Assembly: GCA_022794265.1 (NCBI GenBank)
Contig: JAAWEK010000011.1
Location: 124,001 to 188,000, forward strand
Length of the DNA: 64,000 nucleotides
Direction of reading: 5' to 3'
Source of the DNA: Lachnospiraceae bacterium
Lineage (GTDB): Bacteria > Bacillota > Clostridia > Lachnospirales > Lachnospiraceae
Positions 1-64,000 of the stretch are shown here, one piece after another (the stretch's first letter is position 1; each line of letters begins with the position of its first letter). The notes under the pieces were generated by a model. It made no database searches and had not been told where the DNA came from. It saw only the letters and a program-made list of their open reading frames with translations. The position numbers and the translations under genes are program-made.

Positions 1-1
1 T

Positions 2-448
2 TTAATGGTTCAGTTTCCGGAGGATTCGGATATTGTAAAAGAAGTTAATATTATCAATCAGGGGATTAGCAATAATTTAAAAATTGAAGATTTATTACAG
101 GATTTTGCAGAACGCAGTAAATTACCGGATGTTATCGATTTTGCCTCTGTATTTACCACCTGTTATAACAAAGGTGGAAATATAAATGAGGTTATAAAAA
201 ATTCGGTATCTATTATAAATGATAAAATAGATATACAAATGGAGATTGAGACTACAGTTACGGCACAGAAAAATGATCAATATGTAATGCTGGTTATGCC
301 AGTGGCATTTATTCTTGCAATAAAGACAATGGGAGGAGGATTAATTGATTTATCCTCTGCAATTGGAAAGATTTCAATGACCATAGCTGTTGTAATTTTT
401 ATTATTGCATATTTAATCGGTAAAAAAATATTGGATATAAAAATATAA
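2..448 (+). CDS. tadB: TadB-like type II secretion F-domain protein, 5' truncated
   Basis: The reading frame is open from the window edge, so only the C-terminal ~148 residues are present. It shows part of the cytoplasmic T2SF helical domain (acidic and hydrophobic helices with a YNKGGNINEVI segment that fits the GxxL/I heptad pattern of the family) and then two closely spaced C-terminal membrane segments ending in a short basic tail (GKKILDIKI). In Tad pilus systems TadB and TadC form the inner-membrane platform on which the TadA ATPase drives pilin assembly. The stop lies 15 bases before the next start, and that next gene is a second T2SF protein, which is the usual tadB-tadC order. The TadA ATPase would be expected upstream, outside the window. 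The ATG at 5 is unlikely to be the real start. Confidence 0.75.
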   Translation, partial: LMVQFPEDSDIVKEVNIINQGISNNLKIEDLLQDFAERSKLPDVIDFASVFTTCYNKGGNINEVIKNSVSIINDKIDIQMEIETTVTAQKNDQYVMLVMPVAFILAIKTMGGGLIDLSSAIGKISMTIAVVIFIIAYLIGKKILDIKI

Positions 449-463
449 TAAGGAGAAAAAATT

Positions 464-1336
464 ATGTATTCAAATTCGATTTACATATTTATAGCAATAT
501 ATTTTATCATGGCTGTAGTCTGGTGTATTGCTGCCATATCGGGGCATGAAAAGTATATGCCTCTTGTGGAGGCGCTACCAGAAAAGGGATATACATTAAG
601 AGAATTTTATACTATAGGTTTTGCTATTCTAGGATGGATAAAGTATAGATATGAATCTCCAATTGATAGAAAAAGAATAGCACAATGTAGAATTGCTTAT
701 GGGCAAAAATATGGTTTGTTTTATTACACCGTTAATCTTGCGGAAAAAGTAACTTATGGATATACAATAGCAATGATGGGATTTATTCTTTATCCTATAA
801 CCGGTGAAGTAGTTGCATTAATAGCATGTATTGTGGCAGCTATTATATCATATTGGTTTACTGATATGAAAATAACGGATATAATAACGGAACGCGAAGA
901 AGCGATTGCTAAAACATTTCCGGATATGCTATCAAAGATGGCGCTGTTAATCAATGCGGGAATGATAATGAAAGAAGCCTGGGAGACCATAGCTTATGAT
1001 GGAAACGGAATATTATTTGATGAGATGCAGGCAACAGTAGAAGAAATGAATAATGGCGTTCCGGAGTTGGAAGCATATATAAATTTTGGAAATCGATGCG
1101 GAGTTATAAACGTTAAAAAATTCACATCTCTGCTGGCGCAGAATCTGACAAAAGGTAATTCAGAGCTGGTTCATTTTTTAAGAGAAACTACAATCAGCAG
1201 CTGGGAAGAAAAAAAACATATAGTAAAGCGTTTGGGCGAAAAAGCATCCAGTAAATTAATGCTTCCAATTGGAATGATACTTGTAGGAATATTAATAATG
1301 ATTCTTGTACCTATTGTTAGTAAACTGGGTATTTGA
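464..1336 (+). CDS. tadC: TadC-like type II secretion F-domain membrane protein
   Basis: This 290-residue protein has an N-terminal membrane helix (about residues 5-25), a second hydrophobic stretch near 95-130, a cytoplasmic T2SF helical domain (about 140-255, including FPDMLSKMALLINAGM and an FTSLLAQNLTKG segment) and a C-terminal membrane segment (about 265-288). That layout is typical of TadC. It would pair with TadB in the platform of a Tad/Flp-type pilus machine. The start has a good AAGGAG ribosome binding site, and the gene follows tadB by 15 bases, so they are probably cotranscribed. The family call rests on topology and context rather than one diagnostic residue. Confidence 0.75.
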   Translation: MYSNSIYIFIAIYFIMAVVWCIAAISGHEKYMPLVEALPEKGYTLREFYTIGFAILGWIKYRYESPIDRKRIAQCRIAYGQKYGLFYYTVNLAEKVTYGYTIAMMGFILYPITGEVVALIACIVAAIISYWFTDMKITDIITEREEAIAKTFPDMLSKMALLINAGMIMKEAWETIAYDGNGILFDEMQATVEEMNNGVPELEAYINFGNRCGVINVKKFTSLLAQNLTKGNSELVHFLRETTISSWEEKKHIVKRLGEKASSKLMLPIGMILVGILIMILVPIVSKLGI

Positions 1337-1370
1337 ATATATGTAATTACTAAGGAAAGGAGGAAGTTAT

Positions 1371-1622
1371 ATGTTGGATCAAATGTATATCAAAGCAAAA
1401 TTTTCATTAAAGAGGGCATTAAACCATCTGTTTAATGAGGAAAAGGGAAGTTCAGAGGTAATTGCGCTTGTCGTCGTTATTGGTATTGTCTTAATAATAG
1501 CATTTTTGTTCAGAGATCAGATTATAAAATTGTTTGTAGATTTGTGGAATAATCTGGTAAGTAGTAATTCTGATGGTAATGCAGATAAGATAACTGAGCC
1601 TGCTATTAAAAAACCTAAATAA
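1371..1622 (+). CDS. Flp1-like pilin (small pilin subunit)
   Basis: This is an 83-residue protein with one hydrophobic helix (about residues 28-46) preceded by a charged leader that ends EEKGSSEVIAL. The G-S-S-E junction just before the helix looks like a class III/type IV prepilin processing site, as in the Flp1-like family of Firmicutes Tad clusters. The prepilin peptidase encoded at 8976-9644 would be the natural processing enzyme. A strong AAAGGAGG ribosome binding site precedes it, in keeping with an abundant pilin. It is followed by an 18-bp perfect stem-loop (1639-1679), which may stabilise or separate the pilin message. It is probably the major pilus subunit of this locus, which is inference from size and position. 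Confidence 0.7.
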   Translation: MLDQMYIKAKFSLKRALNHLFNEEKGSSEVIALVVVIGIVLIIAFLFRDQIIKLFVDLWNNLVSSNSDGNADKITEPAIKKPK

Positions 1623-1638
1623 TAAAAAAGTAATTACA

Positions 1639-1679
1639 AATTTATACAGATATGAATATAATTCATATCTGTATAAATT
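1639..1679 (+). promoter_or_regulatory. 18-bp perfect stem-loop downstream of the pilin gene
   Basis: Positions 1639-1656 are the exact reverse complement of 1662-1679, leaving a 5-base loop (1657-1661). No T-run follows, so it is not a standard intrinsic terminator. It sits between the Flp-like pilin gene and the TadE-like gene in the same operon. Such intra-operon hairpins can protect the 3' end of an upstream transcript and raise its abundance over downstream genes. The structure is seen directly; the function is inferred. Confidence 0.7.
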
Positions 1680-1701
1680 AACATTACTTAGGAGTAAATC
1701 A

Positions 1702-2412
1702 ATGAAAAAAAAGATGAATATTCAAATAAAAAAGAATAAAGGAAATATAATTTTTGAAGCTGTCATCATAATGCCTATTGTATTTATAGTTATATTTGCA
1801 TTAATTTTGTTGGGGTTTCGGCTTCATGAGCAGACAACTTTGGATGGTGCTGCAAAAAGGGGAGTTATTTATGCCTCAAAGATAATTGCAGATCCTCAGT
1901 ATAGAACAGTTACATCTGCTTCGTCGAAGGGTAATAAAGATATTATTGATTTAACTTCGGAAAATGGCGATTTTACAAAAATGGATGACATTCAGCCATA
2001 TCGATATTTTTCTTGGAATATTGATGATGAAAAAATTGCGGTTGAAAATTATGTAAGTGATGTAATAAAAAAGTCAAATATTGGATGGGAAGATATTGAA
2101 AATGTTAAAATAACATATTCTCAAAAAAATTATGTAATATATCAGGAAGTAAGATTGAAAATAACGGCATCATATGAGTTACCGGCCATATTTGGAAATT
2201 TTGGTCTTCCAACACATTATGACATTGAATCACAGGCGGTGATGTCTGTCAATGATCCGGATGAGTTTATACGAAATGCCGATTTGGCAAGAGATATAGT
2301 TGATAATGTTTTGGTGGCGACTGGTGCGGATAAAAAAATAGATAGTGTAAAAGGTAAAGTAAGTTCTGTGTTTGGCAAAATTATAGAATATAAAAATAAA
2401 TTATTTAAATAG
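1702..2412 (+). CDS. TadE-like pseudopilin/minor pilin
   Basis: This 236-residue protein has a short basic N-terminus and a GNIIFEAVIIMPIVFIVIF segment (about residues 14-32), matching the TadE pattern of a Gly/Glu-containing junction followed by a long hydrophobic helix. The remaining ~200 residues would lie outside the membrane. Minor pseudopilins of the TadE family are needed for Tad pilus assembly and are processed by the dedicated prepilin peptidase. It lies between the pilin gene and the very large TadG-like gene, which matches the tadE-tadG order of Tad loci. A GGAG ribosome binding site precedes the ATG. Confidence 0.7.
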   Translation: MKKKMNIQIKKNKGNIIFEAVIIMPIVFIVIFALILLGFRLHEQTTLDGAAKRGVIYASKIIADPQYRTVTSASSKGNKDIIDLTSENGDFTKMDDIQPYRYFSWNIDDEKIAVENYVSDVIKKSNIGWEDIENVKITYSQKNYVIYQEVRLKITASYELPAIFGNFGLPTHYDIESQAVMSVNDPDEFIRNADLARDIVDNVLVATGADKKIDSVKGKVSSVFGKIIEYKNKLFK

Positions 2413-2428
2413 AAGAGGTACTGCGGGT

Positions 2429-5400
2429 ATGAAGTTGATGGTGAAAAAAAGAATACAGGGTTCTATATCATTATTGTTGGTAGCAATATTATTGCCGACA
2501 ATGATGTTTAGTGCATTAATGGTAGATATATCCAGACTAAATCTGGCAAAATCAATGGTATCCAGTGCCGGTGATGTGGCACTGAATTCTGCACTTGCAA
2601 ATTATGATACAATATTAAAAGATGTATATGGGTTATTTTCTGTTTCACAGACAGAAGAAGACTGGAATGAAAATATCAGAAGATATTTTGAAGAAACAGT
2701 GGTTTCTTATGGAATAGTTTCAGAAGAGGATGCCAGTGACTATGTCAGTATGCTTTTAGGAAATGTGGCAGAGTATATATTGATAGATGGGGGGGAGCCA
2801 GTTGATTTTTTAAATATGTCTCTGGAAGATTTTCAAATTTCCGGGATGGAAGGAAGTACATTATGTAATCCGCAGATATTAAAAAAGCAAATTGTGGAAT
2901 ATATGAAATACAGGGGTCCAGTTGTCCTTGGATTGGGTTTTTTAGATTCTTTGAAAGCATTTGATAAAGTTGAGGATCAGTCAGAGGTCATCGAAGTACA
3001 GGTGAAAGCTCAGGAAAGTACACAAAAGGTTTCTGATGCCTGCAAAGATTTGTATGAGAAAATTGATGCATATCAAAAAAAATATGATGAAACCGTATTG
3101 CAGGGAGAAAACAATCTGGTATATGAATATGCAAAACGGGTAGAAAGTTATAAGGATACATGGAAGCCTGGAGAAAAACAGGTTACATATAAAGAAATTC
3201 ATACATTATTATTAGAATTTAATTTAACAGATTTTAATGAGGATGTAAAAAAAATTTCTATTGATACAGAGTTAAAAGATGGGGCCAATGGATTTAAAAA
3301 TATAAATGAGGCAATAGCAGCAATAAGGGCCAATTTAGAAAAAGCGGAGAAAAGTGAAGTAAATAATAAATTTAATAATAAAAAATATTTTGATTCCTCA
3401 CAGCTCAATGAAGATAAATCGGAATTTATTAATACAGGTACTGCAAGTAAGCAGTTTAGGGAATACAAAAAGTACCTGTTCAATTTAGATAAAGATGTTA
3501 ATAAGGGAATAGTAGAAGGTGAGGCAAAATCTTTTAATACATTAACAAAAGCAATTGGTGCATATAACTACTATGCAACTCAGCAAATTAATGAATATTC
3601 CGAAACTATCAGCAACAAAAATGAAGAGAAAGAAAATCTAAACAAACAATATAGTCAAAATGGTGATAGAATTGATGATATTATCAAAGAGTTAAGTGAT
3701 GTAAATAACAAAATAAATTCAAATGAGGTGACTTATATACAAAGTATATTATCTAATAATTTAGATATGAGCAACAACTATAATGAGTATAAAAATTTAA
3801 AAAAAAATATGTATAAAGGAATTAATGCAGATTCAAACAGAATTACAACTTTAGAGACAATTTTTTATAATTTTGATTCTAAATTTTCTGAATATATAAA
3901 AAATAATATTGATAACATAGTTAAAAAAGAGTTATTAGAGGAAGAAAAAGAAGAACTGATTGCGAAGAATTTTACAATATCACGGAACATGGGAAAATTT
4001 CAGATTGAGATAGATTTTGCAAAAAAAAATAAGGATGCACTGGAGAGAAAAAAAGAAGATTATACTAATAGATATAATAAAATAAAGGATAAATATAAAG
4101 CCTTAGAATCTTCTGTTAATTCACGCATTGATATTTATAAGGATTATAAAGCATGTGCCAAGAAACAGGCTGGAAACTGGGTGAAACTGATTTCTGAAGA
4201 CTTGAGTAAAGTGAAAAAACACCTGGAGGATTTAAAGTTATTGCTTGAGGCGGCAATTAAGCAGTGTGATACCGTAAAGGCTGAAATTGAAGCGTATGAA
4301 AGTAAGATTAAAGATTGGGAAAATGCTAATAATACATATAGTTCAAAGGATGGAGAAGATACTTTTAGTCAAAGCAATAAAACAGAAATCGAGTCTGTAA
4401 GAAAAGATTATAATAAAAATGATTTAGATAAATTGAAAAAGCTATTAGAAGAACAGAAAGGTATAATTCAGGAGTATCTCACATATATTAATAATAGTAC
4501 GTCTTATAAATATGGGGTAAAAAAAATAGCGGAAATTAAAGATTATGACAGATTAGTTCAGGCGGTAAAGCAAAATAGTAATATATATACTGAATTAAAA
4601 AATCAAAAAGTATTAAGTGATAATCAACTAGAAGCATATTTTAAAAAATTATATTCTAATTATGAACATATTGAAAAGCCAAATACAGATGCACATACCA
4701 TTTTGCCGGACAGTAGCTATCTAAAAGCGCCGTTGAGTATATTTGGATGTTTCTTAAAAGAAACATATGGAAATTCTAAAAAGGATGATTCTATTAAAGC
4801 TGATTATGAGAGTGCAAAAGATGAGTCGGAAGTGGCGGCTAATAAAGAAAATAAAAATACAGAAGATTCAGATGGCAGCACAGGAGGCGCAAAGGAAGAT
4901 AAATATGGTTATACATATAAGTCAATTTTAAAAGAATCTATTGAAAAATCAGATTTGCCATCCGGATTAAGTGATTCAAGTGTTAGCAGTGGCAGTGTAA
5001 ATACAGACAAGGTATCAGATTCATATTCCAGTCAGAAATCAGTAGTATCATCAATTCTTTCCGGAATATCGGGGGCATTAAAAGAGGGAAGAGACGACTT
5101 GTTTGTTTTGCAATATATTTTTGAAAATTTTTCTTATGCAGCCAAAGTACAGACTGATTTGGTGGATGAAGGGAAAAAGTCTTCTGAGTTATCGGAAGAT
5201 GAATTAAAAGCTTATATGTCTAAGACATTAAGCGGATTTCCAATTAATTCAAAAAACAATTTTATGTATGGTGCAGAAATAGAATATATGTTATATGGAA
5301 ATAAAACACCATCAAAAAATGTGGATTCTGCAAAAGCTACGATATTTGCCATTCGTTTTATTTGCAATAGTATTTATGCGTTTACCAATTCAGAAATTAA

Positions 5401-6754
5401 GGCGACAACCCAGGCAGCTGGTCTGGCGGTTCAGGCAGCAACAGCCGGAGTTGTTCCGTATCAGGTAGTGCAGATTGCATTACAGATGGCACTGGCATTG
5501 GCAGAATCAGCCATTGATATGGATCATATGATGAATGGAGAAAAAGTTGCAGTAATAAAGGCAAAAGAGACATGGACAATGAGTCTGTCTGGAGCAGGGA
5601 GGGAAATTGGCGGAAAGTTAAAGGAACAGGCAAAGAAATATGCAGGTACAATAATAAAGGATATATTTGGTGAATTACAGAATGGTATCGTTGGTTTCAT
5701 AGATTCATCGACTGAGAATTTGAAGAAAAGTACGACCCAATTAATTAAAACGGTTACTCAGGCGACAACAGATAAGGCATTTGAACTGACAAACAATATG
5801 TTTGGAGAAATGGAAGTAATTCTGGAGGATAAATTATATGGATTATTGTATTTGGAAGAAAAGTGTTATAAAGATATCGCTACTTTTAAAAGTTATGTCG
5901 GACAAAAGTTTAATGAGATTAGAAATGAAGTAGATAAGTTTGGGGAAAGATATACAGATAATATATCAAAAGAGATATGGGGTGAGGTAAGAAAAAAAAT
6001 AGATCAGGTACTGGCAACGGCGGAAACAGAATTTTATAAAGAACTGGATTCCAGAGTTAAAGGTGCGAGCAATATGGAAAATGCTATTATTTCCAGTATT
6101 AATGGCATTATTAATAAAATAAAAGATACGACAGCGGTAAAGATTTATGAGATGATTGATAAATTGAGGGAGCCATTAGAAGACAGTGCTAATTCGATAG
6201 TCAGTAAGTATAGTGGAGAGGTGAAACGATTAGCAGAAGATGTTACGGATGAAGCTAAAGATAAAATTTTAACAGCTACAGATAATTTTATAGATAGTAC
6301 ATTTGACGGACTGTCAGGAAATTCTAATGCATCTGGTGGCCTGAACAATGGAGTAGCAATAAAAAACTCTTCTAAATTAAAGACGACCATTACATTTGGA
6401 TATAAAGATTATCTCATGATGTTTGTATTTATTAATTTGACGGTAAATGAAGATAATTTATTAAAAAGGGTTGGGGATGTAATCCAGCTTAATATTATGA
6501 ATGCCAAAAAGGGAGAGGCCTCATATTTTCATGATGCGGGGACAGATTTTCGTTTAAAAAACGCATATACTTATGTGGCAATAAAAGCAAATCTTGATAT
6601 GAATATGTTTTTTATGGATAATGTAATATTTAAGGGTCAGATAAATGAGATAAATGAAGGAATTAAACAGGGAAGTTTTGGTGATGATGTTTCTAACATT
6701 GATTTAAAGCAAGGAAACAATGTTATTAACTATATAGGAATAGCAGGATATTAA
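2429..6754 (+). CDS. Giant TadG-like protein (DUF5702-type), coiled-coil rich
   Basis: This 1441-residue protein has an N-terminal membrane helix (GSISLLLVAILLPTMMFSAL, about residues 11-30) followed by VDISRLNLAKSMVSSAGDVA, the conserved start of TadG/Flp-associated proteins and of the Firmicutes DUF5702 group. Most of the chain (about 180-690) is charged and helical, rich in K, E, N and D, and likely coiled coil. A Ser/Gly-rich linker near 800-880 precedes a less charged C-terminal part with helical repeats (about 900-1310). TadG proteins normally have 400-600 residues, so this one is unusually long. It probably lies outside the membrane and may span or anchor to the cell wall. It is translated 16 bases after the TadE-like gene and belongs to the same operon. 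Confidence 0.65.
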   Translation: MKLMVKKRIQGSISLLLVAILLPTMMFSALMVDISRLNLAKSMVSSAGDVALNSALANYDTILKDVYGLFSVSQTEEDWNENIRRYFEETVVSYGIVSEEDASDYVSMLLGNVAEYILIDGGEPVDFLNMSLEDFQISGMEGSTLCNPQILKKQIVEYMKYRGPVVLGLGFLDSLKAFDKVEDQSEVIEVQVKAQESTQKVSDACKDLYEKIDAYQKKYDETVLQGENNLVYEYAKRVESYKDTWKPGEKQVTYKEIHTLLLEFNLTDFNEDVKKISIDTELKDGANGFKNINEAIAAIRANLEKAEKSEVNNKFNNKKYFDSSQLNEDKSEFINTGTASKQFREYKKYLFNLDKDVNKGIVEGEAKSFNTLTKAIGAYNYYATQQINEYSETISNKNEEKENLNKQYSQNGDRIDDIIKELSDVNNKINSNEVTYIQSILSNNLDMSNNYNEYKNLKKNMYKGINADSNRITTLETIFYNFDSKFSEYIKNNIDNIVKKELLEEEKEELIAKNFTISRNMGKFQIEIDFAKKNKDALERKKEDYTNRYNKIKDKYKALESSVNSRIDIYKDYKACAKKQAGNWVKLISEDLSKVKKHLEDLKLLLEAAIKQCDTVKAEIEAYESKIKDWENANNTYSSKDGEDTFSQSNKTEIESVRKDYNKNDLDKLKKLLEEQKGIIQEYLTYINNSTSYKYGVKKIAEIKDYDRLVQAVKQNSNIYTELKNQKVLSDNQLEAYFKKLYSNYEHIEKPNTDAHTILPDSSYLKAPLSIFGCFLKETYGNSKKDDSIKADYESAKDESEVAANKENKNTEDSDGSTGGAKEDKYGYTYKSILKESIEKSDLPSGLSDSSVSSGSVNTDKVSDSYSSQKSVVSSILSGISGALKEGRDDLFVLQYIFENFSYAAKVQTDLVDEGKKSSELSEDELKAYMSKTLSGFPINSKNNFMYGAEIEYMLYGNKTPSKNVDSAKATIFAIRFICNSIYAFTNSEIKATTQAAGLAVQAATAGVVPYQVVQIALQMALALAESAIDMDHMMNGEKVAVIKAKETWTMSLSGAGREIGGKLKEQAKKYAGTIIKDIFGELQNGIVGFIDSSTENLKKSTTQLIKTVTQATTDKAFELTNNMFGEMEVILEDKLYGLLYLEEKCYKDIATFKSYVGQKFNEIRNEVDKFGERYTDNISKEIWGEVRKKIDQVLATAETEFYKELDSRVKGASNMENAIISSINGIINKIKDTTAVKIYEMIDKLREPLEDSANSIVSKYSGEVKRLAEDVTDEAKDKILTATDNFIDSTFDGLSGNSNASGGLNNGVAIKNSSKLKTTITFGYKDYLMMFVFINLTVNEDNLLKRVGDVIQLNIMNAKKGEASYFHDAGTDFRLKNAYTYVAIKANLDMNMFFMDNVIFKGQINEINEGIKQGSFGDDVSNIDLKQGNNVINYIGIAGY

Positions 6755-6773
6755 TAAAGAAAGGATATTAAAG

Positions 6774-7577
6774 ATGAGAAAAAAATTAGCGTTAGTAGGA
6801 GTGACAATTTGTATCATTGTAAGCATGATGGCATGTGGAACCAGTGGAAAGGGGAAAGAATCTGATGATAAAACGGTAGATGTAGGTGAAAACGTATCAA
6901 AAGATATTCAGGATAATACAAAAGAAAACGATAATTCAGAAAACAAGGGAGCGGAAGAAGGAACCAGTAGTGATGATGAAATACGGGAGGCTAATCGTAA
7001 AAAATATAATATTAATGAGAATTCAGTTATATCTCCGGCATATAGCTGGATAATCGATTTTCCTAAAAATGCATTGACCTCAGGAAGAATAGGGGAATTT
7101 GACACACGTTTGGATAATGAGTTAGTGATTGGTGTAGGATGTTTTGATGATTCTTATACATCAGACGAGTACAATGTTTCCAGCCAAGATATAACTGACA
7201 ATAGCGAAATAATTGATAAATATATTGAAGTATATACAGATAATGTAAAAAATCACTTTCGTTTGAATGATGAAAGTGGAAAATTGGTCTTTAATAAAAC
7301 GAATATGGTTACATATGATGGCAAAGAATTTGTAAAAAAAGAAGGGGAATTTATTCTTAAAGATTATGAAGAGGATGATGAGGTTATAGGAAATATTATA
7401 ATATATGCTACAAAATTGGATAGCGGAAGTATTTTTTCATGTATTGTATGTGATGGCAATCGAGGATACAGGAGAAATAATGATATAACGTTGTCTATGG
7501 AGGAGCTAGAGGAAGCAGCAGATTCCATGTTGAAAACATTACGTGAATATGATTGTGATTATTACTATATTTATTAA
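6774..7577 (+). CDS. Predicted lipoprotein of the Tad locus
   Basis: This 267-residue protein has a type II signal peptide: a basic start, a hydrophobic core and the lipobox SMMAC with the lipidated Cys at residue 21. A low-complexity acidic Asp/Glu/Asn/Lys linker (about 25-75) follows, and then a compact domain of about 190 residues. I do not recognise the domain. A YSWIIDFPKNALTSG segment begins it and it ends in a Tyr-rich tail. It lies 19 bases after the giant TadG-like gene, so it is probably a membrane-anchored assembly or accessory factor of the pilus machine. That role is inferred from context only. Confidence 0.6.
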   Translation: MRKKLALVGVTICIIVSMMACGTSGKGKESDDKTVDVGENVSKDIQDNTKENDNSENKGAEEGTSSDDEIREANRKKYNINENSVISPAYSWIIDFPKNALTSGRIGEFDTRLDNELVIGVGCFDDSYTSDEYNVSSQDITDNSEIIDKYIEVYTDNVKNHFRLNDESGKLVFNKTNMVTYDGKEFVKKEGEFILKDYEEDDEVIGNIIIYATKLDSGSIFSCIVCDGNRGYRRNNDITLSMEELEEAADSMLKTLREYDCDYYYIY

Positions 7578-7640
7578 TTAATAAATTATATAGTTTTTGT
7601 TAGAAAATGGAAAAAGTACAGATGAAATACGCTGGAGGAT

Positions 7641-8954
7641 TTGCAAATGCAGAAAAGAGAAAGAGGTTCATTAACAATTGAATCAACTGTATCCTTAACA
7701 ATATTTATGATGGTTATAATTTCTATATTTTCTTTCATTAATTATTGCAGAGTACAGGCAATGATATCAAATGCAGTTGATACTACTGCAAAAGAAATGT
7801 CGCAATATGCATATTTTTATGAAATGTCTGGAATACAAAAATATGAAACAAATATTAGTGAGCAGGCAAAACCTTCTAAACAACATACAAATGATGTTTT
7901 GGAATCTTTTTATTCTATAACAGATATGATAAGTGGGAAAAAAGAACCTTCTGGTGATGCTTCCAGTTCAACTGTACCTGATTCTTTTTCAACATTAAAA
8001 AACTTTTCCGAAAATATTAATGGTAATCTTGAAAATATAGAAGCAGAATTTAATAAGATTTCTGCGGTTATAGATAAAGCGTTGGAAAATCCGGCAGAAT
8101 TTATGAAAAGTATTGCAGCATTGGCAGGAGAGACGGCCATCAATACGGTCAAGTCTCAGCTGATAGCTGCACCTCTGGCAAAGGCAATGGTAATAAAACA
8201 TTTTGGAGGCAGTAAAGAGCAGGCGGATAAAGAATTAAAATCTTTAGGTGTTGTTGACGGTCTTAATGGATTAAATTTTCGGATGTCTGCGCTTTTTGCA
8301 CCAAATGCTCCAGATGATATCAGGCTTGTTGTTTATTATAAAGTTGATTTGATATCTTTTATTGATTTGGGATTAAAGCCAGCTGTAATGTGTAAGGAAA
8401 CGAGAATACGTGCATGGCTTGGGGGAGATTCTTCTATAGAGCAGGAGAAGGGAACAGAAGAAAACAATAGCTGGAGTATATGGGAAATGGGAAGTATGGA
8501 ACGTGGAAAATACATAACTGCCCAGGAAGTTAGGAATTTAAAATCAAATCCTGATATGTATTATGCTTCAAGATTGGGATTTGACGCCTATAATAGCAAA
8601 ACAAATGAGTTTATCCAGTATTCTTCAAAAGATACATTTTCTACAAGTTATTATAACAATGCAAGTAAATTAAAATCTGCATTGAAATCTGATTATAATA
8701 AATTAAGAAATAGCGTCAGCAAGTTGGATAATAAGGTTACATTGGAAAATAAAGCAGGAGAAAAACAAGAAATAACTATTAATAAATCAAAGAGTAAATT
8801 AAAATTAGTAGTTATAGTTCCGGAGGATGCTGATATGAGTTATGTAAATCAAGTCATTGAATCTTTGAAAAAGGATGTAAATGATGATAGTTTTGTGGTG
8901 GAAGTAGTACAGGGATATGGTAAATCACCTAATAATCCGGCTGCTAATGGTTAA
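7641..8954 (+). CDS. Second TadE-like pseudopilin with large ectodomain
   Basis: This 437-residue protein begins with a basic leader and RGSLTIESTVSLTIFMMVII (about residues 7-26). That is a TadE-type processing junction with Glu followed by a long hydrophobic helix. The rest is a large polar, helical extracellular region, with a second globular part near residues 330-437. It is longer than the usual TadE (150-200 residues). It follows a 63-base gap containing a GGAGG-like ribosome binding site and is 21 bases upstream of the prepilin peptidase gene, its likely processing enzyme. It probably works as a second minor pseudopilin in the same machine. Confidence 0.65.
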   Translation: MQMQKRERGSLTIESTVSLTIFMMVIISIFSFINYCRVQAMISNAVDTTAKEMSQYAYFYEMSGIQKYETNISEQAKPSKQHTNDVLESFYSITDMISGKKEPSGDASSSTVPDSFSTLKNFSENINGNLENIEAEFNKISAVIDKALENPAEFMKSIAALAGETAINTVKSQLIAAPLAKAMVIKHFGGSKEQADKELKSLGVVDGLNGLNFRMSALFAPNAPDDIRLVVYYKVDLISFIDLGLKPAVMCKETRIRAWLGGDSSIEQEKGTEENNSWSIWEMGSMERGKYITAQEVRNLKSNPDMYYASRLGFDAYNSKTNEFIQYSSKDTFSTSYYNNASKLKSALKSDYNKLRNSVSKLDNKVTLENKAGEKQEITINKSKSKLKLVVIVPEDADMSYVNQVIESLKKDVNDDSFVVEVVQGYGKSPNNPAANG

Positions 8955-8975
8955 TGTAAAGGATGGTTAAAACAA

Positions 8976-9644
8976 ATGAAAATAATCCAGTGGTTGATAG
9001 CAATTTTGTTTAGCATATTATGGTGCATTTTGGCTTTAATATATATGCATATAAGAGGAAAAGAAAAGAACTTTGAAGAGTTAAAGAAATTTAAAGAAAT
9101 ATTTAAACTAGAACATTTGATTTTTATATTGGCAGGAACAGCTTTGGGACTTTTTCTTTTTTGGAAAACGGGGGACAAAGGAAAAGATGTTGTTAGTTGC
9201 TATAAAAATATGTTGACTTTTTTTTGGCTTCTTCCAATTGGGTTCATTGATTATAAGGAGAAAATTATTCCAAATAAAATAATATTAGGTGGAATTGCAT
9301 ATTGGATAATATATTTTTTTGCAGAATGTTTTATCAATGATATATCCATTAAAAGTATAGCAAAATATTCCTTAGCAGGATTTGTTTTTGGGGCAGGAGT
9401 ATTATTAATCAGTGCATTGATTATCAGAGGAGGAGTAGGAATGGGGGATGTTAAATTGTTTGCTGTTATAGGAATGTTATATGGTTTTAATGGAGTTTTT
9501 ACAATCTTATTTATGACATTATTATTACTGTTTTTGGTTTGTATTTTTTTATTAGTATTAAAAAAAGTAGATAGAAAGTCAACATTTCCAATGGCACCCT
9601 TTGTAACAATTGGATTTGCAATTTCAGTAGTAATGGGAATTTGA
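8976..9644 (+). CDS. Prepilin peptidase (A24/TadV type)
   Basis: This 222-residue polytopic membrane protein carries the two aspartates of GxGD aspartic proteases: D92 in FIDYKEKIIPN and D158 in GVGMGDVKL. The N-terminal cysteine-rich methyltransferase domain of classic PilD-type enzymes is absent, as in the TadV/FppA branch. It should cleave the leader peptides of the Flp-like pilin and the two TadE-like pseudopilins in this operon at the cytoplasmic face of the membrane. The start follows the previous stop by 21 bases with an AAAGGA ribosome binding site. Confidence 0.85.
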   Translation: MKIIQWLIAILFSILWCILALIYMHIRGKEKNFEELKKFKEIFKLEHLIFILAGTALGLFLFWKTGDKGKDVVSCYKNMLTFFWLLPIGFIDYKEKIIPNKIILGGIAYWIIYFFAECFINDISIKSIAKYSLAGFVFGAGVLLISALIIRGGVGMGDVKLFAVIGMLYGFNGVFTILFMTLLLLFLVCIFLLVLKKVDRKSTFPMAPFVTIGFAISVVMGI

Positions 9645-9684
9645 CAAAAATTTATAAATTGTTGAGATGAAATGAGGAAATACT

Positions 9685-10986
9685 ATGAAAATTAAAATAT
9701 TGATTATTGCATTATTACTGTTTTTGGGTGTCTATGGAAGTATCCATGTTCAATCAGTTAATCAGGGAGTGATAGATGATTATAACAATTTTCTGAAGCT
9801 GGCAAGACAATATGCAGAAGATAATCTTCCATATGTATCAAAAGGATATTATTTACAGGCAATGGCAATAAACTCAAATGATTCAGAAGTTTATAAGGAG
9901 TATATATCTCAATTGGATAAGTTATCAGGAATGTCAAAAGCAGCGGCATGGAGAGGATTTATAGAGAGATATCCAAAAGAACAGGAAGGATATGATAAAT
10001 TAGGAGAAATTTATTATAACAGTCAAGATAATACTAATCTTTATAACTTAATATTGGAAGCAGATAAAAAAGGGATGCTCACAGAAAAACTTTATGGATA
10101 TTATGATGTACTATACTATAAATATGTATGGCGTTATAATAATTTGAAATCTGCGGGAACATATATTTCAAATTATGCAATTATAGAGAATAGTACCGGA
10201 TATAACTATCTGTTTGGAACATCTTTATTATTGGAAGATAATCTTGAATATATGGGAGAATATGGTGTTAATGGATGGATACCGGCAAAAAAAGACGGCG
10301 AATTTGTATATATAGATATGACGGGAAATATTGTTGCAAGATTAAAGGAATCAGTGACATATTTGGGAACCTATACATCCACTGGTGCATTGGTTGGAAT
10401 AGATGGAAAATATGGTTATATGGATGCAGATTTTAAAATGCCGGACCAGCTTGAATATGAAGCAGCTACAAATATAACAAATGGAGTAGGGGCTGTAAAA
10501 AAAGATGGCAAATGGGCATTGATTAATGAAAACAGAGAATTAATAACTGAGCATATTTATGAAGATATAAAAATATCGGAAAATAATATATGCATACAGA
10601 ATGGTGTTGTATTTGCAAAGCGGGAGAATAAGTATATTATGCTAAATTCACTGGGAAATCAGATTGGGGAACTGGAATTTGAAGATGCCTGTATGTTTAA
10701 TGGAAATGAGCCTGCAGCAGTAAAAATTAATGGAAAATGGGGGTTTGTTAATGCAGATGGGACCATGAGTTATGAGGCACAATATCAGGAAGCAAAATCT
10801 TTTGGTTTGGGTATGGCACCGGTATTTGATGGCTTAAATTGGGGATATGTAGCAGAACGAGAGGGAAATTTAGAATATGTCATTAAAGCAGAATTTGATG
10901 ATTGTAAGCCATTTACTGACAATGGATATGCGGCAGTTAAGCAGGGAGATTTGTGGGGATATATTCAGCTGTTTATATATCAGTAA
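9685..10986 (+). CDS. WG-repeat protein with N-terminal membrane anchor
   Basis: This 433-residue protein has an N-terminal hydrophobic segment (about residues 3-22), which may be a signal peptide or anchor. Helical, TPR-like sequence follows (about 30-150), and then several WG repeats (about 190-430). Hallmark units are KKDGKWALINENRELI, KINGKWGFVNADGTM and DGLNWGYV. WG repeats form beta-propeller-like or solenoid modules of unknown ligand, common in Clostridia and Bacteroidetes. It sits between the prepilin peptidase and the FHA/phosphatase/kinase genes, so it may be an extracellular sensor or scaffold of this locus. That role is inferred. Confidence 0.7.
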   Translation: MKIKILIIALLLFLGVYGSIHVQSVNQGVIDDYNNFLKLARQYAEDNLPYVSKGYYLQAMAINSNDSEVYKEYISQLDKLSGMSKAAAWRGFIERYPKEQEGYDKLGEIYYNSQDNTNLYNLILEADKKGMLTEKLYGYYDVLYYKYVWRYNNLKSAGTYISNYAIIENSTGYNYLFGTSLLLEDNLEYMGEYGVNGWIPAKKDGEFVYIDMTGNIVARLKESVTYLGTYTSTGALVGIDGKYGYMDADFKMPDQLEYEAATNITNGVGAVKKDGKWALINENRELITEHIYEDIKISENNICIQNGVVFAKRENKYIMLNSLGNQIGELEFEDACMFNGNEPAAVKINGKWGFVNADGTMSYEAQYQEAKSFGLGMAPVFDGLNWGYVAEREGNLEYVIKAEFDDCKPFTDNGYAAVKQGDLWGYIQLFIYQ

Positions 10987-11047
10987 TCAGTTGATATATG
11001 AAATGTGAGAATGTGAGATATATACAATATAAAGGAGTGACATACAT

Positions 11048-12451
11048 ATGAAAGATTTGTTGACAGAAATTAACGGAGAAAATACATATCTAATATATGA
11101 AATCGCTGTAAATGAATCATTGGATACAGTTATTGTGGGCATGATGGAACATAATAAAATTACAGGTATACTCCCAATGACTACTGTTCAGTTAAACCAG
11201 ACTAAATATTTGAAGTATGATATTACATCCAAAGTTAAAATGTCAGAATTGTTTTCTGGAAATGTTAAAAAAGAAATGGTGGTTAAATGTTTTTTAAGCA
11301 TTATGAATACATTAATTAATGCAGAGGATTATATGCTTAATTTAGAGGACTTTCTGATTGATATGGATCATATTTATGTTACGTTAGGTAAATATGAGAC
11401 GGAATTAGTATGTTTGCCAATTACAGATGAGAAAAAAACAGATGCAGTTAAGTTGGAGTTATTTGTAAAAAATATTATTTTTTCAGCAAAATATGATCAG
11501 ACTGAAAATTGTGATTATGTGGCAAAGATTATCAGCTTTTTAAACAGTCAGCCTTTTGCAATTAATAAATTTAAAGAAGTTCTTGAGGAAATTTTAGATG
11601 ATAATAACGTTCAGTTATTTCATTCTGCAGATGTGAAAGTATCACAAAAAGACGAATTGACACCTATATCAGTTGCTGCACCAGAAAATCCTGTTTATAA
11701 TTCTATAAAACCGGCTTTTGATACAGTTGTAAATAATAATACCGTTGATGCATTTGAAATTTCAGATAAAAAAGCATTAGATTTAAGTAATTCTGTTAGT
11801 GAAAAAAAAGAAAAAAAAGGCTTTTTTGCTAGAAGAAAGGATAAGGTTAAGAAGAAAGAGAAGTCAGATAAGAAATGTAAAGAAACGGAAATGGTGCAGT
11901 TATCAGGTATGGCAAGTGAAATGATAATACCAGGACAGAAAGTGGTAAGCACAGAAGATGGAAAATCAATTGGTGTCAATGTGAATAATAGTGATAATGA
12001 GGTTACAGGGGTAGTTCAAAAAGCGAATCTGACAAAATTACCGAATACAACATTTAATCATGTAAAAGGAAGTTTTGGCGAAACCACTGTATTAGGTGTT
12101 GGAGGAGGCAGTGAAACCACCATATTAGGTGTTAACAGTTTGTCTTCAGCAGATAATAGGGCATATTTAATTAGAAGACGAAACAATGAGAAAAAATATA
12201 TAGATAAAGATGTTTACAGAATAGGGAAAGAAAACAGTTTTGTAGATTATTTTATTGGAGATAATACGGCTATAAGCAGAAGTCATGCTAATATTATAAA
12301 AAAAATAACAGATTATTATATTGTTGATATGAATTCAAAAAATCATACATATGTAAATGGAACGATGCTTCAGCCTAATATTGAAACATTGCTTCAGCCG
12401 GGAACAAAAATCAGATTGGCTGATGAGGAGTTTGAATTTAATTTGGAATAA
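11048..12451 (+). CDS. FHA-domain signalling protein with DUF6382 N-terminus
   Basis: This is a 467-residue cytoplasmic protein. Residues 1 to about 190 match the DUF6382 type that commonly precedes FHA domains in Firmicutes. A Lys-rich linker (about 252-278) follows, then two near-identical ETT motifs (ETTVLG at 345-350 and ETTILG at 356-361), and a C-terminal FHA domain (about 385-467). FHA hallmarks are YRIGKE, SRSHANI (R411-S412-H413) and NGT near 437. FHA domains bind phosphothreonine. The kinase and PP2C phosphatase genes follow immediately, so this is the likely reader of that pair. The ETT motifs resemble the phosphorylated ETT site of GarA/OdhI, whose phosphorylation makes the FHA domain fold back on itself. 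The same switch here is inference. Confidence 0.85.
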   Translation: MKDLLTEINGENTYLIYEIAVNESLDTVIVGMMEHNKITGILPMTTVQLNQTKYLKYDITSKVKMSELFSGNVKKEMVVKCFLSIMNTLINAEDYMLNLEDFLIDMDHIYVTLGKYETELVCLPITDEKKTDAVKLELFVKNIIFSAKYDQTENCDYVAKIISFLNSQPFAINKFKEVLEEILDDNNVQLFHSADVKVSQKDELTPISVAAPENPVYNSIKPAFDTVVNNNTVDAFEISDKKALDLSNSVSEKKEKKGFFARRKDKVKKKEKSDKKCKETEMVQLSGMASEMIIPGQKVVSTEDGKSIGVNVNNSDNEVTGVVQKANLTKLPNTTFNHVKGSFGETTVLGVGGGSETTILGVNSLSSADNRAYLIRRRNNEKKYIDKDVYRIGKENSFVDYFIGDNTAISRSHANIIKKITDYYIVDMNSKNHTYVNGTMLQPNIETLLQPGTKIRLADEEFEFNLE

Positions 12452-12480
12452 ATACAGTATAAATAAGAGAAAGGTTTTTT

Positions 12481-13248
12481 ATGAATTTTTTGGTGTCAGC
12501 AAGTACAGATAAGGGTATTAAAAAAAATACAAATCAAGACAGTCTAGCAATTAAGGTAGCAGAAACAACTATTGGTAAGATAACACTTGCTCTTGTTTGT
12601 GATGGAATGGGAGGGCTGCAGCAGGGTGAAGTAGCAAGTGCAAATCTTACATTAGCATTTTCAAACTGGTTTGATAATGATTTACCCCAATTATTACAAC
12701 ATGGAATAGAAGATTATAAAATATATCAGGAATGGAATCAGATTATTCAGACAGAAAATAAAAAGATATTATTGTATGGACGTCAACAGGGAATAAATTT
12801 GGGGACAACAATAGTGGCGGCGTTATTTACCAATAATCGATATTATATATTAAACATTGGGGATTCTAGAGTTTATGAGATTAAAGATAGTATAAGATTA
12901 TTAACACAAGATCAGACAGTGGTAGAAAATGAATTTAGAAAGGGGTTGTTGACAAGGGAACAGGCTGACAATGATTCACGCAGAAGTGTTTTATTGCAAT
13001 GTGTAGGAGCAATACAAAATGTAGTTCCGGAAATGCTATATGGCAATATACAGAAAGATGCAGTTTATATGTTATGTTCCGATGGATTCCGTCATGTTAT
13101 CAGCACACAGGAGTTGTATGAGCATCTTAATCCAAACGTTTTAATATCAAAAGAAGTAATGAAGCAGCAGAGTGAATTATTAATTGAACTTAATAAATCC
13201 CGTATGGAACAGGATAATATTACTGTCAGCTTAATTAGAACATTTTAG
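12481..13248 (+). CDS. PP2C-family Ser/Thr protein phosphatase
   Basis: This 255-residue protein is one compact PP2C domain. Metal-binding and catalytic motifs are present: NTNQDS near residue 20, CDGMGG (D41, G42), NIGDSRVYEI, LCSDGF and the final QDNITVSLI. It should dephosphorylate Ser/Thr-phosphorylated targets in the cytoplasm, opposing the kinase encoded 18 bases downstream. The FHA protein upstream is the obvious shared substrate or reader. Its length is typical of soluble Stp/PrpC-type phosphatases. It is probably the locus-specific phosphatase rather than the general cell-wall PrpC, because it is embedded in the Tad operon. Confidence 0.9.
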   Translation: MNFLVSASTDKGIKKNTNQDSLAIKVAETTIGKITLALVCDGMGGLQQGEVASANLTLAFSNWFDNDLPQLLQHGIEDYKIYQEWNQIIQTENKKILLYGRQQGINLGTTIVAALFTNNRYYILNIGDSRVYEIKDSIRLLTQDQTVVENEFRKGLLTREQADNDSRRSVLLQCVGAIQNVVPEMLYGNIQKDAVYMLCSDGFRHVISTQELYEHLNPNVLISKEVMKQQSELLIELNKSRMEQDNITVSLIRTF

Positions 13249-13265
13249 AATTTAGGAGTATAGTT

Positions 13266-14984
13266 ATGTTGGAAATAGGCTCAATAGTAGATGGAAAGTA
13301 TAAGATACTGAATAAAATCGGACAGGGCGGAATGAGCATTGTTTATCTGGCCATGAATGAAAGAGCAAATAAACAGTGGGCAATAAAAGAAGTCCGCAAG
13401 GATGGTGTAAAAGATTTTGAAGTGGTAAAGCAGGGGTTAATAGTTGAAATTGATATGCTTAAACGATTGAGCCATCCTAATTTGCCAAGTATTATAGATG
13501 TTATTGATCAAAAAGATAATTTTTTAATTGTAATGGATTATATTCAGGGCAATTCGTTGAAGAATAAATTGGATGAATTTGGTGCACAGTCCCAGGAACT
13601 GGTAATTGAATGGGCAAAACAGCTAAGCGATGTTTTGGGATATCTTCATACCAGAAAGCCGGCAATTATATATAGGGATATGAAACCATCTAACATCATG
13701 CTTAAGCCGGATGGAAAACTGACGCTGATTGATTTTGGAACTGCCAGAGAATATAAAGAAAAAAATCTTGCAGATACGACCTGCCTTGGAACTATCGGAT
13801 ACGCAGCGCCTGAACAGTTCGGAGGAAAAGGGCAGACCGATGGAAGAACGGATATATATTGTCTGGGGGCTACTTTATACCATTTGGTCACAGGAATGAA
13901 TCCAAGCGAACCACCATATGAAATAAAACCTATTAGGGAAATCAATTCTTCCTTATCCAGTGGATTGGAAAAAATTATTTTAAAGTGTACCCAGCGAAAC
14001 CCGGAGGATAGGTATCAGAATTGTGCGGAGTTAACTTATGCGTTAGAACATTATGAAGAAATTGATGATATTTTCAGAAAACGTCAAAAGAAAAAACTGG
14101 CAATATTTATAATGACAGTTTTTTTTGCAATTGTATCACTAGGGGCAGGAATAGGCTTTGGAAAAGCAGCAGAGGCAAAGACTGATGAACAATATGAAGA
14201 TGTTATTGCTGAAGCCAACAGCCTGACAAATGAAGATAGCATTAGGGAAACATTAAAAAAGGCAATATCAATTAAACCAGGTGATAAAGAAGCATATATC
14301 AATCTGATAGAATCATATTATAATCCGCAGTATGGTGATGAGAATGATATTTATAATTTTTCAGTAGACGAAGCACAGGAAATAGAAGAAATATTAAATG
14401 ATTTTGGTTCTGATTTAAAAGAAAATAAGAGTAATTATGTAGAGGTCTCATATGAATTAGCAAAGGCCTATTTCTTTTATTATACATATGGAAATGAGGA
14501 TAAATCAGGGGATAATGAAAACGCTAAATATAAAGCGGCAAAAAAGTGGTATAGAAATGTAATTGATTATTCTGACGAAAATATATTTTTGTACTGGAAT
14601 GAATCAAAGATATATTATGAAATCAGTGAGTATTATACCAGTATTGGAGACTGGGAAAATACAGGTGACTTTAAAGGAAAATACATAGAGTATTTTAACA
14701 ACTATTTACAATTATTTACTTTGGCATCAGATAATAAGAAAATTAATAATGATAATATTAAGTTGAGAATGTATCAATTATTTTCCAGTGCGATTGCAGC
14801 AAAAACAGAAAAATTTATAAATGATGGAGTTCTAATTGAAGATATTCGGAATCTTCTACATCAAATGCAGACAGAGATAAATTCTATAGAAAATCCGGAT
14901 AGTAATCTTGAAAGCTTAATATCCAGTATAAACATAAACAACAAAAAAATAGAAATAAAGCTACAGGCAATGTCCGGATCATAA
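13266..14984 (+). CDS. Membrane Ser/Thr protein kinase
   Basis: This 572-residue protein has a complete Hanks-type kinase domain: glycine loop GQGGMS (19-24), Lys41 in AIKEV, catalytic loop YRDMKPSN (D138, N143), DFG (156-158) and an activation segment ending APEQF. One transmembrane helix follows (about 276-298), then a ~270-residue extracytoplasmic region that is helical and TPR-like rather than made of PASTA repeats. It is therefore distinct from PrkC/PknB kinases that sense muropeptides. The TxCLGTIGY activation loop suggests autophosphorylation. With the FHA and PP2C genes it completes a threonine-phosphorylation circuit coupled to the pilus genes. Confidence 0.9.
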   Translation: MLEIGSIVDGKYKILNKIGQGGMSIVYLAMNERANKQWAIKEVRKDGVKDFEVVKQGLIVEIDMLKRLSHPNLPSIIDVIDQKDNFLIVMDYIQGNSLKNKLDEFGAQSQELVIEWAKQLSDVLGYLHTRKPAIIYRDMKPSNIMLKPDGKLTLIDFGTAREYKEKNLADTTCLGTIGYAAPEQFGGKGQTDGRTDIYCLGATLYHLVTGMNPSEPPYEIKPIREINSSLSSGLEKIILKCTQRNPEDRYQNCAELTYALEHYEEIDDIFRKRQKKKLAIFIMTVFFAIVSLGAGIGFGKAAEAKTDEQYEDVIAEANSLTNEDSIRETLKKAISIKPGDKEAYINLIESYYNPQYGDENDIYNFSVDEAQEIEEILNDFGSDLKENKSNYVEVSYELAKAYFFYYTYGNEDKSGDNENAKYKAAKKWYRNVIDYSDENIFLYWNESKIYYEISEYYTSIGDWENTGDFKGKYIEYFNNYLQLFTLASDNKKINNDNIKLRMYQLFSSAIAAKTEKFINDGVLIEDIRNLLHQMQTEINSIENPDSNLESLISSININNKKIEIKLQAMSGS

Positions 14985-15000
14985 GATAGAGGAGGAATCG

Positions 15001-15480
15001 ATGGGAATAGCAGATAAATATGAATTAATATCCAAAATGGGGTACATACTATCAGTTTTTTTTCTGATAGTAACCATATTACTTTATTTTTTGTTTAATA
15101 TTAGAAAAATAATATGTGATTTGTCTGGTATAACAGAGAAACATGCAATTAGCAGGATTCGGGCAGCAAATGCTGCTCAAATAGATTCAGATATTGGAAT
15201 AACAGCTAAAGCCGGCTATGTTTCTATAACGGATAAGATTGCAGGAATCGGAGTGTCATGGGAAAAGAAGCAAGATTTAAATAATAACGAAACAATGTTA
15301 TTGGAAAATGCTTATGAAGAAACTACACTTTTACAACAGACGGGGATTACGGAAGAATTAGATGAAGTCAATGTTGGAAATAGGGATTGTTCGGTATCAT
15401 ATCATGAACCATTAAAAAATCAATTTTTGATATTAGAAAGTATTGTCATAGTTCATTCTGATGTCATAATTCATATATAA
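15001..15480 (+). CDS. Small membrane protein with ETT motif, unknown function
   Basis: This 159-residue protein has one transmembrane helix (about residues 15-36) and a hydrophilic cytoplasmic or external tail. I do not recognise the family. The tail carries ETMLLENAYEETTLLQQTG (about 97-115), two Thr motifs resembling the ETT(V/I)L motifs of the FHA protein in the same operon. It follows the kinase gene by 16 bases with a GAGGAGG ribosome binding site. A reasonable inference is that the kinase phosphorylates the tail, which then docks the FHA protein at the membrane. No experiment or homology seen here proves that. Confidence 0.5.
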   Translation: MGIADKYELISKMGYILSVFFLIVTILLYFLFNIRKIICDLSGITEKHAISRIRAANAAQIDSDIGITAKAGYVSITDKIAGIGVSWEKKQDLNNNETMLLENAYEETTLLQQTGITEELDEVNVGNRDCSVSYHEPLKNQFLILESIVIVHSDVIIHI

Positions 15481-15502
15481 ATTAATAAAGGAGATAGCAA
15501 AA

Positions 15503-17413
15503 ATGAAAAATTTAAAAAAGGTTTTTTACCCAGTAACAGGTATAATGTTATGTTTCATAATAGCAGTTATGTTTAGAGTTGATATTTATGGAAAATCAGA
15601 GGAATACGAATATGCACGTGTTATGGGTCAAACGGATTCTATTATTTTAAATAAATATTTGGGCTCTGAAAAAAAAGTAATAATTCCAGAGACTGTGGAT
15701 GGATATAAGGTAATAGGATTATCAGGCACCTTTGCCGCAACAGATGTTGAAGAGGTTTATATACCGTCAACCATGAAAAATATTGGACGTCTTGCATTTT
15801 ATAGAACTAAAAATTTAAAAAATGTTGTTATTCCCGAAGGTGTGGAGTATATTGCTGAGGAAGCATTTGCAGAGTCAGGCCTGAAAAGCATAGCTATTCC
15901 AAAAAGTTTAAAAACCATATATAGAAGGGCTTTTGCTGACAGTGAACTGACAGAGATAATACTTCCAGAACATCTTGAAACCTTGGACGATCAGGTGTTT
16001 TTGAATTGTACAAATCTAAAGTCAGTTGTTATTCCAGGTAGTATTTCAACATGGGAAAAAGGTGTTTTTGCAGGTTGTACTTCATTGGAGAAGGTTGTCA
16101 TATCGGAAGGAATCACCGAAATTGGCTATGAAGCATTTAGCAGATGCCTTTATTTAAGTGATGTTCAGTTGCCGGAGTCGTTACAGCATATAGGAGCTTC
16201 TGCCTTTAAGGATTGCTATTCTTTAAAAGAAATAGCAATTCCGGATAATGTTACTAATGTACAAACAGTGTTTCCACAGGATACTAAATTGTATGTGAAC
16301 TCAGAGTCATCGTTATATAAAGAATTGAAAAATTCTGGAACGGATGTTGAGCCAAAAAAAGATATTTCAACAGTAAAAATTCAGTTTAGTGGTGATGGTT
16401 ATGTATATTCAGGAAAAAAAATACAGCCTTTAAAAATGGCAGGATTAACAGAAGGGGTTGATTACACGGTTACGTATAAAAATAATGTTAATGTAGGCAA
16501 AGCCACTGTAACTGTAAAAGGCATAGGGAAATATAAAGGGCAGGTAAATGGTCTTACTTTTAAAATAGTGCCTGCCAAAGTATCCGGTATTAAACAAAGT
16601 GGTTGTACAAAAACGCAGATAATAATTGAATGGAATGCCTGTGGAGGAAATGTTGACGGATATGAAATAGAAAAAAGTGAAAGTAATAAGCAATCCTGGA
16701 GCTTGTTGGGTAAAGTTGCCAGTTCGTCAATTAAAATTAATGGTTTAAAATCGGGTGAAATGTATAAATATCGGGTAAGGGCATATAAAGTAGTAGATGG
16801 TGAGAAACTATATGGATATTATTCTGACTCAGTTGTAGGCAAAACAGCTCCGGACAAAGTAAGGAATTTTAGATATTCTCAGTCGAGTTCAACTAAAATT
16901 CAGTTAAAGTGGAATTCTCAAAGTGGAAATTCGGGATATCAAATATATAAGTATAGTAGAAATTCAGGAAAATATATTTTGCTTAAAACAATAACAGGTT
17001 CGTCACAATATTCATGGACCAATATGTATTTAAAAGCGAATACAGAATATAAATATAAAATAAGATCATATGTCATCATAAATGGTAAAAATTATTACGG
17101 AGAATTCTCTGATGAACTTAAAATTTCCACTGCTCCAATCAGACCGAAATACAGACTGGTTTCCAACAAAAAAGGGCAAATTACCGTAACATGGGATAAA
17201 GTTGACGGAGCAACAGGATATGTATTGTTTTATAAAGAAGGAAAAAATGGTACATGGAAGGCACTTACAAATAATAAATTTACAGGAAACAGTTTTACAA
17301 AGAAAAATTTAAAGAGTGGAGTAAAGTATTATTTTTATTTGAGAGCTGTTAACAATTATAATGGAACTCTGATTAAAAGCGCTACCTATTTTAAAGAAAA
17401 AACAGTTCAGTAA
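15503..17413 (+). CDS. BspA-like leucine-rich repeat surface protein with FN3 domains
   Basis: This 636-residue exported protein has an N-terminal signal segment (about residues 5-28), then BspA/LRR_5 repeats (about 60-265) with units of the form VVIPEGVEYIAEEAFAESGL and LPESLQHIGASAFKDC. A beta-rich Ig-like domain follows (about 285-355, KIQFSGDGYVYSGKKI), then three fibronectin type III-like repeats (about 355-636). BspA-like proteins mediate binding to host or bacterial surfaces. No LPXTG sorting motif or C-terminal anchor is visible, so it may stay bound through partners or the signal segment may act as an anchor. It lies four bases upstream of the giant Ig-like gene's upstream frame and is co-oriented with the whole pilus/signalling operon. 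Confidence 0.8.
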   Translation: MKNLKKVFYPVTGIMLCFIIAVMFRVDIYGKSEEYEYARVMGQTDSIILNKYLGSEKKVIIPETVDGYKVIGLSGTFAATDVEEVYIPSTMKNIGRLAFYRTKNLKNVVIPEGVEYIAEEAFAESGLKSIAIPKSLKTIYRRAFADSELTEIILPEHLETLDDQVFLNCTNLKSVVIPGSISTWEKGVFAGCTSLEKVVISEGITEIGYEAFSRCLYLSDVQLPESLQHIGASAFKDCYSLKEIAIPDNVTNVQTVFPQDTKLYVNSESSLYKELKNSGTDVEPKKDISTVKIQFSGDGYVYSGKKIQPLKMAGLTEGVDYTVTYKNNVNVGKATVTVKGIGKYKGQVNGLTFKIVPAKVSGIKQSGCTKTQIIIEWNACGGNVDGYEIEKSESNKQSWSLLGKVASSSIKINGLKSGEMYKYRVRAYKVVDGEKLYGYYSDSVVGKTAPDKVRNFRYSQSSSTKIQLKWNSQSGNSGYQIYKYSRNSGKYILLKTITGSSQYSWTNMYLKANTEYKYKIRSYVIINGKNYYGEFSDELKISTAPIRPKYRLVSNKKGQITVTWDKVDGATGYVLFYKEGKNGTWKALTNNKFTGNSFTKKNLKSGVKYYFYLRAVNNYNGTLIKSATYFKEKTVQ

Positions 17414-17434
17414 CATTTGAAGGGAGAAAATATT

Positions 17435-20400
17435 TTGAATACAAAAGTCATATATAAGCGTTGGATGGCTGTATGTTTATCATTGGTTGTATTTATCACA
17501 ACAATGCAGTTTGATGGAACAATACAGGTGAATGGCGTTAATGGGGAAACTACGAATTTAGATATAACGGTAAAAAATGAAGATGGTACAGAGGCTGTTA
17601 ATGAGAATAATATATATTTTGTAAATTGCAAGAATCCTATAATAGAGGTAAGCAATGCTGAAAATATAAAAGAGATAAGATATAGTACAACAGATAATGA
17701 TTCAACAGGGGAAAAATTATCCCCTGTTGAAAATGACGGAAAAATAATACCGAATCTGGTTGCGGATACTTTATATTATATATGGATAATAGATAGTCAG
17801 GATAAAGCTTTTGGTTCTTTTAGAATTTTATATGATACACAGGCTCCTGAATTTAGTACCATAGATAATATTTCTATGGATAAAATAGGCAATGTCTACT
17901 GGACCAAGGAGAATAAAGTAGTTATAAAAGTTACGGATAAGGAAAATGGCTCAGGCGTAGTATTGAAATATAGCAATAAATTAGACTATCAGAATGCAAA
18001 TGAGACGATTCCCTATGATGAAAATGAAAAAGGATATGTATTAACAAATTTGATTGATGGTAACACCTATTATGTATGGTCATGTGATAAAATAGGAAAT
18101 TATATAAAAAATCCAATACAAATTAAATATGACTGTACTCCTCCTAAAGTAGAAATAACGGATATAAATGGTAATAAACTTATTGAGAAAGAAAAAGATG
18201 GAAAAACATATTGGACCAATCAAGATAAAGTAAAAATCCATATAAAGAATAGTGAAGAAGGAACCATCACTTTTCGGATGAGTTCAGAAGATAATTTTGA
18301 AGAGTCAAACATAACTATTCCAAATTTTTTAGCTAATGAAAATTGTTATGAATTTCTGTTAGGTAGTGAAAATAATTATATCTGGATTTCAGACGCTGCG
18401 GGAAATTTTACAAAGATTTTTGTCAAAAAAAAATTAAAAGTTAGTTATGTCGTTAGAAAGAATGATGAATATTTAGTTCCAAATGGAGGAGAGGGAACCC
18501 TGTATACAATTAATGCGGCTGACCTGACAATTGATGTTTCTGACGAAAAAATGAATGGAGTAGGTATTGAAAGCGTTGAGATATGTGAATTTGTAGAAAA
18601 TTCAGAAAATAATAGTTATATAAAAGTAATAGAGGAAGATTCAAAATATAGTATTAAATTAAATAAAGAAAAAATTATTCAGGTAAAAATTACTGATAAC
18701 CTGGGAAATATAAATATAATACAGTTGGAATATACAGATAATGATGCCAGTTTGGTTTTTTATGATGATGATGGTGTTTCAATATTTCCGGATGAAAAAA
18801 ATACATATTATTTTAAAAATTATTATTTTTTCAGTTTATTTAACTATTCAAAGAAGATTACATCTATTAATTATTCGATTTATGGAGATAACTCAAATGA
18901 ATTTACAGAACAAATTGATAAAGTTGATGATACTAAATTTTCACTTTTAAATATCGCAGAGGCTTTAAAACAAAATAAAAACAAGTTTTATGAATTATGT
19001 TTTAACATTCATACTCTCGGTCATGAAAAAGAAGAGAAAACTGAGACGTATAAAATAGTATATGATTCTGAAGCTCCTGAGTTTACTATTATAAACACAG
19101 TTGAAAATCAGTATGTTAATAGTGAAACAAAAGGATATATTCAGATAAAAGATATAATAGAGAAATCTGGAATTCCGACGTCAAAATATTTTATATCCGG
19201 AAATCAAAATGAGAATCCTGAAAAGTTTACTCTATCAAATAAAGGGGTATTAGAGATTTCAGAGATTATTAAAAAGCTTCAGGATGGAGACAATGAAATA
19301 AATTTTATTTTAACCGATAAAGCAGGTAATGAGAAACTTCAAAGTACTACCATAAAATATGATAATACGGCACCAACTTTTAAATCTGAATATGCTCACG
19401 ATGGTGAAATCGTAGGAAAAAATACGGATTATGCAATAGAAATTGAAGCCTATGATGCTACATCAAAAATAAATGACATCAGCTGCATCATAAATGAAGG
19501 CGATGCCAATAAGAGAGAAGAATATGTATATTCTTTGACGGATACCGTTGAAGATACAGTAAATCATACAATAAGGATTAAAGATATTTTAGGAAAATTA
19601 TCGGAGGGAACCAATACAGTAAAGATAATTGTAACGGATAAGGCAGGGAACCAAAGCAGTATAATAAAAGATACAAATCAAGAGGCTGTGTACACTATAG
19701 TTAAGGATACAACCGCACCGGAGTTTGCAACTGAATATGAGAAAAATGGTAAACCATTTGGTGAAAATACTGCAGAGCCAATTTATTTAACTGACATTTC
19801 TGATGCATCAGATATTGCTAGGATAACCTTTATTATAAATAAAGGGCGGCCGGAAGAAAAAAAGTTTGATTTTAAATATATAAAAAATAAAGAATATAGA
19901 TTTCTTCCAAGAGATTATAAAGATTATTTTTTAGAGGGAAATAATACTGTAACTATAGAGGTAGAAGATGAAGTTGGAAATATAGGGGCACAAACTTTTA
20001 AAAAGGTTATCAAAGATACAACAGCGCCGGATTTTGAGACAAGCTATTCAGGGGAAGGAAAACCAAATGGCAAGGATACAGTAGAAAAATTTGAGATAAA
20101 GAATATTACGGATAAATCGAAAGTAACAAAGATTACCTTGGTTATAAATAAAGATAAAAAATTTGAAACTTCATATAATGGTGGGAAAGATTATACGATA
20201 AATATTTATGAAATAATGAATATTTTATCAGAGGGGAAAAATACCGTACAGATTGAAGTAACGGATGAGGTTGACAATGTAGGAAAAAGTATTGTCTATG
20301 AAGTAAAAAAAGATACAGAAGCGCCAAAATTTAAATCTAATTTTGATAACAATGAAAAGGAATATATCACAAAAAAGACATCAGCAAAAATTTCGGTAAA

Positions 20401-23400
20401 AGGTATTTCAGATATATCGAAAGTAGAGACTATTACCTTTATTATTATAAAGAAGAGTGATCCAGATGGTGAAGATTATAGTGAAAAGAAATATCAATAT
20501 TCATATGAGGAGAACAAAGAGTATATTTTGGATCTTCAGAAAAATATAAAAGATTTAGCAGAAGGAAATAATACAATCCGGATAGAAGTAAGGGATGAGG
20601 CTGGCAATATAGGGAAAGAAGAGTATGTGGTGAAGAAGGATACAATCGCTCCGAAGTTTCCATTTTCATATGAATATAAAGGGTTTATTACGTATGGAAC
20701 AGAGGCTGAAGTGAGTATAGGGAAGATTTCGGATAATATTTCACAAGTAGAAACTATTTTTTATAATATTAATGGTCATAAAATCAAAAAAAATTACAGC
20801 TCCAATACAGATTATTCTATTTTACTTAAGGATTACATGAATAAACTGTCAGAGGGTGACAACAAAATAGAAGTTATAGTTAAAGATAAGGCGGGAAATG
20901 AAGCATCCCGGACATGTACGGTAAAAAAAGATAGCGAACCTCCTACTGCAAAGTTTGAGTACAAATATAATAATAAAGATATCAATTCTGATTATAATGC
21001 TCAAATTATTATAACAAATGTTGATGACCGATTATCGGGAATAAAAAATGTTACATATAGTGTGGGTACACATAATGATACCTTAACACCTGAAAACGAT
21101 ATCTATACATTAAATATTAATGATTTGCTTCTGAATCGGGAATCAATATTGGAACAGGGAAAAAATGAAATTACAATTACAATATCGGATATAGCCGGCA
21201 ATCTTCTTGAGAAAAAATTTAATGTTTGTATTGATACGGTTCCACCTGAAATTGCAGAGACAAAATTTGACGAGAAAATCAAAGTAGAACATGACGGAAG
21301 CAACTATTATGTTAAAGAGACAACAACTCTTTCCGTACATGCCATTGATGACAAAAAACTTAAGACAGTGGTTTTAATCATGGGCGATACAGAGGAAACC
21401 TGTGATGTATCAGGAAAAGCAGCAACGGCAGAATTTAAGATTCCTTCCGGGTTTAAAGGTAAACTATCTGTTTATGCCATAGACCATGTTGGAAACAGGT
21501 CAGAACGGAAAGATATTGGCGGTACATTTATAGAAACTGCAGAAATGCATGATACCTATTCCGGTATTACTTTTAGTAAGGCGGAAACCAGTCTGCGGGA
21601 TGCAGCCGGAAATGAACTTTATCGGGAAGACCAGATACCGGTAACAATAGATGTAACGGATAATTTTTCAGGGATTAAACGAATAGAATGGAAAGTTTCA
21701 TCGGCAGATACAGAGGCAGCGGCAAATGAAAGCGGTTATATTATTATCAATGGAACAGAATTATCGGGAAATCTGGAACAGGTTAATATTCCGAATAACG
21801 ATAAAAAAGATAATATCAATGAACACATAATTACACATCTTTCTAAAAAGCTCTTTATAAGAGATAACACCAATAATATTACTTTAACTGTAATAATGAC
21901 AGACAATGCAGGAAATACTTCTCAAAAAGAGATTGTTTTCAGCAATGATACAACGCCTCCGGTTGTAACGGTTACTTATGACAATAATTCACCGGATGTT
22001 GAAAACGGACAGATGTTTAATCGGGAAAGAACAGCAACCATAGAAGTAGTAGAACGAAATTTTGACCCAGGTCATGTGGTAATAGATATTACAAATACAG
22101 ACAATATTGTTCCCGATATTACCGGATGGACTTTGAAGCCTGGAACCGGAAATCAGGATGACACGGTTTATACAACAACCATAACCTATAGCGCCGATGG
22201 TGATTATGTATTTGATATATCCTTCCAGGATATGACAGGCAATCCTGCGCAGATTAATTTTGGAAATTCCATTGCTCCACAGGCATTTACGGTGGATAAG
22301 ACCAAACCGGTTTTAAATGTTTCCTATGACAATAATGATGGAAACGGCAGTTATTATAAAGACAGCAGAACAGCCATCATTACCATAGATGAGCATAATT
22401 TCAGTGAAGACAGACTGAATCTGACTGTTATGAAGAATGGCAGCAATGAGACACCGCAAAGTACCGGCTGGAACAATAATGGGGATACCCATTCTTTGAC
22501 ACTGGTATTTGCAGAAGAAGCAGAATATTCTATCATAGTATCTTATACAGATATGACCGGTAATATGGCAGATAACACAGTGAATAACGCTTTCTATGTG
22601 GATAAATCAGAACCACAGGTAATGATTAGCGGAATAGAAAATCAGAGAGCATATAAATCAGAGCAAGTCGGATTTGAAATTTCCGGTACTGACATATATT
22701 TTGATGCCATGAATGTTTCTCTGGTGAGAATTGATAATTTTGGTAATCGTTCAACAGTTGAATTAAATAAAACATCAATTGAACATGGAGAGAAAGTTTT
22801 TATTGACAATCTGACGCTGGACGGTATCTATCAGCTAAATTATACAGTCACAGATAAATCTGCAAGGAATGTGGGAGAGACTATTGTATTCTCTGTAAAT
22901 AGAAATGGTTCCACATATATGCTTTCTGAGCAGGTAATGAAGCTGAATAAATCTTATGTAAAGTCTGTCGATAATGACATTGTAATAAAAGAAGTAAATG
23001 TAAATGAGCTATTAATGGATTCTTTAGTATTAACACTTTCCCGGGGCAGCAGCTCCATAGAATTAAAGGAAGGCACTGATTTTACCATTCAAAAGAATAC
23101 AGGTTCCGGACAGTGGTGTGAATATACTTATACTATTAAAAAATCCTGTTTTGCAGAGGATGGTGTATACAGTCTGTCCATATCATCAAAGGACAGTTCC
23201 GGTAATATATCAGTCAGTGATTTGGAAGCGAAGGCGGCAGAACTGACTTTTGCAGTGGATAAAACGGAGCCGATTTGTAATGTGATGAACTTAAAATCCG
23301 GCATAACCTATGCAATGAACAGCAAACAGGTAGAATTCACAGTCAGTGATAATATCATGCTGTCAAAGGTATCGGTTCTGTTAAACGGAACAGAATTATT

Positions 23401-23683
23401 AAGTCTCACAGAGGAAACATTAAGAGAAATAGCAGATAGCGGAGAAAATATTTCCTTTGATATACCAAATTCTGACACTGCCCAGAATGTAGTGATTCAA
23501 TATATGGACAAGGCAGGTAATGAAGGAATTACGGAAATAAAGGATTTTTATGTGACCACAAATCTGTGGATTCGTTATACTACCAATACACCGTTGATGG
23601 TATCCTCTATTGCAGGTGCAGCAACAGTTCTGGGACTGGCAGTCTTTGTTCTGATGTTCAGAAAAAAAGCAGGACGGCATTGA
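17435..23683 (+). CDS. Giant Ig-like repeat surface protein with C-terminal membrane anchor
   Basis: This protein has about 2082 residues. I place the start at the TTG at 17435 because a GAAGGGAG ribosome binding site sits nine bases upstream; the TTG at 17417 lacks one. An N-terminal signal segment is followed by many tandem beta-sandwich domains of about 90-110 residues. Boundaries are marked by KDTTAPEF-type linkers and ends such as VTDKAGN, as in bacterial Ig-like/HYR-type repeats. The C-terminus has a transmembrane helix (IAGAATVLGLAVFVLMF) and a basic tail. It is probably a long fibre projecting from the membrane. With the LRR protein it forms the surface output of the Tad locus. It could be an adhesin or a load-bearing stalk; no enzymatic motif is visible. 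Confidence 0.75.
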   Translation: MNTKVIYKRWMAVCLSLVVFITTMQFDGTIQVNGVNGETTNLDITVKNEDGTEAVNENNIYFVNCKNPIIEVSNAENIKEIRYSTTDNDSTGEKLSPVENDGKIIPNLVADTLYYIWIIDSQDKAFGSFRILYDTQAPEFSTIDNISMDKIGNVYWTKENKVVIKVTDKENGSGVVLKYSNKLDYQNANETIPYDENEKGYVLTNLIDGNTYYVWSCDKIGNYIKNPIQIKYDCTPPKVEITDINGNKLIEKEKDGKTYWTNQDKVKIHIKNSEEGTITFRMSSEDNFEESNITIPNFLANENCYEFLLGSENNYIWISDAAGNFTKIFVKKKLKVSYVVRKNDEYLVPNGGEGTLYTINAADLTIDVSDEKMNGVGIESVEICEFVENSENNSYIKVIEEDSKYSIKLNKEKIIQVKITDNLGNINIIQLEYTDNDASLVFYDDDGVSIFPDEKNTYYFKNYYFFSLFNYSKKITSINYSIYGDNSNEFTEQIDKVDDTKFSLLNIAEALKQNKNKFYELCFNIHTLGHEKEEKTETYKIVYDSEAPEFTIINTVENQYVNSETKGYIQIKDIIEKSGIPTSKYFISGNQNENPEKFTLSNKGVLEISEIIKKLQDGDNEINFILTDKAGNEKLQSTTIKYDNTAPTFKSEYAHDGEIVGKNTDYAIEIEAYDATSKINDISCIINEGDANKREEYVYSLTDTVEDTVNHTIRIKDILGKLSEGTNTVKIIVTDKAGNQSSIIKDTNQEAVYTIVKDTTAPEFATEYEKNGKPFGENTAEPIYLTDISDASDIARITFIINKGRPEEKKFDFKYIKNKEYRFLPRDYKDYFLEGNNTVTIEVEDEVGNIGAQTFKKVIKDTTAPDFETSYSGEGKPNGKDTVEKFEIKNITDKSKVTKITLVINKDKKFETSYNGGKDYTINIYEIMNILSEGKNTVQIEVTDEVDNVGKSIVYEVKKDTEAPKFKSNFDNNEKEYITKKTSAKISVKGISDISKVETITFIIIKKSDPDGEDYSEKKYQYSYEENKEYILDLQKNIKDLAEGNNTIRIEVRDEAGNIGKEEYVVKKDTIAPKFPFSYEYKGFITYGTEAEVSIGKISDNISQVETIFYNINGHKIKKNYSSNTDYSILLKDYMNKLSEGDNKIEVIVKDKAGNEASRTCTVKKDSEPPTAKFEYKYNNKDINSDYNAQIIITNVDDRLSGIKNVTYSVGTHNDTLTPENDIYTLNINDLLLNRESILEQGKNEITITISDIAGNLLEKKFNVCIDTVPPEIAETKFDEKIKVEHDGSNYYVKETTTLSVHAIDDKKLKTVVLIMGDTEETCDVSGKAATAEFKIPSGFKGKLSVYAIDHVGNRSERKDIGGTFIETAEMHDTYSGITFSKAETSLRDAAGNELYREDQIPVTIDVTDNFSGIKRIEWKVSSADTEAAANESGYIIINGTELSGNLEQVNIPNNDKKDNINEHIITHLSKKLFIRDNTNNITLTVIMTDNAGNTSQKEIVFSNDTTPPVVTVTYDNNSPDVENGQMFNRERTATIEVVERNFDPGHVVIDITNTDNIVPDITGWTLKPGTGNQDDTVYTTTITYSADGDYVFDISFQDMTGNPAQINFGNSIAPQAFTVDKTKPVLNVSYDNNDGNGSYYKDSRTAIITIDEHNFSEDRLNLTVMKNGSNETPQSTGWNNNGDTHSLTLVFAEEAEYSIIVSYTDMTGNMADNTVNNAFYVDKSEPQVMISGIENQRAYKSEQVGFEISGTDIYFDAMNVSLVRIDNFGNRSTVELNKTSIEHGEKVFIDNLTLDGIYQLNYTVTDKSARNVGETIVFSVNRNGSTYMLSEQVMKLNKSYVKSVDNDIVIKEVNVNELLMDSLVLTLSRGSSSIELKEGTDFTIQKNTGSGQWCEYTYTIKKSCFAEDGVYSLSISSKDSSGNISVSDLEAKAAELTFAVDKTEPICNVMNLKSGITYAMNSKQVEFTVSDNIMLSKVSVLLNGTELLSLTEETLREIADSGENISFDIPNSDTAQNVVIQYMDKAGNEGITEIKDFYVTTNLWIRYTTNTPLMVSSIAGAATVLGLAVFVLMFRKKAGRH

Positions 23684-23726
23684 TTTAATCCGTCGGCCAT
23701 AGTCATAAATATTTTAATTGAAGTTT

Positions 23727-23791
23727 AAACTCCCGTTTATTTGTCAATGCTTATACCACAAAGGCAGATATTGACAGATAGAAGGGAGTTT
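23727..23791 (+). promoter_or_regulatory. Nested inverted repeats that include the ribosome binding site of the next gene
   Basis: AAACTCCC (23727-23734) pairs with GGGAGTTT (23784-23791), and inside it TGTCAAT (23742-23748) pairs with ATTGACA (23770-23776). GGGAG is the ribosome binding site of the gene starting at 23796, so folding would hide it. The T-rich run after the outer arm could instead make this a terminator for the giant Ig-like gene. The pairing is seen in the sequence; the function is inferred. Confidence 0.45.
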
Positions 23792-23795
23792 TATT

Positions 23796-24659
23796 ATGAA
23801 AAAACTAATTTATGTGTTATCAGTTATCTTTGCGGTTTTGCTGGTTCAAGGCGCCTATGATGTGTTTCGGAACGGTGACAGCGGGGATGCCATAACGCTG
23901 TCCAATGATAATGTGGAGGAAGCTGTTGCCAGAGTATTTGAAAACGAAGGCATTAATTCATGCAAGTCCGACATTGAGGCATTCTATTTTTACGGAACCA
24001 GGTATCTGGGAGAGGAAGAAAAACGAACAATATTGGACGAACTGGCAGATAAAATGGGTATTAACAATATATATGAGTATTCCGAAAACAGAACAGATAA
24101 TGGCAGCGAGGCGGTATTGACAAAGGAAGGAGCATTCTCACTGGTGACAATTAAACTTATTACCTATGAAATTCCCGAAAAAGAAAATGTTATCAGTCTC
24201 AGACAATATATCAGCGTAAATATGTCCATTCGGGATTCCATAAAAAGCGGTCTGTATTATAAAAACAAACTTGGAGAAATACTAAACGATATGACAAAAG
24301 AGTTAGAGCAGAATGACACCATGGAAACGTATGGCAATGACCGGATATTATCGTTAAGCATCAAAGGGGATACTTATGGAAGGATTTCAACGGAGGGCCA
24401 GAAATCAATAGCAAAAGAGATTTTGGACGGATTGGATGCAGAAGTGGTTTTTGAGTATCTTCCGGGAGAAAAAAGCGATGTGGGCGGCGAAAATGTTTCC
24501 GACAGCGGATATTGTATTTATGCATATACCAAATCCCTGGGAGAATACATGGTGATAGGAAATAATAAGATTAATGTAAATATTGTATACAGTTATGATG
24601 AGGAAAATAATCTTACCACACTTCATGTGGCTTCACCAATTGTAAATTATGATTATTAA
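23796..24659 (+). CDS. YwmB-like exported protein
   Basis: This 287-residue protein has an N-terminal signal or anchor helix (residues 3-20), then a mixed alpha/beta domain. Features shared with the YwmB/TATA-box-binding-like family are the early Glu/Ser-rich domain with FYFYGTRYLGEEEKR and the C-terminal NVNIVYSYDEENNLTTLHVASPIV, which resembles the closing strand and GTPII-type end of YwmB. YwmB genes often lie beside murA and spoIID in Firmicutes, but neither is seen here. The function of the family is not established. The gene has its own context between the surface-protein operon and the amylase gene, and codon and base usage become GC-richer from here on. The family call is moderate. 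Confidence 0.55.
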   Translation: MKKLIYVLSVIFAVLLVQGAYDVFRNGDSGDAITLSNDNVEEAVARVFENEGINSCKSDIEAFYFYGTRYLGEEEKRTILDELADKMGINNIYEYSENRTDNGSEAVLTKEGAFSLVTIKLITYEIPEKENVISLRQYISVNMSIRDSIKSGLYYKNKLGEILNDMTKELEQNDTMETYGNDRILSLSIKGDTYGRISTEGQKSIAKEILDGLDAEVVFEYLPGEKSDVGGENVSDSGYCIYAYTKSLGEYMVIGNNKINVNIVYSYDEENNLTTLHVASPIVNYDY

Positions 24660-24749
24660 AAAAACGTTATTGTAAAAAGGATATGTGAAATGGTATACTT
24701 ACATTAATAGTATAATTTGGTTAAATAGTGCGGTTAAGTAGAGAACAGG

Positions 24750-24792
24750 CGATTGCGAAACTCATGGTCACAGGTCAGAAGTTTCGCAATCG
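24750..24792 (+). repeat. Palindromic element in the amylase leader
   Basis: Positions 24750-24762 are the perfect reverse complement of 24780-24792 (13 bp), with a 17-base loop. The loop reads CATGGTCACAGGTCAGA and matches 14 of 17 bases with the loop of a similar element at 36001-36035. The stems covary at one pair (C:G here, T:A there). No T-run follows. The element is 37 bases upstream of the amylase start, so it would be in the leader RNA. Confidence 0.7.
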
Positions 24793-24829
24793 TATCTAAG
24801 CAGAGAAGAAAGCGAGGAGACAGAAGCTT

Positions 24830-27800
24830 ATGGGAAAAAAACTGAGACAGGCCATAATGTCGGTTATGGTGATTGCCGCCATGGCAGTGGGAATACTGGC
24901 AAATACATTTAATGTGCAGGCAGCAAATATCTCTTCCGGCAACAGACATCTGGTTATTAGTTATACGAGAACGAATAAAGACTATAAGACAAATAGTTAT
25001 AACTGGAATTTCTGGGTATGGGAGGATGGAAGCGCCGGAAAATCATATGCAGGAACCGTTACGGATGGGAAACTGGTAGCAGATGTGACCATATCGGCTT
25101 CCTGTAAAAAGGTTGGATTTATTCTGAGAAAAAGTACAAGCACCAACGAATGGGTGGAAAAAGATGGGGAAGACCGTTTTATTGATATTCCGTCTGGACA
25201 AAATGTGCTGAAGGTAAATATAACTCAGGGAAAATCAGAAACGTTGGATGCACCTTTTAATACAGGCTATGAACTGACAAGTACAAATGGTACGGTAAAG
25301 TTTTATTATAGAGATGATACAAGATACTATAATAATACATTGGCGGATTTGACAGGTAAAGTATCTGTTGAAATTGACGGAATATCATATGGGATGTCCT
25401 ATGATTCGGCAAACCGGAGATTTTATTATAATGCCACCGGATTAAAAACCGGAAAACATTATTACAGGTATATTGTCAATGGTACATCCGTGATTGATGC
25501 ATATAACCAAAACAGCAGTACATATAACGGAACAAAATGTTCTTATCTGGATTATGCGGCTCCATATCTGAAAGCGGAATTATCCGATAACAGCATTTCT
25601 TATAATGAGAATACCGTAATTAAAATTTTAAGCAACACCATGACTTCCTCGGATATTAAGAGTATTTATGCAGATTTATCTTCCATAGGAGGTAGCACCA
25701 AATTTGTTATAGATAAGGAATTGATGGAGGGAACCATTGCGGTATCGGATACCGTTGCAGCAGGAACAAAAAATATTCCGGTAACGGTTACCCTGAATAG
25801 CGGTACAGTAAATAATTTATCGGTATCATTAACTGTTGAAGAGCGTAAAGCAGGATCTATAGTGGATTTTGACTGGGATGAAGCAGTCATTTATTTTATG
25901 CTTACCGACCGCTTTTTTGATGGAAATACATCAAATAATAAAGCTGCAGGAGCCTCTGTTTATAATCCTGACAATGCGGGGTTGTATCACGGTGGAGACT
26001 TTGCGGGGGTAACAAAGAAGCTGGATTATTTACAGGAACTGGGTATTAACACTATTTGGATTACGCCGATTGTAGATAATATCCCTTCTACATCGGCATC
26101 CGGCAACAGTCAGATACCGGTTTATGCAGCTTATCATGGATATTGGGCCAGGGATTTTGAAAAACTGAATGCCAGTCTGGGAACGGAAAGTGAATTCCGG
26201 ACATTAATCAGTGAGGCCCATAAACGGGGAATTAAAATTATGGTGGATGTGGTTTTAAATCATTCCGGCTACGGAACAGAGAGTTCCCCGCTTTTTTCGG
26301 GAATGTTGCGGACGTCCACTACAACGGTGCCTGGCAGTGAGATATATGCTTCATTATCCGGACTGCCGGATTTTCTGACGGAATATCCGGCAGTCCGGGA
26401 TAAGCTGATTGCCTGGCAGACAGCCTGGATGACAGAATATGATATCGATTATTTCCGGGTAGATACGGTAAAGCATGTAGATAACACTGCATGGAAAGCT
26501 TTTAAGAATTCGGTTACGAAATCCAATCCTGGCTTTAAAATGATTGGAGAGTATTGGGGAGCCAGCTATTCCAATCAATGTCAGAATTTATCCACAGGCT
26601 CTATGGATTCCCTGTTGGATTTTGGCTTTAAAGGTTATGTAAAACAATTTGTATCCGGTTCATTATCCGCTGTGGAATCTACATTAGAAAAAAGAAATGG
26701 GGCGCTTAATAATACGGCTACATTGGGAAGTTTTTTAAGCAGTCATGATGAAGACGGATTTTATTATACCCTAAAGAAATCCTATTCTGCATCTACGGCA
26801 GAGGCATTGATGAAAGCTGCGGCTTCTTTGCAGATAACGGCAAAGGGACAGCCGGTAATCTATTATGGGGAAGAGATTGGGCTGTCCGGTGCCAATAACT
26901 ATCCGGCTTATGACAATCGATATGATTTTGACTGGAGCATGGTAAATGAATCCAATACTCTCTATACACATTATAAAAAGATGTTAAATATCAGAAAAAC
27001 ATATTCCAAAATCTTTGCCAAAGGTGACAGAAAATCCATGGCTGTCAGTGACAGTGAAGGTTATATGGTATTTTCCAGAACTTATGGAGATTCCGGTCTC
27101 GTCATTGGACTGAATATTAAAAACGCCGATAAAACCCTTTCGGTAAAAGTTCCCTGGGCAGCAGGATCAGAAGTAAGAGACGTATATAATAATAAAAATT
27201 ATACAGTTTCTGCGGCAGGCACTATCTCTGTCAGAATTCCTTCTGCTGCAAATGGCGGAACTGCTGTTCTGGCCCCGGTAGACGGCAAACGTATTGTTGT
27301 AAAATTTGACGGAACCGGCGGTACAGCTTCACTTTCTGCCAAACAGGTGTTATATGGCGGCTCTGCCAATACATTGTATGGTGAGCTTCCAACAGCCAAG
27401 AGAAACGGATATACATTTAAAGGCTGGTATACGGCGGCTACTGGCGGTACAAAGGTAACCAGTATAACGGCACTTCGTTCGGCATCTAACCATACATTAT
27501 ATGCCCGGTGGTCAGCAATACCTTATACTCTTAAATTGGATGCGAAAGGCGGAACCGTTAGCAGTTCATCTAAGACCATATATTATTATAAAACATATGG
27601 AACATTGCCGGCACCGACACGAAAAGGATATACGTTTAAAGGCTGGTATACTCAGGGGGGAACAAAAGTAAGTGCGTCGACTGTCCATAAACAGACTTCG
27701 GGACGTACGATTTATGCCCACTGGACTGCCAACAAATATACCATTACATTGAATGCAAATGGAGGAAAAATATCCGGTACCAATTCCGGCAGCAGTGCAA

Positions 27801-28258
27801 AGACAGTAACCTTTGGCAGTACATATGGTACGCTGAAATCTGCCAAACGTTCCGGCTATGTATTTAAAGGCTGGTATACATCGAAAAATTATACCTATCG
27901 GATTACATCAGGGGCAAAAGTAACCTATGCGGGAAGCAGAACTTTATATGCCAAGTGGTCCAAGGTTACAGCGCCTGGTAAACCGACAATCAGTTCATTG
28001 AAAAGCAATACCAAAAATAAAGCAACAGTTACATTAGGTAAGGTATCAGCAGCGGAAGGCTATGAAATAAAGTATTCCACAAAATCAAATTTTAGCGCTA
28101 ACTGCAATTCCGTCCGGACTACGAAACTTAGTTATCCGGTTAGTTCTCTGAGCAGCGGTAAAAAATATTATGTGAAGGTCAGAGCCTATAAAAAGGATTC
28201 TACCGGTGCAAGAATTTACGGAGCATGGAGTACGGTTAGTTCTGTAACTGTAAAATAG
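24830..28258 (+). CDS. Secreted multi-domain alpha-amylase/pullulanase-like GH13 enzyme
   Basis: This 1142-residue exported protein has a signal peptide (1 to about 31), a CBM41/PUD-like starch-binding domain (about 38-140), one or two further beta domains (about 145-340) and a GH13 catalytic barrel (about 349-715). Catalytic motifs are DVVLNH (473-478), LPDF (512), YFRVD with nucleophile D545, MIGEYWG with acid/base E574, and HD at 640-641. A C-terminal beta domain is followed by three Listeria-Bacteroides/InlB-type repeats (GYTFKGWYT...LYARW, about 820-1046) and a fibronectin type III-like domain (1048-1142). It hydrolyses alpha-1,4 links of starch outside the cell. The InlB-type repeats may bind the cell wall. 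No LPXTG motif is present. Confidence 0.9.
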   Translation: MGKKLRQAIMSVMVIAAMAVGILANTFNVQAANISSGNRHLVISYTRTNKDYKTNSYNWNFWVWEDGSAGKSYAGTVTDGKLVADVTISASCKKVGFILRKSTSTNEWVEKDGEDRFIDIPSGQNVLKVNITQGKSETLDAPFNTGYELTSTNGTVKFYYRDDTRYYNNTLADLTGKVSVEIDGISYGMSYDSANRRFYYNATGLKTGKHYYRYIVNGTSVIDAYNQNSSTYNGTKCSYLDYAAPYLKAELSDNSISYNENTVIKILSNTMTSSDIKSIYADLSSIGGSTKFVIDKELMEGTIAVSDTVAAGTKNIPVTVTLNSGTVNNLSVSLTVEERKAGSIVDFDWDEAVIYFMLTDRFFDGNTSNNKAAGASVYNPDNAGLYHGGDFAGVTKKLDYLQELGINTIWITPIVDNIPSTSASGNSQIPVYAAYHGYWARDFEKLNASLGTESEFRTLISEAHKRGIKIMVDVVLNHSGYGTESSPLFSGMLRTSTTTVPGSEIYASLSGLPDFLTEYPAVRDKLIAWQTAWMTEYDIDYFRVDTVKHVDNTAWKAFKNSVTKSNPGFKMIGEYWGASYSNQCQNLSTGSMDSLLDFGFKGYVKQFVSGSLSAVESTLEKRNGALNNTATLGSFLSSHDEDGFYYTLKKSYSASTAEALMKAAASLQITAKGQPVIYYGEEIGLSGANNYPAYDNRYDFDWSMVNESNTLYTHYKKMLNIRKTYSKIFAKGDRKSMAVSDSEGYMVFSRTYGDSGLVIGLNIKNADKTLSVKVPWAAGSEVRDVYNNKNYTVSAAGTISVRIPSAANGGTAVLAPVDGKRIVVKFDGTGGTASLSAKQVLYGGSANTLYGELPTAKRNGYTFKGWYTAATGGTKVTSITALRSASNHTLYARWSAIPYTLKLDAKGGTVSSSSKTIYYYKTYGTLPAPTRKGYTFKGWYTQGGTKVSASTVHKQTSGRTIYAHWTANKYTITLNANGGKISGTNSGSSAKTVTFGSTYGTLKSAKRSGYVFKGWYTSKNYTYRITSGAKVTYAGSRTLYAKWSKVTAPGKPTISSLKSNTKNKATVTLGKVSAAEGYEIKYSTKSNFSANCNSVRTTKLSYPVSSLSSGKKYYVKVRAYKKDSTGARIYGAWSTVSSVTVK

Positions 28259-28342
28259 TACAAAGTACCACCATCCTTATTTATGAATAATTCATTATAT
28301 AGAGTCATATATTAAATAACAATATATGCGGGTGGTGGAATC

Positions 28343-28939
28343 ATGCTTAATTACATATGGGCGTTTATGGTATTGGCAGGTATTCTGTATGCCGCTGTCA
28401 CGGGCAATATAGACGCAGTATCAAATGGCGCCCTGGATTCAGCGAAGGAAGCAATTACATTATGTATTACAATGTTAGGGGTATTAAGTCTCTGGACGGG
28501 ACTTATGGAGATTGCGAAGCAGTCCGGGGTAATGGCGCAGCTTACCCGGCTGATTCGGCCTTTGGTTCGGTTTTCGTTTCCGGACATTCCGAAGGAACAT
28601 AAGAGTAATGAATATATTACTACTAATATTGTTGCCAATATACTGGGGCTGGGCTGGGCGGCAACGCCGCCGGGACTGAAGGCAATGGAATCCCTGGCAG
28701 AACTGAACGAAGAGAAAAACGGAAGAGACAAAGTACACATCGCAAGTAATGAGATGTGTACTTTTCTTGTTATAAACATTTCGTCACTGCAGCTAATTCC
28801 TATGAATATCATTGCCTACCGAAGTCAGTACGGCAGTGTGAATCCTACGGCGGTGGTGGGACCGGGACTGGCAGCGACTCTTGTCAGCACCATAGTGGGG
28901 ATTGTATTTTGCAAAATGATGTGTAAGAAAAAAGGATAA
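28343..28939 (+). CDS. spmA: Spore maturation protein A
   Basis: This 198-residue polytopic membrane protein of the nucleoside-recognition/SpmA family has the characteristic N-terminal MLNYIWAFMVLAGILYAAVTGN and LGLGWAATPPGLKAME motifs, with KMMCKKKG at the C-terminus. SpmA acts with SpmB in the mother cell to dehydrate the spore core and affects heat resistance. It is normally immediately followed by spmB. Here spmB is about 7 kb downstream (36117-36647), separated by seven genes. Full length is typical (about 196-200). The GGTGG ribosome binding site could pair with CCACC near 28268-28273. Confidence 0.93.
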   Translation: MLNYIWAFMVLAGILYAAVTGNIDAVSNGALDSAKEAITLCITMLGVLSLWTGLMEIAKQSGVMAQLTRLIRPLVRFSFPDIPKEHKSNEYITTNIVANILGLGWAATPPGLKAMESLAELNEEKNGRDKVHIASNEMCTFLVINISSLQLIPMNIIAYRSQYGSVNPTAVVGPGLAATLVSTIVGIVFCKMMCKKKG

Positions 28940-28976
28940 ATTCTGACAAAAACATTTATGGGGCGGGCAAATTTTC

Positions 28977-29005
28977 TTGCATGGAAATACATATTTTGTT
29001 ATAAT
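28977..29005 (+). promoter_or_regulatory. Sigma-A-type promoter for the dGTPase gene
   Basis: TTGCAT (28977-28982) and TATAAT (29000-29005) are separated by 17 bases, giving a near-consensus housekeeping promoter about 68 bases upstream of the ATG at 29073. Confidence 0.7.
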
Positions 29006-29072
29006 TTTTATACAGATACGTTTCCGGTATTTGGGATAAGGTATAAATATTGTTCATAAGAGGAGGGATTGA

Positions 29073-30500
29073 ATGGACAGGTTAGTTTGGGATAAGTTAT
29101 TGTGTACCCGGAGGCAGAGGTTGTCTTCGGCAGAGAAAAGGGACTCAAGTCCTAACACGGTGATTGCCAGAAATGAATTTGAGGCCGATTATGACAGAAT
29201 CGTAGGTTCTTCATCGGTCAGGCGGTTACAGGATAAAGCGCAGGTTTTTCCGTTGCAGGAAAATGATTTTACCAGAACCCGGTTAACACATTCCATGGAA
29301 GTATCGGCTCTGGCCCGGTCTCTGGGCAAAGCGGTGGGAAGGCAGCTGGAGCAGAACGGTGAATTTAATCATAACCGGACGGAGGAACTGGCAGCGTTAT
29401 TGCAGACGGCAGGATTAATCCATGATTTGGGAAATCCGCCTTTCGGACATTATGGAGAGACCATAATCCGAAACTGGTTCCAGAATTGTTTTTCGGATAA
29501 TAAACTGTTAAAGAAAGAAGGAATATTATCCGAACAGGAAAAGAATGATTTTATTTATTTCGACGGAAATGTACAGAATTTGAGAATTGTAACAAAACTT
29601 CAGACTTTGAATGATCCCTTTGGAGCGAATTTTACATATGCTACATTAGCAGCGATTATTAAATATCCGTGGAAATCCAATGCAGAAGAAGTAAAGAACG
29701 GTAAAAAGAAGTTTGGATATTTCCGGTCCGAAGAGTCTCTGGTCAGGGAAATACAGGAGGCGACCGGACTTGAAGACGGATACCGTCATCCGGCGGCTTA
29801 TTTACTGGAAGCAGCGGACGATATTATCTATGTCTGCGATGATATAGAAGACGGTGTAAAAAAGGGATATATAGAGTGGGAGAAGGAATATAAAGAAATC
29901 AAAAAGAAATTTAAAGGCGAAGATTATAAGAAATTATTTAAAGTCATAGATGAAAAGAAAGCTGACTCTAATATGAGCGAAGCGGATATCCGGCTTGCAA
30001 AGGTAAGGAATTTCAGAAATCTGGTTCAGGGCCACTTATTCAGATGTGCAGTAAATGAGTTTATGGAACACTATGAAGAGATAATGGGCGGAAACTATGA
30101 TAAATCAGAACTATTAGCCTGTGAGAATGATTTTATTACCTATCTGAAAAAGGAAGTCACCGGAAAAAACTGCTTTGGCTGTCATGAGGTATTGTCTTTA
30201 GAACTGGTTGGCGACCAGGTGGTCAATAAGCTGCTGGATGTCTTTGTAAGAACCCTGATTGAGAGTGACGGGAAAGATTTAGAAAACGTAAGGATTTATT
30301 CCGGTAAGATTTTCAGTCTGATTTCTTCCAATTTTAAATACGTTGCAATGTATGATTATAAGAAAAACCGTAAAAAGCCCCTTTCAAAACTCACTTTATA
30401 TGATAAACTGCATCTGGCGGTTGATTTTATATCAGGAATGACCGATTCTTATGCTGTAAATTTATATCAGGATTTGAACGGAATCCGCTTACCGCAGTAA
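29073..30500 (+). CDS. dgt: dGTPase (deoxynucleotide triphosphohydrolase)
   Basis: This 475-residue HD-domain protein of the dGTPase family hydrolyses dGTP (or dNTPs) to the nucleoside and triphosphate. The HD-domain signature is present as TRLTHSMEV and IHDLGNPPFGHYGE (about 70-130), with a later AADDIIYVCDDIEDG segment carrying the remaining metal-binding Asp. The N-terminal RRLQDKAQVFPL is typical of the family. The start has a strong GAGGAGG ribosome binding site and its own near-consensus promoter. It precedes a nucleotidyltransferase-like gene by 36 bases, probably in the same transcript. dGTPases control dNTP pools and in some bacteria limit phage replication; no defence function is shown here. 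Confidence 0.88.
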   Translation: MDRLVWDKLLCTRRQRLSSAEKRDSSPNTVIARNEFEADYDRIVGSSSVRRLQDKAQVFPLQENDFTRTRLTHSMEVSALARSLGKAVGRQLEQNGEFNHNRTEELAALLQTAGLIHDLGNPPFGHYGETIIRNWFQNCFSDNKLLKKEGILSEQEKNDFIYFDGNVQNLRIVTKLQTLNDPFGANFTYATLAAIIKYPWKSNAEEVKNGKKKFGYFRSEESLVREIQEATGLEDGYRHPAAYLLEAADDIIYVCDDIEDGVKKGYIEWEKEYKEIKKKFKGEDYKKLFKVIDEKKADSNMSEADIRLAKVRNFRNLVQGHLFRCAVNEFMEHYEEIMGGNYDKSELLACENDFITYLKKEVTGKNCFGCHEVLSLELVGDQVVNKLLDVFVRTLIESDGKDLENVRIYSGKIFSLISSNFKYVAMYDYKKNRKKPLSKLTLYDKLHLAVDFISGMTDSYAVNLYQDLNGIRLPQ

Positions 30501-30536
30501 TTCTCCGTAGTTTGTTTTGGCAGAATGGAGTAAATT

Positions 30537-31223
30537 ATGAAATCTTTGGAAACTATCATATTTAATTATCTGGAAAACTATCCCCCTTCCCTGGAATTGT
30601 TCCGAAGGCTTAAACAGGCCGGAAATCTTTACCTGATTGGAGGCGTGTTAAGGGAATACAGAGACTGGGAAGCGATTCGGGATTTACGGGATATCGATAT
30701 AATAATTGATATCAGGGACCGGAACATCTGGGAAGAGATTCTGGAAACATACCGGCCGAAAAAGAACAGCTTTGGCGGTTATAAACTGGAATGTTCTGCG
30801 CTGATTGTGGATATCTGGTCCTTGGAGGAAACCTGGGCATACCGGGAAAAGCATATAGTATGTGAACCGGAAGAATATGTCAGGAATCTTCCCAGAACCG
30901 TATTTCTTAATTTAGATGCTATTATCTATGATTTTAATGAGAATGTCTGGTATGATGAAAAATATCAGGAGGCCATGGACAGCCATGTGATTGATGTGGT
31001 ACTGGAGAAAAATCCCCGGATATTGTTGAATATTGTCCGGGCGATGGTTTTGAAAAAACGATATGGGATGAGTTTTTCGGATAGATTGGGGAAGATTATC
31101 CGGGAACAGATGAAGCTGGAGAGAGATTTTGTGGGGAAACTGCTGGAGATTCAGGAAAAGCGGTACAGGGGTTTGATTTTATCGGGGGAGGAGATTGAGA
31201 AGGTACTGGAGGAATTGGGGTAA
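30537..31223 (+). CDS. Nucleotidyltransferase-fold protein, function unknown
   Basis: This 228-residue protein has a poly(A)-polymerase-head/nucleotidyltransferase-like N-terminus: LYLIGGVLREYRD with the GG motif, then DLRDIDIIID with the DxD-type metal site (about residues 50-60). The rest is mixed alpha/beta, with an RYGMSFS segment and a charged helical tail. It lacks the tRNA-binding regions of CCA-adding enzymes and is much shorter than them. It is 36 bases downstream of dgt and likely cotranscribed. The substrate is unknown. It could transfer a nucleotide to a small molecule, RNA or protein. Confidence 0.6.
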   Translation: MKSLETIIFNYLENYPPSLELFRRLKQAGNLYLIGGVLREYRDWEAIRDLRDIDIIIDIRDRNIWEEILETYRPKKNSFGGYKLECSALIVDIWSLEETWAYREKHIVCEPEEYVRNLPRTVFLNLDAIIYDFNENVWYDEKYQEAMDSHVIDVVLEKNPRILLNIVRAMVLKKRYGMSFSDRLGKIIREQMKLERDFVGKLLEIQEKRYRGLILSGEEIEKVLEELG

Positions 31224-31315
31224 CAGTGTACTTTTTAAGAAAGCAGATATAGTAAAAAGAATTAAGGCGGTCATAAATTTTTGGCCGCTATAATTGTATT
31301 TTAATTTAATAAAAG

Positions 31316-31344
31316 TTGACACGTGGTAACATATAAGTTACAAT
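31316..31344 (+). promoter_or_regulatory. Consensus promoter with operator-like inverted repeat upstream of the XRE gene
   Basis: A perfect TTGACA (31316-31321) and TACAAT (31339-31344) are separated by 17 bases. The inverted repeat GTAAC-N6-GTTAC (31326-31341) lies in the spacer and overlaps the -10 box. That is a plausible binding site for the XRE repressor encoded just downstream, giving autoregulation. Confidence 0.75.
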
Positions 31345-31373
31345 ATTATAAAAAGACCAAGGAGGCGGATGTT

Positions 31374-31652
31374 GTGGATATACAGAAGAAGATTTATATT
31401 GCAGAAAAACAGGATTCAGTTAGAAAGAGTATTGTAAACCAATATATTGCATATAGAAAAATGAGAAATCTTACACAAGAAGATTTGGCTGGAATTATGG
31501 GGGTAAAACGACCAAATATCAGCCGTTTTGAGACCGGACAATATAACCCTAGTCTGGATATGCTGGTGAAAATGGCAGAATGTATGGATTTGGAAATAGA
31601 GGTAACACTAATAAATAAACGGGAGGGGATAAGGAATAATGAAGAAGAGTAA
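31374..31652 (+). CDS. XRE-family transcriptional regulator
   Basis: This is a 92-residue helix-turn-helix protein. I prefer the GTG at 31374, because AAGGAGG (31359-31365) lies eight bases upstream; the GTG at 31323 falls inside the promoter. The HTH runs from about residue 28 to 80: MRNLTQEDLAGIMGVKRPNISRFETGQYNPSLDMLVKMA. It overlaps the helicase start by 14 bases, so the two are translationally coupled. The promoter holds an inverted repeat covering its -10 box. It is probably a repressor of its own operon, as in toxin, phage or defence cassettes. Confidence 0.85.
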   Translation: MDIQKKIYIAEKQDSVRKSIVNQYIAYRKMRNLTQEDLAGIMGVKRPNISRFETGQYNPSLDMLVKMAECMDLEIEVTLINKREGIRNNEEE

Positions 31653-33654
31653 TAGTTTATTTTATTCAAATATAGAGAATAAAGAAGGAATTGAACAATT
31701 AGTCGAAGAATTAGAAATTTATGCTGAAAATAGCATAAATCCTGTATATGTGATTGACCGGCCTTTAGAAGAAAAAGGTGGATATAACTATGAAAAAGCT
31801 GTTGTTATTTTGATTCCAAAACATAAAATTATGTTTATAAACTATGGAAAAAATGATGAGGAATTTGATAATTTTTGTGAAGACTTTATAGAAGATTTAG
31901 GACAGCTTTCAAAAAAATATGATTATATGAAAATTTTAGGCAGACCGAGGCAGTGGAAACAGGAATTTATTGTATCATACAAGTACGAGGAAATTAGAAA
32001 TGTTGATGTGAAAGGATTTTTAGCTTTAAATAAATTAGATTCAAATGAAAAAATCAGAAAAGGTGAATTTTTAATTTCGTTGTTAACTGGAAGTATTAAT
32101 AATATAGACCGAACCGGAACGGATTATCCTGAAACTGTGTTGGAAAAGATTCGAAGAAAAATTATTTTGTTTGATGGAGACCAGACAAGATTTATTTTTG
32201 ATGAACCCCATAAGGATAAAATTATTATACAAGGATTGGCAGGAACAGGGAAAACAGAGTTATTATTACATAAAGTAAAAGAATTATATTTAGATAAATC
32301 GGAATATAAAATCGCTTTTACCTGCCATAATAAAATTCTGGCTGAGAACCTGAAGGAAAGAATTCCAGAGTTTTTTAACTTTATGAAAGTAGATGAACAA
32401 ATTAAGTGGCAGGAAAAATTATGGGTTATGAGCAGTTGGGGGTCAAAAAGTGATCCTGATTCAGGGGTTTATAGCTATATTTGCCATTACTATAATATTC
32501 CGTTCGAGAGGTTTTCATATAATGTAACATTTGACAGAATATGTAGAAATGCTTTGAATCAGTTAATTCAGATAAAGGAATTTGAACCATGTTTTGATTA
32601 TATCTTAATTGATGAAAGTCAGGATTTCACCGATGGATTTTTTGAATTATGTAAAAAGGTAACAAAACATTGTTTATATATTGCAGGGGACATTTTTCAA
32701 AATGTGTTTGAAAATGAATCTGTAAGTGAAGTGAATCCCGATTTTTTATTAAATAAATGCTATAGAACGGATCCTAAAACACTAATGTGTGCGCATGCAA
32801 TAGGAATGGGATTGTTTGCGAAAAATCCGGATTTATATCTGAGGTGGCTGGATGATAAGGCGTGGGAAGCCTGCGGATATAATATTGAGAAAAAAGAGGA
32901 ATATTATAATTTACGTCGGAAACCGTTAAGAAGATTTGAAGATTTAGGAAATACCGGTATAAAAAATATAGAAATAATACCTATTGAGAGAAATAAATAT
33001 GTTACTCGAATATTAGACATTATTTCAGAACTTAAAAATAATAATCCTACATTGCGTCCCGATGATATTGGAATAATGTTTTTAGAGAATATAAATAGTA
33101 ATTATCAAATTGCGCATAGTTTGGAAGTTCTTATAAAGGAACAATTCGGATGGGATGTGAATATTGGTTATGAATCAAAAGAGAAGAGAAAGGGTACTGT
33201 TTTTATCAGCAATAGGAATAATGTAAAAGGCTTAGAATTCCCGTTTATTATTTGTTTTATGCAGTTTGGTTTAGACCGTGATTTGCAAAATAGAAATTCT
33301 ATTTATATGATGCTGACACGTTCGTTTATTACATCTTATTTTATTTTGCCCAATGTGGATTCTGAAGTTATAGACAATATAAAACAGGGTGTAGAATATG
33401 TCGATAAAAACGGATATTTGCATATTGCAGAACCAAATCAGCAACAAAGGCTACGGTTAAATAATGCGATTATTAACAGAACCAATATATATAAATCTCA
33501 GCATGATATTGTGGAAGAAATCATGGATAAAATAGGTATAGAAAAAATGTATAGGGTAAAGTTGCATAATATAATAAAGAATGCATATAAAGATGAACTT
33601 GATAGGGATAAACTATATGAAATCGTAAAGGTAAATTATAGTTTGATGAATTAG
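31639..33654 (+). CDS. UvrD/SF1-like helicase of a putative defence cassette
   Basis: This is a 671-residue SF1-type ATPase. Motifs are Walker A GLAGTGKT (199-206), Walker B IDESQD (324-329), GDIFQNVF as motif III, NKCYRTDP as motif IV, VKGLEFPFII as motif V and MMLTRS as motif VI, so the helicase core is complete and about 470 residues long. The N-terminal ~190 residues form an additional domain of unknown fold. It is not obviously the NERD nuclease domain, although I cannot exclude a diverged one. The AT-rich composition differs from the flanking GC-richer genes. It overlaps the XRE gene and is followed by an unknown gene, a pattern common in anti-phage islands. Confidence 0.8.
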   Translation: MKKSNSLFYSNIENKEGIEQLVEELEIYAENSINPVYVIDRPLEEKGGYNYEKAVVILIPKHKIMFINYGKNDEEFDNFCEDFIEDLGQLSKKYDYMKILGRPRQWKQEFIVSYKYEEIRNVDVKGFLALNKLDSNEKIRKGEFLISLLTGSINNIDRTGTDYPETVLEKIRRKIILFDGDQTRFIFDEPHKDKIIIQGLAGTGKTELLLHKVKELYLDKSEYKIAFTCHNKILAENLKERIPEFFNFMKVDEQIKWQEKLWVMSSWGSKSDPDSGVYSYICHYYNIPFERFSYNVTFDRICRNALNQLIQIKEFEPCFDYILIDESQDFTDGFFELCKKVTKHCLYIAGDIFQNVFENESVSEVNPDFLLNKCYRTDPKTLMCAHAIGMGLFAKNPDLYLRWLDDKAWEACGYNIEKKEEYYNLRRKPLRRFEDLGNTGIKNIEIIPIERNKYVTRILDIISELKNNNPTLRPDDIGIMFLENINSNYQIAHSLEVLIKEQFGWDVNIGYESKEKRKGTVFISNRNNVKGLEFPFIICFMQFGLDRDLQNRNSIYMMLTRSFITSYFILPNVDSEVIDNIKQGVEYVDKNGYLHIAEPNQQQRLRLNNAIINRTNIYKSQHDIVEEIMDKIGIEKMYRVKLHNIIKNAYKDELDRDKLYEIVKVNYSLMN

Positions 33655-33666
33655 AGGGTGTTAATT

Positions 33667-34308
33667 ATGAAAAACATTGAGGTGAAAATTGGAGACTTTT
33701 TAGGTGAAAAGGTTCTGAGACCAATTAGAAGCAAAAGAGATATTATTCTGCTGTTGTTGGATACAATGAAATTAATTGTAAATCCGGAAGGCAGTTTTTC
33801 AGATGATTCCGGAAAAGTAATTATTTGTGTGGATAAAATGAGCAGAATTTTCTATGAAACGAAAGTAAAGTATTTCTCGTTCATTTTTCCTTTCTTGATA
33901 GAAAACATAAATCAGAATTATAAGATTTATGATAATCATACGGAATGTGAATTAAATGATAGGATGATATCGTTGCTTATAAGTATTTTTCAACAGGAAA
34001 ATCTTTGGGGAAGCTCTCTTGAAAAAGCGATGGATATTATTATTGATAGTGCAGAAGAATATGAGTATAGTGATATTGACACAATATGGAAACTGATAAT
34101 TAAATTATGGCATATGGAGGATGGATATATTCGATATGATTATGACCCCGTGAATGAAGATGGAGATATTCACCCGTTATACCATTTTGATATAAATTAT
34201 TCTTCTGCGGCTACATATAAAATTGGTCTGAATAATCCGATAAAAGTGAATGATTTTCAAAATATATTAAATATTAAAACGAAATGTTCATATTTAAGAA
34301 TAGTTTGA
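33667..34308 (+). CDS. Unknown protein of the XRE-helicase cassette
   Basis: I place the start at the ATG at 33667 (213 residues) because GAGGG (33653-33657) is nine bases upstream; the GTG at 33658 is less likely. I do not recognise the family. It appears soluble and helical in the middle, with a conserved-looking C-terminal stretch DGDIHPLYHFDINYSSAATY followed by KIGLNNP that resembles a metal- or nucleotide-binding surface with H, D and H residues. It follows the helicase stop by 12 bases and ends just before a terminator. It may be the effector or the partner of the helicase. There is no signal peptide or membrane segment. Confidence 0.5.
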   Translation: MKNIEVKIGDFLGEKVLRPIRSKRDIILLLLDTMKLIVNPEGSFSDDSGKVIICVDKMSRIFYETKVKYFSFIFPFLIENINQNYKIYDNHTECELNDRMISLLISIFQQENLWGSSLEKAMDIIIDSAEEYEYSDIDTIWKLIIKLWHMEDGYIRYDYDPVNEDGDIHPLYHFDINYSSAATYKIGLNNPIKVNDFQNILNIKTKCSYLRIV

Positions 34309-34327
34309 TATGGACGGACATAAAAAA

Positions 34328-34371
34328 GTTGCTGTAAAGTAGACAGATGGTCTGTTTTACAGCATCTTTTT
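34328..34371. terminator. Bidirectional terminator of the helicase cassette and Pr6Pr gene
   Basis: TTGCTGTAAA near 34328-34337 pairs with TTTACAGCA near 34355-34363, with an inner AGACAG/CTGTTT pairing and T-runs on both strands (CTTTTT forward, ACTTTTTT reverse). It separates the convergent 34308 stop and the reverse-strand stop at 34370. Confidence 0.75.
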
Positions 34372-35026
34372 ATTGTTTACTTCGTTTATTTATTAGCCTG
34401 ATCACTCCCCAAAGCACAAATCCCAGTCCCACGAAAAACGCCACCAGTATTATCACCCATTGAATCACACCGCTCATCCCCAATTCATCTACATCCAGAA
34501 AGAAGTAAGGATAAACAACGGTATCCGGGTCCGGTGTGATAATTGCGCCCCGGATTACAATATAAAACACATAAATAATCGGCGCCGCTGCCATCACCAG
34601 ATTATCCCACCAGCGAAGTCCGGAGTGGTCGTCAAACAACAGCCAGTCTAAAAAGAATACCAGCGGGCAGGCCAGATGAAAGGTAAGGTTATTTATGCTG
34701 CTCCAGTAGTCCATTGTAGTTGGGTCGCCCAAAAGAATATTATATACTAAGAATGTAACAACAATCCAAATCGAAGCGTAATACTTAATCCGGGTATATT
34801 TTGTATTTAATCCGTACATATTACCAAGGGAGAGCTGTTTTACATTATCTTTTATAATAGGTATCATGACCAGAATACAGATAAAATTGCTGAGATTTGT
34901 ATAATACACATACCAGTTTTGGTTAAAGTCGGCATTAAACAGCCCGAAAGAGGCTAACAGTCCGAAAAAAGCCAGGGTAAGATAAACGGAACGGAATATC
35001 AGTTGTGTAATTCTGTTTTTAATCAT
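34370..35026 (-). CDS. Pr6Pr/FAR-17a-like integral membrane protein
   Basis: I choose the start at 35026 (MIKNRITQL), which has AGGAG eight bases upstream on this strand; the longer frame to 35074 has no ribosome binding site. The protein has about 218 residues with six predicted transmembrane segments. Motifs such as YYTNLSNFICILVMI, NLTFHLACPLVFFLDWLLF and DPDTVVYPYFFLD fit the Pr6Pr family of six-helix proteins. Their biochemical role is not defined. The leader region carries a palindromic element (35046-35087). It is convergent with the helicase cassette and divergent from the SDR gene. Confidence 0.7.
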   Translation of the reverse strand: MIKNRITQLIFRSVYLTLAFFGLLASFGLFNADFNQNWYVYYTNLSNFICILVMIPIIKDNVKQLSLGNMYGLNTKYTRIKYYASIWIVVTFLVYNILLGDPTTMDYWSSINNLTFHLACPLVFFLDWLLFDDHSGLRWWDNLVMAAAPIIYVFYIVIRGAIITPDPDTVVYPYFFLDVDELGMSGVIQWVIILVAFFVGLGFVLWGVIRLINKRSKQ

Positions 35027-35045
35027 AGGATTCTCCTGTTTATAT

Positions 35046-35087
35046 AAACTCATAGTCGGTGATTGCGTAACCATAAGTTGCGCAGTC
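35046..35087. repeat. Palindromic element copy 2 (leader of the Pr6Pr-like gene)
   Basis: The + strand has AAACTCATAGT (35046-35056) and CATAAGTTG (35072-35080), the same core as the 36001-36035 element read on its reverse strand, but with a 15-base insert instead of 7 bases. Inside the insert the sequence GATTGCGTAAC pairs with GTTGCGCAGTC (35061-35071 with 35077-35087). It is in the leader of the reverse-strand gene starting at 35026. Confidence 0.6.
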
Positions 35088-35179
35088 TTCGGTAAATCTT
35101 ATATTTTAAAAGACAGATTTATTATACCATACTGTGTCAATATATAGATTGTTTATTTGTTCTTTATGGTAAATCGTGG

Positions 35180-35185
35180 TATAAT
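35180..35185 (+). promoter_or_regulatory. Probable -10 box for the SDR gene
   Basis: TATAAT at 35180-35185 follows a weak TTGTTC -35 (35157-35162). The next gene starts at 35233 with an ACGGAGGT ribosome binding site. Confidence 0.5.
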
Positions 35186-35232
35186 AAAACATATATTAAA
35201 ACGTGAAAAATTTTAAAACGGAGGTACAACAT

Positions 35233-35976
35233 ATGCTGAAAGGAAAAGTAGCGATTGTAACGGGAGGCACCAGAGGAATCGGTCTGGCGGTGGTTAAAAA
35301 GTTTTTAGACAATGGAGCAATTGTTGTATTATGCGGTTCCCGGGAGGAAACGGTGAATAAGGCGCTGGCAGAAATCAAAAGGGAGCGGCCGGAGGCACAG
35401 GCAGAGGGAGCGTGGCCGGACCTGGCAAGTCTTGAGCAGGTTCAGAAAATGGCGGCAGATGTCTATGAGAAATACGGAAAGATAGATATTCTGGTAAACA
35501 ATGCAGGCATATCGGCCAGAGACAGCATTTATCAGTATACGGAAGAAGAGTTTGATAAAATAATGAATCTGAACATAAAAGCCGTATTTAACTGTACAAG
35601 GGCCGTGGTGGGCTATATGAAGGAACAGAAGAGCGGAGCGGTTATCAATACCAGCTCTGTTGTAAGTATCTACGGACAGGCGGCAGGATGTGGATATCCG
35701 GCATCAAAGTTTGCGGTAAACGGACTGACCAAATCCCTGGCAAGAGAACTGGGGGCAGATAATATCCGGGTCAATGCGGTTGCGCCGGGAGTCACCAGAA
35801 CGGATATGGTGGCGGCGCTGCCGAAAGAAATGGCAGAAAGAGTGGCGGCAGGAATCCCGTTAGGAAGAGTGGGTGAACCGGAAGAGGTTGCAGATGCCTT
35901 TCTGTTCCTGGCCAGCAACATGGCAAGTTATATTTCCGGTGAGATATTATCCGTAGACGGTGCAGTTGTAATCTGA
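35233..35976 (+). CDS. Short-chain dehydrogenase/reductase, FabG-like
   Basis: I choose the ATG at 35233 because GGAGGT is eight bases upstream. The 247-residue protein has the classic SDR pattern: TGGTRGIG (10-17) for NAD(P) binding, NNAG (89-92), and the Ser142, Tyr155, Lys159 catalytic triad in YPASK. The C-terminal IPLGRVGEPEEVA and SGEILSVDGAV fit the FabG subgroup. It reduces or oxidises a carbonyl substrate with NAD(P)H. No fatty-acid genes are nearby, so a role in fatty-acid synthesis is not supported. Palindromic elements lie on both sides (35046-35087 and 36001-36035), in inverted orientation. Confidence 0.85.
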   Translation: MLKGKVAIVTGGTRGIGLAVVKKFLDNGAIVVLCGSREETVNKALAEIKRERPEAQAEGAWPDLASLEQVQKMAADVYEKYGKIDILVNNAGISARDSIYQYTEEEFDKIMNLNIKAVFNCTRAVVGYMKEQKSGAVINTSSVVSIYGQAAGCGYPASKFAVNGLTKSLARELGADNIRVNAVAPGVTRTDMVAALPKEMAERVAAGIPLGRVGEPEEVADAFLFLASNMASYISGEILSVDGAVVI

Positions 35977-36000
35977 TACAGCTATCTTATAATAGGTGAA

Positions 36001-36035
36001 TGTGAAACTTATGACCTGTAACTATGAGTTTCACA
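36001..36035. repeat. Palindromic element copy 3, between SDR and spmB
   Basis: TGTGAAACT (36001-36009) is the perfect reverse complement of 36027-36035. On the reverse strand its 17-base loop matches 14 of 17 bases with the loop of the 24750-24792 element. The stem pair that is C:G there is T:A here. It lies after the SDR gene and before the terminator at 36061. Confidence 0.7.
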
Positions 36036-36060
36036 ATTATCTGAATATTCATATAATATT

Positions 36061-36104
36061 AAGAGGTATCTTTGCATAAATATAAGCAAGGATACCTCTT
36101 TTTT
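36061..36104 (+). terminator. Rho-independent terminator between SDR and spmB
   Basis: AAGAGGTATC (36061-36070) pairs with GATACCTCTT (36091-36100), with inner TTGC/GCAA pairing, and a T-run follows immediately (to 36104). It ends the SDR transcript 12 bases before the spmB start, so it may also affect spmB as an attenuator. Confidence 0.85.
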
Positions 36105-36116
36105 GGATATGATAAA

Positions 36117-36647
36117 ATGCAGATAATCATGTATATTTCGGAATTTATGATTCCACTGGTAATATTTTATATTGTAGGATACGGAGTCCTGCAGAAAAAA
36201 AATGTCTATAATGATTTTATTAACGGAGCAAAAGACGGTTTAAAAACCGTAGTTGACGTTATGCCTACGCTGGTAGGACTGATGATGGGAGTGGGAATTT
36301 TAAGTTCCTCTGGTCTGCTGGGATTTATAACCGATAATATAGCCCGGTTTACGGCAGGATTCGGGCTTCCGGCGGCAGTGGTGCCAGCAATGATAGTCCG
36401 GATATTTTCCTCTTCGGCAGCCACCGGACTGGTACTGGATGTGTTTAAACAATTTGGAGTGGATTCCTATGAAGGAATGTTGTCTTCCATATTGATGAGC
36501 TGTACCGAAACCGTATTTTATACCATGTCAGTATATTTTCTGACGGCAAAAGTAACAAAAACACGATGGACGCTGGCCGGTGCTCTGATCAGTACAGGGG
36601 CAGGGGTAGTGATATCCATCGTGCTGGCTGGAATGTATATGCAATAA
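36117..36647 (+). CDS. spmB: Spore maturation protein B
   Basis: This 176-residue SpmB-type nucleoside-recognition membrane protein has its ATG at 36117. This choice aligns the N-terminus (MQIIMYISEFMIP) with known SpmB starts, whereas the TTG at 36072 lies inside the terminator loop. FINGAKDGLKTVVDVMPTLVG and PAMIVRIFSSSAATGLVLDVF are diagnostic. It acts with SpmA in spore-core dehydration. It is normally next to spmA but is separated from it here by about 7 kb and preceded by a terminator hairpin. The ribosome binding site is weak (GGA at 36105). Confidence 0.9.
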   Translation: MQIIMYISEFMIPLVIFYIVGYGVLQKKNVYNDFINGAKDGLKTVVDVMPTLVGLMMGVGILSSSGLLGFITDNIARFTAGFGLPAAVVPAMIVRIFSSSAATGLVLDVFKQFGVDSYEGMLSSILMSCTETVFYTMSVYFLTAKVTKTRWTLAGALISTGAGVVISIVLAGMYMQ

Positions 36648-36660
36648 AATACAGTTTTAA

Positions 36661-37416
36661 TCAGGTATAGGATTTATAGGATTTTGTAATAAATCTTAGC
36701 AATTGCATGATAAGTGAAAGAGAAAGTAAAACAGCAATAAGAATTAACAGTTTATATCCGGTTCCCTCGCCCAGTCTTATATGCATACCATATTTTTCAA
36801 AATCATATTGTTTAATGAAGGATGGAAGCGTTTGCTTTGCGTTCTTTAAAATTTTAGAAGCAGAGCGAATACAATAAAATGTGCTGATAAGCTGCAGGCT
36901 TATGGTCAGAGAAACCCATTTATTTGTTTTTTTAACAAATAAAATCAATATGGTTATAATGGACAAAGCCAGCATGAGTTTGGCAAAGTGAACAGTGAAA
37001 CTGCGGGAAAGTATAGTATAAGTAAGCTGGTTAACTTTAACATTGCTGACGGAACTTAAATCGGTGATGAAACCGTTGTAGCGAACATCAATATTAAAAC
37101 AATTCTGATTAAAACAATACAGAGTAAGAACAACGGAAATTACAATAATGATTTTTTCTAAAATACGGAGTAAGGGACTGTTAAAAAATTTTGAAATACC
37201 GCTGGAAGATATATAAGGAGCTTCCTGCCTGCGCTGTCTGCGGAGTAATTCTGCTTCTTCATATGTAGGATATAAGGATTGGTATGCCGGTTCGTTGGAA
37301 GCCGGAGAAACAAAATCATTTGTAGGATTCTGAAAAGAAACATTCACCTCGGCTCCGCATGTTCCGCAGATACAATCACCTTCTAATAATTCAGCTCCAC
37401 ATTCTTTACATTTCAT
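36661..37416 (-). CDS. Zinc-ribbon membrane protein
   Basis: This 251-residue protein starts with a zinc-ribbon motif (MKCKECGAELLEGDCICGTCG, CxxC at residues 3-6 and about 17-20), then an Asn/Pro-rich linker, and four likely transmembrane segments in the C-terminal ~170 residues. Such zinc_ribbon_2 domain proteins are common hypothetical membrane proteins in Clostridia. Function is unknown. It is reverse-strand and convergent with spmB (14 bases between stops). Confidence 0.7.
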   Translation of the reverse strand: MKCKECGAELLEGDCICGTCGAEVNVSFQNPTNDFVSPASNEPAYQSLYPTYEEAELLRRQRRQEAPYISSSGISKFFNSPLLRILEKIIIVISVVLTLYCFNQNCFNIDVRYNGFITDLSSVSNVKVNQLTYTILSRSFTVHFAKLMLALSIITILILFVKKTNKWVSLTISLQLISTFYCIRSASKILKNAKQTLPSFIKQYDFEKYGMHIRLGEGTGYKLLILIAVLLSLSLIMQLLRFITKSYKSYT

Positions 37417-37465
37417 AGTTATAAAATTCCTTTCTGTTTGGTAAAAATTAGTTTTGTAAATAAAA

Positions 37466-37487
37466 TAACGTGCACATGTGCACGTTA
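37466..37487 (-). terminator. 22-bp perfect palindrome downstream of tRNA-Pro
   Basis: The 22 bases from 37466 to 37487 read the same on both strands (TAACGTGCACATGTGCACGT plus TA). On the reverse strand it follows the tRNA and is followed by ATTTTATTT, so it probably forms the tRNA terminator hairpin (stem AACGTGCA, loop CATG). Confidence 0.7.
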
Positions 37488-37508
37488 AATTTATCTAATA
37501 TTAAAAAG

Positions 37509-37582
37509 TCGGCGTGACAAGATTCGAACTTGCGACCTCTTCGTCCCGAACGAAGCGCTCTACCAAGCTGAGCCACACGCCG
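37509..37582 (-). tRNA. tRNA-Pro (anticodon CGG)
   Basis: The reverse strand folds as a cloverleaf: acceptor CGGCGTG pairs with CACGCCG, D arm GCTC/GAGC, anticodon stem CTTCG/CGAAG with loop TTCGGGA, and T arm GCAAG/CTTGT with loop TTCGAAT. The anticodon is CGG, so it reads CCG (proline). The discriminator is A and no CCA is encoded. The C1-G72 pair fits bacterial tRNA-Pro. Confidence 0.95.
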
Positions 37583-37603
37583 GTGAAACTAAGTACGAAA
37601 AAT

Positions 37604-37631
37604 ATTATAACACGAAAATTTTATTTGTCAA
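37604..37631 (-). promoter_or_regulatory. Strong promoter of the tRNA-Pro gene
   Basis: On the reverse strand TTGACA (37626-37631) and TATAAT (37604-37609) are separated by 16 bases. It lies about 20 bases upstream of the tRNA 5' end. Confidence 0.85.
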
Positions 37632-37728
37632 TATCCAGTATAAGAAGATATATTTTTTAAAAAAGATGGTATAATGATAAGACATGACAGAATGTTAAAT
37701 TTAAGAAAATAGAAAGGCAGGTCTGTAT

Positions 37729-38844
37729 ATGGATGAAAGAATTAAAACATTGGCATATAATCTGGTAAATTATTCTGTTAAAGTGCAGGAAGGTGAGAAA
37801 GTATATATTCACTACAATGGAAAGGACACATCGGAATTAGCAAGGCAGCTGGTAAAGGAAGTGTATGCGGCAAAGGGGCTGCCCTTTATTCATTTTACCG
37901 ATAACAGGCTTTTGCGTGAACAATTGTTGCATTGCAGCGGGGAGCAGTTAAAATTAATGGCAGAAGTGGATGGTATGGAAATGAACCGGATGGATTGTTA
38001 TATTGGAATCCGGGGCGGGGATAATATTTCCGAATTGTCGGACGTGCCGGGAGATAAAATGCATTTGTATGAAACGCTGTATTCCACACCGGTTCACAGC
38101 AATATACGGGTGGCAAAGACAAAATGGGTAGTATTGCGGTATCCCAATGCCTCTATGGCGCAGTTGAGCAATATGAGCCAGGAGGCGTTTGAAGAGTATT
38201 ATTTCAACGTATGTAATCTGGATTATTCAAAAATGTCAAAAGCTATGGATTCCCTGGTGGAATTAATGAACCGCACCGACAAAGTCCGGCTGACTGCCAA
38301 AGGAACCGATATTACATTCTCTATTAAAAATATTCCGGCCATTAAATGCGCCGGAGAAATGAATATACCCGATGGAGAGGTATATTCAGCGCCGGTGAAA
38401 GACTCTGTGAACGGTACCATATGTTATAATACGCCTTCTGTTTATCAGGGATTTACTTATGAAAACATAAAACTGATATTTAAAGAAGGAAAAATTATTG
38501 AAGCCACTGCCAATGATACAGAGAGAATCAATCATGTGTTTAATACCGACGAAGGAGCCAGATATGTAGGAGAATTTGCTATTGGTGTGAATCCGTATAT
38601 TTTAAATCCTATGAAAGATATATTATTTGATGAAAAAATCATGGGCTCCATTCATTTTACACCGGGCTGTTGCTATGACGATGCACCAAACGGCAATAAA
38701 TCCTCTGTTCACTGGGATCTGGTGCTGATACAGACCCCGGAATACGGCGGCGGAGAAATTTATTTTGATGATGTTCTGATCAGGAAGGATGGAAAATTTG
38801 TGATACCTGAACTGGATTGTCTGAATCCGGAAAATTTGAAGTAG
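37729..38844 (+). CDS. M29-family aminopeptidase
   Basis: This 371-residue cytosolic metallopeptidase matches the AmpS/PepS/M29 family in length. Metal-binding residues are visible: E217 in NIPDGEVYSAP, E282 in GEFAIG, H309 in GSIHF, and H328 and D330 in SVHWDLV. The enzymes remove N-terminal amino acids using a two-metal centre. The start has an AAAGGCAGG ribosome binding site after an extended -10 promoter (TGGTATAAT near 37675). It is likely to recycle peptides and has no partner gene nearby. Confidence 0.9.
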   Translation: MDERIKTLAYNLVNYSVKVQEGEKVYIHYNGKDTSELARQLVKEVYAAKGLPFIHFTDNRLLREQLLHCSGEQLKLMAEVDGMEMNRMDCYIGIRGGDNISELSDVPGDKMHLYETLYSTPVHSNIRVAKTKWVVLRYPNASMAQLSNMSQEAFEEYYFNVCNLDYSKMSKAMDSLVELMNRTDKVRLTAKGTDITFSIKNIPAIKCAGEMNIPDGEVYSAPVKDSVNGTICYNTPSVYQGFTYENIKLIFKEGKIIEATANDTERINHVFNTDEGARYVGEFAIGVNPYILNPMKDILFDEKIMGSIHFTPGCCYDDAPNGNKSSVHWDLVLIQTPEYGGGEIYFDDVLIRKDGKFVIPELDCLNPENLK

Positions 38845-38878
38845 TATACAGCGGTTAAAAAATACGGTCCATTATTAC

Positions 38879-38907
38879 TTGAGAATTTGATTAACTTGTA
38901 TTATAAT
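38879..38907 (+). promoter_or_regulatory. Promoter of asnS
   Basis: TTGAGA (38879-38884) and TATAAT (38902-38907) are separated by 17 bases, about 49 bases upstream of the ATG. No T-box leader is visible in the short leader. Confidence 0.75.
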
Positions 38908-38955
38908 GCTGATAGATGTGGCCGTTTTTTGGCATGAAAGTGAGGAAAAGTAATT

Positions 38956-40347
38956 ATGGATTTAACAATTATCAAGGATTTATATCGTGACCCGGATAAA
39001 TATATAGGCACTACGGTAGAAGTCGGCGGATGGCTTCGAAGTATCCGGGATTCCAAAACATTTGGATTTCTGGTAATAAATGATGGAACTTTTTTTGAGC
39101 CGTTACAGGTGGTTTATAATGATACTATCAGTAACTTTGCAGAGATATCAAAATTAAACGTAGGTACTGCAGTGATTGTAAAAGGAACTCTGGTTGCCAC
39201 ACCGCAGGCAAAGCAGCCTTTTGAGATTCAGGCAGAAGAAGTGACGGTAGAAGGTGTTTCTTCGCCGGATTATCCGTTACAAAAGAAACGGCACAGTTTT
39301 GAATATCTGAGGACAATATCTCATTTAAGACCAAGAACCAATACTTTTCAGGCAGTATTCCGGGTACGTTCACTGATTGCTTATGCGATTCACAAATATT
39401 TTCAGGAAAGAGATTTTGTGTATGTGCATACACCATTAATTACAGGAAGTGACTGTGAAGGTGCCGGAGAAATGTTCCGGGTAACTACTTTGGACTTAGA
39501 GAATTTACCGAGAACAGAGGATGGTGCTGTGGATTACAGCAAGGATTTCTTTAATAAAGAGACAAACCTTACAGTATCGGGTCAGTTAAACGGCGAGACC
39601 TATGCCATGGCTTTTCGGAATATCTATACCTTCGGACCGACGTTCCGGGCAGAGAATTCAAATACCACCAGACATGCGGCAGAGTTCTGGATGATTGAGC
39701 CGGAAATTGCATTTGCGGATTTAAAGGATGATATGATGCTGGCGGAAGGAATGTTGAAATATATTATACAGTATGTTATGGAACAGGCGCCGGAAGAAAT
39801 GCAGTTCTTTAATAATTTTGTGGACAAGGGACTGATTGACAGACTGAACGGCGTATTACATTCCGATTTTGGACATGTAACCTATACGGAAGCTATTGAA
39901 TTGCTGGAAAAACACAATGATGAGTTTGAATATAAGGTATCCTGGGGCTGTGATTTACAGACGGAACATGAGAGATATCTGACGGAAGAAATATTCAAAC
40001 GTCCGGTGTTTGTAACGGATTATCCGAAGGAAATAAAGGCATTTTATATGAAACTGAATGAAGACGGTAAAACGGTTGCGGCTATGGACTGTCTGGTACC
40101 GGGAATCGGCGAGATTATCGGCGGCAGCCAGAGAGAAGATAACTATGAGAAACTGGTTCAGAGAATGGAAGAATTGGGCTTAAAGAAAGAGGATTACGAT
40201 TTCTATCTGGACCTTCGGAAGTATGGTTCAACCAGACACGCCGGATTTGGTCTGGGATTTGAAAGATGTGTGATGTATCTCACTGGAATGTCCAATATCA
40301 GGGATGTTATTCCGTTCCCGAGAACAGTGAACAATTGTGAATTATAA
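38956..40347 (+). CDS. asnS: Asparagine--tRNA ligase
   Basis: This is a 463-residue class IIb aminoacyl-tRNA synthetase. It has an N-terminal OB-fold anticodon-binding domain ([23 protein letters not shown], about 20-45) and a catalytic core with motif 2 ([12 protein letters not shown]), the class II motif ending [29 protein letters not shown], and a central [13 protein letters not shown]. It attaches Asn to tRNA-Asn. Asn-specific features (the PRT/EPE signature EFWMIEPE) and length fit AsnS rather than AspS. It has its own promoter and is followed at 11 bases by the PBP gene. Confidence 0.95.
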
Positions 40348-40358
40348 AAGGAATATCC

Positions 40359-42692
40359 ATGGGTTTACGAAATAATAAATCAAAAAAGAAAACAACCAAA
40401 AAAAACAGGAGCAGGAAAAGCAGGGTTCTGAAAAGAGTCCTGCTTGGTTTGCTTATATTATTGCTGATATTTATTCTGGTGATGATTATCCGGTTTGGCA
40501 GCATGGCATTGGAATATCAGAAAGAGGCAAAACAACTGGTAAAAGACGGAGGCCGGGAGATATTCAAAGCTAACCAGACCAGTATTATTTATGATTCGTC
40601 CGGAAATGTTATTACGGAATTAATTGGCGACAGAGATTCCTATTATCTGGAATATTCGGAGATACCATATTTCGTAAAACGGGCAATGGTAACCACCGAA
40701 GACAGAAATTTTTATGAACATTCGGGAGTGGATGTGAAAGCCATTCTTCGGGCGATGGTGGAACTTGTGAAAAATGAAGGCGTTATCACTCAGGGGGGAA
40801 GTACCATTACCCAGCAGCTTGCCAGAAATATTTTTTTGACCCATAAAGTTACCATGGAACGAAAATTAAAGGAAATGTTTCTTGCATTTGAATTGGAAAA
40901 GACATATTCTAAAAATGATATTTTGGAATTTTACATAAACAATATATATTTTGCAAACGGTTATTATGGTATTGAGGCTGCGGCCCGGGGGTATTTCGCG
41001 AAATCCGTTTCCGAATTATCCATTGCGGAGATGGCATATATTTGTGCCATACCCAACAATCCCAGCCTGTACGACCCCTATGTCAATGCGGACAAAACAA
41101 CGGAGCGGAAAAACAGAATTTTAAAGCAGATGTTGCAGCAGGGTGACATAGATAGGGAAATGTATGAAGAAGCCTTATATGCTACTATTGTACTGGTTCC
41201 TACAGAAAATGAAAGAATCAATTATGTGGAAACCTATGCCAGATATTGTGCCACCATTGCACTGATGAAACACAGCGGATTTGAATTTCGTTATAGTTTC
41301 GAAACGCCGGAGGATAAGCGAACCTATGAAGATGCGTATTATCAGCTGTATGATGAGCTATCAGCCCGGTTATATACCGGGGGATACCGTATTTATACAT
41401 CCATTGACCTGGGAAAGCAGGAGTTTTTGCAGAAATGTATTGACGACCAGCTTGCTTATTATACGGGAACATATAACGAAGGCGTTTTTGAATTTCAGGG
41501 AGCCGCAGCCTGTATAGACAACAATACCGGGAAAGTGGTGGCAATCGTCGGAGGGCGGACCCAGGATTATCATGGTTACACTTTAAACAGGGCCTATCAG
41601 AGCTATCGTCAGCCGGGTAGTACCATTAAACCCATACTGACATATACACCGGTTCTGGAACGCGGTTATTATCCGGAGACCACAGTGGTGGATGAGCGGA
41701 TAGAAGGAGGGCCGGTGAATGAACCGAATATTTATGACGGTGAGATGAGTCTACGTTCTGCGGTGGAAAAATCCAAAAATACGGTTGCCTGGGATTTGTT
41801 TGGAAAATTGTCAGCCGAAACGGCCATTCCGTATTTATTAAATATGGAATTTAAGAAGATTGTGAAGAATGACTATGTGCCTGCCATGTCCATTGGCGGA
41901 ATGACTTATGGAGTGTCTCCGGTAGAAATGGCATCGGCATATGCAGCCATAGAAAATGACGGGCAATTCCGTAGTCCTACCTGTATTTCGAAGATAACCG
42001 ATGCGGATTATAATGTTATTATAGACAATATCAATTACATGGAATCCGGCACCGCAACGGTTGCCATAAAGCAGATTTATGATGTAAATGCAGCAAGGAC
42101 CATGACAGATATACTCACCGGTGTTCTGAAACGGGGAACAGCGGTAAAATATCAGGTTAGCAACGCCATCTGCGCAGCGAAGACCGGTACTACAAACGAT
42201 AATAAGGATGTATGGTTTGTAGGATACAGCAGATATTATACAACAGCAGTATGGTCCGGCTATGATTTGCCGAAGGAAATATCCGACGGATACGGAACGA
42301 AGTGTTCCGGCCTGATTTGGCAGAAGTATATGAGCGGAATCCATGACGGACTGGAATTAAAGGAATTTTTGCCATATATGCGGCAGGATGGAACCATGAG
42401 TAATGGAGAACCGGCAACGCAGCCGGTTACCACCAATCCCATGGAACATACAACAGCACCGGATGAATTATATACCGAGGCTCCGGAGGAAACGACAGTC
42501 TCTGCTGAAGAGCTTGTAACGGAGGATACTGGTGATACAGAAGAAATATCGACTTCGTCTGAAAATAATCAGCAGCAGAGCAGTGAGAATCCCACGACTA
42601 TGCCGGAATACCATACAACCGCACCACATCGGCTTCCGAAACCATCCGGAGCGGGAAATGGGGAATTGTATACGGAATATTGGGGAGAATGA
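40359..42692 (+). CDS. Class A penicillin-binding protein (PBP1A-type)
   Basis: This 777-residue bifunctional peptidoglycan synthase has a basic cytoplasmic start, one transmembrane helix (about 26-45), and a glycosyltransferase-51 domain (about 75-250) with catalytic Glu114 in TTEDRNFYEH and GVITQGGSTITQQLARN (141-157). The transpeptidase domain has the SxxK motif STIK (S421-K424), SKN (472-474) and KTGTT (608-612). A Thr/Glu/Pro-rich tail of about 80 residues (about 680-777) follows, which may span the wall. It extends and crosslinks glycan strands. It is 11 bases downstream of asnS, possibly cotranscribed. Confidence 0.95.
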   Translation: MGLRNNKSKKKTTKKNRSRKSRVLKRVLLGLLILLLIFILVMIIRFGSMALEYQKEAKQLVKDGGREIFKANQTSIIYDSSGNVITELIGDRDSYYLEYSEIPYFVKRAMVTTEDRNFYEHSGVDVKAILRAMVELVKNEGVITQGGSTITQQLARNIFLTHKVTMERKLKEMFLAFELEKTYSKNDILEFYINNIYFANGYYGIEAAARGYFAKSVSELSIAEMAYICAIPNNPSLYDPYVNADKTTERKNRILKQMLQQGDIDREMYEEALYATIVLVPTENERINYVETYARYCATIALMKHSGFEFRYSFETPEDKRTYEDAYYQLYDELSARLYTGGYRIYTSIDLGKQEFLQKCIDDQLAYYTGTYNEGVFEFQGAAACIDNNTGKVVAIVGGRTQDYHGYTLNRAYQSYRQPGSTIKPILTYTPVLERGYYPETTVVDERIEGGPVNEPNIYDGEMSLRSAVEKSKNTVAWDLFGKLSAETAIPYLLNMEFKKIVKNDYVPAMSIGGMTYGVSPVEMASAYAAIENDGQFRSPTCISKITDADYNVIIDNINYMESGTATVAIKQIYDVNAARTMTDILTGVLKRGTAVKYQVSNAICAAKTGTTNDNKDVWFVGYSRYYTTAVWSGYDLPKEISDGYGTKCSGLIWQKYMSGIHDGLELKEFLPYMRQDGTMSNGEPATQPVTTNPMEHTTAPDELYTEAPEETTVSAEELVTEDTGDTEEISTSSENNQQQSSENPTTMPEYHTTAPHRLPKPSGAGNGELYTEYWGE

Positions 42693-42797
42693 AATTAAAT
42701 AAAGATTTGAAAAAAAGGATGGTAAGATGCGACTGTGTTGTATGGGGGAATAATAAAAAAATCATAATATTCTAAATATATTTCATGTTTATCTTCA

Positions 42798-42826
42798 TTG
42801 ACAAATAGAGTAAAAAAGCATATAAT
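42798..42826 (+). promoter_or_regulatory. Perfect consensus promoter of the antitoxin RNA
   Basis: TTGACA (42798-42803) and TATAAT (42821-42826) are separated by exactly 17 bases. It drives a short + strand RNA from about 42833, antisense to the small toxin gene's 3' region. Consensus promoters are usual for antitoxin RNAs of type I systems. The -10 lies within a palindrome (42816-42832). Confidence 0.8.
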
Positions 42827-42832
42827 ATGCTT
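42816..42832 (-). terminator. Probable toxin mRNA terminator overlapping the antitoxin -10 box
   Basis: AAGCATAT (42816-42823) pairs with ATATGCTT (42825-42832). On the reverse strand it is followed by a six-base T-run (complement of the A-run at 42812-42817). It ends the reverse-strand toxin transcript inside the antitoxin promoter. Confidence 0.6.
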
Positions 42833-42943
42833 AACAAGACAGTCGGAAGGTGAGTGCACATCACCCGACCCGGCGCATAATCATTAAACTATTGAAGTAG
42901 CCGTCTGACTTTTGCAGAGAGCAGGACGGCTATTTCTTATTTT
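42833..42943 (+). ncRNA. Putative antisense RNA antitoxin (type I)
   Basis: It should start about 42833 from the perfect promoter and end at a terminator: TAGCCGTC (42898-42905) pairs with GACGGCTA (42925-42932), followed by TTTCTTATTTTT. A 5' hairpin (GTCGG...CCGAC with GGTGA...TCACC, about 42842-42869) adds structure. It is complementary to the 3' untranslated region and last codons of the reverse-strand toxin mRNA, as in txpA/RatA. It is predicted from sequence only. Confidence 0.65.
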
Positions 42944-43013
42944 TCAGATTCAGAATTGCGACTATTAACAATGCGACTGTTAATATGACCATGAATTCTT
43001 CATATGTACTCAT
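42930..43013 (-). CDS. Small hydrophobic toxin peptide (Hol_Tox/TxpA-like)
   Basis: This gene is too short for most ORF finders: ATG at 43013-43011, TAG at 42932-42930, 27 residues. The peptide starts MSTYEEFMVILTVALLIVAI and ends LNLKNKK, that is a polar N-terminus, one membrane helix and a basic tail. This matches the holin-like toxin family often annotated in Firmicutes (MSTYEAFMVML... proteins) and the size of type I toxins. An AAGGAAAGGG ribosome binding site lies about seven bases upstream, and the promoter on this strand is TTGTAG-19-TATAAT (43109-43114 and 43084-43089). The convergent antisense RNA with its perfect promoter supports a type I toxin-antitoxin pair. Toxicity is inferred. 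Confidence 0.75.
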   Translation of the reverse strand: MSTYEEFMVILTVALLIVAILNLKNKK

Positions 43014-43103
43014 AAGCATCCCTTTCCTTTCCGCAAGACCCGGAGCGGAGAGGAGCACGTCCCCCGACTGCCCTGATAAGTATATTATAGTATTGTTTTT
43101 TAG

Positions 43104-43147
43104 AGCCGCTACAAAGCAGATGAATTATCATCTACAAAGTAGCGGCT
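43104..43147. repeat. Large hairpin next to the toxin promoter
   Basis: AGCCGCTAC (43104-43112) pairs perfectly with GTAGCGGCT (43139-43147), with additional AGATGA/TCATCT pairing inside. It covers the toxin -35 region on the reverse strand. No T-run follows on either strand. It lies between the prs stop (43191) and the toxin promoter, so it may be part of the prs 3' end or an operator. Confidence 0.55.
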
Positions 43148-43190
43148 GTATAATATCAAAAAATTTAAAAGAAGTATATAATAGTATATT

Positions 43191-44372
43191 TTAAATATCT
43201 TCTCCATTGCGATATTTTTCTATGCATCTCTGTATACGTCCCACAGGATTTAAAAGATTACTGATAGAAGCATCATGATTTAGTGTATCTATAATTAATG
43301 CAATATATTTACTCATATCGCAGCTTACATAATATTCTTTTGTTAAGAGTTCCGGAGTCTGATAAGTTAAGTTTGTGGTAAGAACCCGGTCAATAATACC
43401 TTCTTTATATGCTTTATCAAATTTTTCCAGACCGTTTGTAAACAGACCGAAGGTAGCGGCAACAAATACGCGGCGTGCCTTTCTTCTCTTTAATTCTGTG
43501 GCAACGTCTATCATACTTTCGCCGGATGAAATCATGTCGTCTATGATAAACACATCTTTTCCTTCTACGGAAGAGCCGAGGAACTCATGGGCAACGATAG
43601 GATTCCGTCCGTTTACAATCTTGCTATAGTCGCGGCGCTTGTAGAACATACCCATGTCCACACCGAGAATATTGGCAAGGTATACAGCACGTCCCATACC
43701 GCCTTCGTCCGGGCTTATCATCATTAAATGGTCGGCATCTAATTCCAGATTCTTTTCGCTGCGCAGCAGGCCTTTTACAAACTGGTATGCTGGTTGTACG
43801 GTTTCAAATCCCTTTAGTGGAATTGCATTCTGCACTCTTGGGTCGTGTGCATCGAAAGTAATAATATTTTCAACGCCCATGGCTGTCAGTTCCTGCAGCG
43901 CCAATGCACAGTCCATGGATTCCCTGCCGGTACGCTTGTGCTGTCTGCTTTCATATAAGAAAGGCATAATAACTGTAAGACGTCTTCCTTTACCGGCTAC
44001 CGCTGCAATTACTCTCTTTAAATCCTGAAAGTGGTCATCTGGCGACATATGATTCTTGTAGCCGCATACGGTGTATTCCAAACTGTAATTGGTTACGTCT
44101 ACCATTAGATACAGGTCGTCTCCACGGACTGACTGATTGATTGTACATTTTGCCTCACCGGAGCCGAAGCGGGGAGTGGCTACGTCTACAAGATAAGAAT
44201 CTTTCTGATATCCGGTAAAAGCGATGGTATGTTTATGCTCATTTTCACTTTCCCGTCTCCAGGCGGAAATATAGGCATCAACTTTCTGACCCATTTCCTT
44301 GCAGCTGTCAAGTGCGACAATTCCCAGCGGTCCTACCGGGATGGTTGTTAAAATGTGTTCTTCTGATAACAT
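43191..44372 (-). CDS. prs: Ribose-phosphate pyrophosphokinase
   Basis: I place the start at 44372 (MLSEEHILTT) because GGAGG lies about nine bases upstream on this strand; the longer frame to 44426 has no ribosome binding site. The protein has about 393 residues, longer than the usual ~315 of PRPP synthetases. The PRPP motif VFIIDDMISSGESM, the flexible-loop region and MISPDEGGMGRAVYLAN are clear, as is TFDAHDPRVQNAI. It makes PRPP from ribose-5-phosphate and ATP for nucleotide, His and NAD synthesis. It is downstream of murC, dnaD and dnaI on the same strand but has its own start region. Longer Prs forms are known in Lachnospiraceae as far as I recall. Confidence 0.88.
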   Translation of the reverse strand: MLSEEHILTTIPVGPLGIVALDSCKEMGQKVDAYISAWRRESENEHKHTIAFTGYQKDSYLVDVATPRFGSGEAKCTINQSVRGDDLYLMVDVTNYSLEYTVCGYKNHMSPDDHFQDLKRVIAAVAGKGRRLTVIMPFLYESRQHKRTGRESMDCALALQELTAMGVENIITFDAHDPRVQNAIPLKGFETVQPAYQFVKGLLRSEKNLELDADHLMMISPDEGGMGRAVYLANILGVDMGMFYKRRDYSKIVNGRNPIVAHEFLGSSVEGKDVFIIDDMISSGESMIDVATELKRRKARRVFVAATFGLFTNGLEKFDKAYKEGIIDRVLTTNLTYQTPELLTKEYYVSCDMSKYIALIIDTLNHDASISNLLNPVGRIQRCIEKYRNGEDI

Positions 44373-44452
44373 GGTTAAACCTCCGTTGTGTTTTCCTGTG
44401 GTGAAATCCACATATTTATATAACATTGTGAGTTGCTATAGTCAAGCGAAAT

Positions 44453-45463
44453 TTAATTGAAATGGCGGGTTTTTACTTTTTTATTGTGACGTAAATCATC
44501 ACCGTAAATTTTTAAAAAGGTAAATTCTTTTGCCAGCCGGGAAGTAATTCTTTCGGAGTAACGGTCCATTAATTCCGTAAATATAAGATTGGTGGAAATA
44601 ATGGTGGAATGTTTTGTAATCAGCCGTTCGTTAAGACAATTGAATAGAGCTGAATTGGTAAAGGAATTGGATAATTCTGTTCCTAAATCATCAATAATCA
44701 GAAGATCGCAGTTCAGGATTTGCGATACCTGATTTTTGGCATCTATATTATTGTGTTCAAACTCTGCATCAGATAAAATATTAAATAACTTGATGGCAGA
44801 CAGATAAATGACCGACTGGTACTGTTCAATCAGCTCTTTGGCGATACAGTTGGTTAAAAATGTTTTGCCTACACCGGTCTCTCCGAAAAAGAGCAGATTG
44901 GAGTATTTTTTTGAGGTTCTGGTAAAATCATCAATAAAACAGTGGCATATTTTTGCTACTTTATGTATGTTGGCAGCCGGTGTCATGCCGGTGACGGAAT
45001 CCGTATAGTCGTCGCGAAATAAATCGTAGGAAAAATTACTGAAATTCTCATATTCCAGAATGTTTTTAATATTCGACTGATTATAGAGAATATCTATCTC
45101 TGCCAGTTTAAAACAGTGGCATTTTTTATTCTCGCAGTAACCGGTATCCTGACAGTCCGGACAGGAGTAGCGGATATTCATATAATCCGCAGGAAACCCA
45201 TATTCCTGCAGTAATGATTCCTTTTCGTTATGAAGCTTTGCCATTGCGGATTTATAGTCGGGTATCAAAGCATGGGAAGGATTCAGTAAAAGCTGTTTTG
45301 TGGTTTCCAAAGACAATCCGGAAATTTCTTCATTAATTTCTTTTATGCGGGGAATCCTCTGATAAACATCGGCAATCCGCTGGTTCTGTTCCCGTTTGCT
45401 CTGCAATTGTCTGCGGTTGTACGAGCGTATGATTTCGTCGTACTGCATATTTGTTAGTGACAT
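44453..45463 (-). CDS. dnaI: DnaI-like helicase loader ATPase
   Basis: This 336-residue AAA+ ATPase has an N-terminal helical region, a cysteine cluster CPDCQDTGYCENKKCHC (about 101-117) as a zinc-binding site, Walker A GETGVGKT (194-201) and Walker B LLIIDDLGTE (about 254-263). It matches DnaI/DnaC-like helicase loaders that load the replicative helicase at origins and restarted forks. It is 24 bases downstream of the dnaD-like gene on the same strand, so the two form the initiation and restart pair. A GGAAGGG ribosome binding site lies upstream. Confidence 0.85.
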   Translation of the reverse strand: MSLTNMQYDEIIRSYNRRQLQSKREQNQRIADVYQRIPRIKEINEEISGLSLETTKQLLLNPSHALIPDYKSAMAKLHNEKESLLQEYGFPADYMNIRYSCPDCQDTGYCENKKCHCFKLAEIDILYNQSNIKNILEYENFSNFSYDLFRDDYTDSVTGMTPAANIHKVAKICHCFIDDFTRTSKKYSNLLFFGETGVGKTFLTNCIAKELIEQYQSVIYLSAIKLFNILSDAEFEHNNIDAKNQVSQILNCDLLIIDDLGTELSNSFTNSALFNCLNERLITKHSTIISTNLIFTELMDRYSERITSRLAKEFTFLKIYGDDLRHNKKVKTRHFN

Positions 45464-45487
45464 AAGAAATCCCTTCCTGCATAAATA

Positions 45488-46687
45488 CTAGATATTTCCT
45501 AAAAGTTCTTTTTCCAAAGTCTCATAATTGTAATTTCGCTGTGTAAAATTATTAAAACTGTTTTTGGATGCCGGTTTGGAAAGATTACCGTTACCTTCCG
45601 TTCCCGAAGCAGCCGGAGCCGGCTGCTTGGCGCTGTAATATTGTCTGCCTGGATGGAGAGTCTTATTTTTCTGGTGTTCTTCGTCCAGAGACTGAATATC
45701 TCCCATGGTTCGGATACCCCGCTCCTTCCATTTGGTCAAAATGGAGTCGGCATATTCAAAACTCGGCTGATGAATCTGTTTCATGGTCCGGTTGCAGGCA
45801 TCCAGTATAATATCCATGGTAAATCCATAGGAATTTGTCCATTTAATAATCAGAGCTTTTTCATTTTCTCCCGGATTGCGGCCGTTTAATCCAAAAGCCT
45901 TTAAAACAGGATAGCAGCTTTTATTATACAGAGTAGTGTTTGCCTTTGCCTTTTCTACTGTATCAATACCTTCTTCTGCCCAGGACAGGGCTGTTTTTTC
46001 CATATAACGAAGGCTTTTGTGACCGTTGGAAACGCAATATTCAATCAGATATTCTATTAATTCCGCTTCAAATCCCAGACCGTCATAGAGATAAAGCAGC
46101 GTATTGGTATCGGAACCACTCAGCGGTTTGCCTATGTATTTCTGTGCCAGATATAGAAATTCAATGACATCAGTTTTTTCCTTAAAGGAATCAAGTTCAT
46201 TGGCAGAATAACTGTGTTTCGGAGGAATATCTGCCGGTATTGGGGTAATCTGTTCCCTGCCGGCTGATTCAGCAGAATTTGCTGCCGGTGCAACGTTTTT
46301 GGATTTTAGTCCGTTTTTGGCAGACGTCTGCGGGGAATCCTGCATCAGGCTTCTGCGTTCCTGAGGGGCAGTGGAATCAGTTCTTATGGATTCGATTTCA
46401 TTGATGTGTATGTTTGTAAGCCGGTCCGAATCATCCATACTTAAGCAGAGCAGTCCGGTTTGTTCCCAATACTTTAAGGCACGAATGACATCTTTTTCGG
46501 TATGATTGAAAATATCGGCAATATGGCAGATGGAAACATCATAGTCGGGAGCCGCCAGTGCACGCAACAGATACAGATATATTTTGACAAATTCTCCATT
46601 CGCATTCAGCATAAATTCGTCGATAAAACGATTTGATATCGGAGTGACGGAATAGACATCAGGTCCGTCTAATTTGATCTTACCCAT
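45488..46687 (-). CDS. dnaD: DnaD-domain replication initiation protein
   Basis: This 399-residue protein has an N-terminal winged-helix DnaD_N-like domain (about 1-100; EFVKIYLYLLRALAAPDYDVSICHIADIF, KYWEQTGLL), a Ser/Pro/Asn-rich linker (about 110-170), a DnaD/DnaB_2-type C-terminal domain (about 170-320, with YKSCYPVLKAFG-like helices and IKWTNSYGFTMDIILDACN), and a further linker and tail. DnaD works with DnaB and DnaI to load the replicative helicase. It is just upstream of dnaI. DnaA-box-like 9-mers lie upstream (46818-46844 and 46970-46987). Confidence 0.82.
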   Translation of the reverse strand: MGKIKLDGPDVYSVTPISNRFIDEFMLNANGEFVKIYLYLLRALAAPDYDVSICHIADIFNHTEKDVIRALKYWEQTGLLCLSMDDSDRLTNIHINEIESIRTDSTAPQERRSLMQDSPQTSAKNGLKSKNVAPAANSAESAGREQITPIPADIPPKHSYSANELDSFKEKTDVIEFLYLAQKYIGKPLSGSDTNTLLYLYDGLGFEAELIEYLIEYCVSNGHKSLRYMEKTALSWAEEGIDTVEKAKANTTLYNKSCYPVLKAFGLNGRNPGENEKALIIKWTNSYGFTMDIILDACNRTMKQIHQPSFEYADSILTKWKERGIRTMGDIQSLDEEHQKNKTLHPGRQYYSAKQPAPAASGTEGNGNLSKPASKNSFNNFTQRNYNYETLEKELLGNI

Positions 46688-46817
46688 TTTCTTTCATACC
46701 TTTCTATATTCTTTCAAGATTATTTCTTTTGCTTGGAATCACATTATAGCATATTATTTGAAAAATGAGAACATTAAAATTTTCGCTAAACCTTGAAATA
46801 TGGGCGTTTTTGCAGAT

Positions 46818-46844
46818 TGTGGACAATGTGGATATGGTGGATAA
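46818..46844. promoter_or_regulatory. Three tandem DnaA-box-like 9-mers upstream of dnaD
   Basis: Three contiguous 9-mers, TGTGGACAA, TGTGGATAT and GGTGGATAA, repeat with exactly 9-base period. Each differs from the reversed DnaA box TGTGGATAA by one base. The reverse-strand dnaD promoter candidate (TTTACG-18-TATAAT at 46880-46885 and 46856-46861) lies just upstream in the direction of transcription, so bound DnaA would block the early transcribed region. Confidence 0.6.
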
Positions 46845-46969
46845 AAAAATTTAGAATTATAAATAAAAGCTAAAAACTGCGTAAAACAGACAAAATCTGA
46901 CAGGGTACTTGTATAATTTATGTAAACAAGAAATCCACATTTGTCGAAAAAAGATATGCACCGACAAAA

Positions 46970-46987
46970 TGTGGATAATGTGGATAA
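46970..46987. promoter_or_regulatory. Two tandem perfect DnaA boxes
   Basis: TGTGGATAA occurs twice in direct tandem (46970-46978 and 46979-46987), immediately before the murC stop. Perfect match to the reverse complement of the DnaA box TTATCCACA. A further one-base-variant box (AAATCCACA) is at 46931-46939 in opposite orientation. Confidence 0.7.
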
Positions 46988-46990
46988 CTT

Positions 46991-48427
46991 TTATTTTAAT
47001 AGATTTTCACCGATTAATACAATATCTCCGGCGCCCATAGTTATCAACAAATCGCCGTTGATACAATTTTTCAGCAAAAATTTTTCAATTTCTTCAAAAG
47101 ACGGCAGATAATGTACAGATTTGCCAAGTTTTTGAATTTCGTCGCAAAGTGTCTGAGAGCTGATACCTAAATTATCGGTTTCCCTGGCAGGATAAATGTC
47201 TGCCAGTACTACCTCGTCTGCAAGAGAAAGAGCAGAGGCAAATTGTGTCAGAAAAGCTTTGGTGCGGGTATAGGTATGAGGCTGGAATACACACCAGAGT
47301 TTTCTGTGAGGATAATTTGCTGCGGCTGTCAGTGTGGCCGTTATTTCGTCAGGATGATGGGCGTAATCATCAATGATGGTTACTCCGTTTTTTTCTCCCT
47401 TGTATTGAAAACGGCGGTCTGTGCCGCTGTATGTATTCAGCCCTTTTGCGGCAGCCTCCGGTGGAACATTCATTATATCTGCGGCGGCAAAAGCAGCCAG
47501 AGCGTTTAAAACATTGTGTTCTCCCGGCACTTTTAAATCCACATGGGCTGTTTTCACAGGATTTATGAAGCGGCAGTCCCCGTTTTCAAAGCAGGCAGTC
47601 TGTTTCATAATGTCGAAAGAAGCACAGGCGAACTGGTTGTATGATATATTTTCCGGATAAAATTCGCTTTTATTTTTATCCGGCCCGAATGTAACATATC
47701 GGCATTTTAAATCATTGGTAAAATAACTTAAGTCGTCTATTTCACTATTGATTACCAATACACCCTTTTCATCCAGTTTATCGGCAAAAACTTTGAAACT
47801 GTTCCGGATATCATGGATATCTTTGAAAAAGTCCATATGGTCTTCCCGGATATTCAGGATGATTTCAATTGTGGAGATAAAGGAATGAAAACTGTTGGTA
47901 TACTCACAGGCTTCCGTTACCAGATAACCGGATTTTCCTACACGGACATTACCGTGTATGGATTTCAGAATACCGCCTACCAGTATGGTTGGGTCGTATC
48001 GGGCTTCCAGCAGGATTTCCGAAAGCATGGAAGTGGTAGTGGTTTTTCCGTGGGTGCCGGATACGGATACTGCAGTGGGGTATTTTGACATAATCTGACC
48101 CAGAAGAACGGCGCGGGACATTACGGTTATGCCTTTTTCTTTTGCGGCAGTTAATTCCGGATTATCTGCTTTGACTGCGGCGGTATAGACCAGATATGAG
48201 ATGTCGTCGGTAATGTTTTCTGTGTAATGACCATATGTAATATCTGCGCCTAAGGATTCCAGACGTTCCGTAACAGGAGAGGATTTGGAATCGGAACCGC
48301 TGATGGAATAACCTTTATCCAGCAGGATTTCTGCCAGTCCGCTCATACTGATGCCGCCGATTCCCACAAAGTGGATATGACAGGGATTGTTCATTATTTC
48401 TTCTATATTATTCAATGTTTTAGCCAT
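46991..48427 (-). CDS. murC: UDP-N-acetylmuramate--L-alanine ligase
   Basis: This 478-residue Mur ligase has the N-terminal HIHFVGIGGISMSGLAEIL Rossmann motif, the ATP-binding P-loop GTHGKTT (124-130), the central domain with NILNIREDHMDFF-type Asp/His residues, and a C-terminal domain with VIDDYAHHPDEITAT and FQPHTYTRT. It adds the first L-Ala to UDP-MurNAc in the cytoplasm. The reverse-strand ATG at 48427 is close to an AAAGG; a start at residue 12 (MNNPC) is possible. It lies upstream of dnaD-dnaI on the same strand, with DnaA boxes in between. Confidence 0.93.
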   Translation of the reverse strand: MAKTLNNIEEIMNNPCHIHFVGIGGISMSGLAEILLDKGYSISGSDSKSSPVTERLESLGADITYGHYTENITDDISYLVYTAAVKADNPELTAAKEKGITVMSRAVLLGQIMSKYPTAVSVSGTHGKTTTTSMLSEILLEARYDPTILVGGILKSIHGNVRVGKSGYLVTEACEYTNSFHSFISTIEIILNIREDHMDFFKDIHDIRNSFKVFADKLDEKGVLVINSEIDDLSYFTNDLKCRYVTFGPDKNKSEFYPENISYNQFACASFDIMKQTACFENGDCRFINPVKTAHVDLKVPGEHNVLNALAAFAAADIMNVPPEAAAKGLNTYSGTDRRFQYKGEKNGVTIIDDYAHHPDEITATLTAAANYPHRKLWCVFQPHTYTRTKAFLTQFASALSLADEVVLADIYPARETDNLGISSQTLCDEIQKLGKSVHYLPSFEEIEKFLLKNCINGDLLITMGAGDIVLIGENLLK

Positions 48428-48456
48428 CCTTTTTCAATGTTGTATAATCACTCTTA

Positions 48457-48462
48457 ATTATA
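48457..48462 (-). promoter_or_regulatory. Extended -10 promoter element of murC
   Basis: On the reverse strand TGC-TATAAT (TATAAT at 48457-48462) is an extended -10, 30 bases before the murC start. No clear -35 is visible. Confidence 0.5.
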
Positions 48463-48662
48463 GCAAATGATTGGGAAATTAACACCCCCTTAATTGGGAT
48501 TCGTGTAATAAAATTGTTTTCTGGCAAAATTTAAAAATGGAAAAATTTTATTACTTCATCTAAATATTTTCTAAAGATAGTAATACTTATATATACACTA
48601 AAAAATATAAAATATATAATATAGTTTATTATATTGATAATGGAAAGTATGGAGGATTCATT

Positions 48663-49220
48663 ATGATTCAGCATCAGCAGACACCTGCATCAACACCAAT
48701 GCCGTCTGTACAGACAACAGTAGTACCAATAGAAAACGATTCGGTCAGTCCTTTTGCGATGCAGTTAACATCACCGTTATATCTTGCGCCTGTACCTAGT
48801 TCGGGCACTGCAGCACCTGTGCTCAGAAATTGGAAAGGTGAACCTGTCAGTTTACCTCCTCACCATATTATGAGTCCGGTGGATTTGGCAATGGATCAAA
48901 AACCTATAGTTATGAGAGGTCCTTTCACAAAGGAACAAAAAGAAAAATTTAGAAAAGGTACCGGAGCAGGACTGAAGATATCGCCGCATCACAGACATCA
49001 GTTACCTGTCAGCATGGGAGGGGTAATAGATGAAATACCAGGTCCGGGACATCCGGCCGGAAATCAGCATACAACCGGAAAGAGACATCCAAACAAAAAA
49101 ACATTCTTTCCAAAAAAATCTTTACGAGGTAAAGAGATAAGAAAACATTGGCAAGAAAAAGAGGCTCGCATGGTTGAAAGACCGCCGGGTTCAGGACAAT
49201 GGTATGATGATGGCTTTTAA
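48663..49220 (+). CDS. Orphan HNH-nuclease-like protein (toxin-type C-terminus)
   Basis: This 185-residue protein has a Pro/Thr/Ser-rich N-terminal half (about 1-90; PVSLPPHHIMSPVDLAMDQK) and a His-rich C-terminal half: FTKEQKEKFRKGTGAGLKIS, then PHHRHQLPVSMGG, IDEIPGPGHPAGNQHTTGKR and HPNKKTFF (about 93-160). HH, GG, H and N-H positions resemble the catalytic core of HNH/LHH nuclease domains of polymorphic toxins. There is no signal peptide or membrane segment. No immunity gene is next to it: the neighbours are murC (divergent) and murI. Its own promoter region of 235 bases is AT-rich. It could be a remnant of a larger toxin or a free-standing nuclease. Confidence 0.55.
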   Translation: MIQHQQTPASTPMPSVQTTVVPIENDSVSPFAMQLTSPLYLAPVPSSGTAAPVLRNWKGEPVSLPPHHIMSPVDLAMDQKPIVMRGPFTKEQKEKFRKGTGAGLKISPHHRHQLPVSMGGVIDEIPGPGHPAGNQHTTGKRHPNKKTFFPKKSLRGKEIRKHWQEKEARMVERPPGSGQWYDDGF

Positions 49221-49235
49221 ACGCATAAGATACCT

Positions 49236-49264
49236 TTGCAACATCCCCTCATTTATGATATTAT
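49236..49264 (+). promoter_or_regulatory. Promoter of murI
   Basis: TTGCAA (49236-49241) and TATTAT (49259-49264) are separated by 17 bases, placed just upstream of the murI start at 49303. Confidence 0.6.
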
Positions 49265-49302
49265 GATATAGAATTTCAATGAACTTTGTGAGGATAATTT
49301 CA

Positions 49303-50133
49303 ATGAATGAAATAAATAGAACTCTTGCACCGGTAGGAGTGTTTGACTCCGGTGTAGGAGGACTGACAGTTGCCCGGGAGATTATGAGGCAGCTTCCAAA
49401 TGAAAAAATTGTATATTTTGGAGATACGGCAAGAGTTCCCTATGGCAGCAAGTCAAAAAATACGATTATAAAATATTCAAAACAGATTATCAGGTTTTTG
49501 AAAACAAAAGGTGTGAAAGCCATAGTTGTGGCATGTAATACTGCCAGCGCCATGGCTTTGGAAGAAATACAGCCGGAAACGGACATTCCGATTATCGGTG
49601 TGATAAAACCGGGAGCCAAGACTGCCGTAGAAAAAACAAAGAATAAGCGGATTGGCATAATTGGAACGGAGGCAACCATAAGCAGTAATATTTACAAGGA
49701 TATCATTTGCGAAAAAGATAGTTCTGTTACAGTTGTGGGAAAGCCCTGTCCTCTGTTTGTACCATTGGTGGAAGAGGGCTGGATTAAGGACCCTGTCACC
49801 TGTGAAGTAGCTAAACGATATCTGGATTACTTTAAGCAGGAAAATATTGATACTCTGGTATTGGGATGTACCCACTATCCGTTGCTGCGGAATACTATTG
49901 GAGAAATAATGGGAGATTCCGTTACTTTGGTGAATCCGGCATATGAGACAGCAGTAAGCCTTCGGGCGCTGTTGCGGGAAAAAAATCTGGCTGCCGGAAA
50001 CGAACATAGATATGAAGGGAATATGTATGACTTTTATGTTAGTGATACGGCAAACAAGTTTAAGCACTTCGCAAACTCTATTTTGCCGTTCCATATTGAG
50101 GATATTGAGCAAATTAATATTGAGGAATATTAG
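49303..50133 (+). CDS. murI: Glutamate racemase
   Basis: I choose ATG 49303 because GTGAGGA (49288-49294) lies eight bases upstream; the ATG at 49279 has none. The 276-residue protein has FDSGVGG (D15-S16), the first catalytic Cys in VVACNTAS (C78), and the second in LGCTHYPLLR near residue 189. It interconverts L- and D-glutamate for peptidoglycan and needs no cofactor. It sits between the HNH-like gene and a YwiB-like gene, with its own promoter. Confidence 0.95.
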   Translation: MNEINRTLAPVGVFDSGVGGLTVAREIMRQLPNEKIVYFGDTARVPYGSKSKNTIIKYSKQIIRFLKTKGVKAIVVACNTASAMALEEIQPETDIPIIGVIKPGAKTAVEKTKNKRIGIIGTEATISSNIYKDIICEKDSSVTVVGKPCPLFVPLVEEGWIKDPVTCEVAKRYLDYFKQENIDTLVLGCTHYPLLRNTIGEIMGDSVTLVNPAYETAVSLRALLREKNLAAGNEHRYEGNMYDFYVSDTANKFKHFANSILPFHIEDIEQINIEEY

Positions 50134-50199
50134 GATTGCGTATGAAAATGTGAGAATAAAATATAGGACTCAGTCATTGAACATATATAGAAAGAATGG

Positions 50200-50640
50200 A
50201 TGCAGATGGATAAAGATGTATTTGTAACAATTAAAGGTATTCATACCGCCAATAATGAGTCAGACGATACAGAAATACTGATTCCGGGCGAATACTATTT
50301 TAGAAATAACAAGCATTTTGTGTGTTATGAAGAGGTTTCGGAATCTGATGGGGAAAGATCCAAAAGCGTTATGAAGATAAGTAATAATATGGTAGAACTG
50401 ATAAAGCGTGGTTCCAGTGTTTCTCACCTGATTTTTGAAAAAAATAAAAAAAATTATTCATTGTATAATACAGGTGTGGGTGATTTGTATCTGGGTGTGG
50501 ATACCAGTGATATTCAAATGACAACGTCGGAGGATGAAAGGCGGATAGATGTGAAAATCAGCTATAGCCTGGAGATTAATCAGCAAAAGGTATCAGATTG
50601 TGAAGTAAACATTGTAGTATCTTCGGATAGTATGCTATAA
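50200..50640 (+). CDS. DUF1934/YwiB-like beta-barrel protein
   Basis: This 146-residue protein opens with DVFVTIKGIH and has EYYFRNNKHFVCYEEV and GVGDLYLGVDTSDIQMTTSEDERRIDVKISYSLEIN, the pattern of the DUF1934/YwiB family, which forms a calycin-like barrel. Its function is unknown. It is 66 bases after murI and probably in the same transcript; a terminator follows (50661-50704). The start may be 50200 or the next ATG at 50206, since the ribosome binding site is weak for both. Confidence 0.75.
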   Translation: MQMDKDVFVTIKGIHTANNESDDTEILIPGEYYFRNNKHFVCYEEVSESDGERSKSVMKISNNMVELIKRGSSVSHLIFEKNKKNYSLYNTGVGDLYLGVDTSDIQMTTSEDERRIDVKISYSLEINQQKVSDCEVNIVVSSDSML

Positions 50641-50660
50641 TTTTATCTTTGGATATCGGC

Positions 50661-50714
50661 AGGACTGATACAGACAGACTAAATATCTGTTATGTGTCAG
50701 TTCTGTTTTGATTT
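50661..50714 (+). terminator. Rho-independent terminator after murI-ywiB
   Basis: AGGACTGATACA (50661-50672) pairs with TGTGTCAGTTCT (50693-50704, with one G-U and other near-perfect pairs), with inner ACAGA/TCTGT pairing, and GTTTTGATTT follows. Confidence 0.75.
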
Positions 50715-50743
50715 GGGGCGTGTTAGGAAATCAGGATATTGAG

Positions 50744-50786
50744 ACGGTATTGTTGCAGCTTATGTAACAATACCGTTATTTTTTCT
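50744..50786 (+). terminator. Second intrinsic terminator before the chemoreceptor gene
   Basis: ACGGTATTGTT (50744-50754) pairs perfectly with AACAATACCGT (50766-50776), with an 11-base loop, then a T-rich tail TATTTTTTCT. No coding gene lies between it and the previous terminator. It may stop readthrough, or attenuate an unseen short transcript upstream of the chemoreceptor. Confidence 0.75.
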
Positions 50787-50859
50787 ATTTGCTATTGTAA
50801 ATGGAAGAAAAAAAGCGTAAACTTATTGTATAAAATTTAATGCGGTGAAAGGAGCCTGT

Positions 50860-52581
50860 ATGCAGAAAAAAGTCAGAAAATTTAGCATTAACCGGAAGAT
50901 ACTGTTGACATCAGGTGTATTATTGTTACTCTTTACTCTGATATTGGGAATGGATTTTTATAACACCATGAAAAAAAATATGGTAGAAATGGGGGTAGAC
51001 CAGGCAAAGACTGTTGTACATGCTGTTGCAAAAAGCCTGGATGCGGATTCCATGGAAGGGTTGAAACCCGGAGATGAAACATCAAAGGAATATAAGGCAG
51101 CACTGGAATTTTTGAGAAAAGCAAAAGAAGAATATAATATGGCGTATCTGTATACGCTGACCACGGATGGAAGTAAAGTCTATTATGGGATTGATACGGA
51201 CGAGAGTGACGGGCAGTTAATGATAGGCGATGAATTTACAGAAGAGTACAGTAAGATGGAAAGAGTATTTGAAGGAAATATATTTGTACAGGACTTTATT
51301 GATTATACAGAAGACGGAGATTTAATTACCGCATATTACCCGGTAAAAAATCGAGACGGAGAAGTGGTTATGGTTCTTGGATGCGACTATAACGCTTCTG
51401 ATGTGACAAAACAGTTACATATAATGAGAAATCATCTGTTGGCTATTGCTGCTGCGGGACTGGCGGTAATGATGATATTGCTGAGTCTGATTATAAGAAG
51501 CATTATGAGGGGTTTACGGAAAGTAAATGATAAAATAGGCGAAATTGTAAGTGATGAAGGGGATCTGACGCAGCGGCTGAATGTAAAGACCGGTGATGAG
51601 GTGGAAGAAATTGCTGAAAATATAAACGCTTTGCTTGAGTATATAAGGAATATAATGTCAAATATATCCGGTGGTGCCGAAAAACTTAGTGATTCTTCCA
51701 GAGTTGTAATGGAACATATTATGGGTGCGGAAGAAAATATATCCGATGTATCGGCCACCATGCAGCAGATGAGCGCAGCCATGGAGGAAACCTCTGCTTC
51801 CCTTAATCAGGTGCAGACTGCAATATTTGATGTATATGACGGAATTGAGAATATAGCGGAAGCTGCAGGGAATGGAAGAGCCATGATGTCTGAAGTTCGC
51901 AAACGGGCAGAAAAAATTTATATTACAGCCCGGACGGAGCAGAAACAGGCATATTCGGAAGCTGATGAGATATCCGTTTCCGTAAGCGATAAGATAGAAA
52001 AATCAAAAGAAGTAGAGCAGATTAATATACTGACAGATAAAATTCTGGATATCACGCAGCAGACAAACCTGCTGGCTTTAAATGCAAGCATAGAGGCGGC
52101 TAAAGCAGGAGAAACGGGGAAGGGATTTGCAGTTGTGGCGGATGAAATCGGAAAGCTGGCATCGGATTCCGAATCGGCGGCAACCCAGATTCAGCAGGTA
52201 AGCAGGGAAGTCATCAGTGCAGTGGAGGGACTGGCACAGGAATCAGAACGTATGGTACATTTTATAGAAAACACTGCTATGACAGGGTATAAAAATCTTC
52301 TGGATACCAGCAAGAGCTATCAGAAGGATGCAGAACATATATATGAAGATATGGATATTTTTGCCCGGAATTCCCAGCAGCTTCAGCAAAATATTGACAG
52401 TATCAAAGAATCTGTGGAGACGGTAAATATTGCTGTCGAGGAAAGTGCCAAAGGAGTGGTGAATGTAGCGGAAATGTCCGTTGATTTGTCTGGCAGAATG
52501 GAAGATGTGGCCAATAAAGCCCATGAAAATACAAATATTTCAACGGAACTGAGAAGTGAAGTCGGCAAATTTAAAATTTAA
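50860..52581 (+). CDS. Methyl-accepting chemotaxis protein
   Basis: I choose ATG 50860 because AAAGGAG (50848-50854) is five bases upstream. The 573-residue protein has transmembrane helices near residues 10-31 and about 190-212, between which lies a Cache-like sensor domain (about 35-185). A HAMP domain (about 213-265) follows, then the long signalling coiled coil with the conserved hairpin [20 protein letters not shown] near 403-422 and [13 protein letters not shown]. It signals through CheA/CheW; no chemotaxis partners are in the window. A TTGTAA-17-TAAACT promoter is likely near 50800-50830. Ligand unknown. Confidence 0.9.
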
Positions 52582-52597
52582 AAATTTCAAAAAACTA

Positions 52598-52628
52598 TTG
52601 ACATTAAAGTTAACTTTAGTGATATACT
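52598..52628 (+). promoter_or_regulatory. MerR-type promoter with 19-bp spacer and palindromic operator
   Basis: TTGACA (52598-52603) and TATACT (52623-52628) are separated by 19 bases, and the perfect palindrome TAAAGTTAACTTTA (52605-52618) fills the spacer. An overlong spacer with a dyad operator is the hallmark of promoters activated by MerR-family regulators. No MerR gene is in the window. Confidence 0.75.
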
Positions 52629-52655
52629 CTCAGATATTCAGAGATGGCAGCTGTG

Positions 52656-52698
52656 AACCTCACAGTCATGGTTTATAAGTTCCATTGACTGTGAGGTT
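52656..52698 (+). repeat. Stem-loop in the leader of the DXS-like gene (degenerate palindromic element)
   Basis: AACCTCACAGTCA (52656-52668) is the perfect reverse complement of 52686-52698 (13 bp). Read on the reverse strand, 32 bases of this leader match the 36001-36035 element at 24 positions without gaps, so it may be a degenerate fourth copy. It is 40 bases upstream of the start. Confidence 0.5.
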
Positions 52699-52739
52699 TG
52701 TCTGTCTGACAGAAATAAGAATAGAAAGGGAGAACGGAA

Positions 52740-54488
52740 ATGTATTTGGAAAAAATAAATCAGCCGGCTGATATTAAGTGTCTGAAAAATCAGGAATTAG
52801 AGGAACTTGCACAAGAAATGAGGAAGGCCCTGCTCTTCAGGCTCAGCCGTCATGGCGGGCATTTTGGACCGAATTTCGGTATGGTGGAGGCAATTATAGC
52901 CCTTCATTATGTATTTGATTCGCCGAAGGATAAATTTGTTTTTGATGTTTCCCATCAGAGTTATTGTCATAAAATGCTTACCGGAAGGAAAGATGCCTAT
53001 TTGTATGAGGAACATTTTGAAGACGTATCCGGTTATACCAATCCGGAAGAAAGCGAGCATGATTTTTTTAATGTGGGACATACGTCTACTTCTGTCAGCC
53101 TGGCCTGCGGACTGGCAAAAGCAAGAGATTTAAAAGGGGGAAGTGAAAATATTATTGCAGTTATCGGAGACGGTTCTTTAAGCGGAGGAGAAGCATTGGA
53201 GGGAATCGATTTTGCGTCGGAACTGGAGAGTAATTTTATCATTGTGGTGAATGACAACGATATGTCCATCGCCGAAAATCACGGCGGGTTATATAAAAAT
53301 TTAAAGCAGCTCAGAGAAAGCGGCGGAACCTGTGAGTGTAATCTGTTTCGGGCAATGGGACTGGATTATGTCTATCTGGACGGGGGAAATGATATTGAAA
53401 AACTGATTCAGGTATTTCAGGAAGTAAAGGATATTACCCGGCCGATAGTAGTACATATTAACACACAGAAAGGTAAAGGTTATTCTTTTGCGGAGCAGAA
53501 GAAAGAGGATTGGCACTGGTGTATGCCGTTTGATATTGAAACAGGAGAATCCACGGTATCATTCAGCGGAGAGGACTATGGAAGTATTACCCAGGAATTT
53601 CTAACAGAAAAAATGAAGAATGATCCGCTGGTGACTACCATAGTGGCGGGAGTTCCTACCAATATCGGATTTACGGAGGAGAAACGAAAAGAAGCCGGCC
53701 GCCAGTTTGTGGACGTGGGAATTGCGGAAGAACATGGAATCGCTTTTGCTTCCGGTATAGCGGCAGGCGGCGGAAAACCGGTGTTTGCCACACATTCCAG
53801 TTTTATACAGAGAACTTATGACCAGCTTTCCCAGGACCTTTGCGTAAACGGAAATGCTGCGACGATTCTGGTAAATACTGCTTCGGTTTACGGGATGAAT
53901 GATGTTACTCATCTGGGAATTTTTGATATTCCGCTGATTGCCAATATTCCGAATATGGTATATCTGGCTCCTGCCAGCAAAGAAGAGTATCTGGCAATGC
54001 TGGACTGGAGCATTGAACAAAATGAATATCCGGTGGCTATCCGTATACCATGCAACGGAGTGGTATCAGCAAACGGACCGGTTGAATCGGATTACGGATG
54101 TTTAAACAGATATCAGGTGAAGGAACAGGGCGGCAGAATCGCAATACTGGCACTGGGGGATTTCTTCCAGCTGGGAGAGGAGGTCGCAAAAGCTGTTAAA
54201 GAGAAGAGCGGAGTTACACCGACACTGATTAATCCAAGATATATCACCGGACTGGATGAGGTGCTGCTGGAGAAATTAAAAGAGAACCATGATATTGTCA
54301 TTACTTTGGAAGACGGAATCCTGGACGGAGGTTTTGGAGAGAAAATTGCACGGTATTACGGAGCTTCCGGGATAAAGGTATATAATTACGGATTGAAGAA
54401 AGAATTTATAGACCGTTACAATGTGGAAGAAGTGTTAAGGGATAACAGACTGACGGTACCTCAGATTCTGGAGGACGTATTAAATTAG
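52740..54488 (+). CDS. DXS-like thiamine-diphosphate enzyme
   Basis: This 582-residue protein has the three transketolase-type domains of 1-deoxyxylulose-5-phosphate synthase: thiamine-diphosphate motif GDGSLSGG (143-150) with NDNDMSIAENHGG (171-183), a pyrimidine-binding domain with DVGIAEEHG near 325-333, and a C-terminal domain with EDGILDGGFGEK. The canonical DXS stretch DRAGxVGxDGxTH is NTASVYGMNDVTH here (379-391), so the substrate-phosphate Arg (R420 in E. coli numbering, as I recall) is Thr380 and the Asp (D427) is Asn387; His391 is kept. It is also shorter than usual (about 620). It may be a DXS paralogue with another acceptor. It sits behind a MerR-type promoter and before hrb. Confidence 0.7.
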   Translation: MYLEKINQPADIKCLKNQELEELAQEMRKALLFRLSRHGGHFGPNFGMVEAIIALHYVFDSPKDKFVFDVSHQSYCHKMLTGRKDAYLYEEHFEDVSGYTNPEESEHDFFNVGHTSTSVSLACGLAKARDLKGGSENIIAVIGDGSLSGGEALEGIDFASELESNFIIVVNDNDMSIAENHGGLYKNLKQLRESGGTCECNLFRAMGLDYVYLDGGNDIEKLIQVFQEVKDITRPIVVHINTQKGKGYSFAEQKKEDWHWCMPFDIETGESTVSFSGEDYGSITQEFLTEKMKNDPLVTTIVAGVPTNIGFTEEKRKEAGRQFVDVGIAEEHGIAFASGIAAGGGKPVFATHSSFIQRTYDQLSQDLCVNGNAATILVNTASVYGMNDVTHLGIFDIPLIANIPNMVYLAPASKEEYLAMLDWSIEQNEYPVAIRIPCNGVVSANGPVESDYGCLNRYQVKEQGGRIAILALGDFFQLGEEVAKAVKEKSGVTPTLINPRYITGLDEVLLEKLKENHDIVITLEDGILDGGFGEKIARYYGASGIKVYNYGLKKEFIDRYNVEEVLRDNRLTVPQILEDVLN

Positions 54489-54502
54489 CAAAAACTGCCG
54501 TG

Positions 54503-54531
54503 TTGCTTAAGTTTAATATTTTTGGTAATAT
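54503..54531 (+). promoter_or_regulatory. Promoter of the rubredoxin-flavoprotein gene
   Basis: TTGCTT (54503-54508) and TAATAT (54526-54531) are separated by 17 bases, 44 bases before the ATG at 54576, with a GGAGGG ribosome binding site. Confidence 0.5.
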
Positions 54532-54575
54532 TATATTGAAAAAGCTTTAATATAATTTCAAAGGAGGGAGATGCC

Positions 54576-55193
54576 ATGAACAAAAAGACAATGTATAATC
54601 TGACTTATGGACTTTTTGTCCTCACCTCTGCTTATGAGGGAAAGGATAGTGGTTGTATCATTAATACGGGGGGCCAGGTGACTTCTGAACCAAACAGAAT
54701 CAGTATTACGGTAAATAAGGCAAATTTTACCCATGACCTGGTACGGGACAGTGGGAAATTTAACATTTCCATACTCAGTGAGGAAGCTGGTTTTGATATT
54801 TATAAACACTTTGGATTTCAGTCCGGCCGGACAGTTGACAAATTTGCCGGTTTCGAAAGCTGTAAACGAAGCGCTAACGGTCTGTATTACATTACGGCAG
54901 GAACAAATGGGTTTATCGGTGCGGAGGTTGAACAAACCATAGATTTGGGAAGTCATACCATGTTTATAGCCTCTGTAAAGGAAATGGAAATATTATCGGA
55001 GGCTCCGTCGGCAACTTATGCATATTATCAGTCTGATGTTAAACCGAAGCCGGAACAGTCTTCTGCTGCGGGAAAAACTGTATGGCGTTGTACGGTCTGC
55101 GGCTATGTTTATGAAGGAGAGGAGCTTCCGGAGGATTATATCTGTCCGTTATGCAAGCATCCTGCTTCAGATTTTGAAAAAGTAACAGGTTAG
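54576..55193 (+). CDS. hrb: High-molecular-weight rubredoxin (flavin reductase plus rubredoxin)
   Basis: This 205-residue protein has an N-terminal flavin-reductase-like FMN domain (about 1-150; YNLTYGLFVLTSAYEGKDSGC, QVTSEPNRISITVNKANFT) and a C-terminal rubredoxin domain with iron ligands in CTVCGY and CPLCKHP (about 167-200). Hrb passes electrons from NAD(P)H to flavodiiron proteins and rubrerythrins, detoxifying oxygen, peroxide or nitric oxide. It faces the reverse rubrerythrin and PerR genes across a shared terminator, forming an oxidative-stress cluster. Confidence 0.92.
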   Translation: MNKKTMYNLTYGLFVLTSAYEGKDSGCIINTGGQVTSEPNRISITVNKANFTHDLVRDSGKFNISILSEEAGFDIYKHFGFQSGRTVDKFAGFESCKRSANGLYYITAGTNGFIGAEVEQTIDLGSHTMFIASVKEMEILSEAPSATYAYYQSDVKPKPEQSSAAGKTVWRCTVCGYVYEGEELPEDYICPLCKHPASDFEKVTG

Positions 55194-55200
55194 GAAATAA

Positions 55201-55244
55201 AATAACAGAGGCGGCTTTTATTGAGCCGCCTCTGTTATTTTTAG
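55201..55244. terminator. Bidirectional terminator between hrb and rubrerythrin
   Basis: AATAACAGAGGCGGCT (55201-55216) pairs perfectly with AGCCGCCTCTGTTATT (55224-55239), with T-runs on both strands (ATTTTT forward). It ends both convergent genes. Confidence 0.92.
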
Positions 55245-55266
55245 AATGAGCAATTTAATTATTTAA

Positions 55267-55809
55267 TTAGCCAAAATATCTCTTAAGCAATCCTGCAAAT
55301 GCCTTTCCATGTCTGGCCTCATCTCTGGCCATTTCATGAACTGTATCATGAATTGCATCCAGGTTCTGTTCTTTCGCCATCTTTGCCAGCTGGAATTTTC
55401 CAGCAGTTGCGCCGTTTTCAGCCTCAACGCGCAATTCAAGATTTTTCTTTGTGCTAGGTGTTACCACTTCACCTAATAATTCAGCAAATTTAGCTGCATG
55501 TTCTGCTTCTTCATATGCTGCCTTTTCATAGTAAAGACCAACTTCAGGATATCCTTCTCTGAAAGCAACTCTGGCCATTGCAAGATACATACCGACTTCG
55601 GTACATTCACCTGTAAAGTTTGCTCTTAAACCTTCTTTGATTTCTTCGCTGACATCACTGGCTACACCTAAAACATGCTCGGCAGCCCATGTCATGTTTT
55701 CATCCTGAACTGTAAACTTTTCACCTGGAACACCACACTGCGGACATTTTTCCGGCGGCTGATCTCCTTCATGAACATAACCACAAACTGGACATACGTA
55801 TTTTGCCAT
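55267..55809 (-). CDS. Reverse rubrerythrin
   Basis: This 180-residue protein carries an N-terminal rubredoxin domain ([22 protein letters not shown]; about 5-35) followed by a four-helix ferritin-like domain with diiron ligands [22 protein letters not shown] and DEARHGKAF. The domain order is reversed compared with classic rubrerythrin, as in the rubrerythrins of clostridial oxygen-defence loci. It reduces hydrogen peroxide with electrons from rubredoxin or NADH oxidoreductases. A PerR-like box (55855-55869) lies 46 bases upstream of its start. Confidence 0.93.
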
Positions 55810-55854
55810 AATTTTTTCTCCTTTTTATATATATTTTATTTTAAAAATTAAAAT

Positions 55855-55869
55855 CAATAATGATTACTG
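55855..55869. promoter_or_regulatory. PerR-like operator of the rubrerythrin gene
   Basis: CAATAATGATTACTG is a 7-1-7 inverted repeat close to the PerR consensus TTATAATnATTATAA. Its reverse complement is CAGTAATCATTATTG; the perR upstream box differs from it at two positions only. The same half-sites occur upstream of both genes. Confidence 0.65.
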
Positions 55870-55909
55870 TTTTAATATAACACGACTTAATTTATCTGTC
55901 AATGTTTTT

Positions 55910-56317
55910 TTAAAAAATTTTTTCTTTTGTCATACAATCATGACAAGTCCCATAGAAATAGATAGAGTGGCCTTCAACTTTACCCGGGAAGTTCTGGGCG
56001 GCAAGGGTATTGACAAAATCAATGTTATCCATTTCCAGATCAATGATACTGCTGCATTTGCGGCATATGAAATGATTGTGAGGGGCAGGATTGCCGTCGA
56101 AATGCTCGGATTCGTCGTTACAGGAAATCTTCTGAATGATACCGAGTTCAGACAGAAGCGTAAGATTGCGGTAGACAGTTCCAAGACTTATATTGGGAAA
56201 TTCCTGTTTTACGCCTTTGTAAATCATATCGGCAGTAGGATGGTCTTTCCGAGGTTTTAAATAGGCAAGGATTGCTTCTCTCTGCCGGCTGTGATTCAGG
56301 GTTCTTGTTGTGTTCAT
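55910..56317 (-). CDS. perR: PerR-like peroxide-responsive Fur-family repressor
   Basis: I choose ATG 56317 because AAGGAGC lies seven bases upstream on this strand; the upstream TTG at 56323 is unlikely. The 135-residue protein has a winged-helix N-terminus (RQREAILAYL, GTVYRNLTLLSELGI) and a C-terminus with the structural zinc cysteines C85, C88, C125 and C128. The putative regulatory metal site has D74, H80, H82 and D93, matching PerR (Asp85, His91, His93, Asp104 of B. subtilis) rather than Fur or Zur. It likely represses rubrerythrin and itself through the boxes at 55855 and 56353. Confidence 0.82.
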   Translation of the reverse strand: MNTTRTLNHSRQREAILAYLKPRKDHPTADMIYKGVKQEFPNISLGTVYRNLTLLSELGIIQKISCNDESEHFDGNPAPHNHFICRKCSSIIDLEMDNIDFVNTLAAQNFPGKVEGHSIYFYGTCHDCMTKEKIF

Positions 56318-56352
56318 AAGCAATGCTCCTTAAATCTGTATGAAATATAAAA

Positions 56353-56367
56353 TAGTAATGATTATTG
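56353..56367. promoter_or_regulatory. PerR-like operator of the perR gene
   Basis: TAGTAATGATTATTG (56353-56367) is a 7-1-7 inverted repeat, 36 bases upstream of the perR start. It matches the rubrerythrin box in the reverse orientation except at two positions. Confidence 0.65.
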
Positions 56368-56589
56368 ATATTAGTATAATGGATGATAAATTATTCGTCA
56401 ATATTCTTTTGTATAAAATATTTTGGTAAAAATATACAATTTATTTTGGCATGTTTGTACATTTCGACAAGAAGATTGTTGCAGAATAATGAATGTCAGA
56501 AAAAACTTTGATAAAAAGTGCAAAATCAGTTCAATAAAATTGGTTTGTATGTTATAATATTTGCATAAAACAACAGCGAGGTGATTGAC

Positions 56590-57864
56590 GTGATTAAGAA
56601 AGAAATGATTGCCATGTTACTGGCAGGTGGACAGGGTAGCAGACTGGGAGTGCTTACATCAAAAGTAGCAAAACCGGCGGTAGCGTTTGGTGGAAAGTAC
56701 AGAATCATTGATTTCCCGTTGAGCAACTGCATTAATTCGGGTATCGATACGGTAGGAGTGCTGACCCAGTATCAGCCGTTACGGTTAAATGCACATATCG
56801 GTATCGGTATACCTTGGGATTTAGATAGAAATATCGGCGGTGTTACGGTTTTACCACCATATGAGAAAAGTGGAAACAGCGAATGGTACACAGGAACCGC
56901 GAATGCAATCTATCAGAATTTAGATTATATAGATTCTTACAATCCGGATTATGTGCTTATTTTGTCGGGAGATCATATTTATAAGATGGATTATGAGGTT
57001 ATGCTGGATTATCATAAAGCAAATCAGGCAGACGTTACGATTGCTACCATGCCTGTACCATATGAGGAAGCCAGCAGGTTTGGCATAGTGTTAACTGACG
57101 ATGACAACAAGATAACTGAATTTGAAGAAAAGCCGGAACAGCCAAGAGGAAATTTAGCCTCTATGGGTATTTATATTTTTAGTTGGAAAATTTTGAAGGA
57201 AGCGTTGATTACGAAATCCGAACAAAGCAATTGTGATTTTGGTAAACATATTATTCCGTACTGCTTTGAAAAAGGAGACCGGATGTTTGCCTACGAGTAT
57301 AACGGATACTGGAAGGATGTAGGAACTCTGTCCTCTTATTGGGAAGCTAATATGGAATTAATAAATATCATTCCAGTATTTAATCTCTATGAAGAATTTT
57401 GGAGAATCTATACCAAAAGTGATACATTGCCACCGCAGTATATTTCGGAGTATGCGAAAGTGGAAAGAAGTATAGTCAGCGAAGGTACAAGTATATATGG
57501 AGAAGTTTATAATTCCGTGATTGGCGCAGGCGTTACGATTGAAGAGGGCGCAGTGGTGCGGGACTCCATCATTATGCAGAATACCAGTATCGGTAAGGGA
57601 ACAAAGATAAATAAAGCCATAATCGCTGAAAATGTTAACATTGGTTTTGATGTTGAACTGGGTATCGGTGATGAAGCTCCTAGTAAGCTGGAACCAAAGA
57701 TTTATAACAGCGGCCTGGTAACGATAGGAGAAAATTCGGTAGTTCCGAACCATGTAAAAGTCGGAAAGAATACGGCCATATCCGGTATTACCGTTGCCGA
57801 GGATTATCCGAACGGAATTCTTGGAAGCGGCGAATATATAATTAAGGCAGGTGACGTCAAATGA
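56590..57864 (+). CDS. glgC: Glucose-1-phosphate adenylyltransferase
   Basis: I choose GTG 56590 because GAGGTGA (56578-56584) is five bases upstream and the family starts [19 protein letters not shown]. The 424-residue ADP-glucose pyrophosphorylase has the GGQGSRL loop (13-19), a sugar-nucleotide transferase domain with [18 protein letters not shown] and EFEEKPEQP, and a C-terminal left-handed beta-helix (about 300-424). It makes ADP-glucose, the donor for glycogen synthesis. It overlaps glgD by four bases (ATGA), so both are one operon. A TATAAT box near 56552 lies upstream. Confidence 0.95.
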
Positions 57865-58982
57865 GAGCAATAGGAATTATACTGGCTGGTGGAAACAATA
57901 ACAAGATGAGAGAGCTTTCGTATAAGCGCGCCATTTCAGCTATGCCCATTGCGGGCAGCTACAGAAGCATAGATTTTGCACTGAGTAATATGTCAAATTC
58001 CCATATTCAGAAAGTAGCCGTGCTTACACAATATAATGCACTGTCCTTAAACGAACATCTGAGTTCATCTAAATGGTGGGATTTCGGAAGAAAACAGGGA
58101 GGTCTGTTCGTATTTACTCCTTCCATTACCGCTGAAAACGGATTCTGGTATCAGGGAACCGCCGATGCCATATATCAGAATATCAGTTTTCTGAAGAACA
58201 GTCATGAGCCGTATGTGGTAATCGCATCCGGTGACGGAGTGTATAAGCTGGATTACAATAAAGTATTGGAATACCATATTGCGAAAAAGGCGGATATCAC
58301 CGTGGTATGCAAGGATTTCCCGGAAGGTACCGACGTATCGCGTTTCGGCTGTGTGAAAATGAACGAGGAAAGCCGTATTACGGAATTTGAAGAGAAGCCT
58401 CTGGTATGTACGTCAAACACTGTATCTACAGGTGTATATGTAATACGCAGACGCCTGTTGATAGAATTAATAGAAAAATGCGCGGCAGAAGACAGATATG
58501 ATTTTGTAACCGATATTCTGGTGCGGTACAAGAATGTAAAACGAATTTACGGATATAAGATTAACACCTACTGGAGCAATATTGCCACTGTAGAGTCCTA
58601 CTATAAAACCAATATGGATTTTCTGAAGCTCAGTGTCAGGGATTACTTCTTTAAACAGTATCCGGATATCTATTCGAAAGTGGATGATTTGCCGCCGGCA
58701 AAATACAATCCGGGAGCAGTGGTTAAGAACAGTCTGATTAGCAGCGGTTGTATTATTAATGGTGTGGTAGAGAACTCTGTATTGTTTAAAAAGGCCTATA
58801 TAGGTAATAACTGTACGATTAAAAATTCTATCATATTAAATAATGTGTATATTGGTGATAATACCTATATCGAAAACTGTATTGTTGAAAGCCGCGATAC
58901 GATTCGTGCCAATACCACTTATATCGGTAACAACGGAGAAATTAAGATTGTTGTGGAAAAAGGTGAACGTTATAGTCTGTAG
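57861..58982 (+). CDS. glgD: Glucose-1-phosphate adenylyltransferase regulatory subunit
   Basis: This 373-residue GlgC paralogue is translationally coupled to glgC by ATGA. It has the nucleotidyltransferase fold ([52 protein letters not shown]) and the beta-helix tail ([19 protein letters not shown]). The GGNNNKMRE loop lacks the GGxGTRL catalytic arginine pattern of GlgC, as usual for GlgD, which forms a heterotetramer with GlgC and modifies its activity in Firmicutes. Confidence 0.93.
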
Positions 58983-59023
58983 ACGGACTTGAATTAAAAT
59001 TGTATAGGGAAGGGGACCTGAAA

Positions 59024-59299
59024 ATGCAAATTACAGATATACGTGTCAGAAAAGTTACAAAAGAAAGCAAAATGAAGGCAGTGGTATCAATTACAATTGA
59101 CGGGGTATTCGTCATACACGACATTAAAGTGATTGACGGAGATAACGGACCATTTATAGCCATGCCAAGCAGGAAGGCCTCAGATGGGGAATACCGGGAT
59201 ATTGCACATCCTATTAATTCCGAGACAAGAGAAATGCTGCAGAAGCTGATTATAGAGCGATATGAGGCGGCTCTTGCGGAGGAAACGGAACAGGAATAA
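59024..59299 (+). CDS. spoVG: Septation and sporulation regulator SpoVG
   Basis: I choose ATG 59024 because GGGGA lies about eight bases upstream; the TTG at 59000 is not supported. The 91-residue SpoVG starts [11 protein letters not shown] and carries [42 protein letters not shown]. It is a small RNA/DNA-binding protein that affects septum placement and sporulation. It follows glgD by 41 bases and ends before a terminator at 59331-59363. Confidence 0.95.
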
Positions 59300-59330
59300 A
59301 TCGGGACGTTGTAAATCTTGATTTATGGAA

Positions 59331-59363
59331 AAACAGGTTGACAATTGAGTTAACCTGTTTTTT
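59331..59363 (+). terminator. Terminator after spoVG
   Basis: AAACAGGTT (59331-59339) pairs with AACCTGTTT (59352-59360), followed by a T-run to 59363. An extended -10 (TGC-TATAAT, 59365-59373) right after it is the promoter of pth. Confidence 0.75.
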
Positions 59364-59439
59364 GTGCTATAATGTAACTTCCCTGAAAATGGAAGAAATG
59401 ACACGGAGCAGATATGAAAGAAAGGACATGGATGTAAAA

Positions 59440-60003
59440 ATGTATATAATAGCAGGATTAGGGAATCCTACATCAAAATATCATGGAACCAGACATAATG
59501 TGGGGTTTGATGCAATAGATAAAATAGCGGAAGAGAACGGAATACCGGTAGATGTATTAAAACACAGGGCCTTATGTGGAAAAGGAATCATAGGCGGAGA
59601 AAAGGTGCTGCTGATGAAGCCGCAGACATTTATGAACAACAGCGGGGAAGCGCTGCGGGCCGCCGTGGATTATTATAAGGCGGATGCGGAAAATGAAGTT
59701 ATCGTAATTTATGACGATATCAGTCTGCCCGAGGGACGATTGAGAATCCGGGCAAAAGGAAGTGCAGGGGGACATAATGGAATTAAGAGTATTATCACCC
59801 ATTTAGGAACGGAGAAATTTAAACGGATTCGCATAGGAATCGGAGAAAAACCGGAGTATATGGATCTGGCGGATTATGTGCTGGGGAAATTTTCGATGGA
59901 AAAGCGGATTGATATAGAGAATTCCATCAAAAATGCCAGTGCGGCCTTAAGCCTGATGATAGAGCAGGACATAGGAGCGGCCATGAACCTGTATAATTCA
60001 TAG
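59440..60003 (+). CDS. pth: Peptidyl-tRNA hydrolase
   Basis: I choose ATG 59440 (187 residues, typical of the family). The protein shows MYIIAGLGNPTSKYHGTRHNVG with catalytic His near residue 19, QTFMNNSGEA and DDISLPEGRLRIRAKGSAGGHNGIKS with catalytic Asp near 93. It recycles peptidyl-tRNA by cleaving the ester bond. The ribosome binding site is poor, but a seven-codon ORF (59414-59437) ends two bases before the ATG and could couple translation. The promoter is the extended -10 at 59365. Confidence 0.9.
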   Translation: MYIIAGLGNPTSKYHGTRHNVGFDAIDKIAEENGIPVDVLKHRALCGKGIIGGEKVLLMKPQTFMNNSGEALRAAVDYYKADAENEVIVIYDDISLPEGRLRIRAKGSAGGHNGIKSIITHLGTEKFKRIRIGIGEKPEYMDLADYVLGKFSMEKRIDIENSIKNASAALSLMIEQDIGAAMNLYNS

Positions 60004-60048
60004 ATTGAAAATAAATGCGGAATTCAATTCCAGGAATGGAGGAACGAT

Positions 60049-63000
60049 GTGAAGACTTTTGAAGAACCGTTGCAGGATTGTAACGAATACAATCTTCTAA
60101 TGGAGCAGCTAAAAAAAGATGATAAAATGCAGAAAGCCTTTCAGATTACCGGATGTCTGGATTCCCAGCAGGTAAATTTCATGAGCGGCATTGCAAAAGA
60201 TTATTCCTACAGTGTGGTGGTGACCCATAGTGAGAAGCGTGCAAGGGAAATATATGAAGATTTTTTGCTGTATACAAAGGATGTTTATTTTTATCCGGCA
60301 AAAGATTTTATTTTTTATAGTGCGGATATTCATGGAACCCTTACCATCAGAGAGCGTCTGAATACCATCCGCAGACTGGTGGAAGGGCAGAAGGCTGTAA
60401 TCGTGACCACCATAGATGGACTGATGGATAAACTGATACCTCTCCGACAGATAAAGGAAAAGGTACTTACCTTTCAATGCGGGGATACAGTAAATCTGAA
60501 TAAGCTGCAGAAAGAATTAATCAGTATGTGTTATGAAAGAGTGGGGCAGGTGGAATTATCGGGACAGTTTGCCATTCGTGGCGGTATCATTGATATATTT
60601 CCGCTGAGCGAGGAAAGTCCTATCCGGATTGACTTGTGGGATGATGAGATTGATTCCATTAAATATTTCGATGTGGAAAGCCAGCGCTCTATTACCATGC
60701 TGGAAGAGGTTTCCGTTTATCCGGCAACGGAATATATACTGAGTCAGGAACAGGTTGCTTTGGGATTGAAGAAAATTCAGGAAGAAATGATGGAAACAGA
60801 ACAGAAGTTCCGAAAGGAAATGAAGACGGAGGAAGCCCACAGAATCAAAACCGTAATCAATGATTTTACGGAACAGTTGAAGTTGGGCAATACCAATGTG
60901 TCGGTGGACAGTTTCATTAATTATTTTTATGAAGAGTCTTCTTCGCTGATTGAGTACCTGGAACAGGAAAATACGATTTTTTTGCTGGATGAACCGGCCA
61001 GACTGGAGGAGAGAAGCGGCGTTGTTGAAAAGGAATTTCGGGAAAGCATGATTAATCGTTTGGAAAAGGGGTATCTGCTGGCCGGACAGGTGGATGTAAT
61101 GAAGACATATTCCCAGATACTTGCCCTGATGTCCTGCAGACAGATGGTAGTTTTTACTGCACTGGAACAAAAGGTGAAAGGTATCAGTATTACGGATATC
61201 TTTCATATAGATGCAAAGAATATTATCTCATATAACAGTCAGTTTGATTTACTTATCAAAGATTTGAAACAATATAAGAAAAAGGGATACAGAATATTGA
61301 TACTGACCACCTCCAGAACCAGAGCGGAACGGCTGGCGGAAAATCTCCGGGATTATGAGATTGAAGCGTTCTATTCGGAGAATCCCGACCGGACTTTGGA
61401 ATCCAGGGAAATCATGGTTTCTTATGGTAATCTTCATAAGGGATTTGAATATCCTCTTTTAAAATTTGTGGTGATTACCCAGACCGATATTTTTGGAAGG
61501 GAAAAAGCGAAAAAGAGACGTGCAAAGAAACAGTATACCGGAAAGAAGATTCAGAGTTTTTCCGAATTAAATATTGGCGACTATGTAGTACATGAAAATC
61601 ATGGTCTTGGAATATACCGGGGAATTGAAAAAATAGAAGTTGATAAAGTGGCAAAGGATTATATTAAAATTGAGTATGCAGATAACAGCAATCTCTATAT
61701 TCTGGCTACCGGACTGGACCTGATTCAGAAATATGCCGGTTCCGATGCGGTGAAAACACCGAAGATAAACAAACTGGGGACCCAGGAATGGAGCCGTACC
61801 AAGTCGAAAGTCAGGACAGCGGTAAAAGATATTGCCAGAGACCTGGTAGCGCTCTATTCGGCCAGACAGAATCAGAAAGGCTTTTCCTTCAGTCAGGATA
61901 ATGTGTGGCAGAAAGAATTTGAGGAAATATTCCCTTATGAGGAGACCATGGATCAGCTTAGCGCTATTGAAGCCATGAAAAAGGATATGGAAAGCGATAA
62001 GATTATGGACCGTTTAATCTGCGGGGATGTGGGATATGGTAAGACGGAGATAGCCATCCGTGGAGCCTTTAAAGCGGTACAGGACGGAAAACAGGTGGTT
62101 GTACTGGTTCCTACTACGATACTGGCCCAGCAGCATTACAATACCTTTACCCAGAGAATGAAGGACTATCCGATACGCATTGACCTGCTTTCCCGGTTCC
62201 GTACGGCCTCAGGGGCCAAGATGACCATAGAGGGATTGAAAACCGGTGAAGTGGACATTGTCATAGGCACCCATAAGGTGTTATCCAAAGATGTGAAATT
62301 TAAGGATCTGGGGCTGCTGGTGGTGGACGAAGAGCAGCGATTCGGAGTGACGCACAAGGAAAAGATAAAGACTTTGAAGCAGAATGTGGACGTTCTCACT
62401 TTATCAGCGACGCCTATTCCACGTACGCTTCATATGAGTCTGGTGGGAATCCGGGATATGAGCGTTCTGGAAGAGCCACCGGTAGACCGTCTGCCGATAC
62501 AGACTTATGTGATGGAATATGATGATGAAATGGTGCGGGAAGCTATCAACCGGGAACTGATCCGTGGAGGACAGGTATATTATGTGTATAACCGGGTCAA
62601 TAACATTGATGAGATTGCGGCAGGCATAGCTAAGCTGGTGCCGGATGCCAATGTGGTATTTGCCCACGGGCAGATGAGTGAGCGGAAACTGGAGCAGATT
62701 ATGTACGACTTTATAGAAGGGGAAATCGACGTTCTGGTCTCCACCACGATTATTGAAACCGGACTGGATATTTCCAATGTTAATACTATTATTATCCATG
62801 ATGCGGATAATTTCGGACTGTCCCAGCTTTATCAGCTTCGGGGACGGGTCGGACGTTCCAACCGGACGTCTTATGCATTTCTGATGTATAAAAGAGATAA
62901 GATGTTAAAAGAAGTGGCGGAAAAAAGGCTTCAGGCAATCCGGGAATTTACCGAACTGGGCAGCGGCATCAAGATTGCCATGAAGGATTTGGAAATCCGC

Positions 63001-63582
63001 GGTGCAGGTAATATTCTTGGCGCCAGACAGCATGGCCATATGGAAGCGGTTGGATATGACCTGTACTGCAAGCTGTTAAATGAAGCTGTAGCTGAGGAAA
63101 AAGGCATGGAAGTTATGGATAGTTTTGAAACAAAGATTGATATCAGTATCGATGCTTTTATACCGCCGCAGTATATTAAGAATGAATTTCAGAAATTAAA
63201 TGTTTATAAGCAGATTGCCAGTATTGAGTCGGAAGAGGAATACAGAGATATGCAGGATGAACTTATGGACCGGTTCGGCGAACTGCCAAAGAATGTGGAG
63301 AATCTGTTATCCATTGCGTTAATAAAGGCTTTGGCCCATAAGGCGTGGATAACAGAAATCAGTAATATTGGCACACAGCTGAAATTTGTTATGTACCGGG
63401 AAGCAAAGATTGATGTGGCAGGCATACAGGCAATTATTGACAGGTATAAGAATAAACTGAAGTTTGTTACGGATTCTATACCGTATTTCATGTATACCAT
63501 GGATAAAACCACAAATGATATGAAAGAATACAAACAGATTATTTTGGATATAATTGGAGATATAAACAGTCTGGCGCTTTAG
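60049..63582 (+). CDS. mfd: Transcription-repair coupling factor
   Basis: This 1177-residue protein is full length for Mfd. The start is GTG 60049, with GGAGGA seven bases upstream. It has UvrB-homology domains (about 1-350), a RID domain near 495-570 (GDYVVHENHGLGIYRG) that binds RNA polymerase, and the RecG-like translocase with Walker A CGDVGYGKTE near 656-666, DEEQ near 762-765, SATPIPRTL and GRVGRSNRTSYAF, and a C-terminal autoinhibitory domain. It removes stalled RNA polymerase at lesions and recruits UvrA. It follows pth by 45 bases, a common gene order in Firmicutes. Confidence 0.95.
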   Translation: MKTFEEPLQDCNEYNLLMEQLKKDDKMQKAFQITGCLDSQQVNFMSGIAKDYSYSVVVTHSEKRAREIYEDFLLYTKDVYFYPAKDFIFYSADIHGTLTIRERLNTIRRLVEGQKAVIVTTIDGLMDKLIPLRQIKEKVLTFQCGDTVNLNKLQKELISMCYERVGQVELSGQFAIRGGIIDIFPLSEESPIRIDLWDDEIDSIKYFDVESQRSITMLEEVSVYPATEYILSQEQVALGLKKIQEEMMETEQKFRKEMKTEEAHRIKTVINDFTEQLKLGNTNVSVDSFINYFYEESSSLIEYLEQENTIFLLDEPARLEERSGVVEKEFRESMINRLEKGYLLAGQVDVMKTYSQILALMSCRQMVVFTALEQKVKGISITDIFHIDAKNIISYNSQFDLLIKDLKQYKKKGYRILILTTSRTRAERLAENLRDYEIEAFYSENPDRTLESREIMVSYGNLHKGFEYPLLKFVVITQTDIFGREKAKKRRAKKQYTGKKIQSFSELNIGDYVVHENHGLGIYRGIEKIEVDKVAKDYIKIEYADNSNLYILATGLDLIQKYAGSDAVKTPKINKLGTQEWSRTKSKVRTAVKDIARDLVALYSARQNQKGFSFSQDNVWQKEFEEIFPYEETMDQLSAIEAMKKDMESDKIMDRLICGDVGYGKTEIAIRGAFKAVQDGKQVVVLVPTTILAQQHYNTFTQRMKDYPIRIDLLSRFRTASGAKMTIEGLKTGEVDIVIGTHKVLSKDVKFKDLGLLVVDEEQRFGVTHKEKIKTLKQNVDVLTLSATPIPRTLHMSLVGIRDMSVLEEPPVDRLPIQTYVMEYDDEMVREAINRELIRGGQVYYVYNRVNNIDEIAAGIAKLVPDANVVFAHGQMSERKLEQIMYDFIEGEIDVLVSTTIIETGLDISNVNTIIIHDADNFGLSQLYQLRGRVGRSNRTSYAFLMYKRDKMLKEVAEKRLQAIREFTELGSGIKIAMKDLEIRGAGNILGARQHGHMEAVGYDLYCKLLNEAVAEEKGMEVMDSFETKIDISIDAFIPPQYIKNEFQKLNVYKQIASIESEEEYRDMQDELMDRFGELPKNVENLLSIALIKALAHKAWITEISNIGTQLKFVMYREAKIDVAGIQAIIDRYKNKLKFVTDSIPYFMYTMDKTTNDMKEYKQIILDIIGDINSLAL

Positions 63583-63625
63583 GTGGTTTACGGACGTTGA
63601 AAGAATACAGGAGGATATTGATAAG

Positions 63626-63709
63626 GTGAAAAAAGTTTTAGGTTTTATTTTGGGGGCGGCGCTGCTGGCGGTGGTAATGATTGTAATTATTAACCGGCTG
63701 TGTCTGTAA
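63626..63709 (+). CDS. 27-residue single-span membrane peptide
   Basis: This small ORF starts with GTG at 63626 and stops with TAA at 63707-63709. GGAGG (63610-63614) is about eleven bases upstream. The peptide is basic at its start (MKKVLGF), then a hydrophobic helix (ILGAALLAVVMIVIIN) and a short RLCL tail. It lies 43 bases after mfd and before a strong terminator. Such small membrane peptides are common in Firmicutes; no function can be given. Coding status is uncertain because it has only 27 codons. Confidence 0.4.
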   Translation: MKKVLGFILGAALLAVVMIVIINRLCL

Positions 63710-63760
63710 TCGGATTATAAGAGGTGTTCCAGGCAGGAAAATGATATAAACAGGAAGAAA

Positions 63761-63806
63761 AAACAGAGGCGGACTTTGAATTTAAAAAGTCCGCCTCTGT
63801 TTTGGG
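63761..63806. terminator. Strong terminator between the mfd operon and the reverse-strand gene
   Basis: AAACAGAGGCGGACTTT (63761-63777) pairs with AAAGTCCGCCTCTGTTT (63786-63802), with T-run forward and A-run reverse. It is likely bidirectional and shares the ACAGAGGCGG core with the hrb terminator. Confidence 0.85.
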
Positions 63807-64000
63807 CTATAACATATTCCGAATCAGACGGAATACTTTGGAGGTAATCTTAAAAATCCGTTTTTTGCTTTTGCTTATCGGAACGGCTTCCGTCTGACCA
63901 TTTGATATATATGTTCCGTCTTCAGCCAGAACCAGAGAGTCCTGTTCCATCTCTTTAACGGCTTTTGTAACGATTTCATTAAAGCGTTCACTGTGAATGA
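63807..64000 (-). CDS. Truncated unknown protein (C-terminal 64 residues)
   Basis: The reverse-strand frame stops at 63809-63807 (TAG) and is open to the window edge. The visible part has a charged helical start (HSERFNEIVTKAVKEMEQD), then a short acidic/polar linker and a basic C-terminus with KSKKRIFKI and KVFRLIRNML. I do not recognise the family. It ends 1-5 bases before the shared terminator, which supports a real gene end. Its start is outside the window. Confidence 0.5.
   Translation of the reverse strand, partial: IHSERFNEIVTKAVKEMEQDSLVLAEDGTYISNGQTEAVPISKSKKRIFKITSKVFRLIRNML

What the first reader, a model, noticed from the sequence alone, without database searches (positions are those of the whole stretch)
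2..23683. Tad-type pilus locus fused to a complete Ser/Thr phosphorylation module and two giant surface proteins
A single co-oriented run of genes encodes Tad platform proteins, pilin, pseudopilins and prepilin peptidase, then FHA, PP2C and membrane kinase genes, then a BspA-type and a >2000-residue Ig-like protein. Established knowledge: type VI secretion in some Proteobacteria is switched on by kinase, phosphatase and FHA protein. A Tad system with its own such circuit in a Gram-positive would be a separate example of threonine-phosphorylation control of a surface machine. Coupling to the pilus is inferred from co-orientation and short gaps.
Basis: partly seen in the sequence, partly recalled or inferred. 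Interest (0 to 1): 0.7.

Follow-up and report, generated by a model that had tools for sequence, protein, structure and literature searches.

The report
Pilus locus with built-in kinase switch
A bacterium carries a second adhesive-pilus gene set joined to a membrane protein kinase, a phosphatase, a phosphate-reading adaptor and a giant surface protein, a control kit that relatives also attach to a quite different secretion machine, which suggests that a surface signal may switch the pilus through protein phosphorylation.

Summary
A co-oriented Tad gene run (TadZ and TadA lie just upstream of the window) continues into WG-repeat, DUF6382-FHA, PP2C, membrane Ser/Thr kinase, a 159-aa one-TM protein, a 636-aa BspA/fn3 protein and a 2088-aa Ig-like membrane protein. 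Linkage is not an accident of one genome. Tad loci of this subtype form one clade by TadA and TadC, apart from canonical Lachnospiraceae Tad; of 29 such loci in 397 genomes, 25 have a kinase gene in the locus or within 18 kb of TadA, against 0 of 40 canonical loci. One genome has a permuted order with giant gene and tadZ overlapping by 4 bp. But the cassette is not Tad's own: its members match the published type VII secretion subtype T7SSe, and other copies lie beside an EssC ATPase. This genome shows no WXG100 and no EssC. New here: T-x-[VIL]-L motifs (FGETTVL...GETTVL) far above chance just before the FHA domain and in the one-TM protein's tail, plausible phosphothreonine ligands. Best reading: a portable kinase cassette licenses this Tad subtype. 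Phosphorylation, binding and effect on pili are inferred, not shown.

The parts
5..448 (+). TadB platform protein, 3' part; the gene starts upstream (G000:C9:123660), preceded by TadZ (C9:121333-122400) and TadA (C9:122412-123650), outside the window
   Evidence: window = C9:124001-188000
464..1336 (+). TadC platform protein (T2SSF)
   Evidence: E=7.8e-8
1371..1622 (+). Flp1-like pilin
   Evidence: E=2.8e-7 (under the curated cut-off)
1702..2412 (+). TadE-like pseudopilin
   Evidence: E=2.5e-6
2429..6754 (+). DUF5702 protein, 1441 aa, N-terminal TM
   Evidence: also in the Tad-linked loci
6774..7577 (+). probable lipoprotein, 267 aa (signal and Cys read by eye)
7641..8954 (+). second TadE-like protein
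   Evidence: 0.039; matches ORFs of relatives
8976..9644 (+). A24 prepilin peptidase
   Evidence: E=1.7e-12
9685..10986 (+). WG-repeat protein, N-terminal TM; a WG-labelled ORF is in all 30 Tad-linked loci (three duplicates)
11048..12451 (+). DUF6382-FHA adaptor, no TM found, motifs ETTVL (345-349) and ETTIL (356-360) before the FHA domain; TseJ-like
12481..13248 (+). PP2C/PPM phosphatase, TseF-like
   Evidence: Stp1-type model 161 bits, under its cut-off of 230
13266..14984 (+). Ser/Thr kinase, one TM at 278-296, C-terminal half presumably outside, no PASTA found; catalytic residues intact; TseD-like
15001..15480 (+). 159-aa protein, N-terminal TM and tail with ETMLL and ETTLL; in one profile family with the small one-TM protein of EssC-linked loci (TseK/TseH-like)
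15503..17413 (+). BspA leucine-rich repeat + fn3 protein, 636 aa; not a constant member of the cassette
17417..23683 (+). giant Ig-like (Big_13) protein, 2088 aa (TTG start), hydrophobic N terminus, C-terminal TM 2060-2078; C-terminal third similar to EssC-linked giants (TseI-like)

Best explanation
A Tad pilus system of a distinct subtype, controlled by a portable receptor-kinase cassette that is shared with type VII secretion subtype T7SSe. Proposed working: (1) the giant Ig-like protein, with a lineage-specific N-terminal region and a conserved C-terminal part next to its membrane helix, is the surface contact or ligand receptor; (2) its state is passed to the outer half of the one-TM kinase; (3) the kinase phosphorylates threonines in T-x-[VIL]-L motifs in the tail of the 159-aa membrane protein and in the linker of the DUF6382-FHA adaptor; (4) the FHA domain binds them, either docking the soluble adaptor at the membrane tail or folding back on its own linker as GarA and DgcB do; (5) the DUF6382 end acts on the TadZ/TadA side and licenses pilus assembly at the contact site; (6) PP2C resets. 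Shown by sequence: gene content, order, conservation of linkage, homology to the T7SSe-type cassette, motif enrichment, intact kinase residues. Inferred: every phosphorylation and binding step, the TadZ/TadA target, and that the effect is activating.
For: Tad subtype is one clade: TadA tree, 7 cassette-bearing + 1 kinase-less apart from 35 canonical, support 100; TadC 13 + 1 against 36, support 100. 29 of 397 family genomes have this TadA; 15 carry the cassette kinase in the locus and 10 more a diverged kinase on the same strand within 18 kb of TadA; expected about 0.05 per genome, P(>=10 of 14)=4e-11. Linkage also outside the family: Thomasclavelia cocleata DSM 1551, Clostridium lacusfryxellense DSM 14205. 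27 of 27 unique loci co-oriented, median gaps 27, 14, 11 and 18 bp. G009: PP2C-kinase-tail protein-giant-tadZ, giant and tadZ overlap by 4 bp. 14 of 17 Tad-linked genomes show no EssC; 5 of 5 T7SS controls do. Motif: 50 in 27 pre-FHA stretches against 2.1 in shuffles, 59 in 23 tails against 3.5, 0 of 500 shuffles as high; two or more copies in 22 of 27 kinase-linked against 3 of 33 canonical FHA proteins, p=9e-9. Kinase K41, E61, YRDxKPxN and DFG invariant in 11 rows.
Against: 70 of 85 examined copies of the cassette kinase are not Tad-linked. 4 of 29 loci show no kinase near TadA (G007, G282, G405; G012 near a contig end). Of the 10 diverged-kinase cases only G028 was seen as a neighbourhood (L070); two matches are weak (G331 77 bits, G029 64 bits). 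In the window's own genus only G151 of 8 relatives showed a Tad-linked cassette in the stretches fetched. Canonical, kinase-less Tad FHA proteins also carry a related motif above chance (22 against 1.7). Kinases, TadA and PP2C show a mild motif excess too (19 against 10.9, 8 against 4.0, 11 against 6.4). L163 and L070 lack clean motifs; L070 has no tail protein, L069, L139 and L140 have ORFs of that kind that the profile missed. No giant was seen in L069, L070 or, within the stretch, L100. FHA solubility is not a cassette-wide trait: 6 of 14 EssC-linked and 36 of 62 unlinked FHA proteins have TM. Structure prediction was off, so kinase-giant and DUF6382-TadZ contacts are untested.
Confidence: 0.6

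Rival explanations
1. Operon-mates only: the cassette senses the surface and controls its own giant protein or other targets (wall, adhesin display); it is co-transcribed with the pilus because both are surface genes wanted at the same time.
For: The cassette kinase occurs without Tad beside it in 70 of 85 examined loci, so it can work with other partners. Kinase tree: Tad-linked kinases are scattered, 18 changes, so partners were swapped often.
Confidence: 0.25
2. The cassette is a leftover or relocated T7SSe accessory set that serves a type VII machine elsewhere.
For: Its members have T7SSe counterparts; 21 of 36 genomes with a cassette not seen beside Tad have an EssC gene, 9 of them on the same strand 6-16 kb downstream. 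3 of 17 Tad-linked genomes (G088, G099, G315) have EssC elsewhere.
Against: No WXG100 and no EssC found in this genome; 14 of 17 Tad-linked genomes show no EssC; open reading frames and catalytic residues intact; linkage kept across families.
Confidence: 0.05
3. The FHA protein serves as phospho-independent scaffold for Tad, as EssC's FHA domains do with EssB in T7SSb, and the resemblance to kinase motifs is incidental.
For: Canonical Tad loci have DUF6382-FHA without a kinase; PMC11217815 reports that T7SSb EssC FHA domains lack the phosphothreonine site (section 9).
Against: The FHA domains here keep SxxH (25 of 30 kinase-linked, 29 of 35 canonical) and the doubled motif goes with the kinase.
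Confidence: 0.1

Closest known systems
T7SSe (and T7SSd) of Garrett et al. 2024, PMC11217815 (sections 8 and 9 read, passages elsewhere)
   Same: DUF6382-FHA (TseJ), PPM phosphatase (TseF), one-TM kinase with helical outer part (TseD), small one-TM proteins (TseH/TseK), giant Ig-like protein with C-terminal TM (TseI). Sequence kinship of tail protein and giant C terminus between Tad- and EssC-linked loci found here.
   Different: No EssC ATPase, no WXG100 found; the cassette is joined to Tad genes. That paper reports Tad genes beside T7SSg and T7SSh and a TadZ-like protein in T7SSf; its 7 'Tad' passages do not mention this cassette in Tad loci.
Canonical Lachnospiraceae Tad locus (TadZ-A-B-C-DUF5702-TadE-peptidase-DUF6382-FHA, in some with rhomboid)
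   Same: Same core and the same adaptor family.
   Different: Separate clade by TadA and TadC; no kinase or PP2C in 40 of 40 (39 fetched loci and the genome's own; some stretches end soon after the FHA gene); FHA protein more often membrane-anchored (24 of 35 with TM against 3 of 30).
Kil Tad-like system of Myxococcus (PMC8460266, passages)
   Same: Tad-like machine with FHA-domain proteins; authors suggest contact-triggered signalling.
   Different: FHA fused to the ATPase; the word kinase does not occur in the text held.
PpkA/Fha control of type VI secretion (PMC3953482: listing and start of abstract only)
   Same: Kinase and FHA protein at a surface machine.
   Different: Different machine and adaptor; T6SS genes were not searched for here.
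GarA/OdhI and DgcB self-reading FHA proteins (PMC6733907, passages)
   Same: Threonine motif before the FHA domain with hydrophobic residues at -3, +2, +3; DgcB and GarA are the best PDB sequence hits of this FHA domain.
   Different: Different fused domain (DUF6382), two motif copies, weak sequence match (E 1e-4 to 5e-4).

Membership tests
Tad (type IVc) pilus system | TadZ, TadA, TadB, TadC, Flp pilin, TadE, prepilin peptidase in one run | tested here: met
   TadB by weak match and kinship with relatives' TadB
Tad (type IVc) pilus system | makes a pilus | not testable with these tools
   needs microscopy
T7SSe | EssC/TseC ATPase | tested here: not met
   only one FtsK/SpoIIIE-type match of 90 bits in G000 against 2183 bits for the control G160. 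Genome 91% complete.
T7SSe | WXG100 proteins | tested here: not met
   0 matches in G000; the model may miss diverged members
T7SSe | TseJ, TseF, TseD, TseK/H, TseI homologues together | tested here: met
   names given by homology to EssC-linked loci and by the paper's descriptions, not by comparison with its own sequences
T7SSe | ubiquitin-like TseB | not tested
   no search made
PASTA kinase (PrkC/Stk1) | PASTA domains | tested here: not met
   model matched only over positions 1-270 of 563, 204.8 bits against a cut-off of 450; no PASTA in Pfam
Active Ser/Thr kinase | catalytic Lys, Glu, HRD-like loop, DFG | tested here: met
   the loop reads YRD, not HRD
Phosphothreonine-binding FHA | SxxH and N-G loop | tested here: met
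   the usual G-R arginine (recalled) is Lys here (GK in 22 of 30 kinase-linked)
Phosphothreonine-binding FHA | binds phosphopeptide | not testable with these tools
   needs a binding assay

The most novel reading that the evidence does not exclude
A portable receptor-kinase cassette (giant Ig-like receptor, one-TM kinase, PP2C, multi-threonine docking tail, DUF6382-FHA adaptor) is plugged alternatively into two unrelated surface machines, the Tad pilus and T7SSe, through a common pThr-x-[VIL]-L code; the giant protein is then a contact receptor rather than a T7SS conduit, and one Tad lineage has kept a kinase while exchanging which one.
Probability: 0.45. Interest if true: 0.78.

Novelty: new variant of a known kind. 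Interest (0 to 1): 0.66.

Why it matters
If true, a Tad pilus subtype of Gram-positive gut bacteria has a dedicated phosphothreonine circuit, which I did not find described (searches, open-access papers only), and the kinase/FHA kit of T7SSe is a general-purpose controller of envelope machines. It gives explicit threonines and peptides to test, a new reading of the giant Ig-like protein, and a possible answer to how such bacteria time pilus assembly to contact.

Tried and rejected
Reading the cassette as Tad-specific: rejected, most examined copies lie elsewhere. Reading it as a plain T7SSe locus: rejected, no EssC or WXG100 found. Reading the motif as found only with a kinase: rejected, canonical Tad FHA proteins carry a related motif above chance; only the doubling goes with the kinase. 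A single origin of the Tad-linked kinases: not supported, 18 changes, 16 forced by well-supported branches, although the label is more clustered than in shuffles (mean 24.3, 0 of 500 as low, FastTree; G009's kinase and some contig-end loci are labelled 'none' there, which inflates the count). DUF6382 as a relative of the EssB/YukC pseudokinase, an idea from memory: no PDB sequence match at E up to 10 and no structure prediction available, so untested. A seeming unknown machine with TadZ-like + FHA: L071 proved to be an infB-rbfA-truB-ribF housekeeping run followed by a TadZ-like/DUF6382-FHA pair; five loci look alike. Promoter and terminator scan uninformative: 121 and 6 sites against 109 and 6.6 in shuffles. 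Rows dropped: 13 of 98 kinase hits, the lowest-scoring, were not fetched; three duplicate loci (L215, L270, L291) were left out of the gap table but are in the counts of 30.
Full report
What is there. The window is G000:C9:124001-188000. From its first bases a co-oriented run encodes TadB (cut), TadC, Flp1-like pilin, TadE, DUF5702 protein, a lipoprotein-like ORF, a TadE-like ORF and prepilin peptidase, then WG-repeat protein, DUF6382-FHA, PP2C, membrane kinase, 159-aa protein, BspA/fn3 protein and a 2088-aa Ig-like protein. TadZ and TadA lie directly upstream. From peptidase to giant the gaps are 40, 61, 29, 17, 16, 22 and 3 bp (coordinates), and the one + strand terminator-like site found in 5000-24900 is inside the giant gene (no more such sites than in shuffles). 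The genome has six kinase matches in all and a second, canonical Tad locus at C9:6274-17527 with DUF6382-FHA and no kinase seen.

Is FHA part of Tad? DUF6382 is in 145 of 150 family genomes. I fetched the best-DUF6382 neighbourhood in 40 genera (G001-G041 without G023, which had no match): 40 of 40 have Tad genes beside it (L191, a 4-kb contig, shows only peptidase and TadE), and 0 of 40 show kinase or PP2C in the fetched stretch. One of the 40, L180, is of the window's subtype; the other 39 and the genome's own second locus are my 40 'canonical' loci. Several stretches end soon after the FHA gene. So the FHA adaptor is ordinary Tad equipment in this family; kinase and phosphatase are the addition.

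How general is the kinase link? A search with the window's kinase in 397 family genomes gave 98 matches in 94 genomes at E<=1e-55. 85 of the 98 were examined; 15 are Tad-linked: window, L068, L069, L094, L096, L100, L106, L110, L112, L121, L127, L139, L140, L163, and G009. 8 have an EssC gene in the fetched stretch, and 9 more have EssC on the same strand 6-16 kb downstream (coordinates). The remaining 53 show neither, though EssC beyond the stretch was looked for in only part of them. L070 and L072 are further Tad-linked cases found by the FHA search. In the window's genus only G151 (L072) of 8 relatives showed a Tad-linked cassette in the stretches fetched; G153 has neither this kinase nor this TadA. 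Ornithinibacillus halotolerans has the cassette beside EssC.

The converse test is the strong one. TadA of cassette-bearing loci forms one clade, with kinase-less L180, against 35 canonical TadA (support 100), and TadC agrees (13 + 1 against 36). This TadA (E<=1e-165, 68% identity or more) is in 29 of 397 genomes. 15 of the 29 have the cassette kinase in the locus (in G051, G379 and G099 the kinase is tied to other Tad genes, TadA itself being on another contig or 28 kb off). For the other 14 a kinase profile was run: 10 have a kinase on the same strand within 18 kb of TadA, upstream in G438, G307, G067 and G304, downstream in G028, G363, G114, G298, G331 and G029. All but two of these matches exceed 85 bits (G331 77, G029 64). 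Of the ten only G028 was read as a neighbourhood (L070, with FHA and PP2C), so whether PP2C and FHA accompany the others is open. G007, G282 and G405 have none; G012 lies near a contig end. By kinase density the expectation is 0.05 per genome and P(>=10 of 14) is 4e-11; 25 of 29 against 0 of 40 gives p=6e-15, with different detection steps on the two sides. The kinase tree, by contrast, scatters Tad-linked kinases (26 rows, 18 changes; shuffled mean 24.3, so more clustered than chance but far from one clade). I infer that the Tad lineage kept a kinase but exchanged which one.

G009 has the genes in another order, PP2C-kinase-tail protein-giant (2473 aa)-tadZ-tadA-tadB-tadC-flp-peptidase-WG-TadE-DUF5702, with giant and tadZ overlapping by 4 bp and the FHA gene at the far end. 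In 27 unique Tad-linked loci all marker genes are co-oriented.

What is the cassette? Garrett et al. 2024 (PMC11217815; sections 8 and 9 read, passages elsewhere) define T7SSe with DUF6382-FHA (TseJ), phosphatase (TseF), one-TM kinase (TseD), small one-TM proteins (TseH, TseK) and a giant protein with C-terminal TM and Ig-like domains (TseI), beside EssC, WXG100 and a ubiquitin-like protein. The window's set matches these by description, and by homology to EssC-linked loci fetched here: L076 has EssC of 1550 aa, then FHA, PP2C, kinase, 127-aa and 164-aa proteins and a 1915-aa Ig-like protein. The window giant's residues 1301-1800 match the EssC-linked giant L225 with 487 bits in all; its last 308 residues match 9 of 11 ORFs taken as giants of EssC-linked loci (one of the 11 is really EssC), 13 other Tad-linked of 22 and 41 of 78 unlinked ones; its first 450 residues match no other of the 112. 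This genome shows no WXG100 and only one full FtsK/SpoIIIE-type gene. An EssC profile found EssC in 5 of 5 controls but in 3 of 17 Tad-linked genomes, in 21 of 36 genomes with a cassette not seen beside Tad, and in 4 of 24 without this kinase (p=0.008 and 0.0015). G012 and G067 of the 36, and G007 and G029 of the 24, later proved to hold the window-type TadA elsewhere.

Phosphorylation code. The FHA linker reads FGETTVL-x5-GETTVL in consensus, in Tad- and EssC-linked copies alike; by eye 16 of its 18 rows have an aromatic residue at -3. In the 70 residues before the FHA domain T-x-[VILM]-L occurs 50 times in 27 kinase-linked Tad proteins (shuffled 2.1), 23 in 13 EssC-linked (1.4), 88 in 60 unlinked (4.3) and 22 in 33 canonical ones (1.7); two or more copies are in 22 of 27, 10 of 13, 39 of 60 and 3 of 33. 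Tails of the one-TM protein: 59 motifs in 23 (3.5), 58 in 14 (3.3), 274 in 90 (16.6); over all 127 tails 391 motifs, E at -1 in 169 and V at +2 in 249. DUF6382 part and FHA domain show no excess; kinase, TadA and PP2C show a mild one. FHA domains that read their own tail share hydrophobic residues at -3, +2 and +3 (PMC6733907, passages); the role of pT+3 is also stated in PMC5549992 (passages). DgcB and GarA are the best PDB hits of this FHA domain (E 1e-4 to 5e-4). Tad-linked FHA proteins mostly lack TM helices (27 of 30, duplicates included) and canonical ones mostly have them (24 of 35), so the tail protein could be the membrane dock that the soluble adaptor lacks. That is inference, and EssC-linked and unlinked FHA proteins are mixed (6 of 14 and 36 of 62 with TM).

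Where the adaptor acts. In 13 of 94 FHA loci without DUF5702 a TadZ-like gene is adjacent to the FHA gene (six of the 13 are the same housekeeping-linked pair in the window's genus, as in L071). I infer that DUF6382-FHA works with the TadZ receiver domain. Not tested.

Print. Searches for Tad with FHA, kinase, phosphatase, Lachnospiraceae, DUF6382 and T7SSe (open-access PMC only; one search listed 15 of 24) gave PMC11217815 as the only paper with DUF6382, and no listed title or start of abstract reports a Tad locus with kinase, PP2C and FHA. FHA in Tad-like systems is known: Kil FHA proteins (PMC8460266, passages) and CpaF with FHA (PMC12019362, passages). PMC13011404 and PMC12786226 were looked at by passages only and added nothing on this.

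Verdict. Function is unproven.

Noticed in passing
L071 7943-10613 (also L067, L073, L074, L075, L082): A TadZ-like receiver protein and a DUF6382-FHA protein as an orphan pair behind infB-rbfA-DHH-truB-ribF (domains checked in L071 only; the other five share gene sizes and order). Suggests a pilus-free role of the pair.
   Followed up: partly
L007 6274-17530 (G000:C9): Second, canonical Tad locus in the same genome, with a rhomboid protease gene after the FHA gene; a rhomboid follows the FHA gene in several relatives too.
   Followed up: partly
L125 14691-15305; L111 14712-15218: Tail proteins beside EssC with long runs of ETELL/ETEVL-type repeats (about nine copies in L125).
   Followed up: no
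window 24830-28258: Alpha-amylase/pullulanase-type protein of 1142 aa with Listeria-Bacteroides repeats and fn3, downstream of the locus.
   Followed up: no
L222, L228, L261, L280, L283, L284: An extra kinase-like ORF follows the giant gene in several cassettes without Tad.
   Followed up: no
G363:C5:68059-76019: Kinase matches in three reading frames in a row on one strand, 11-20 kb from a window-type TadA.
   Followed up: no
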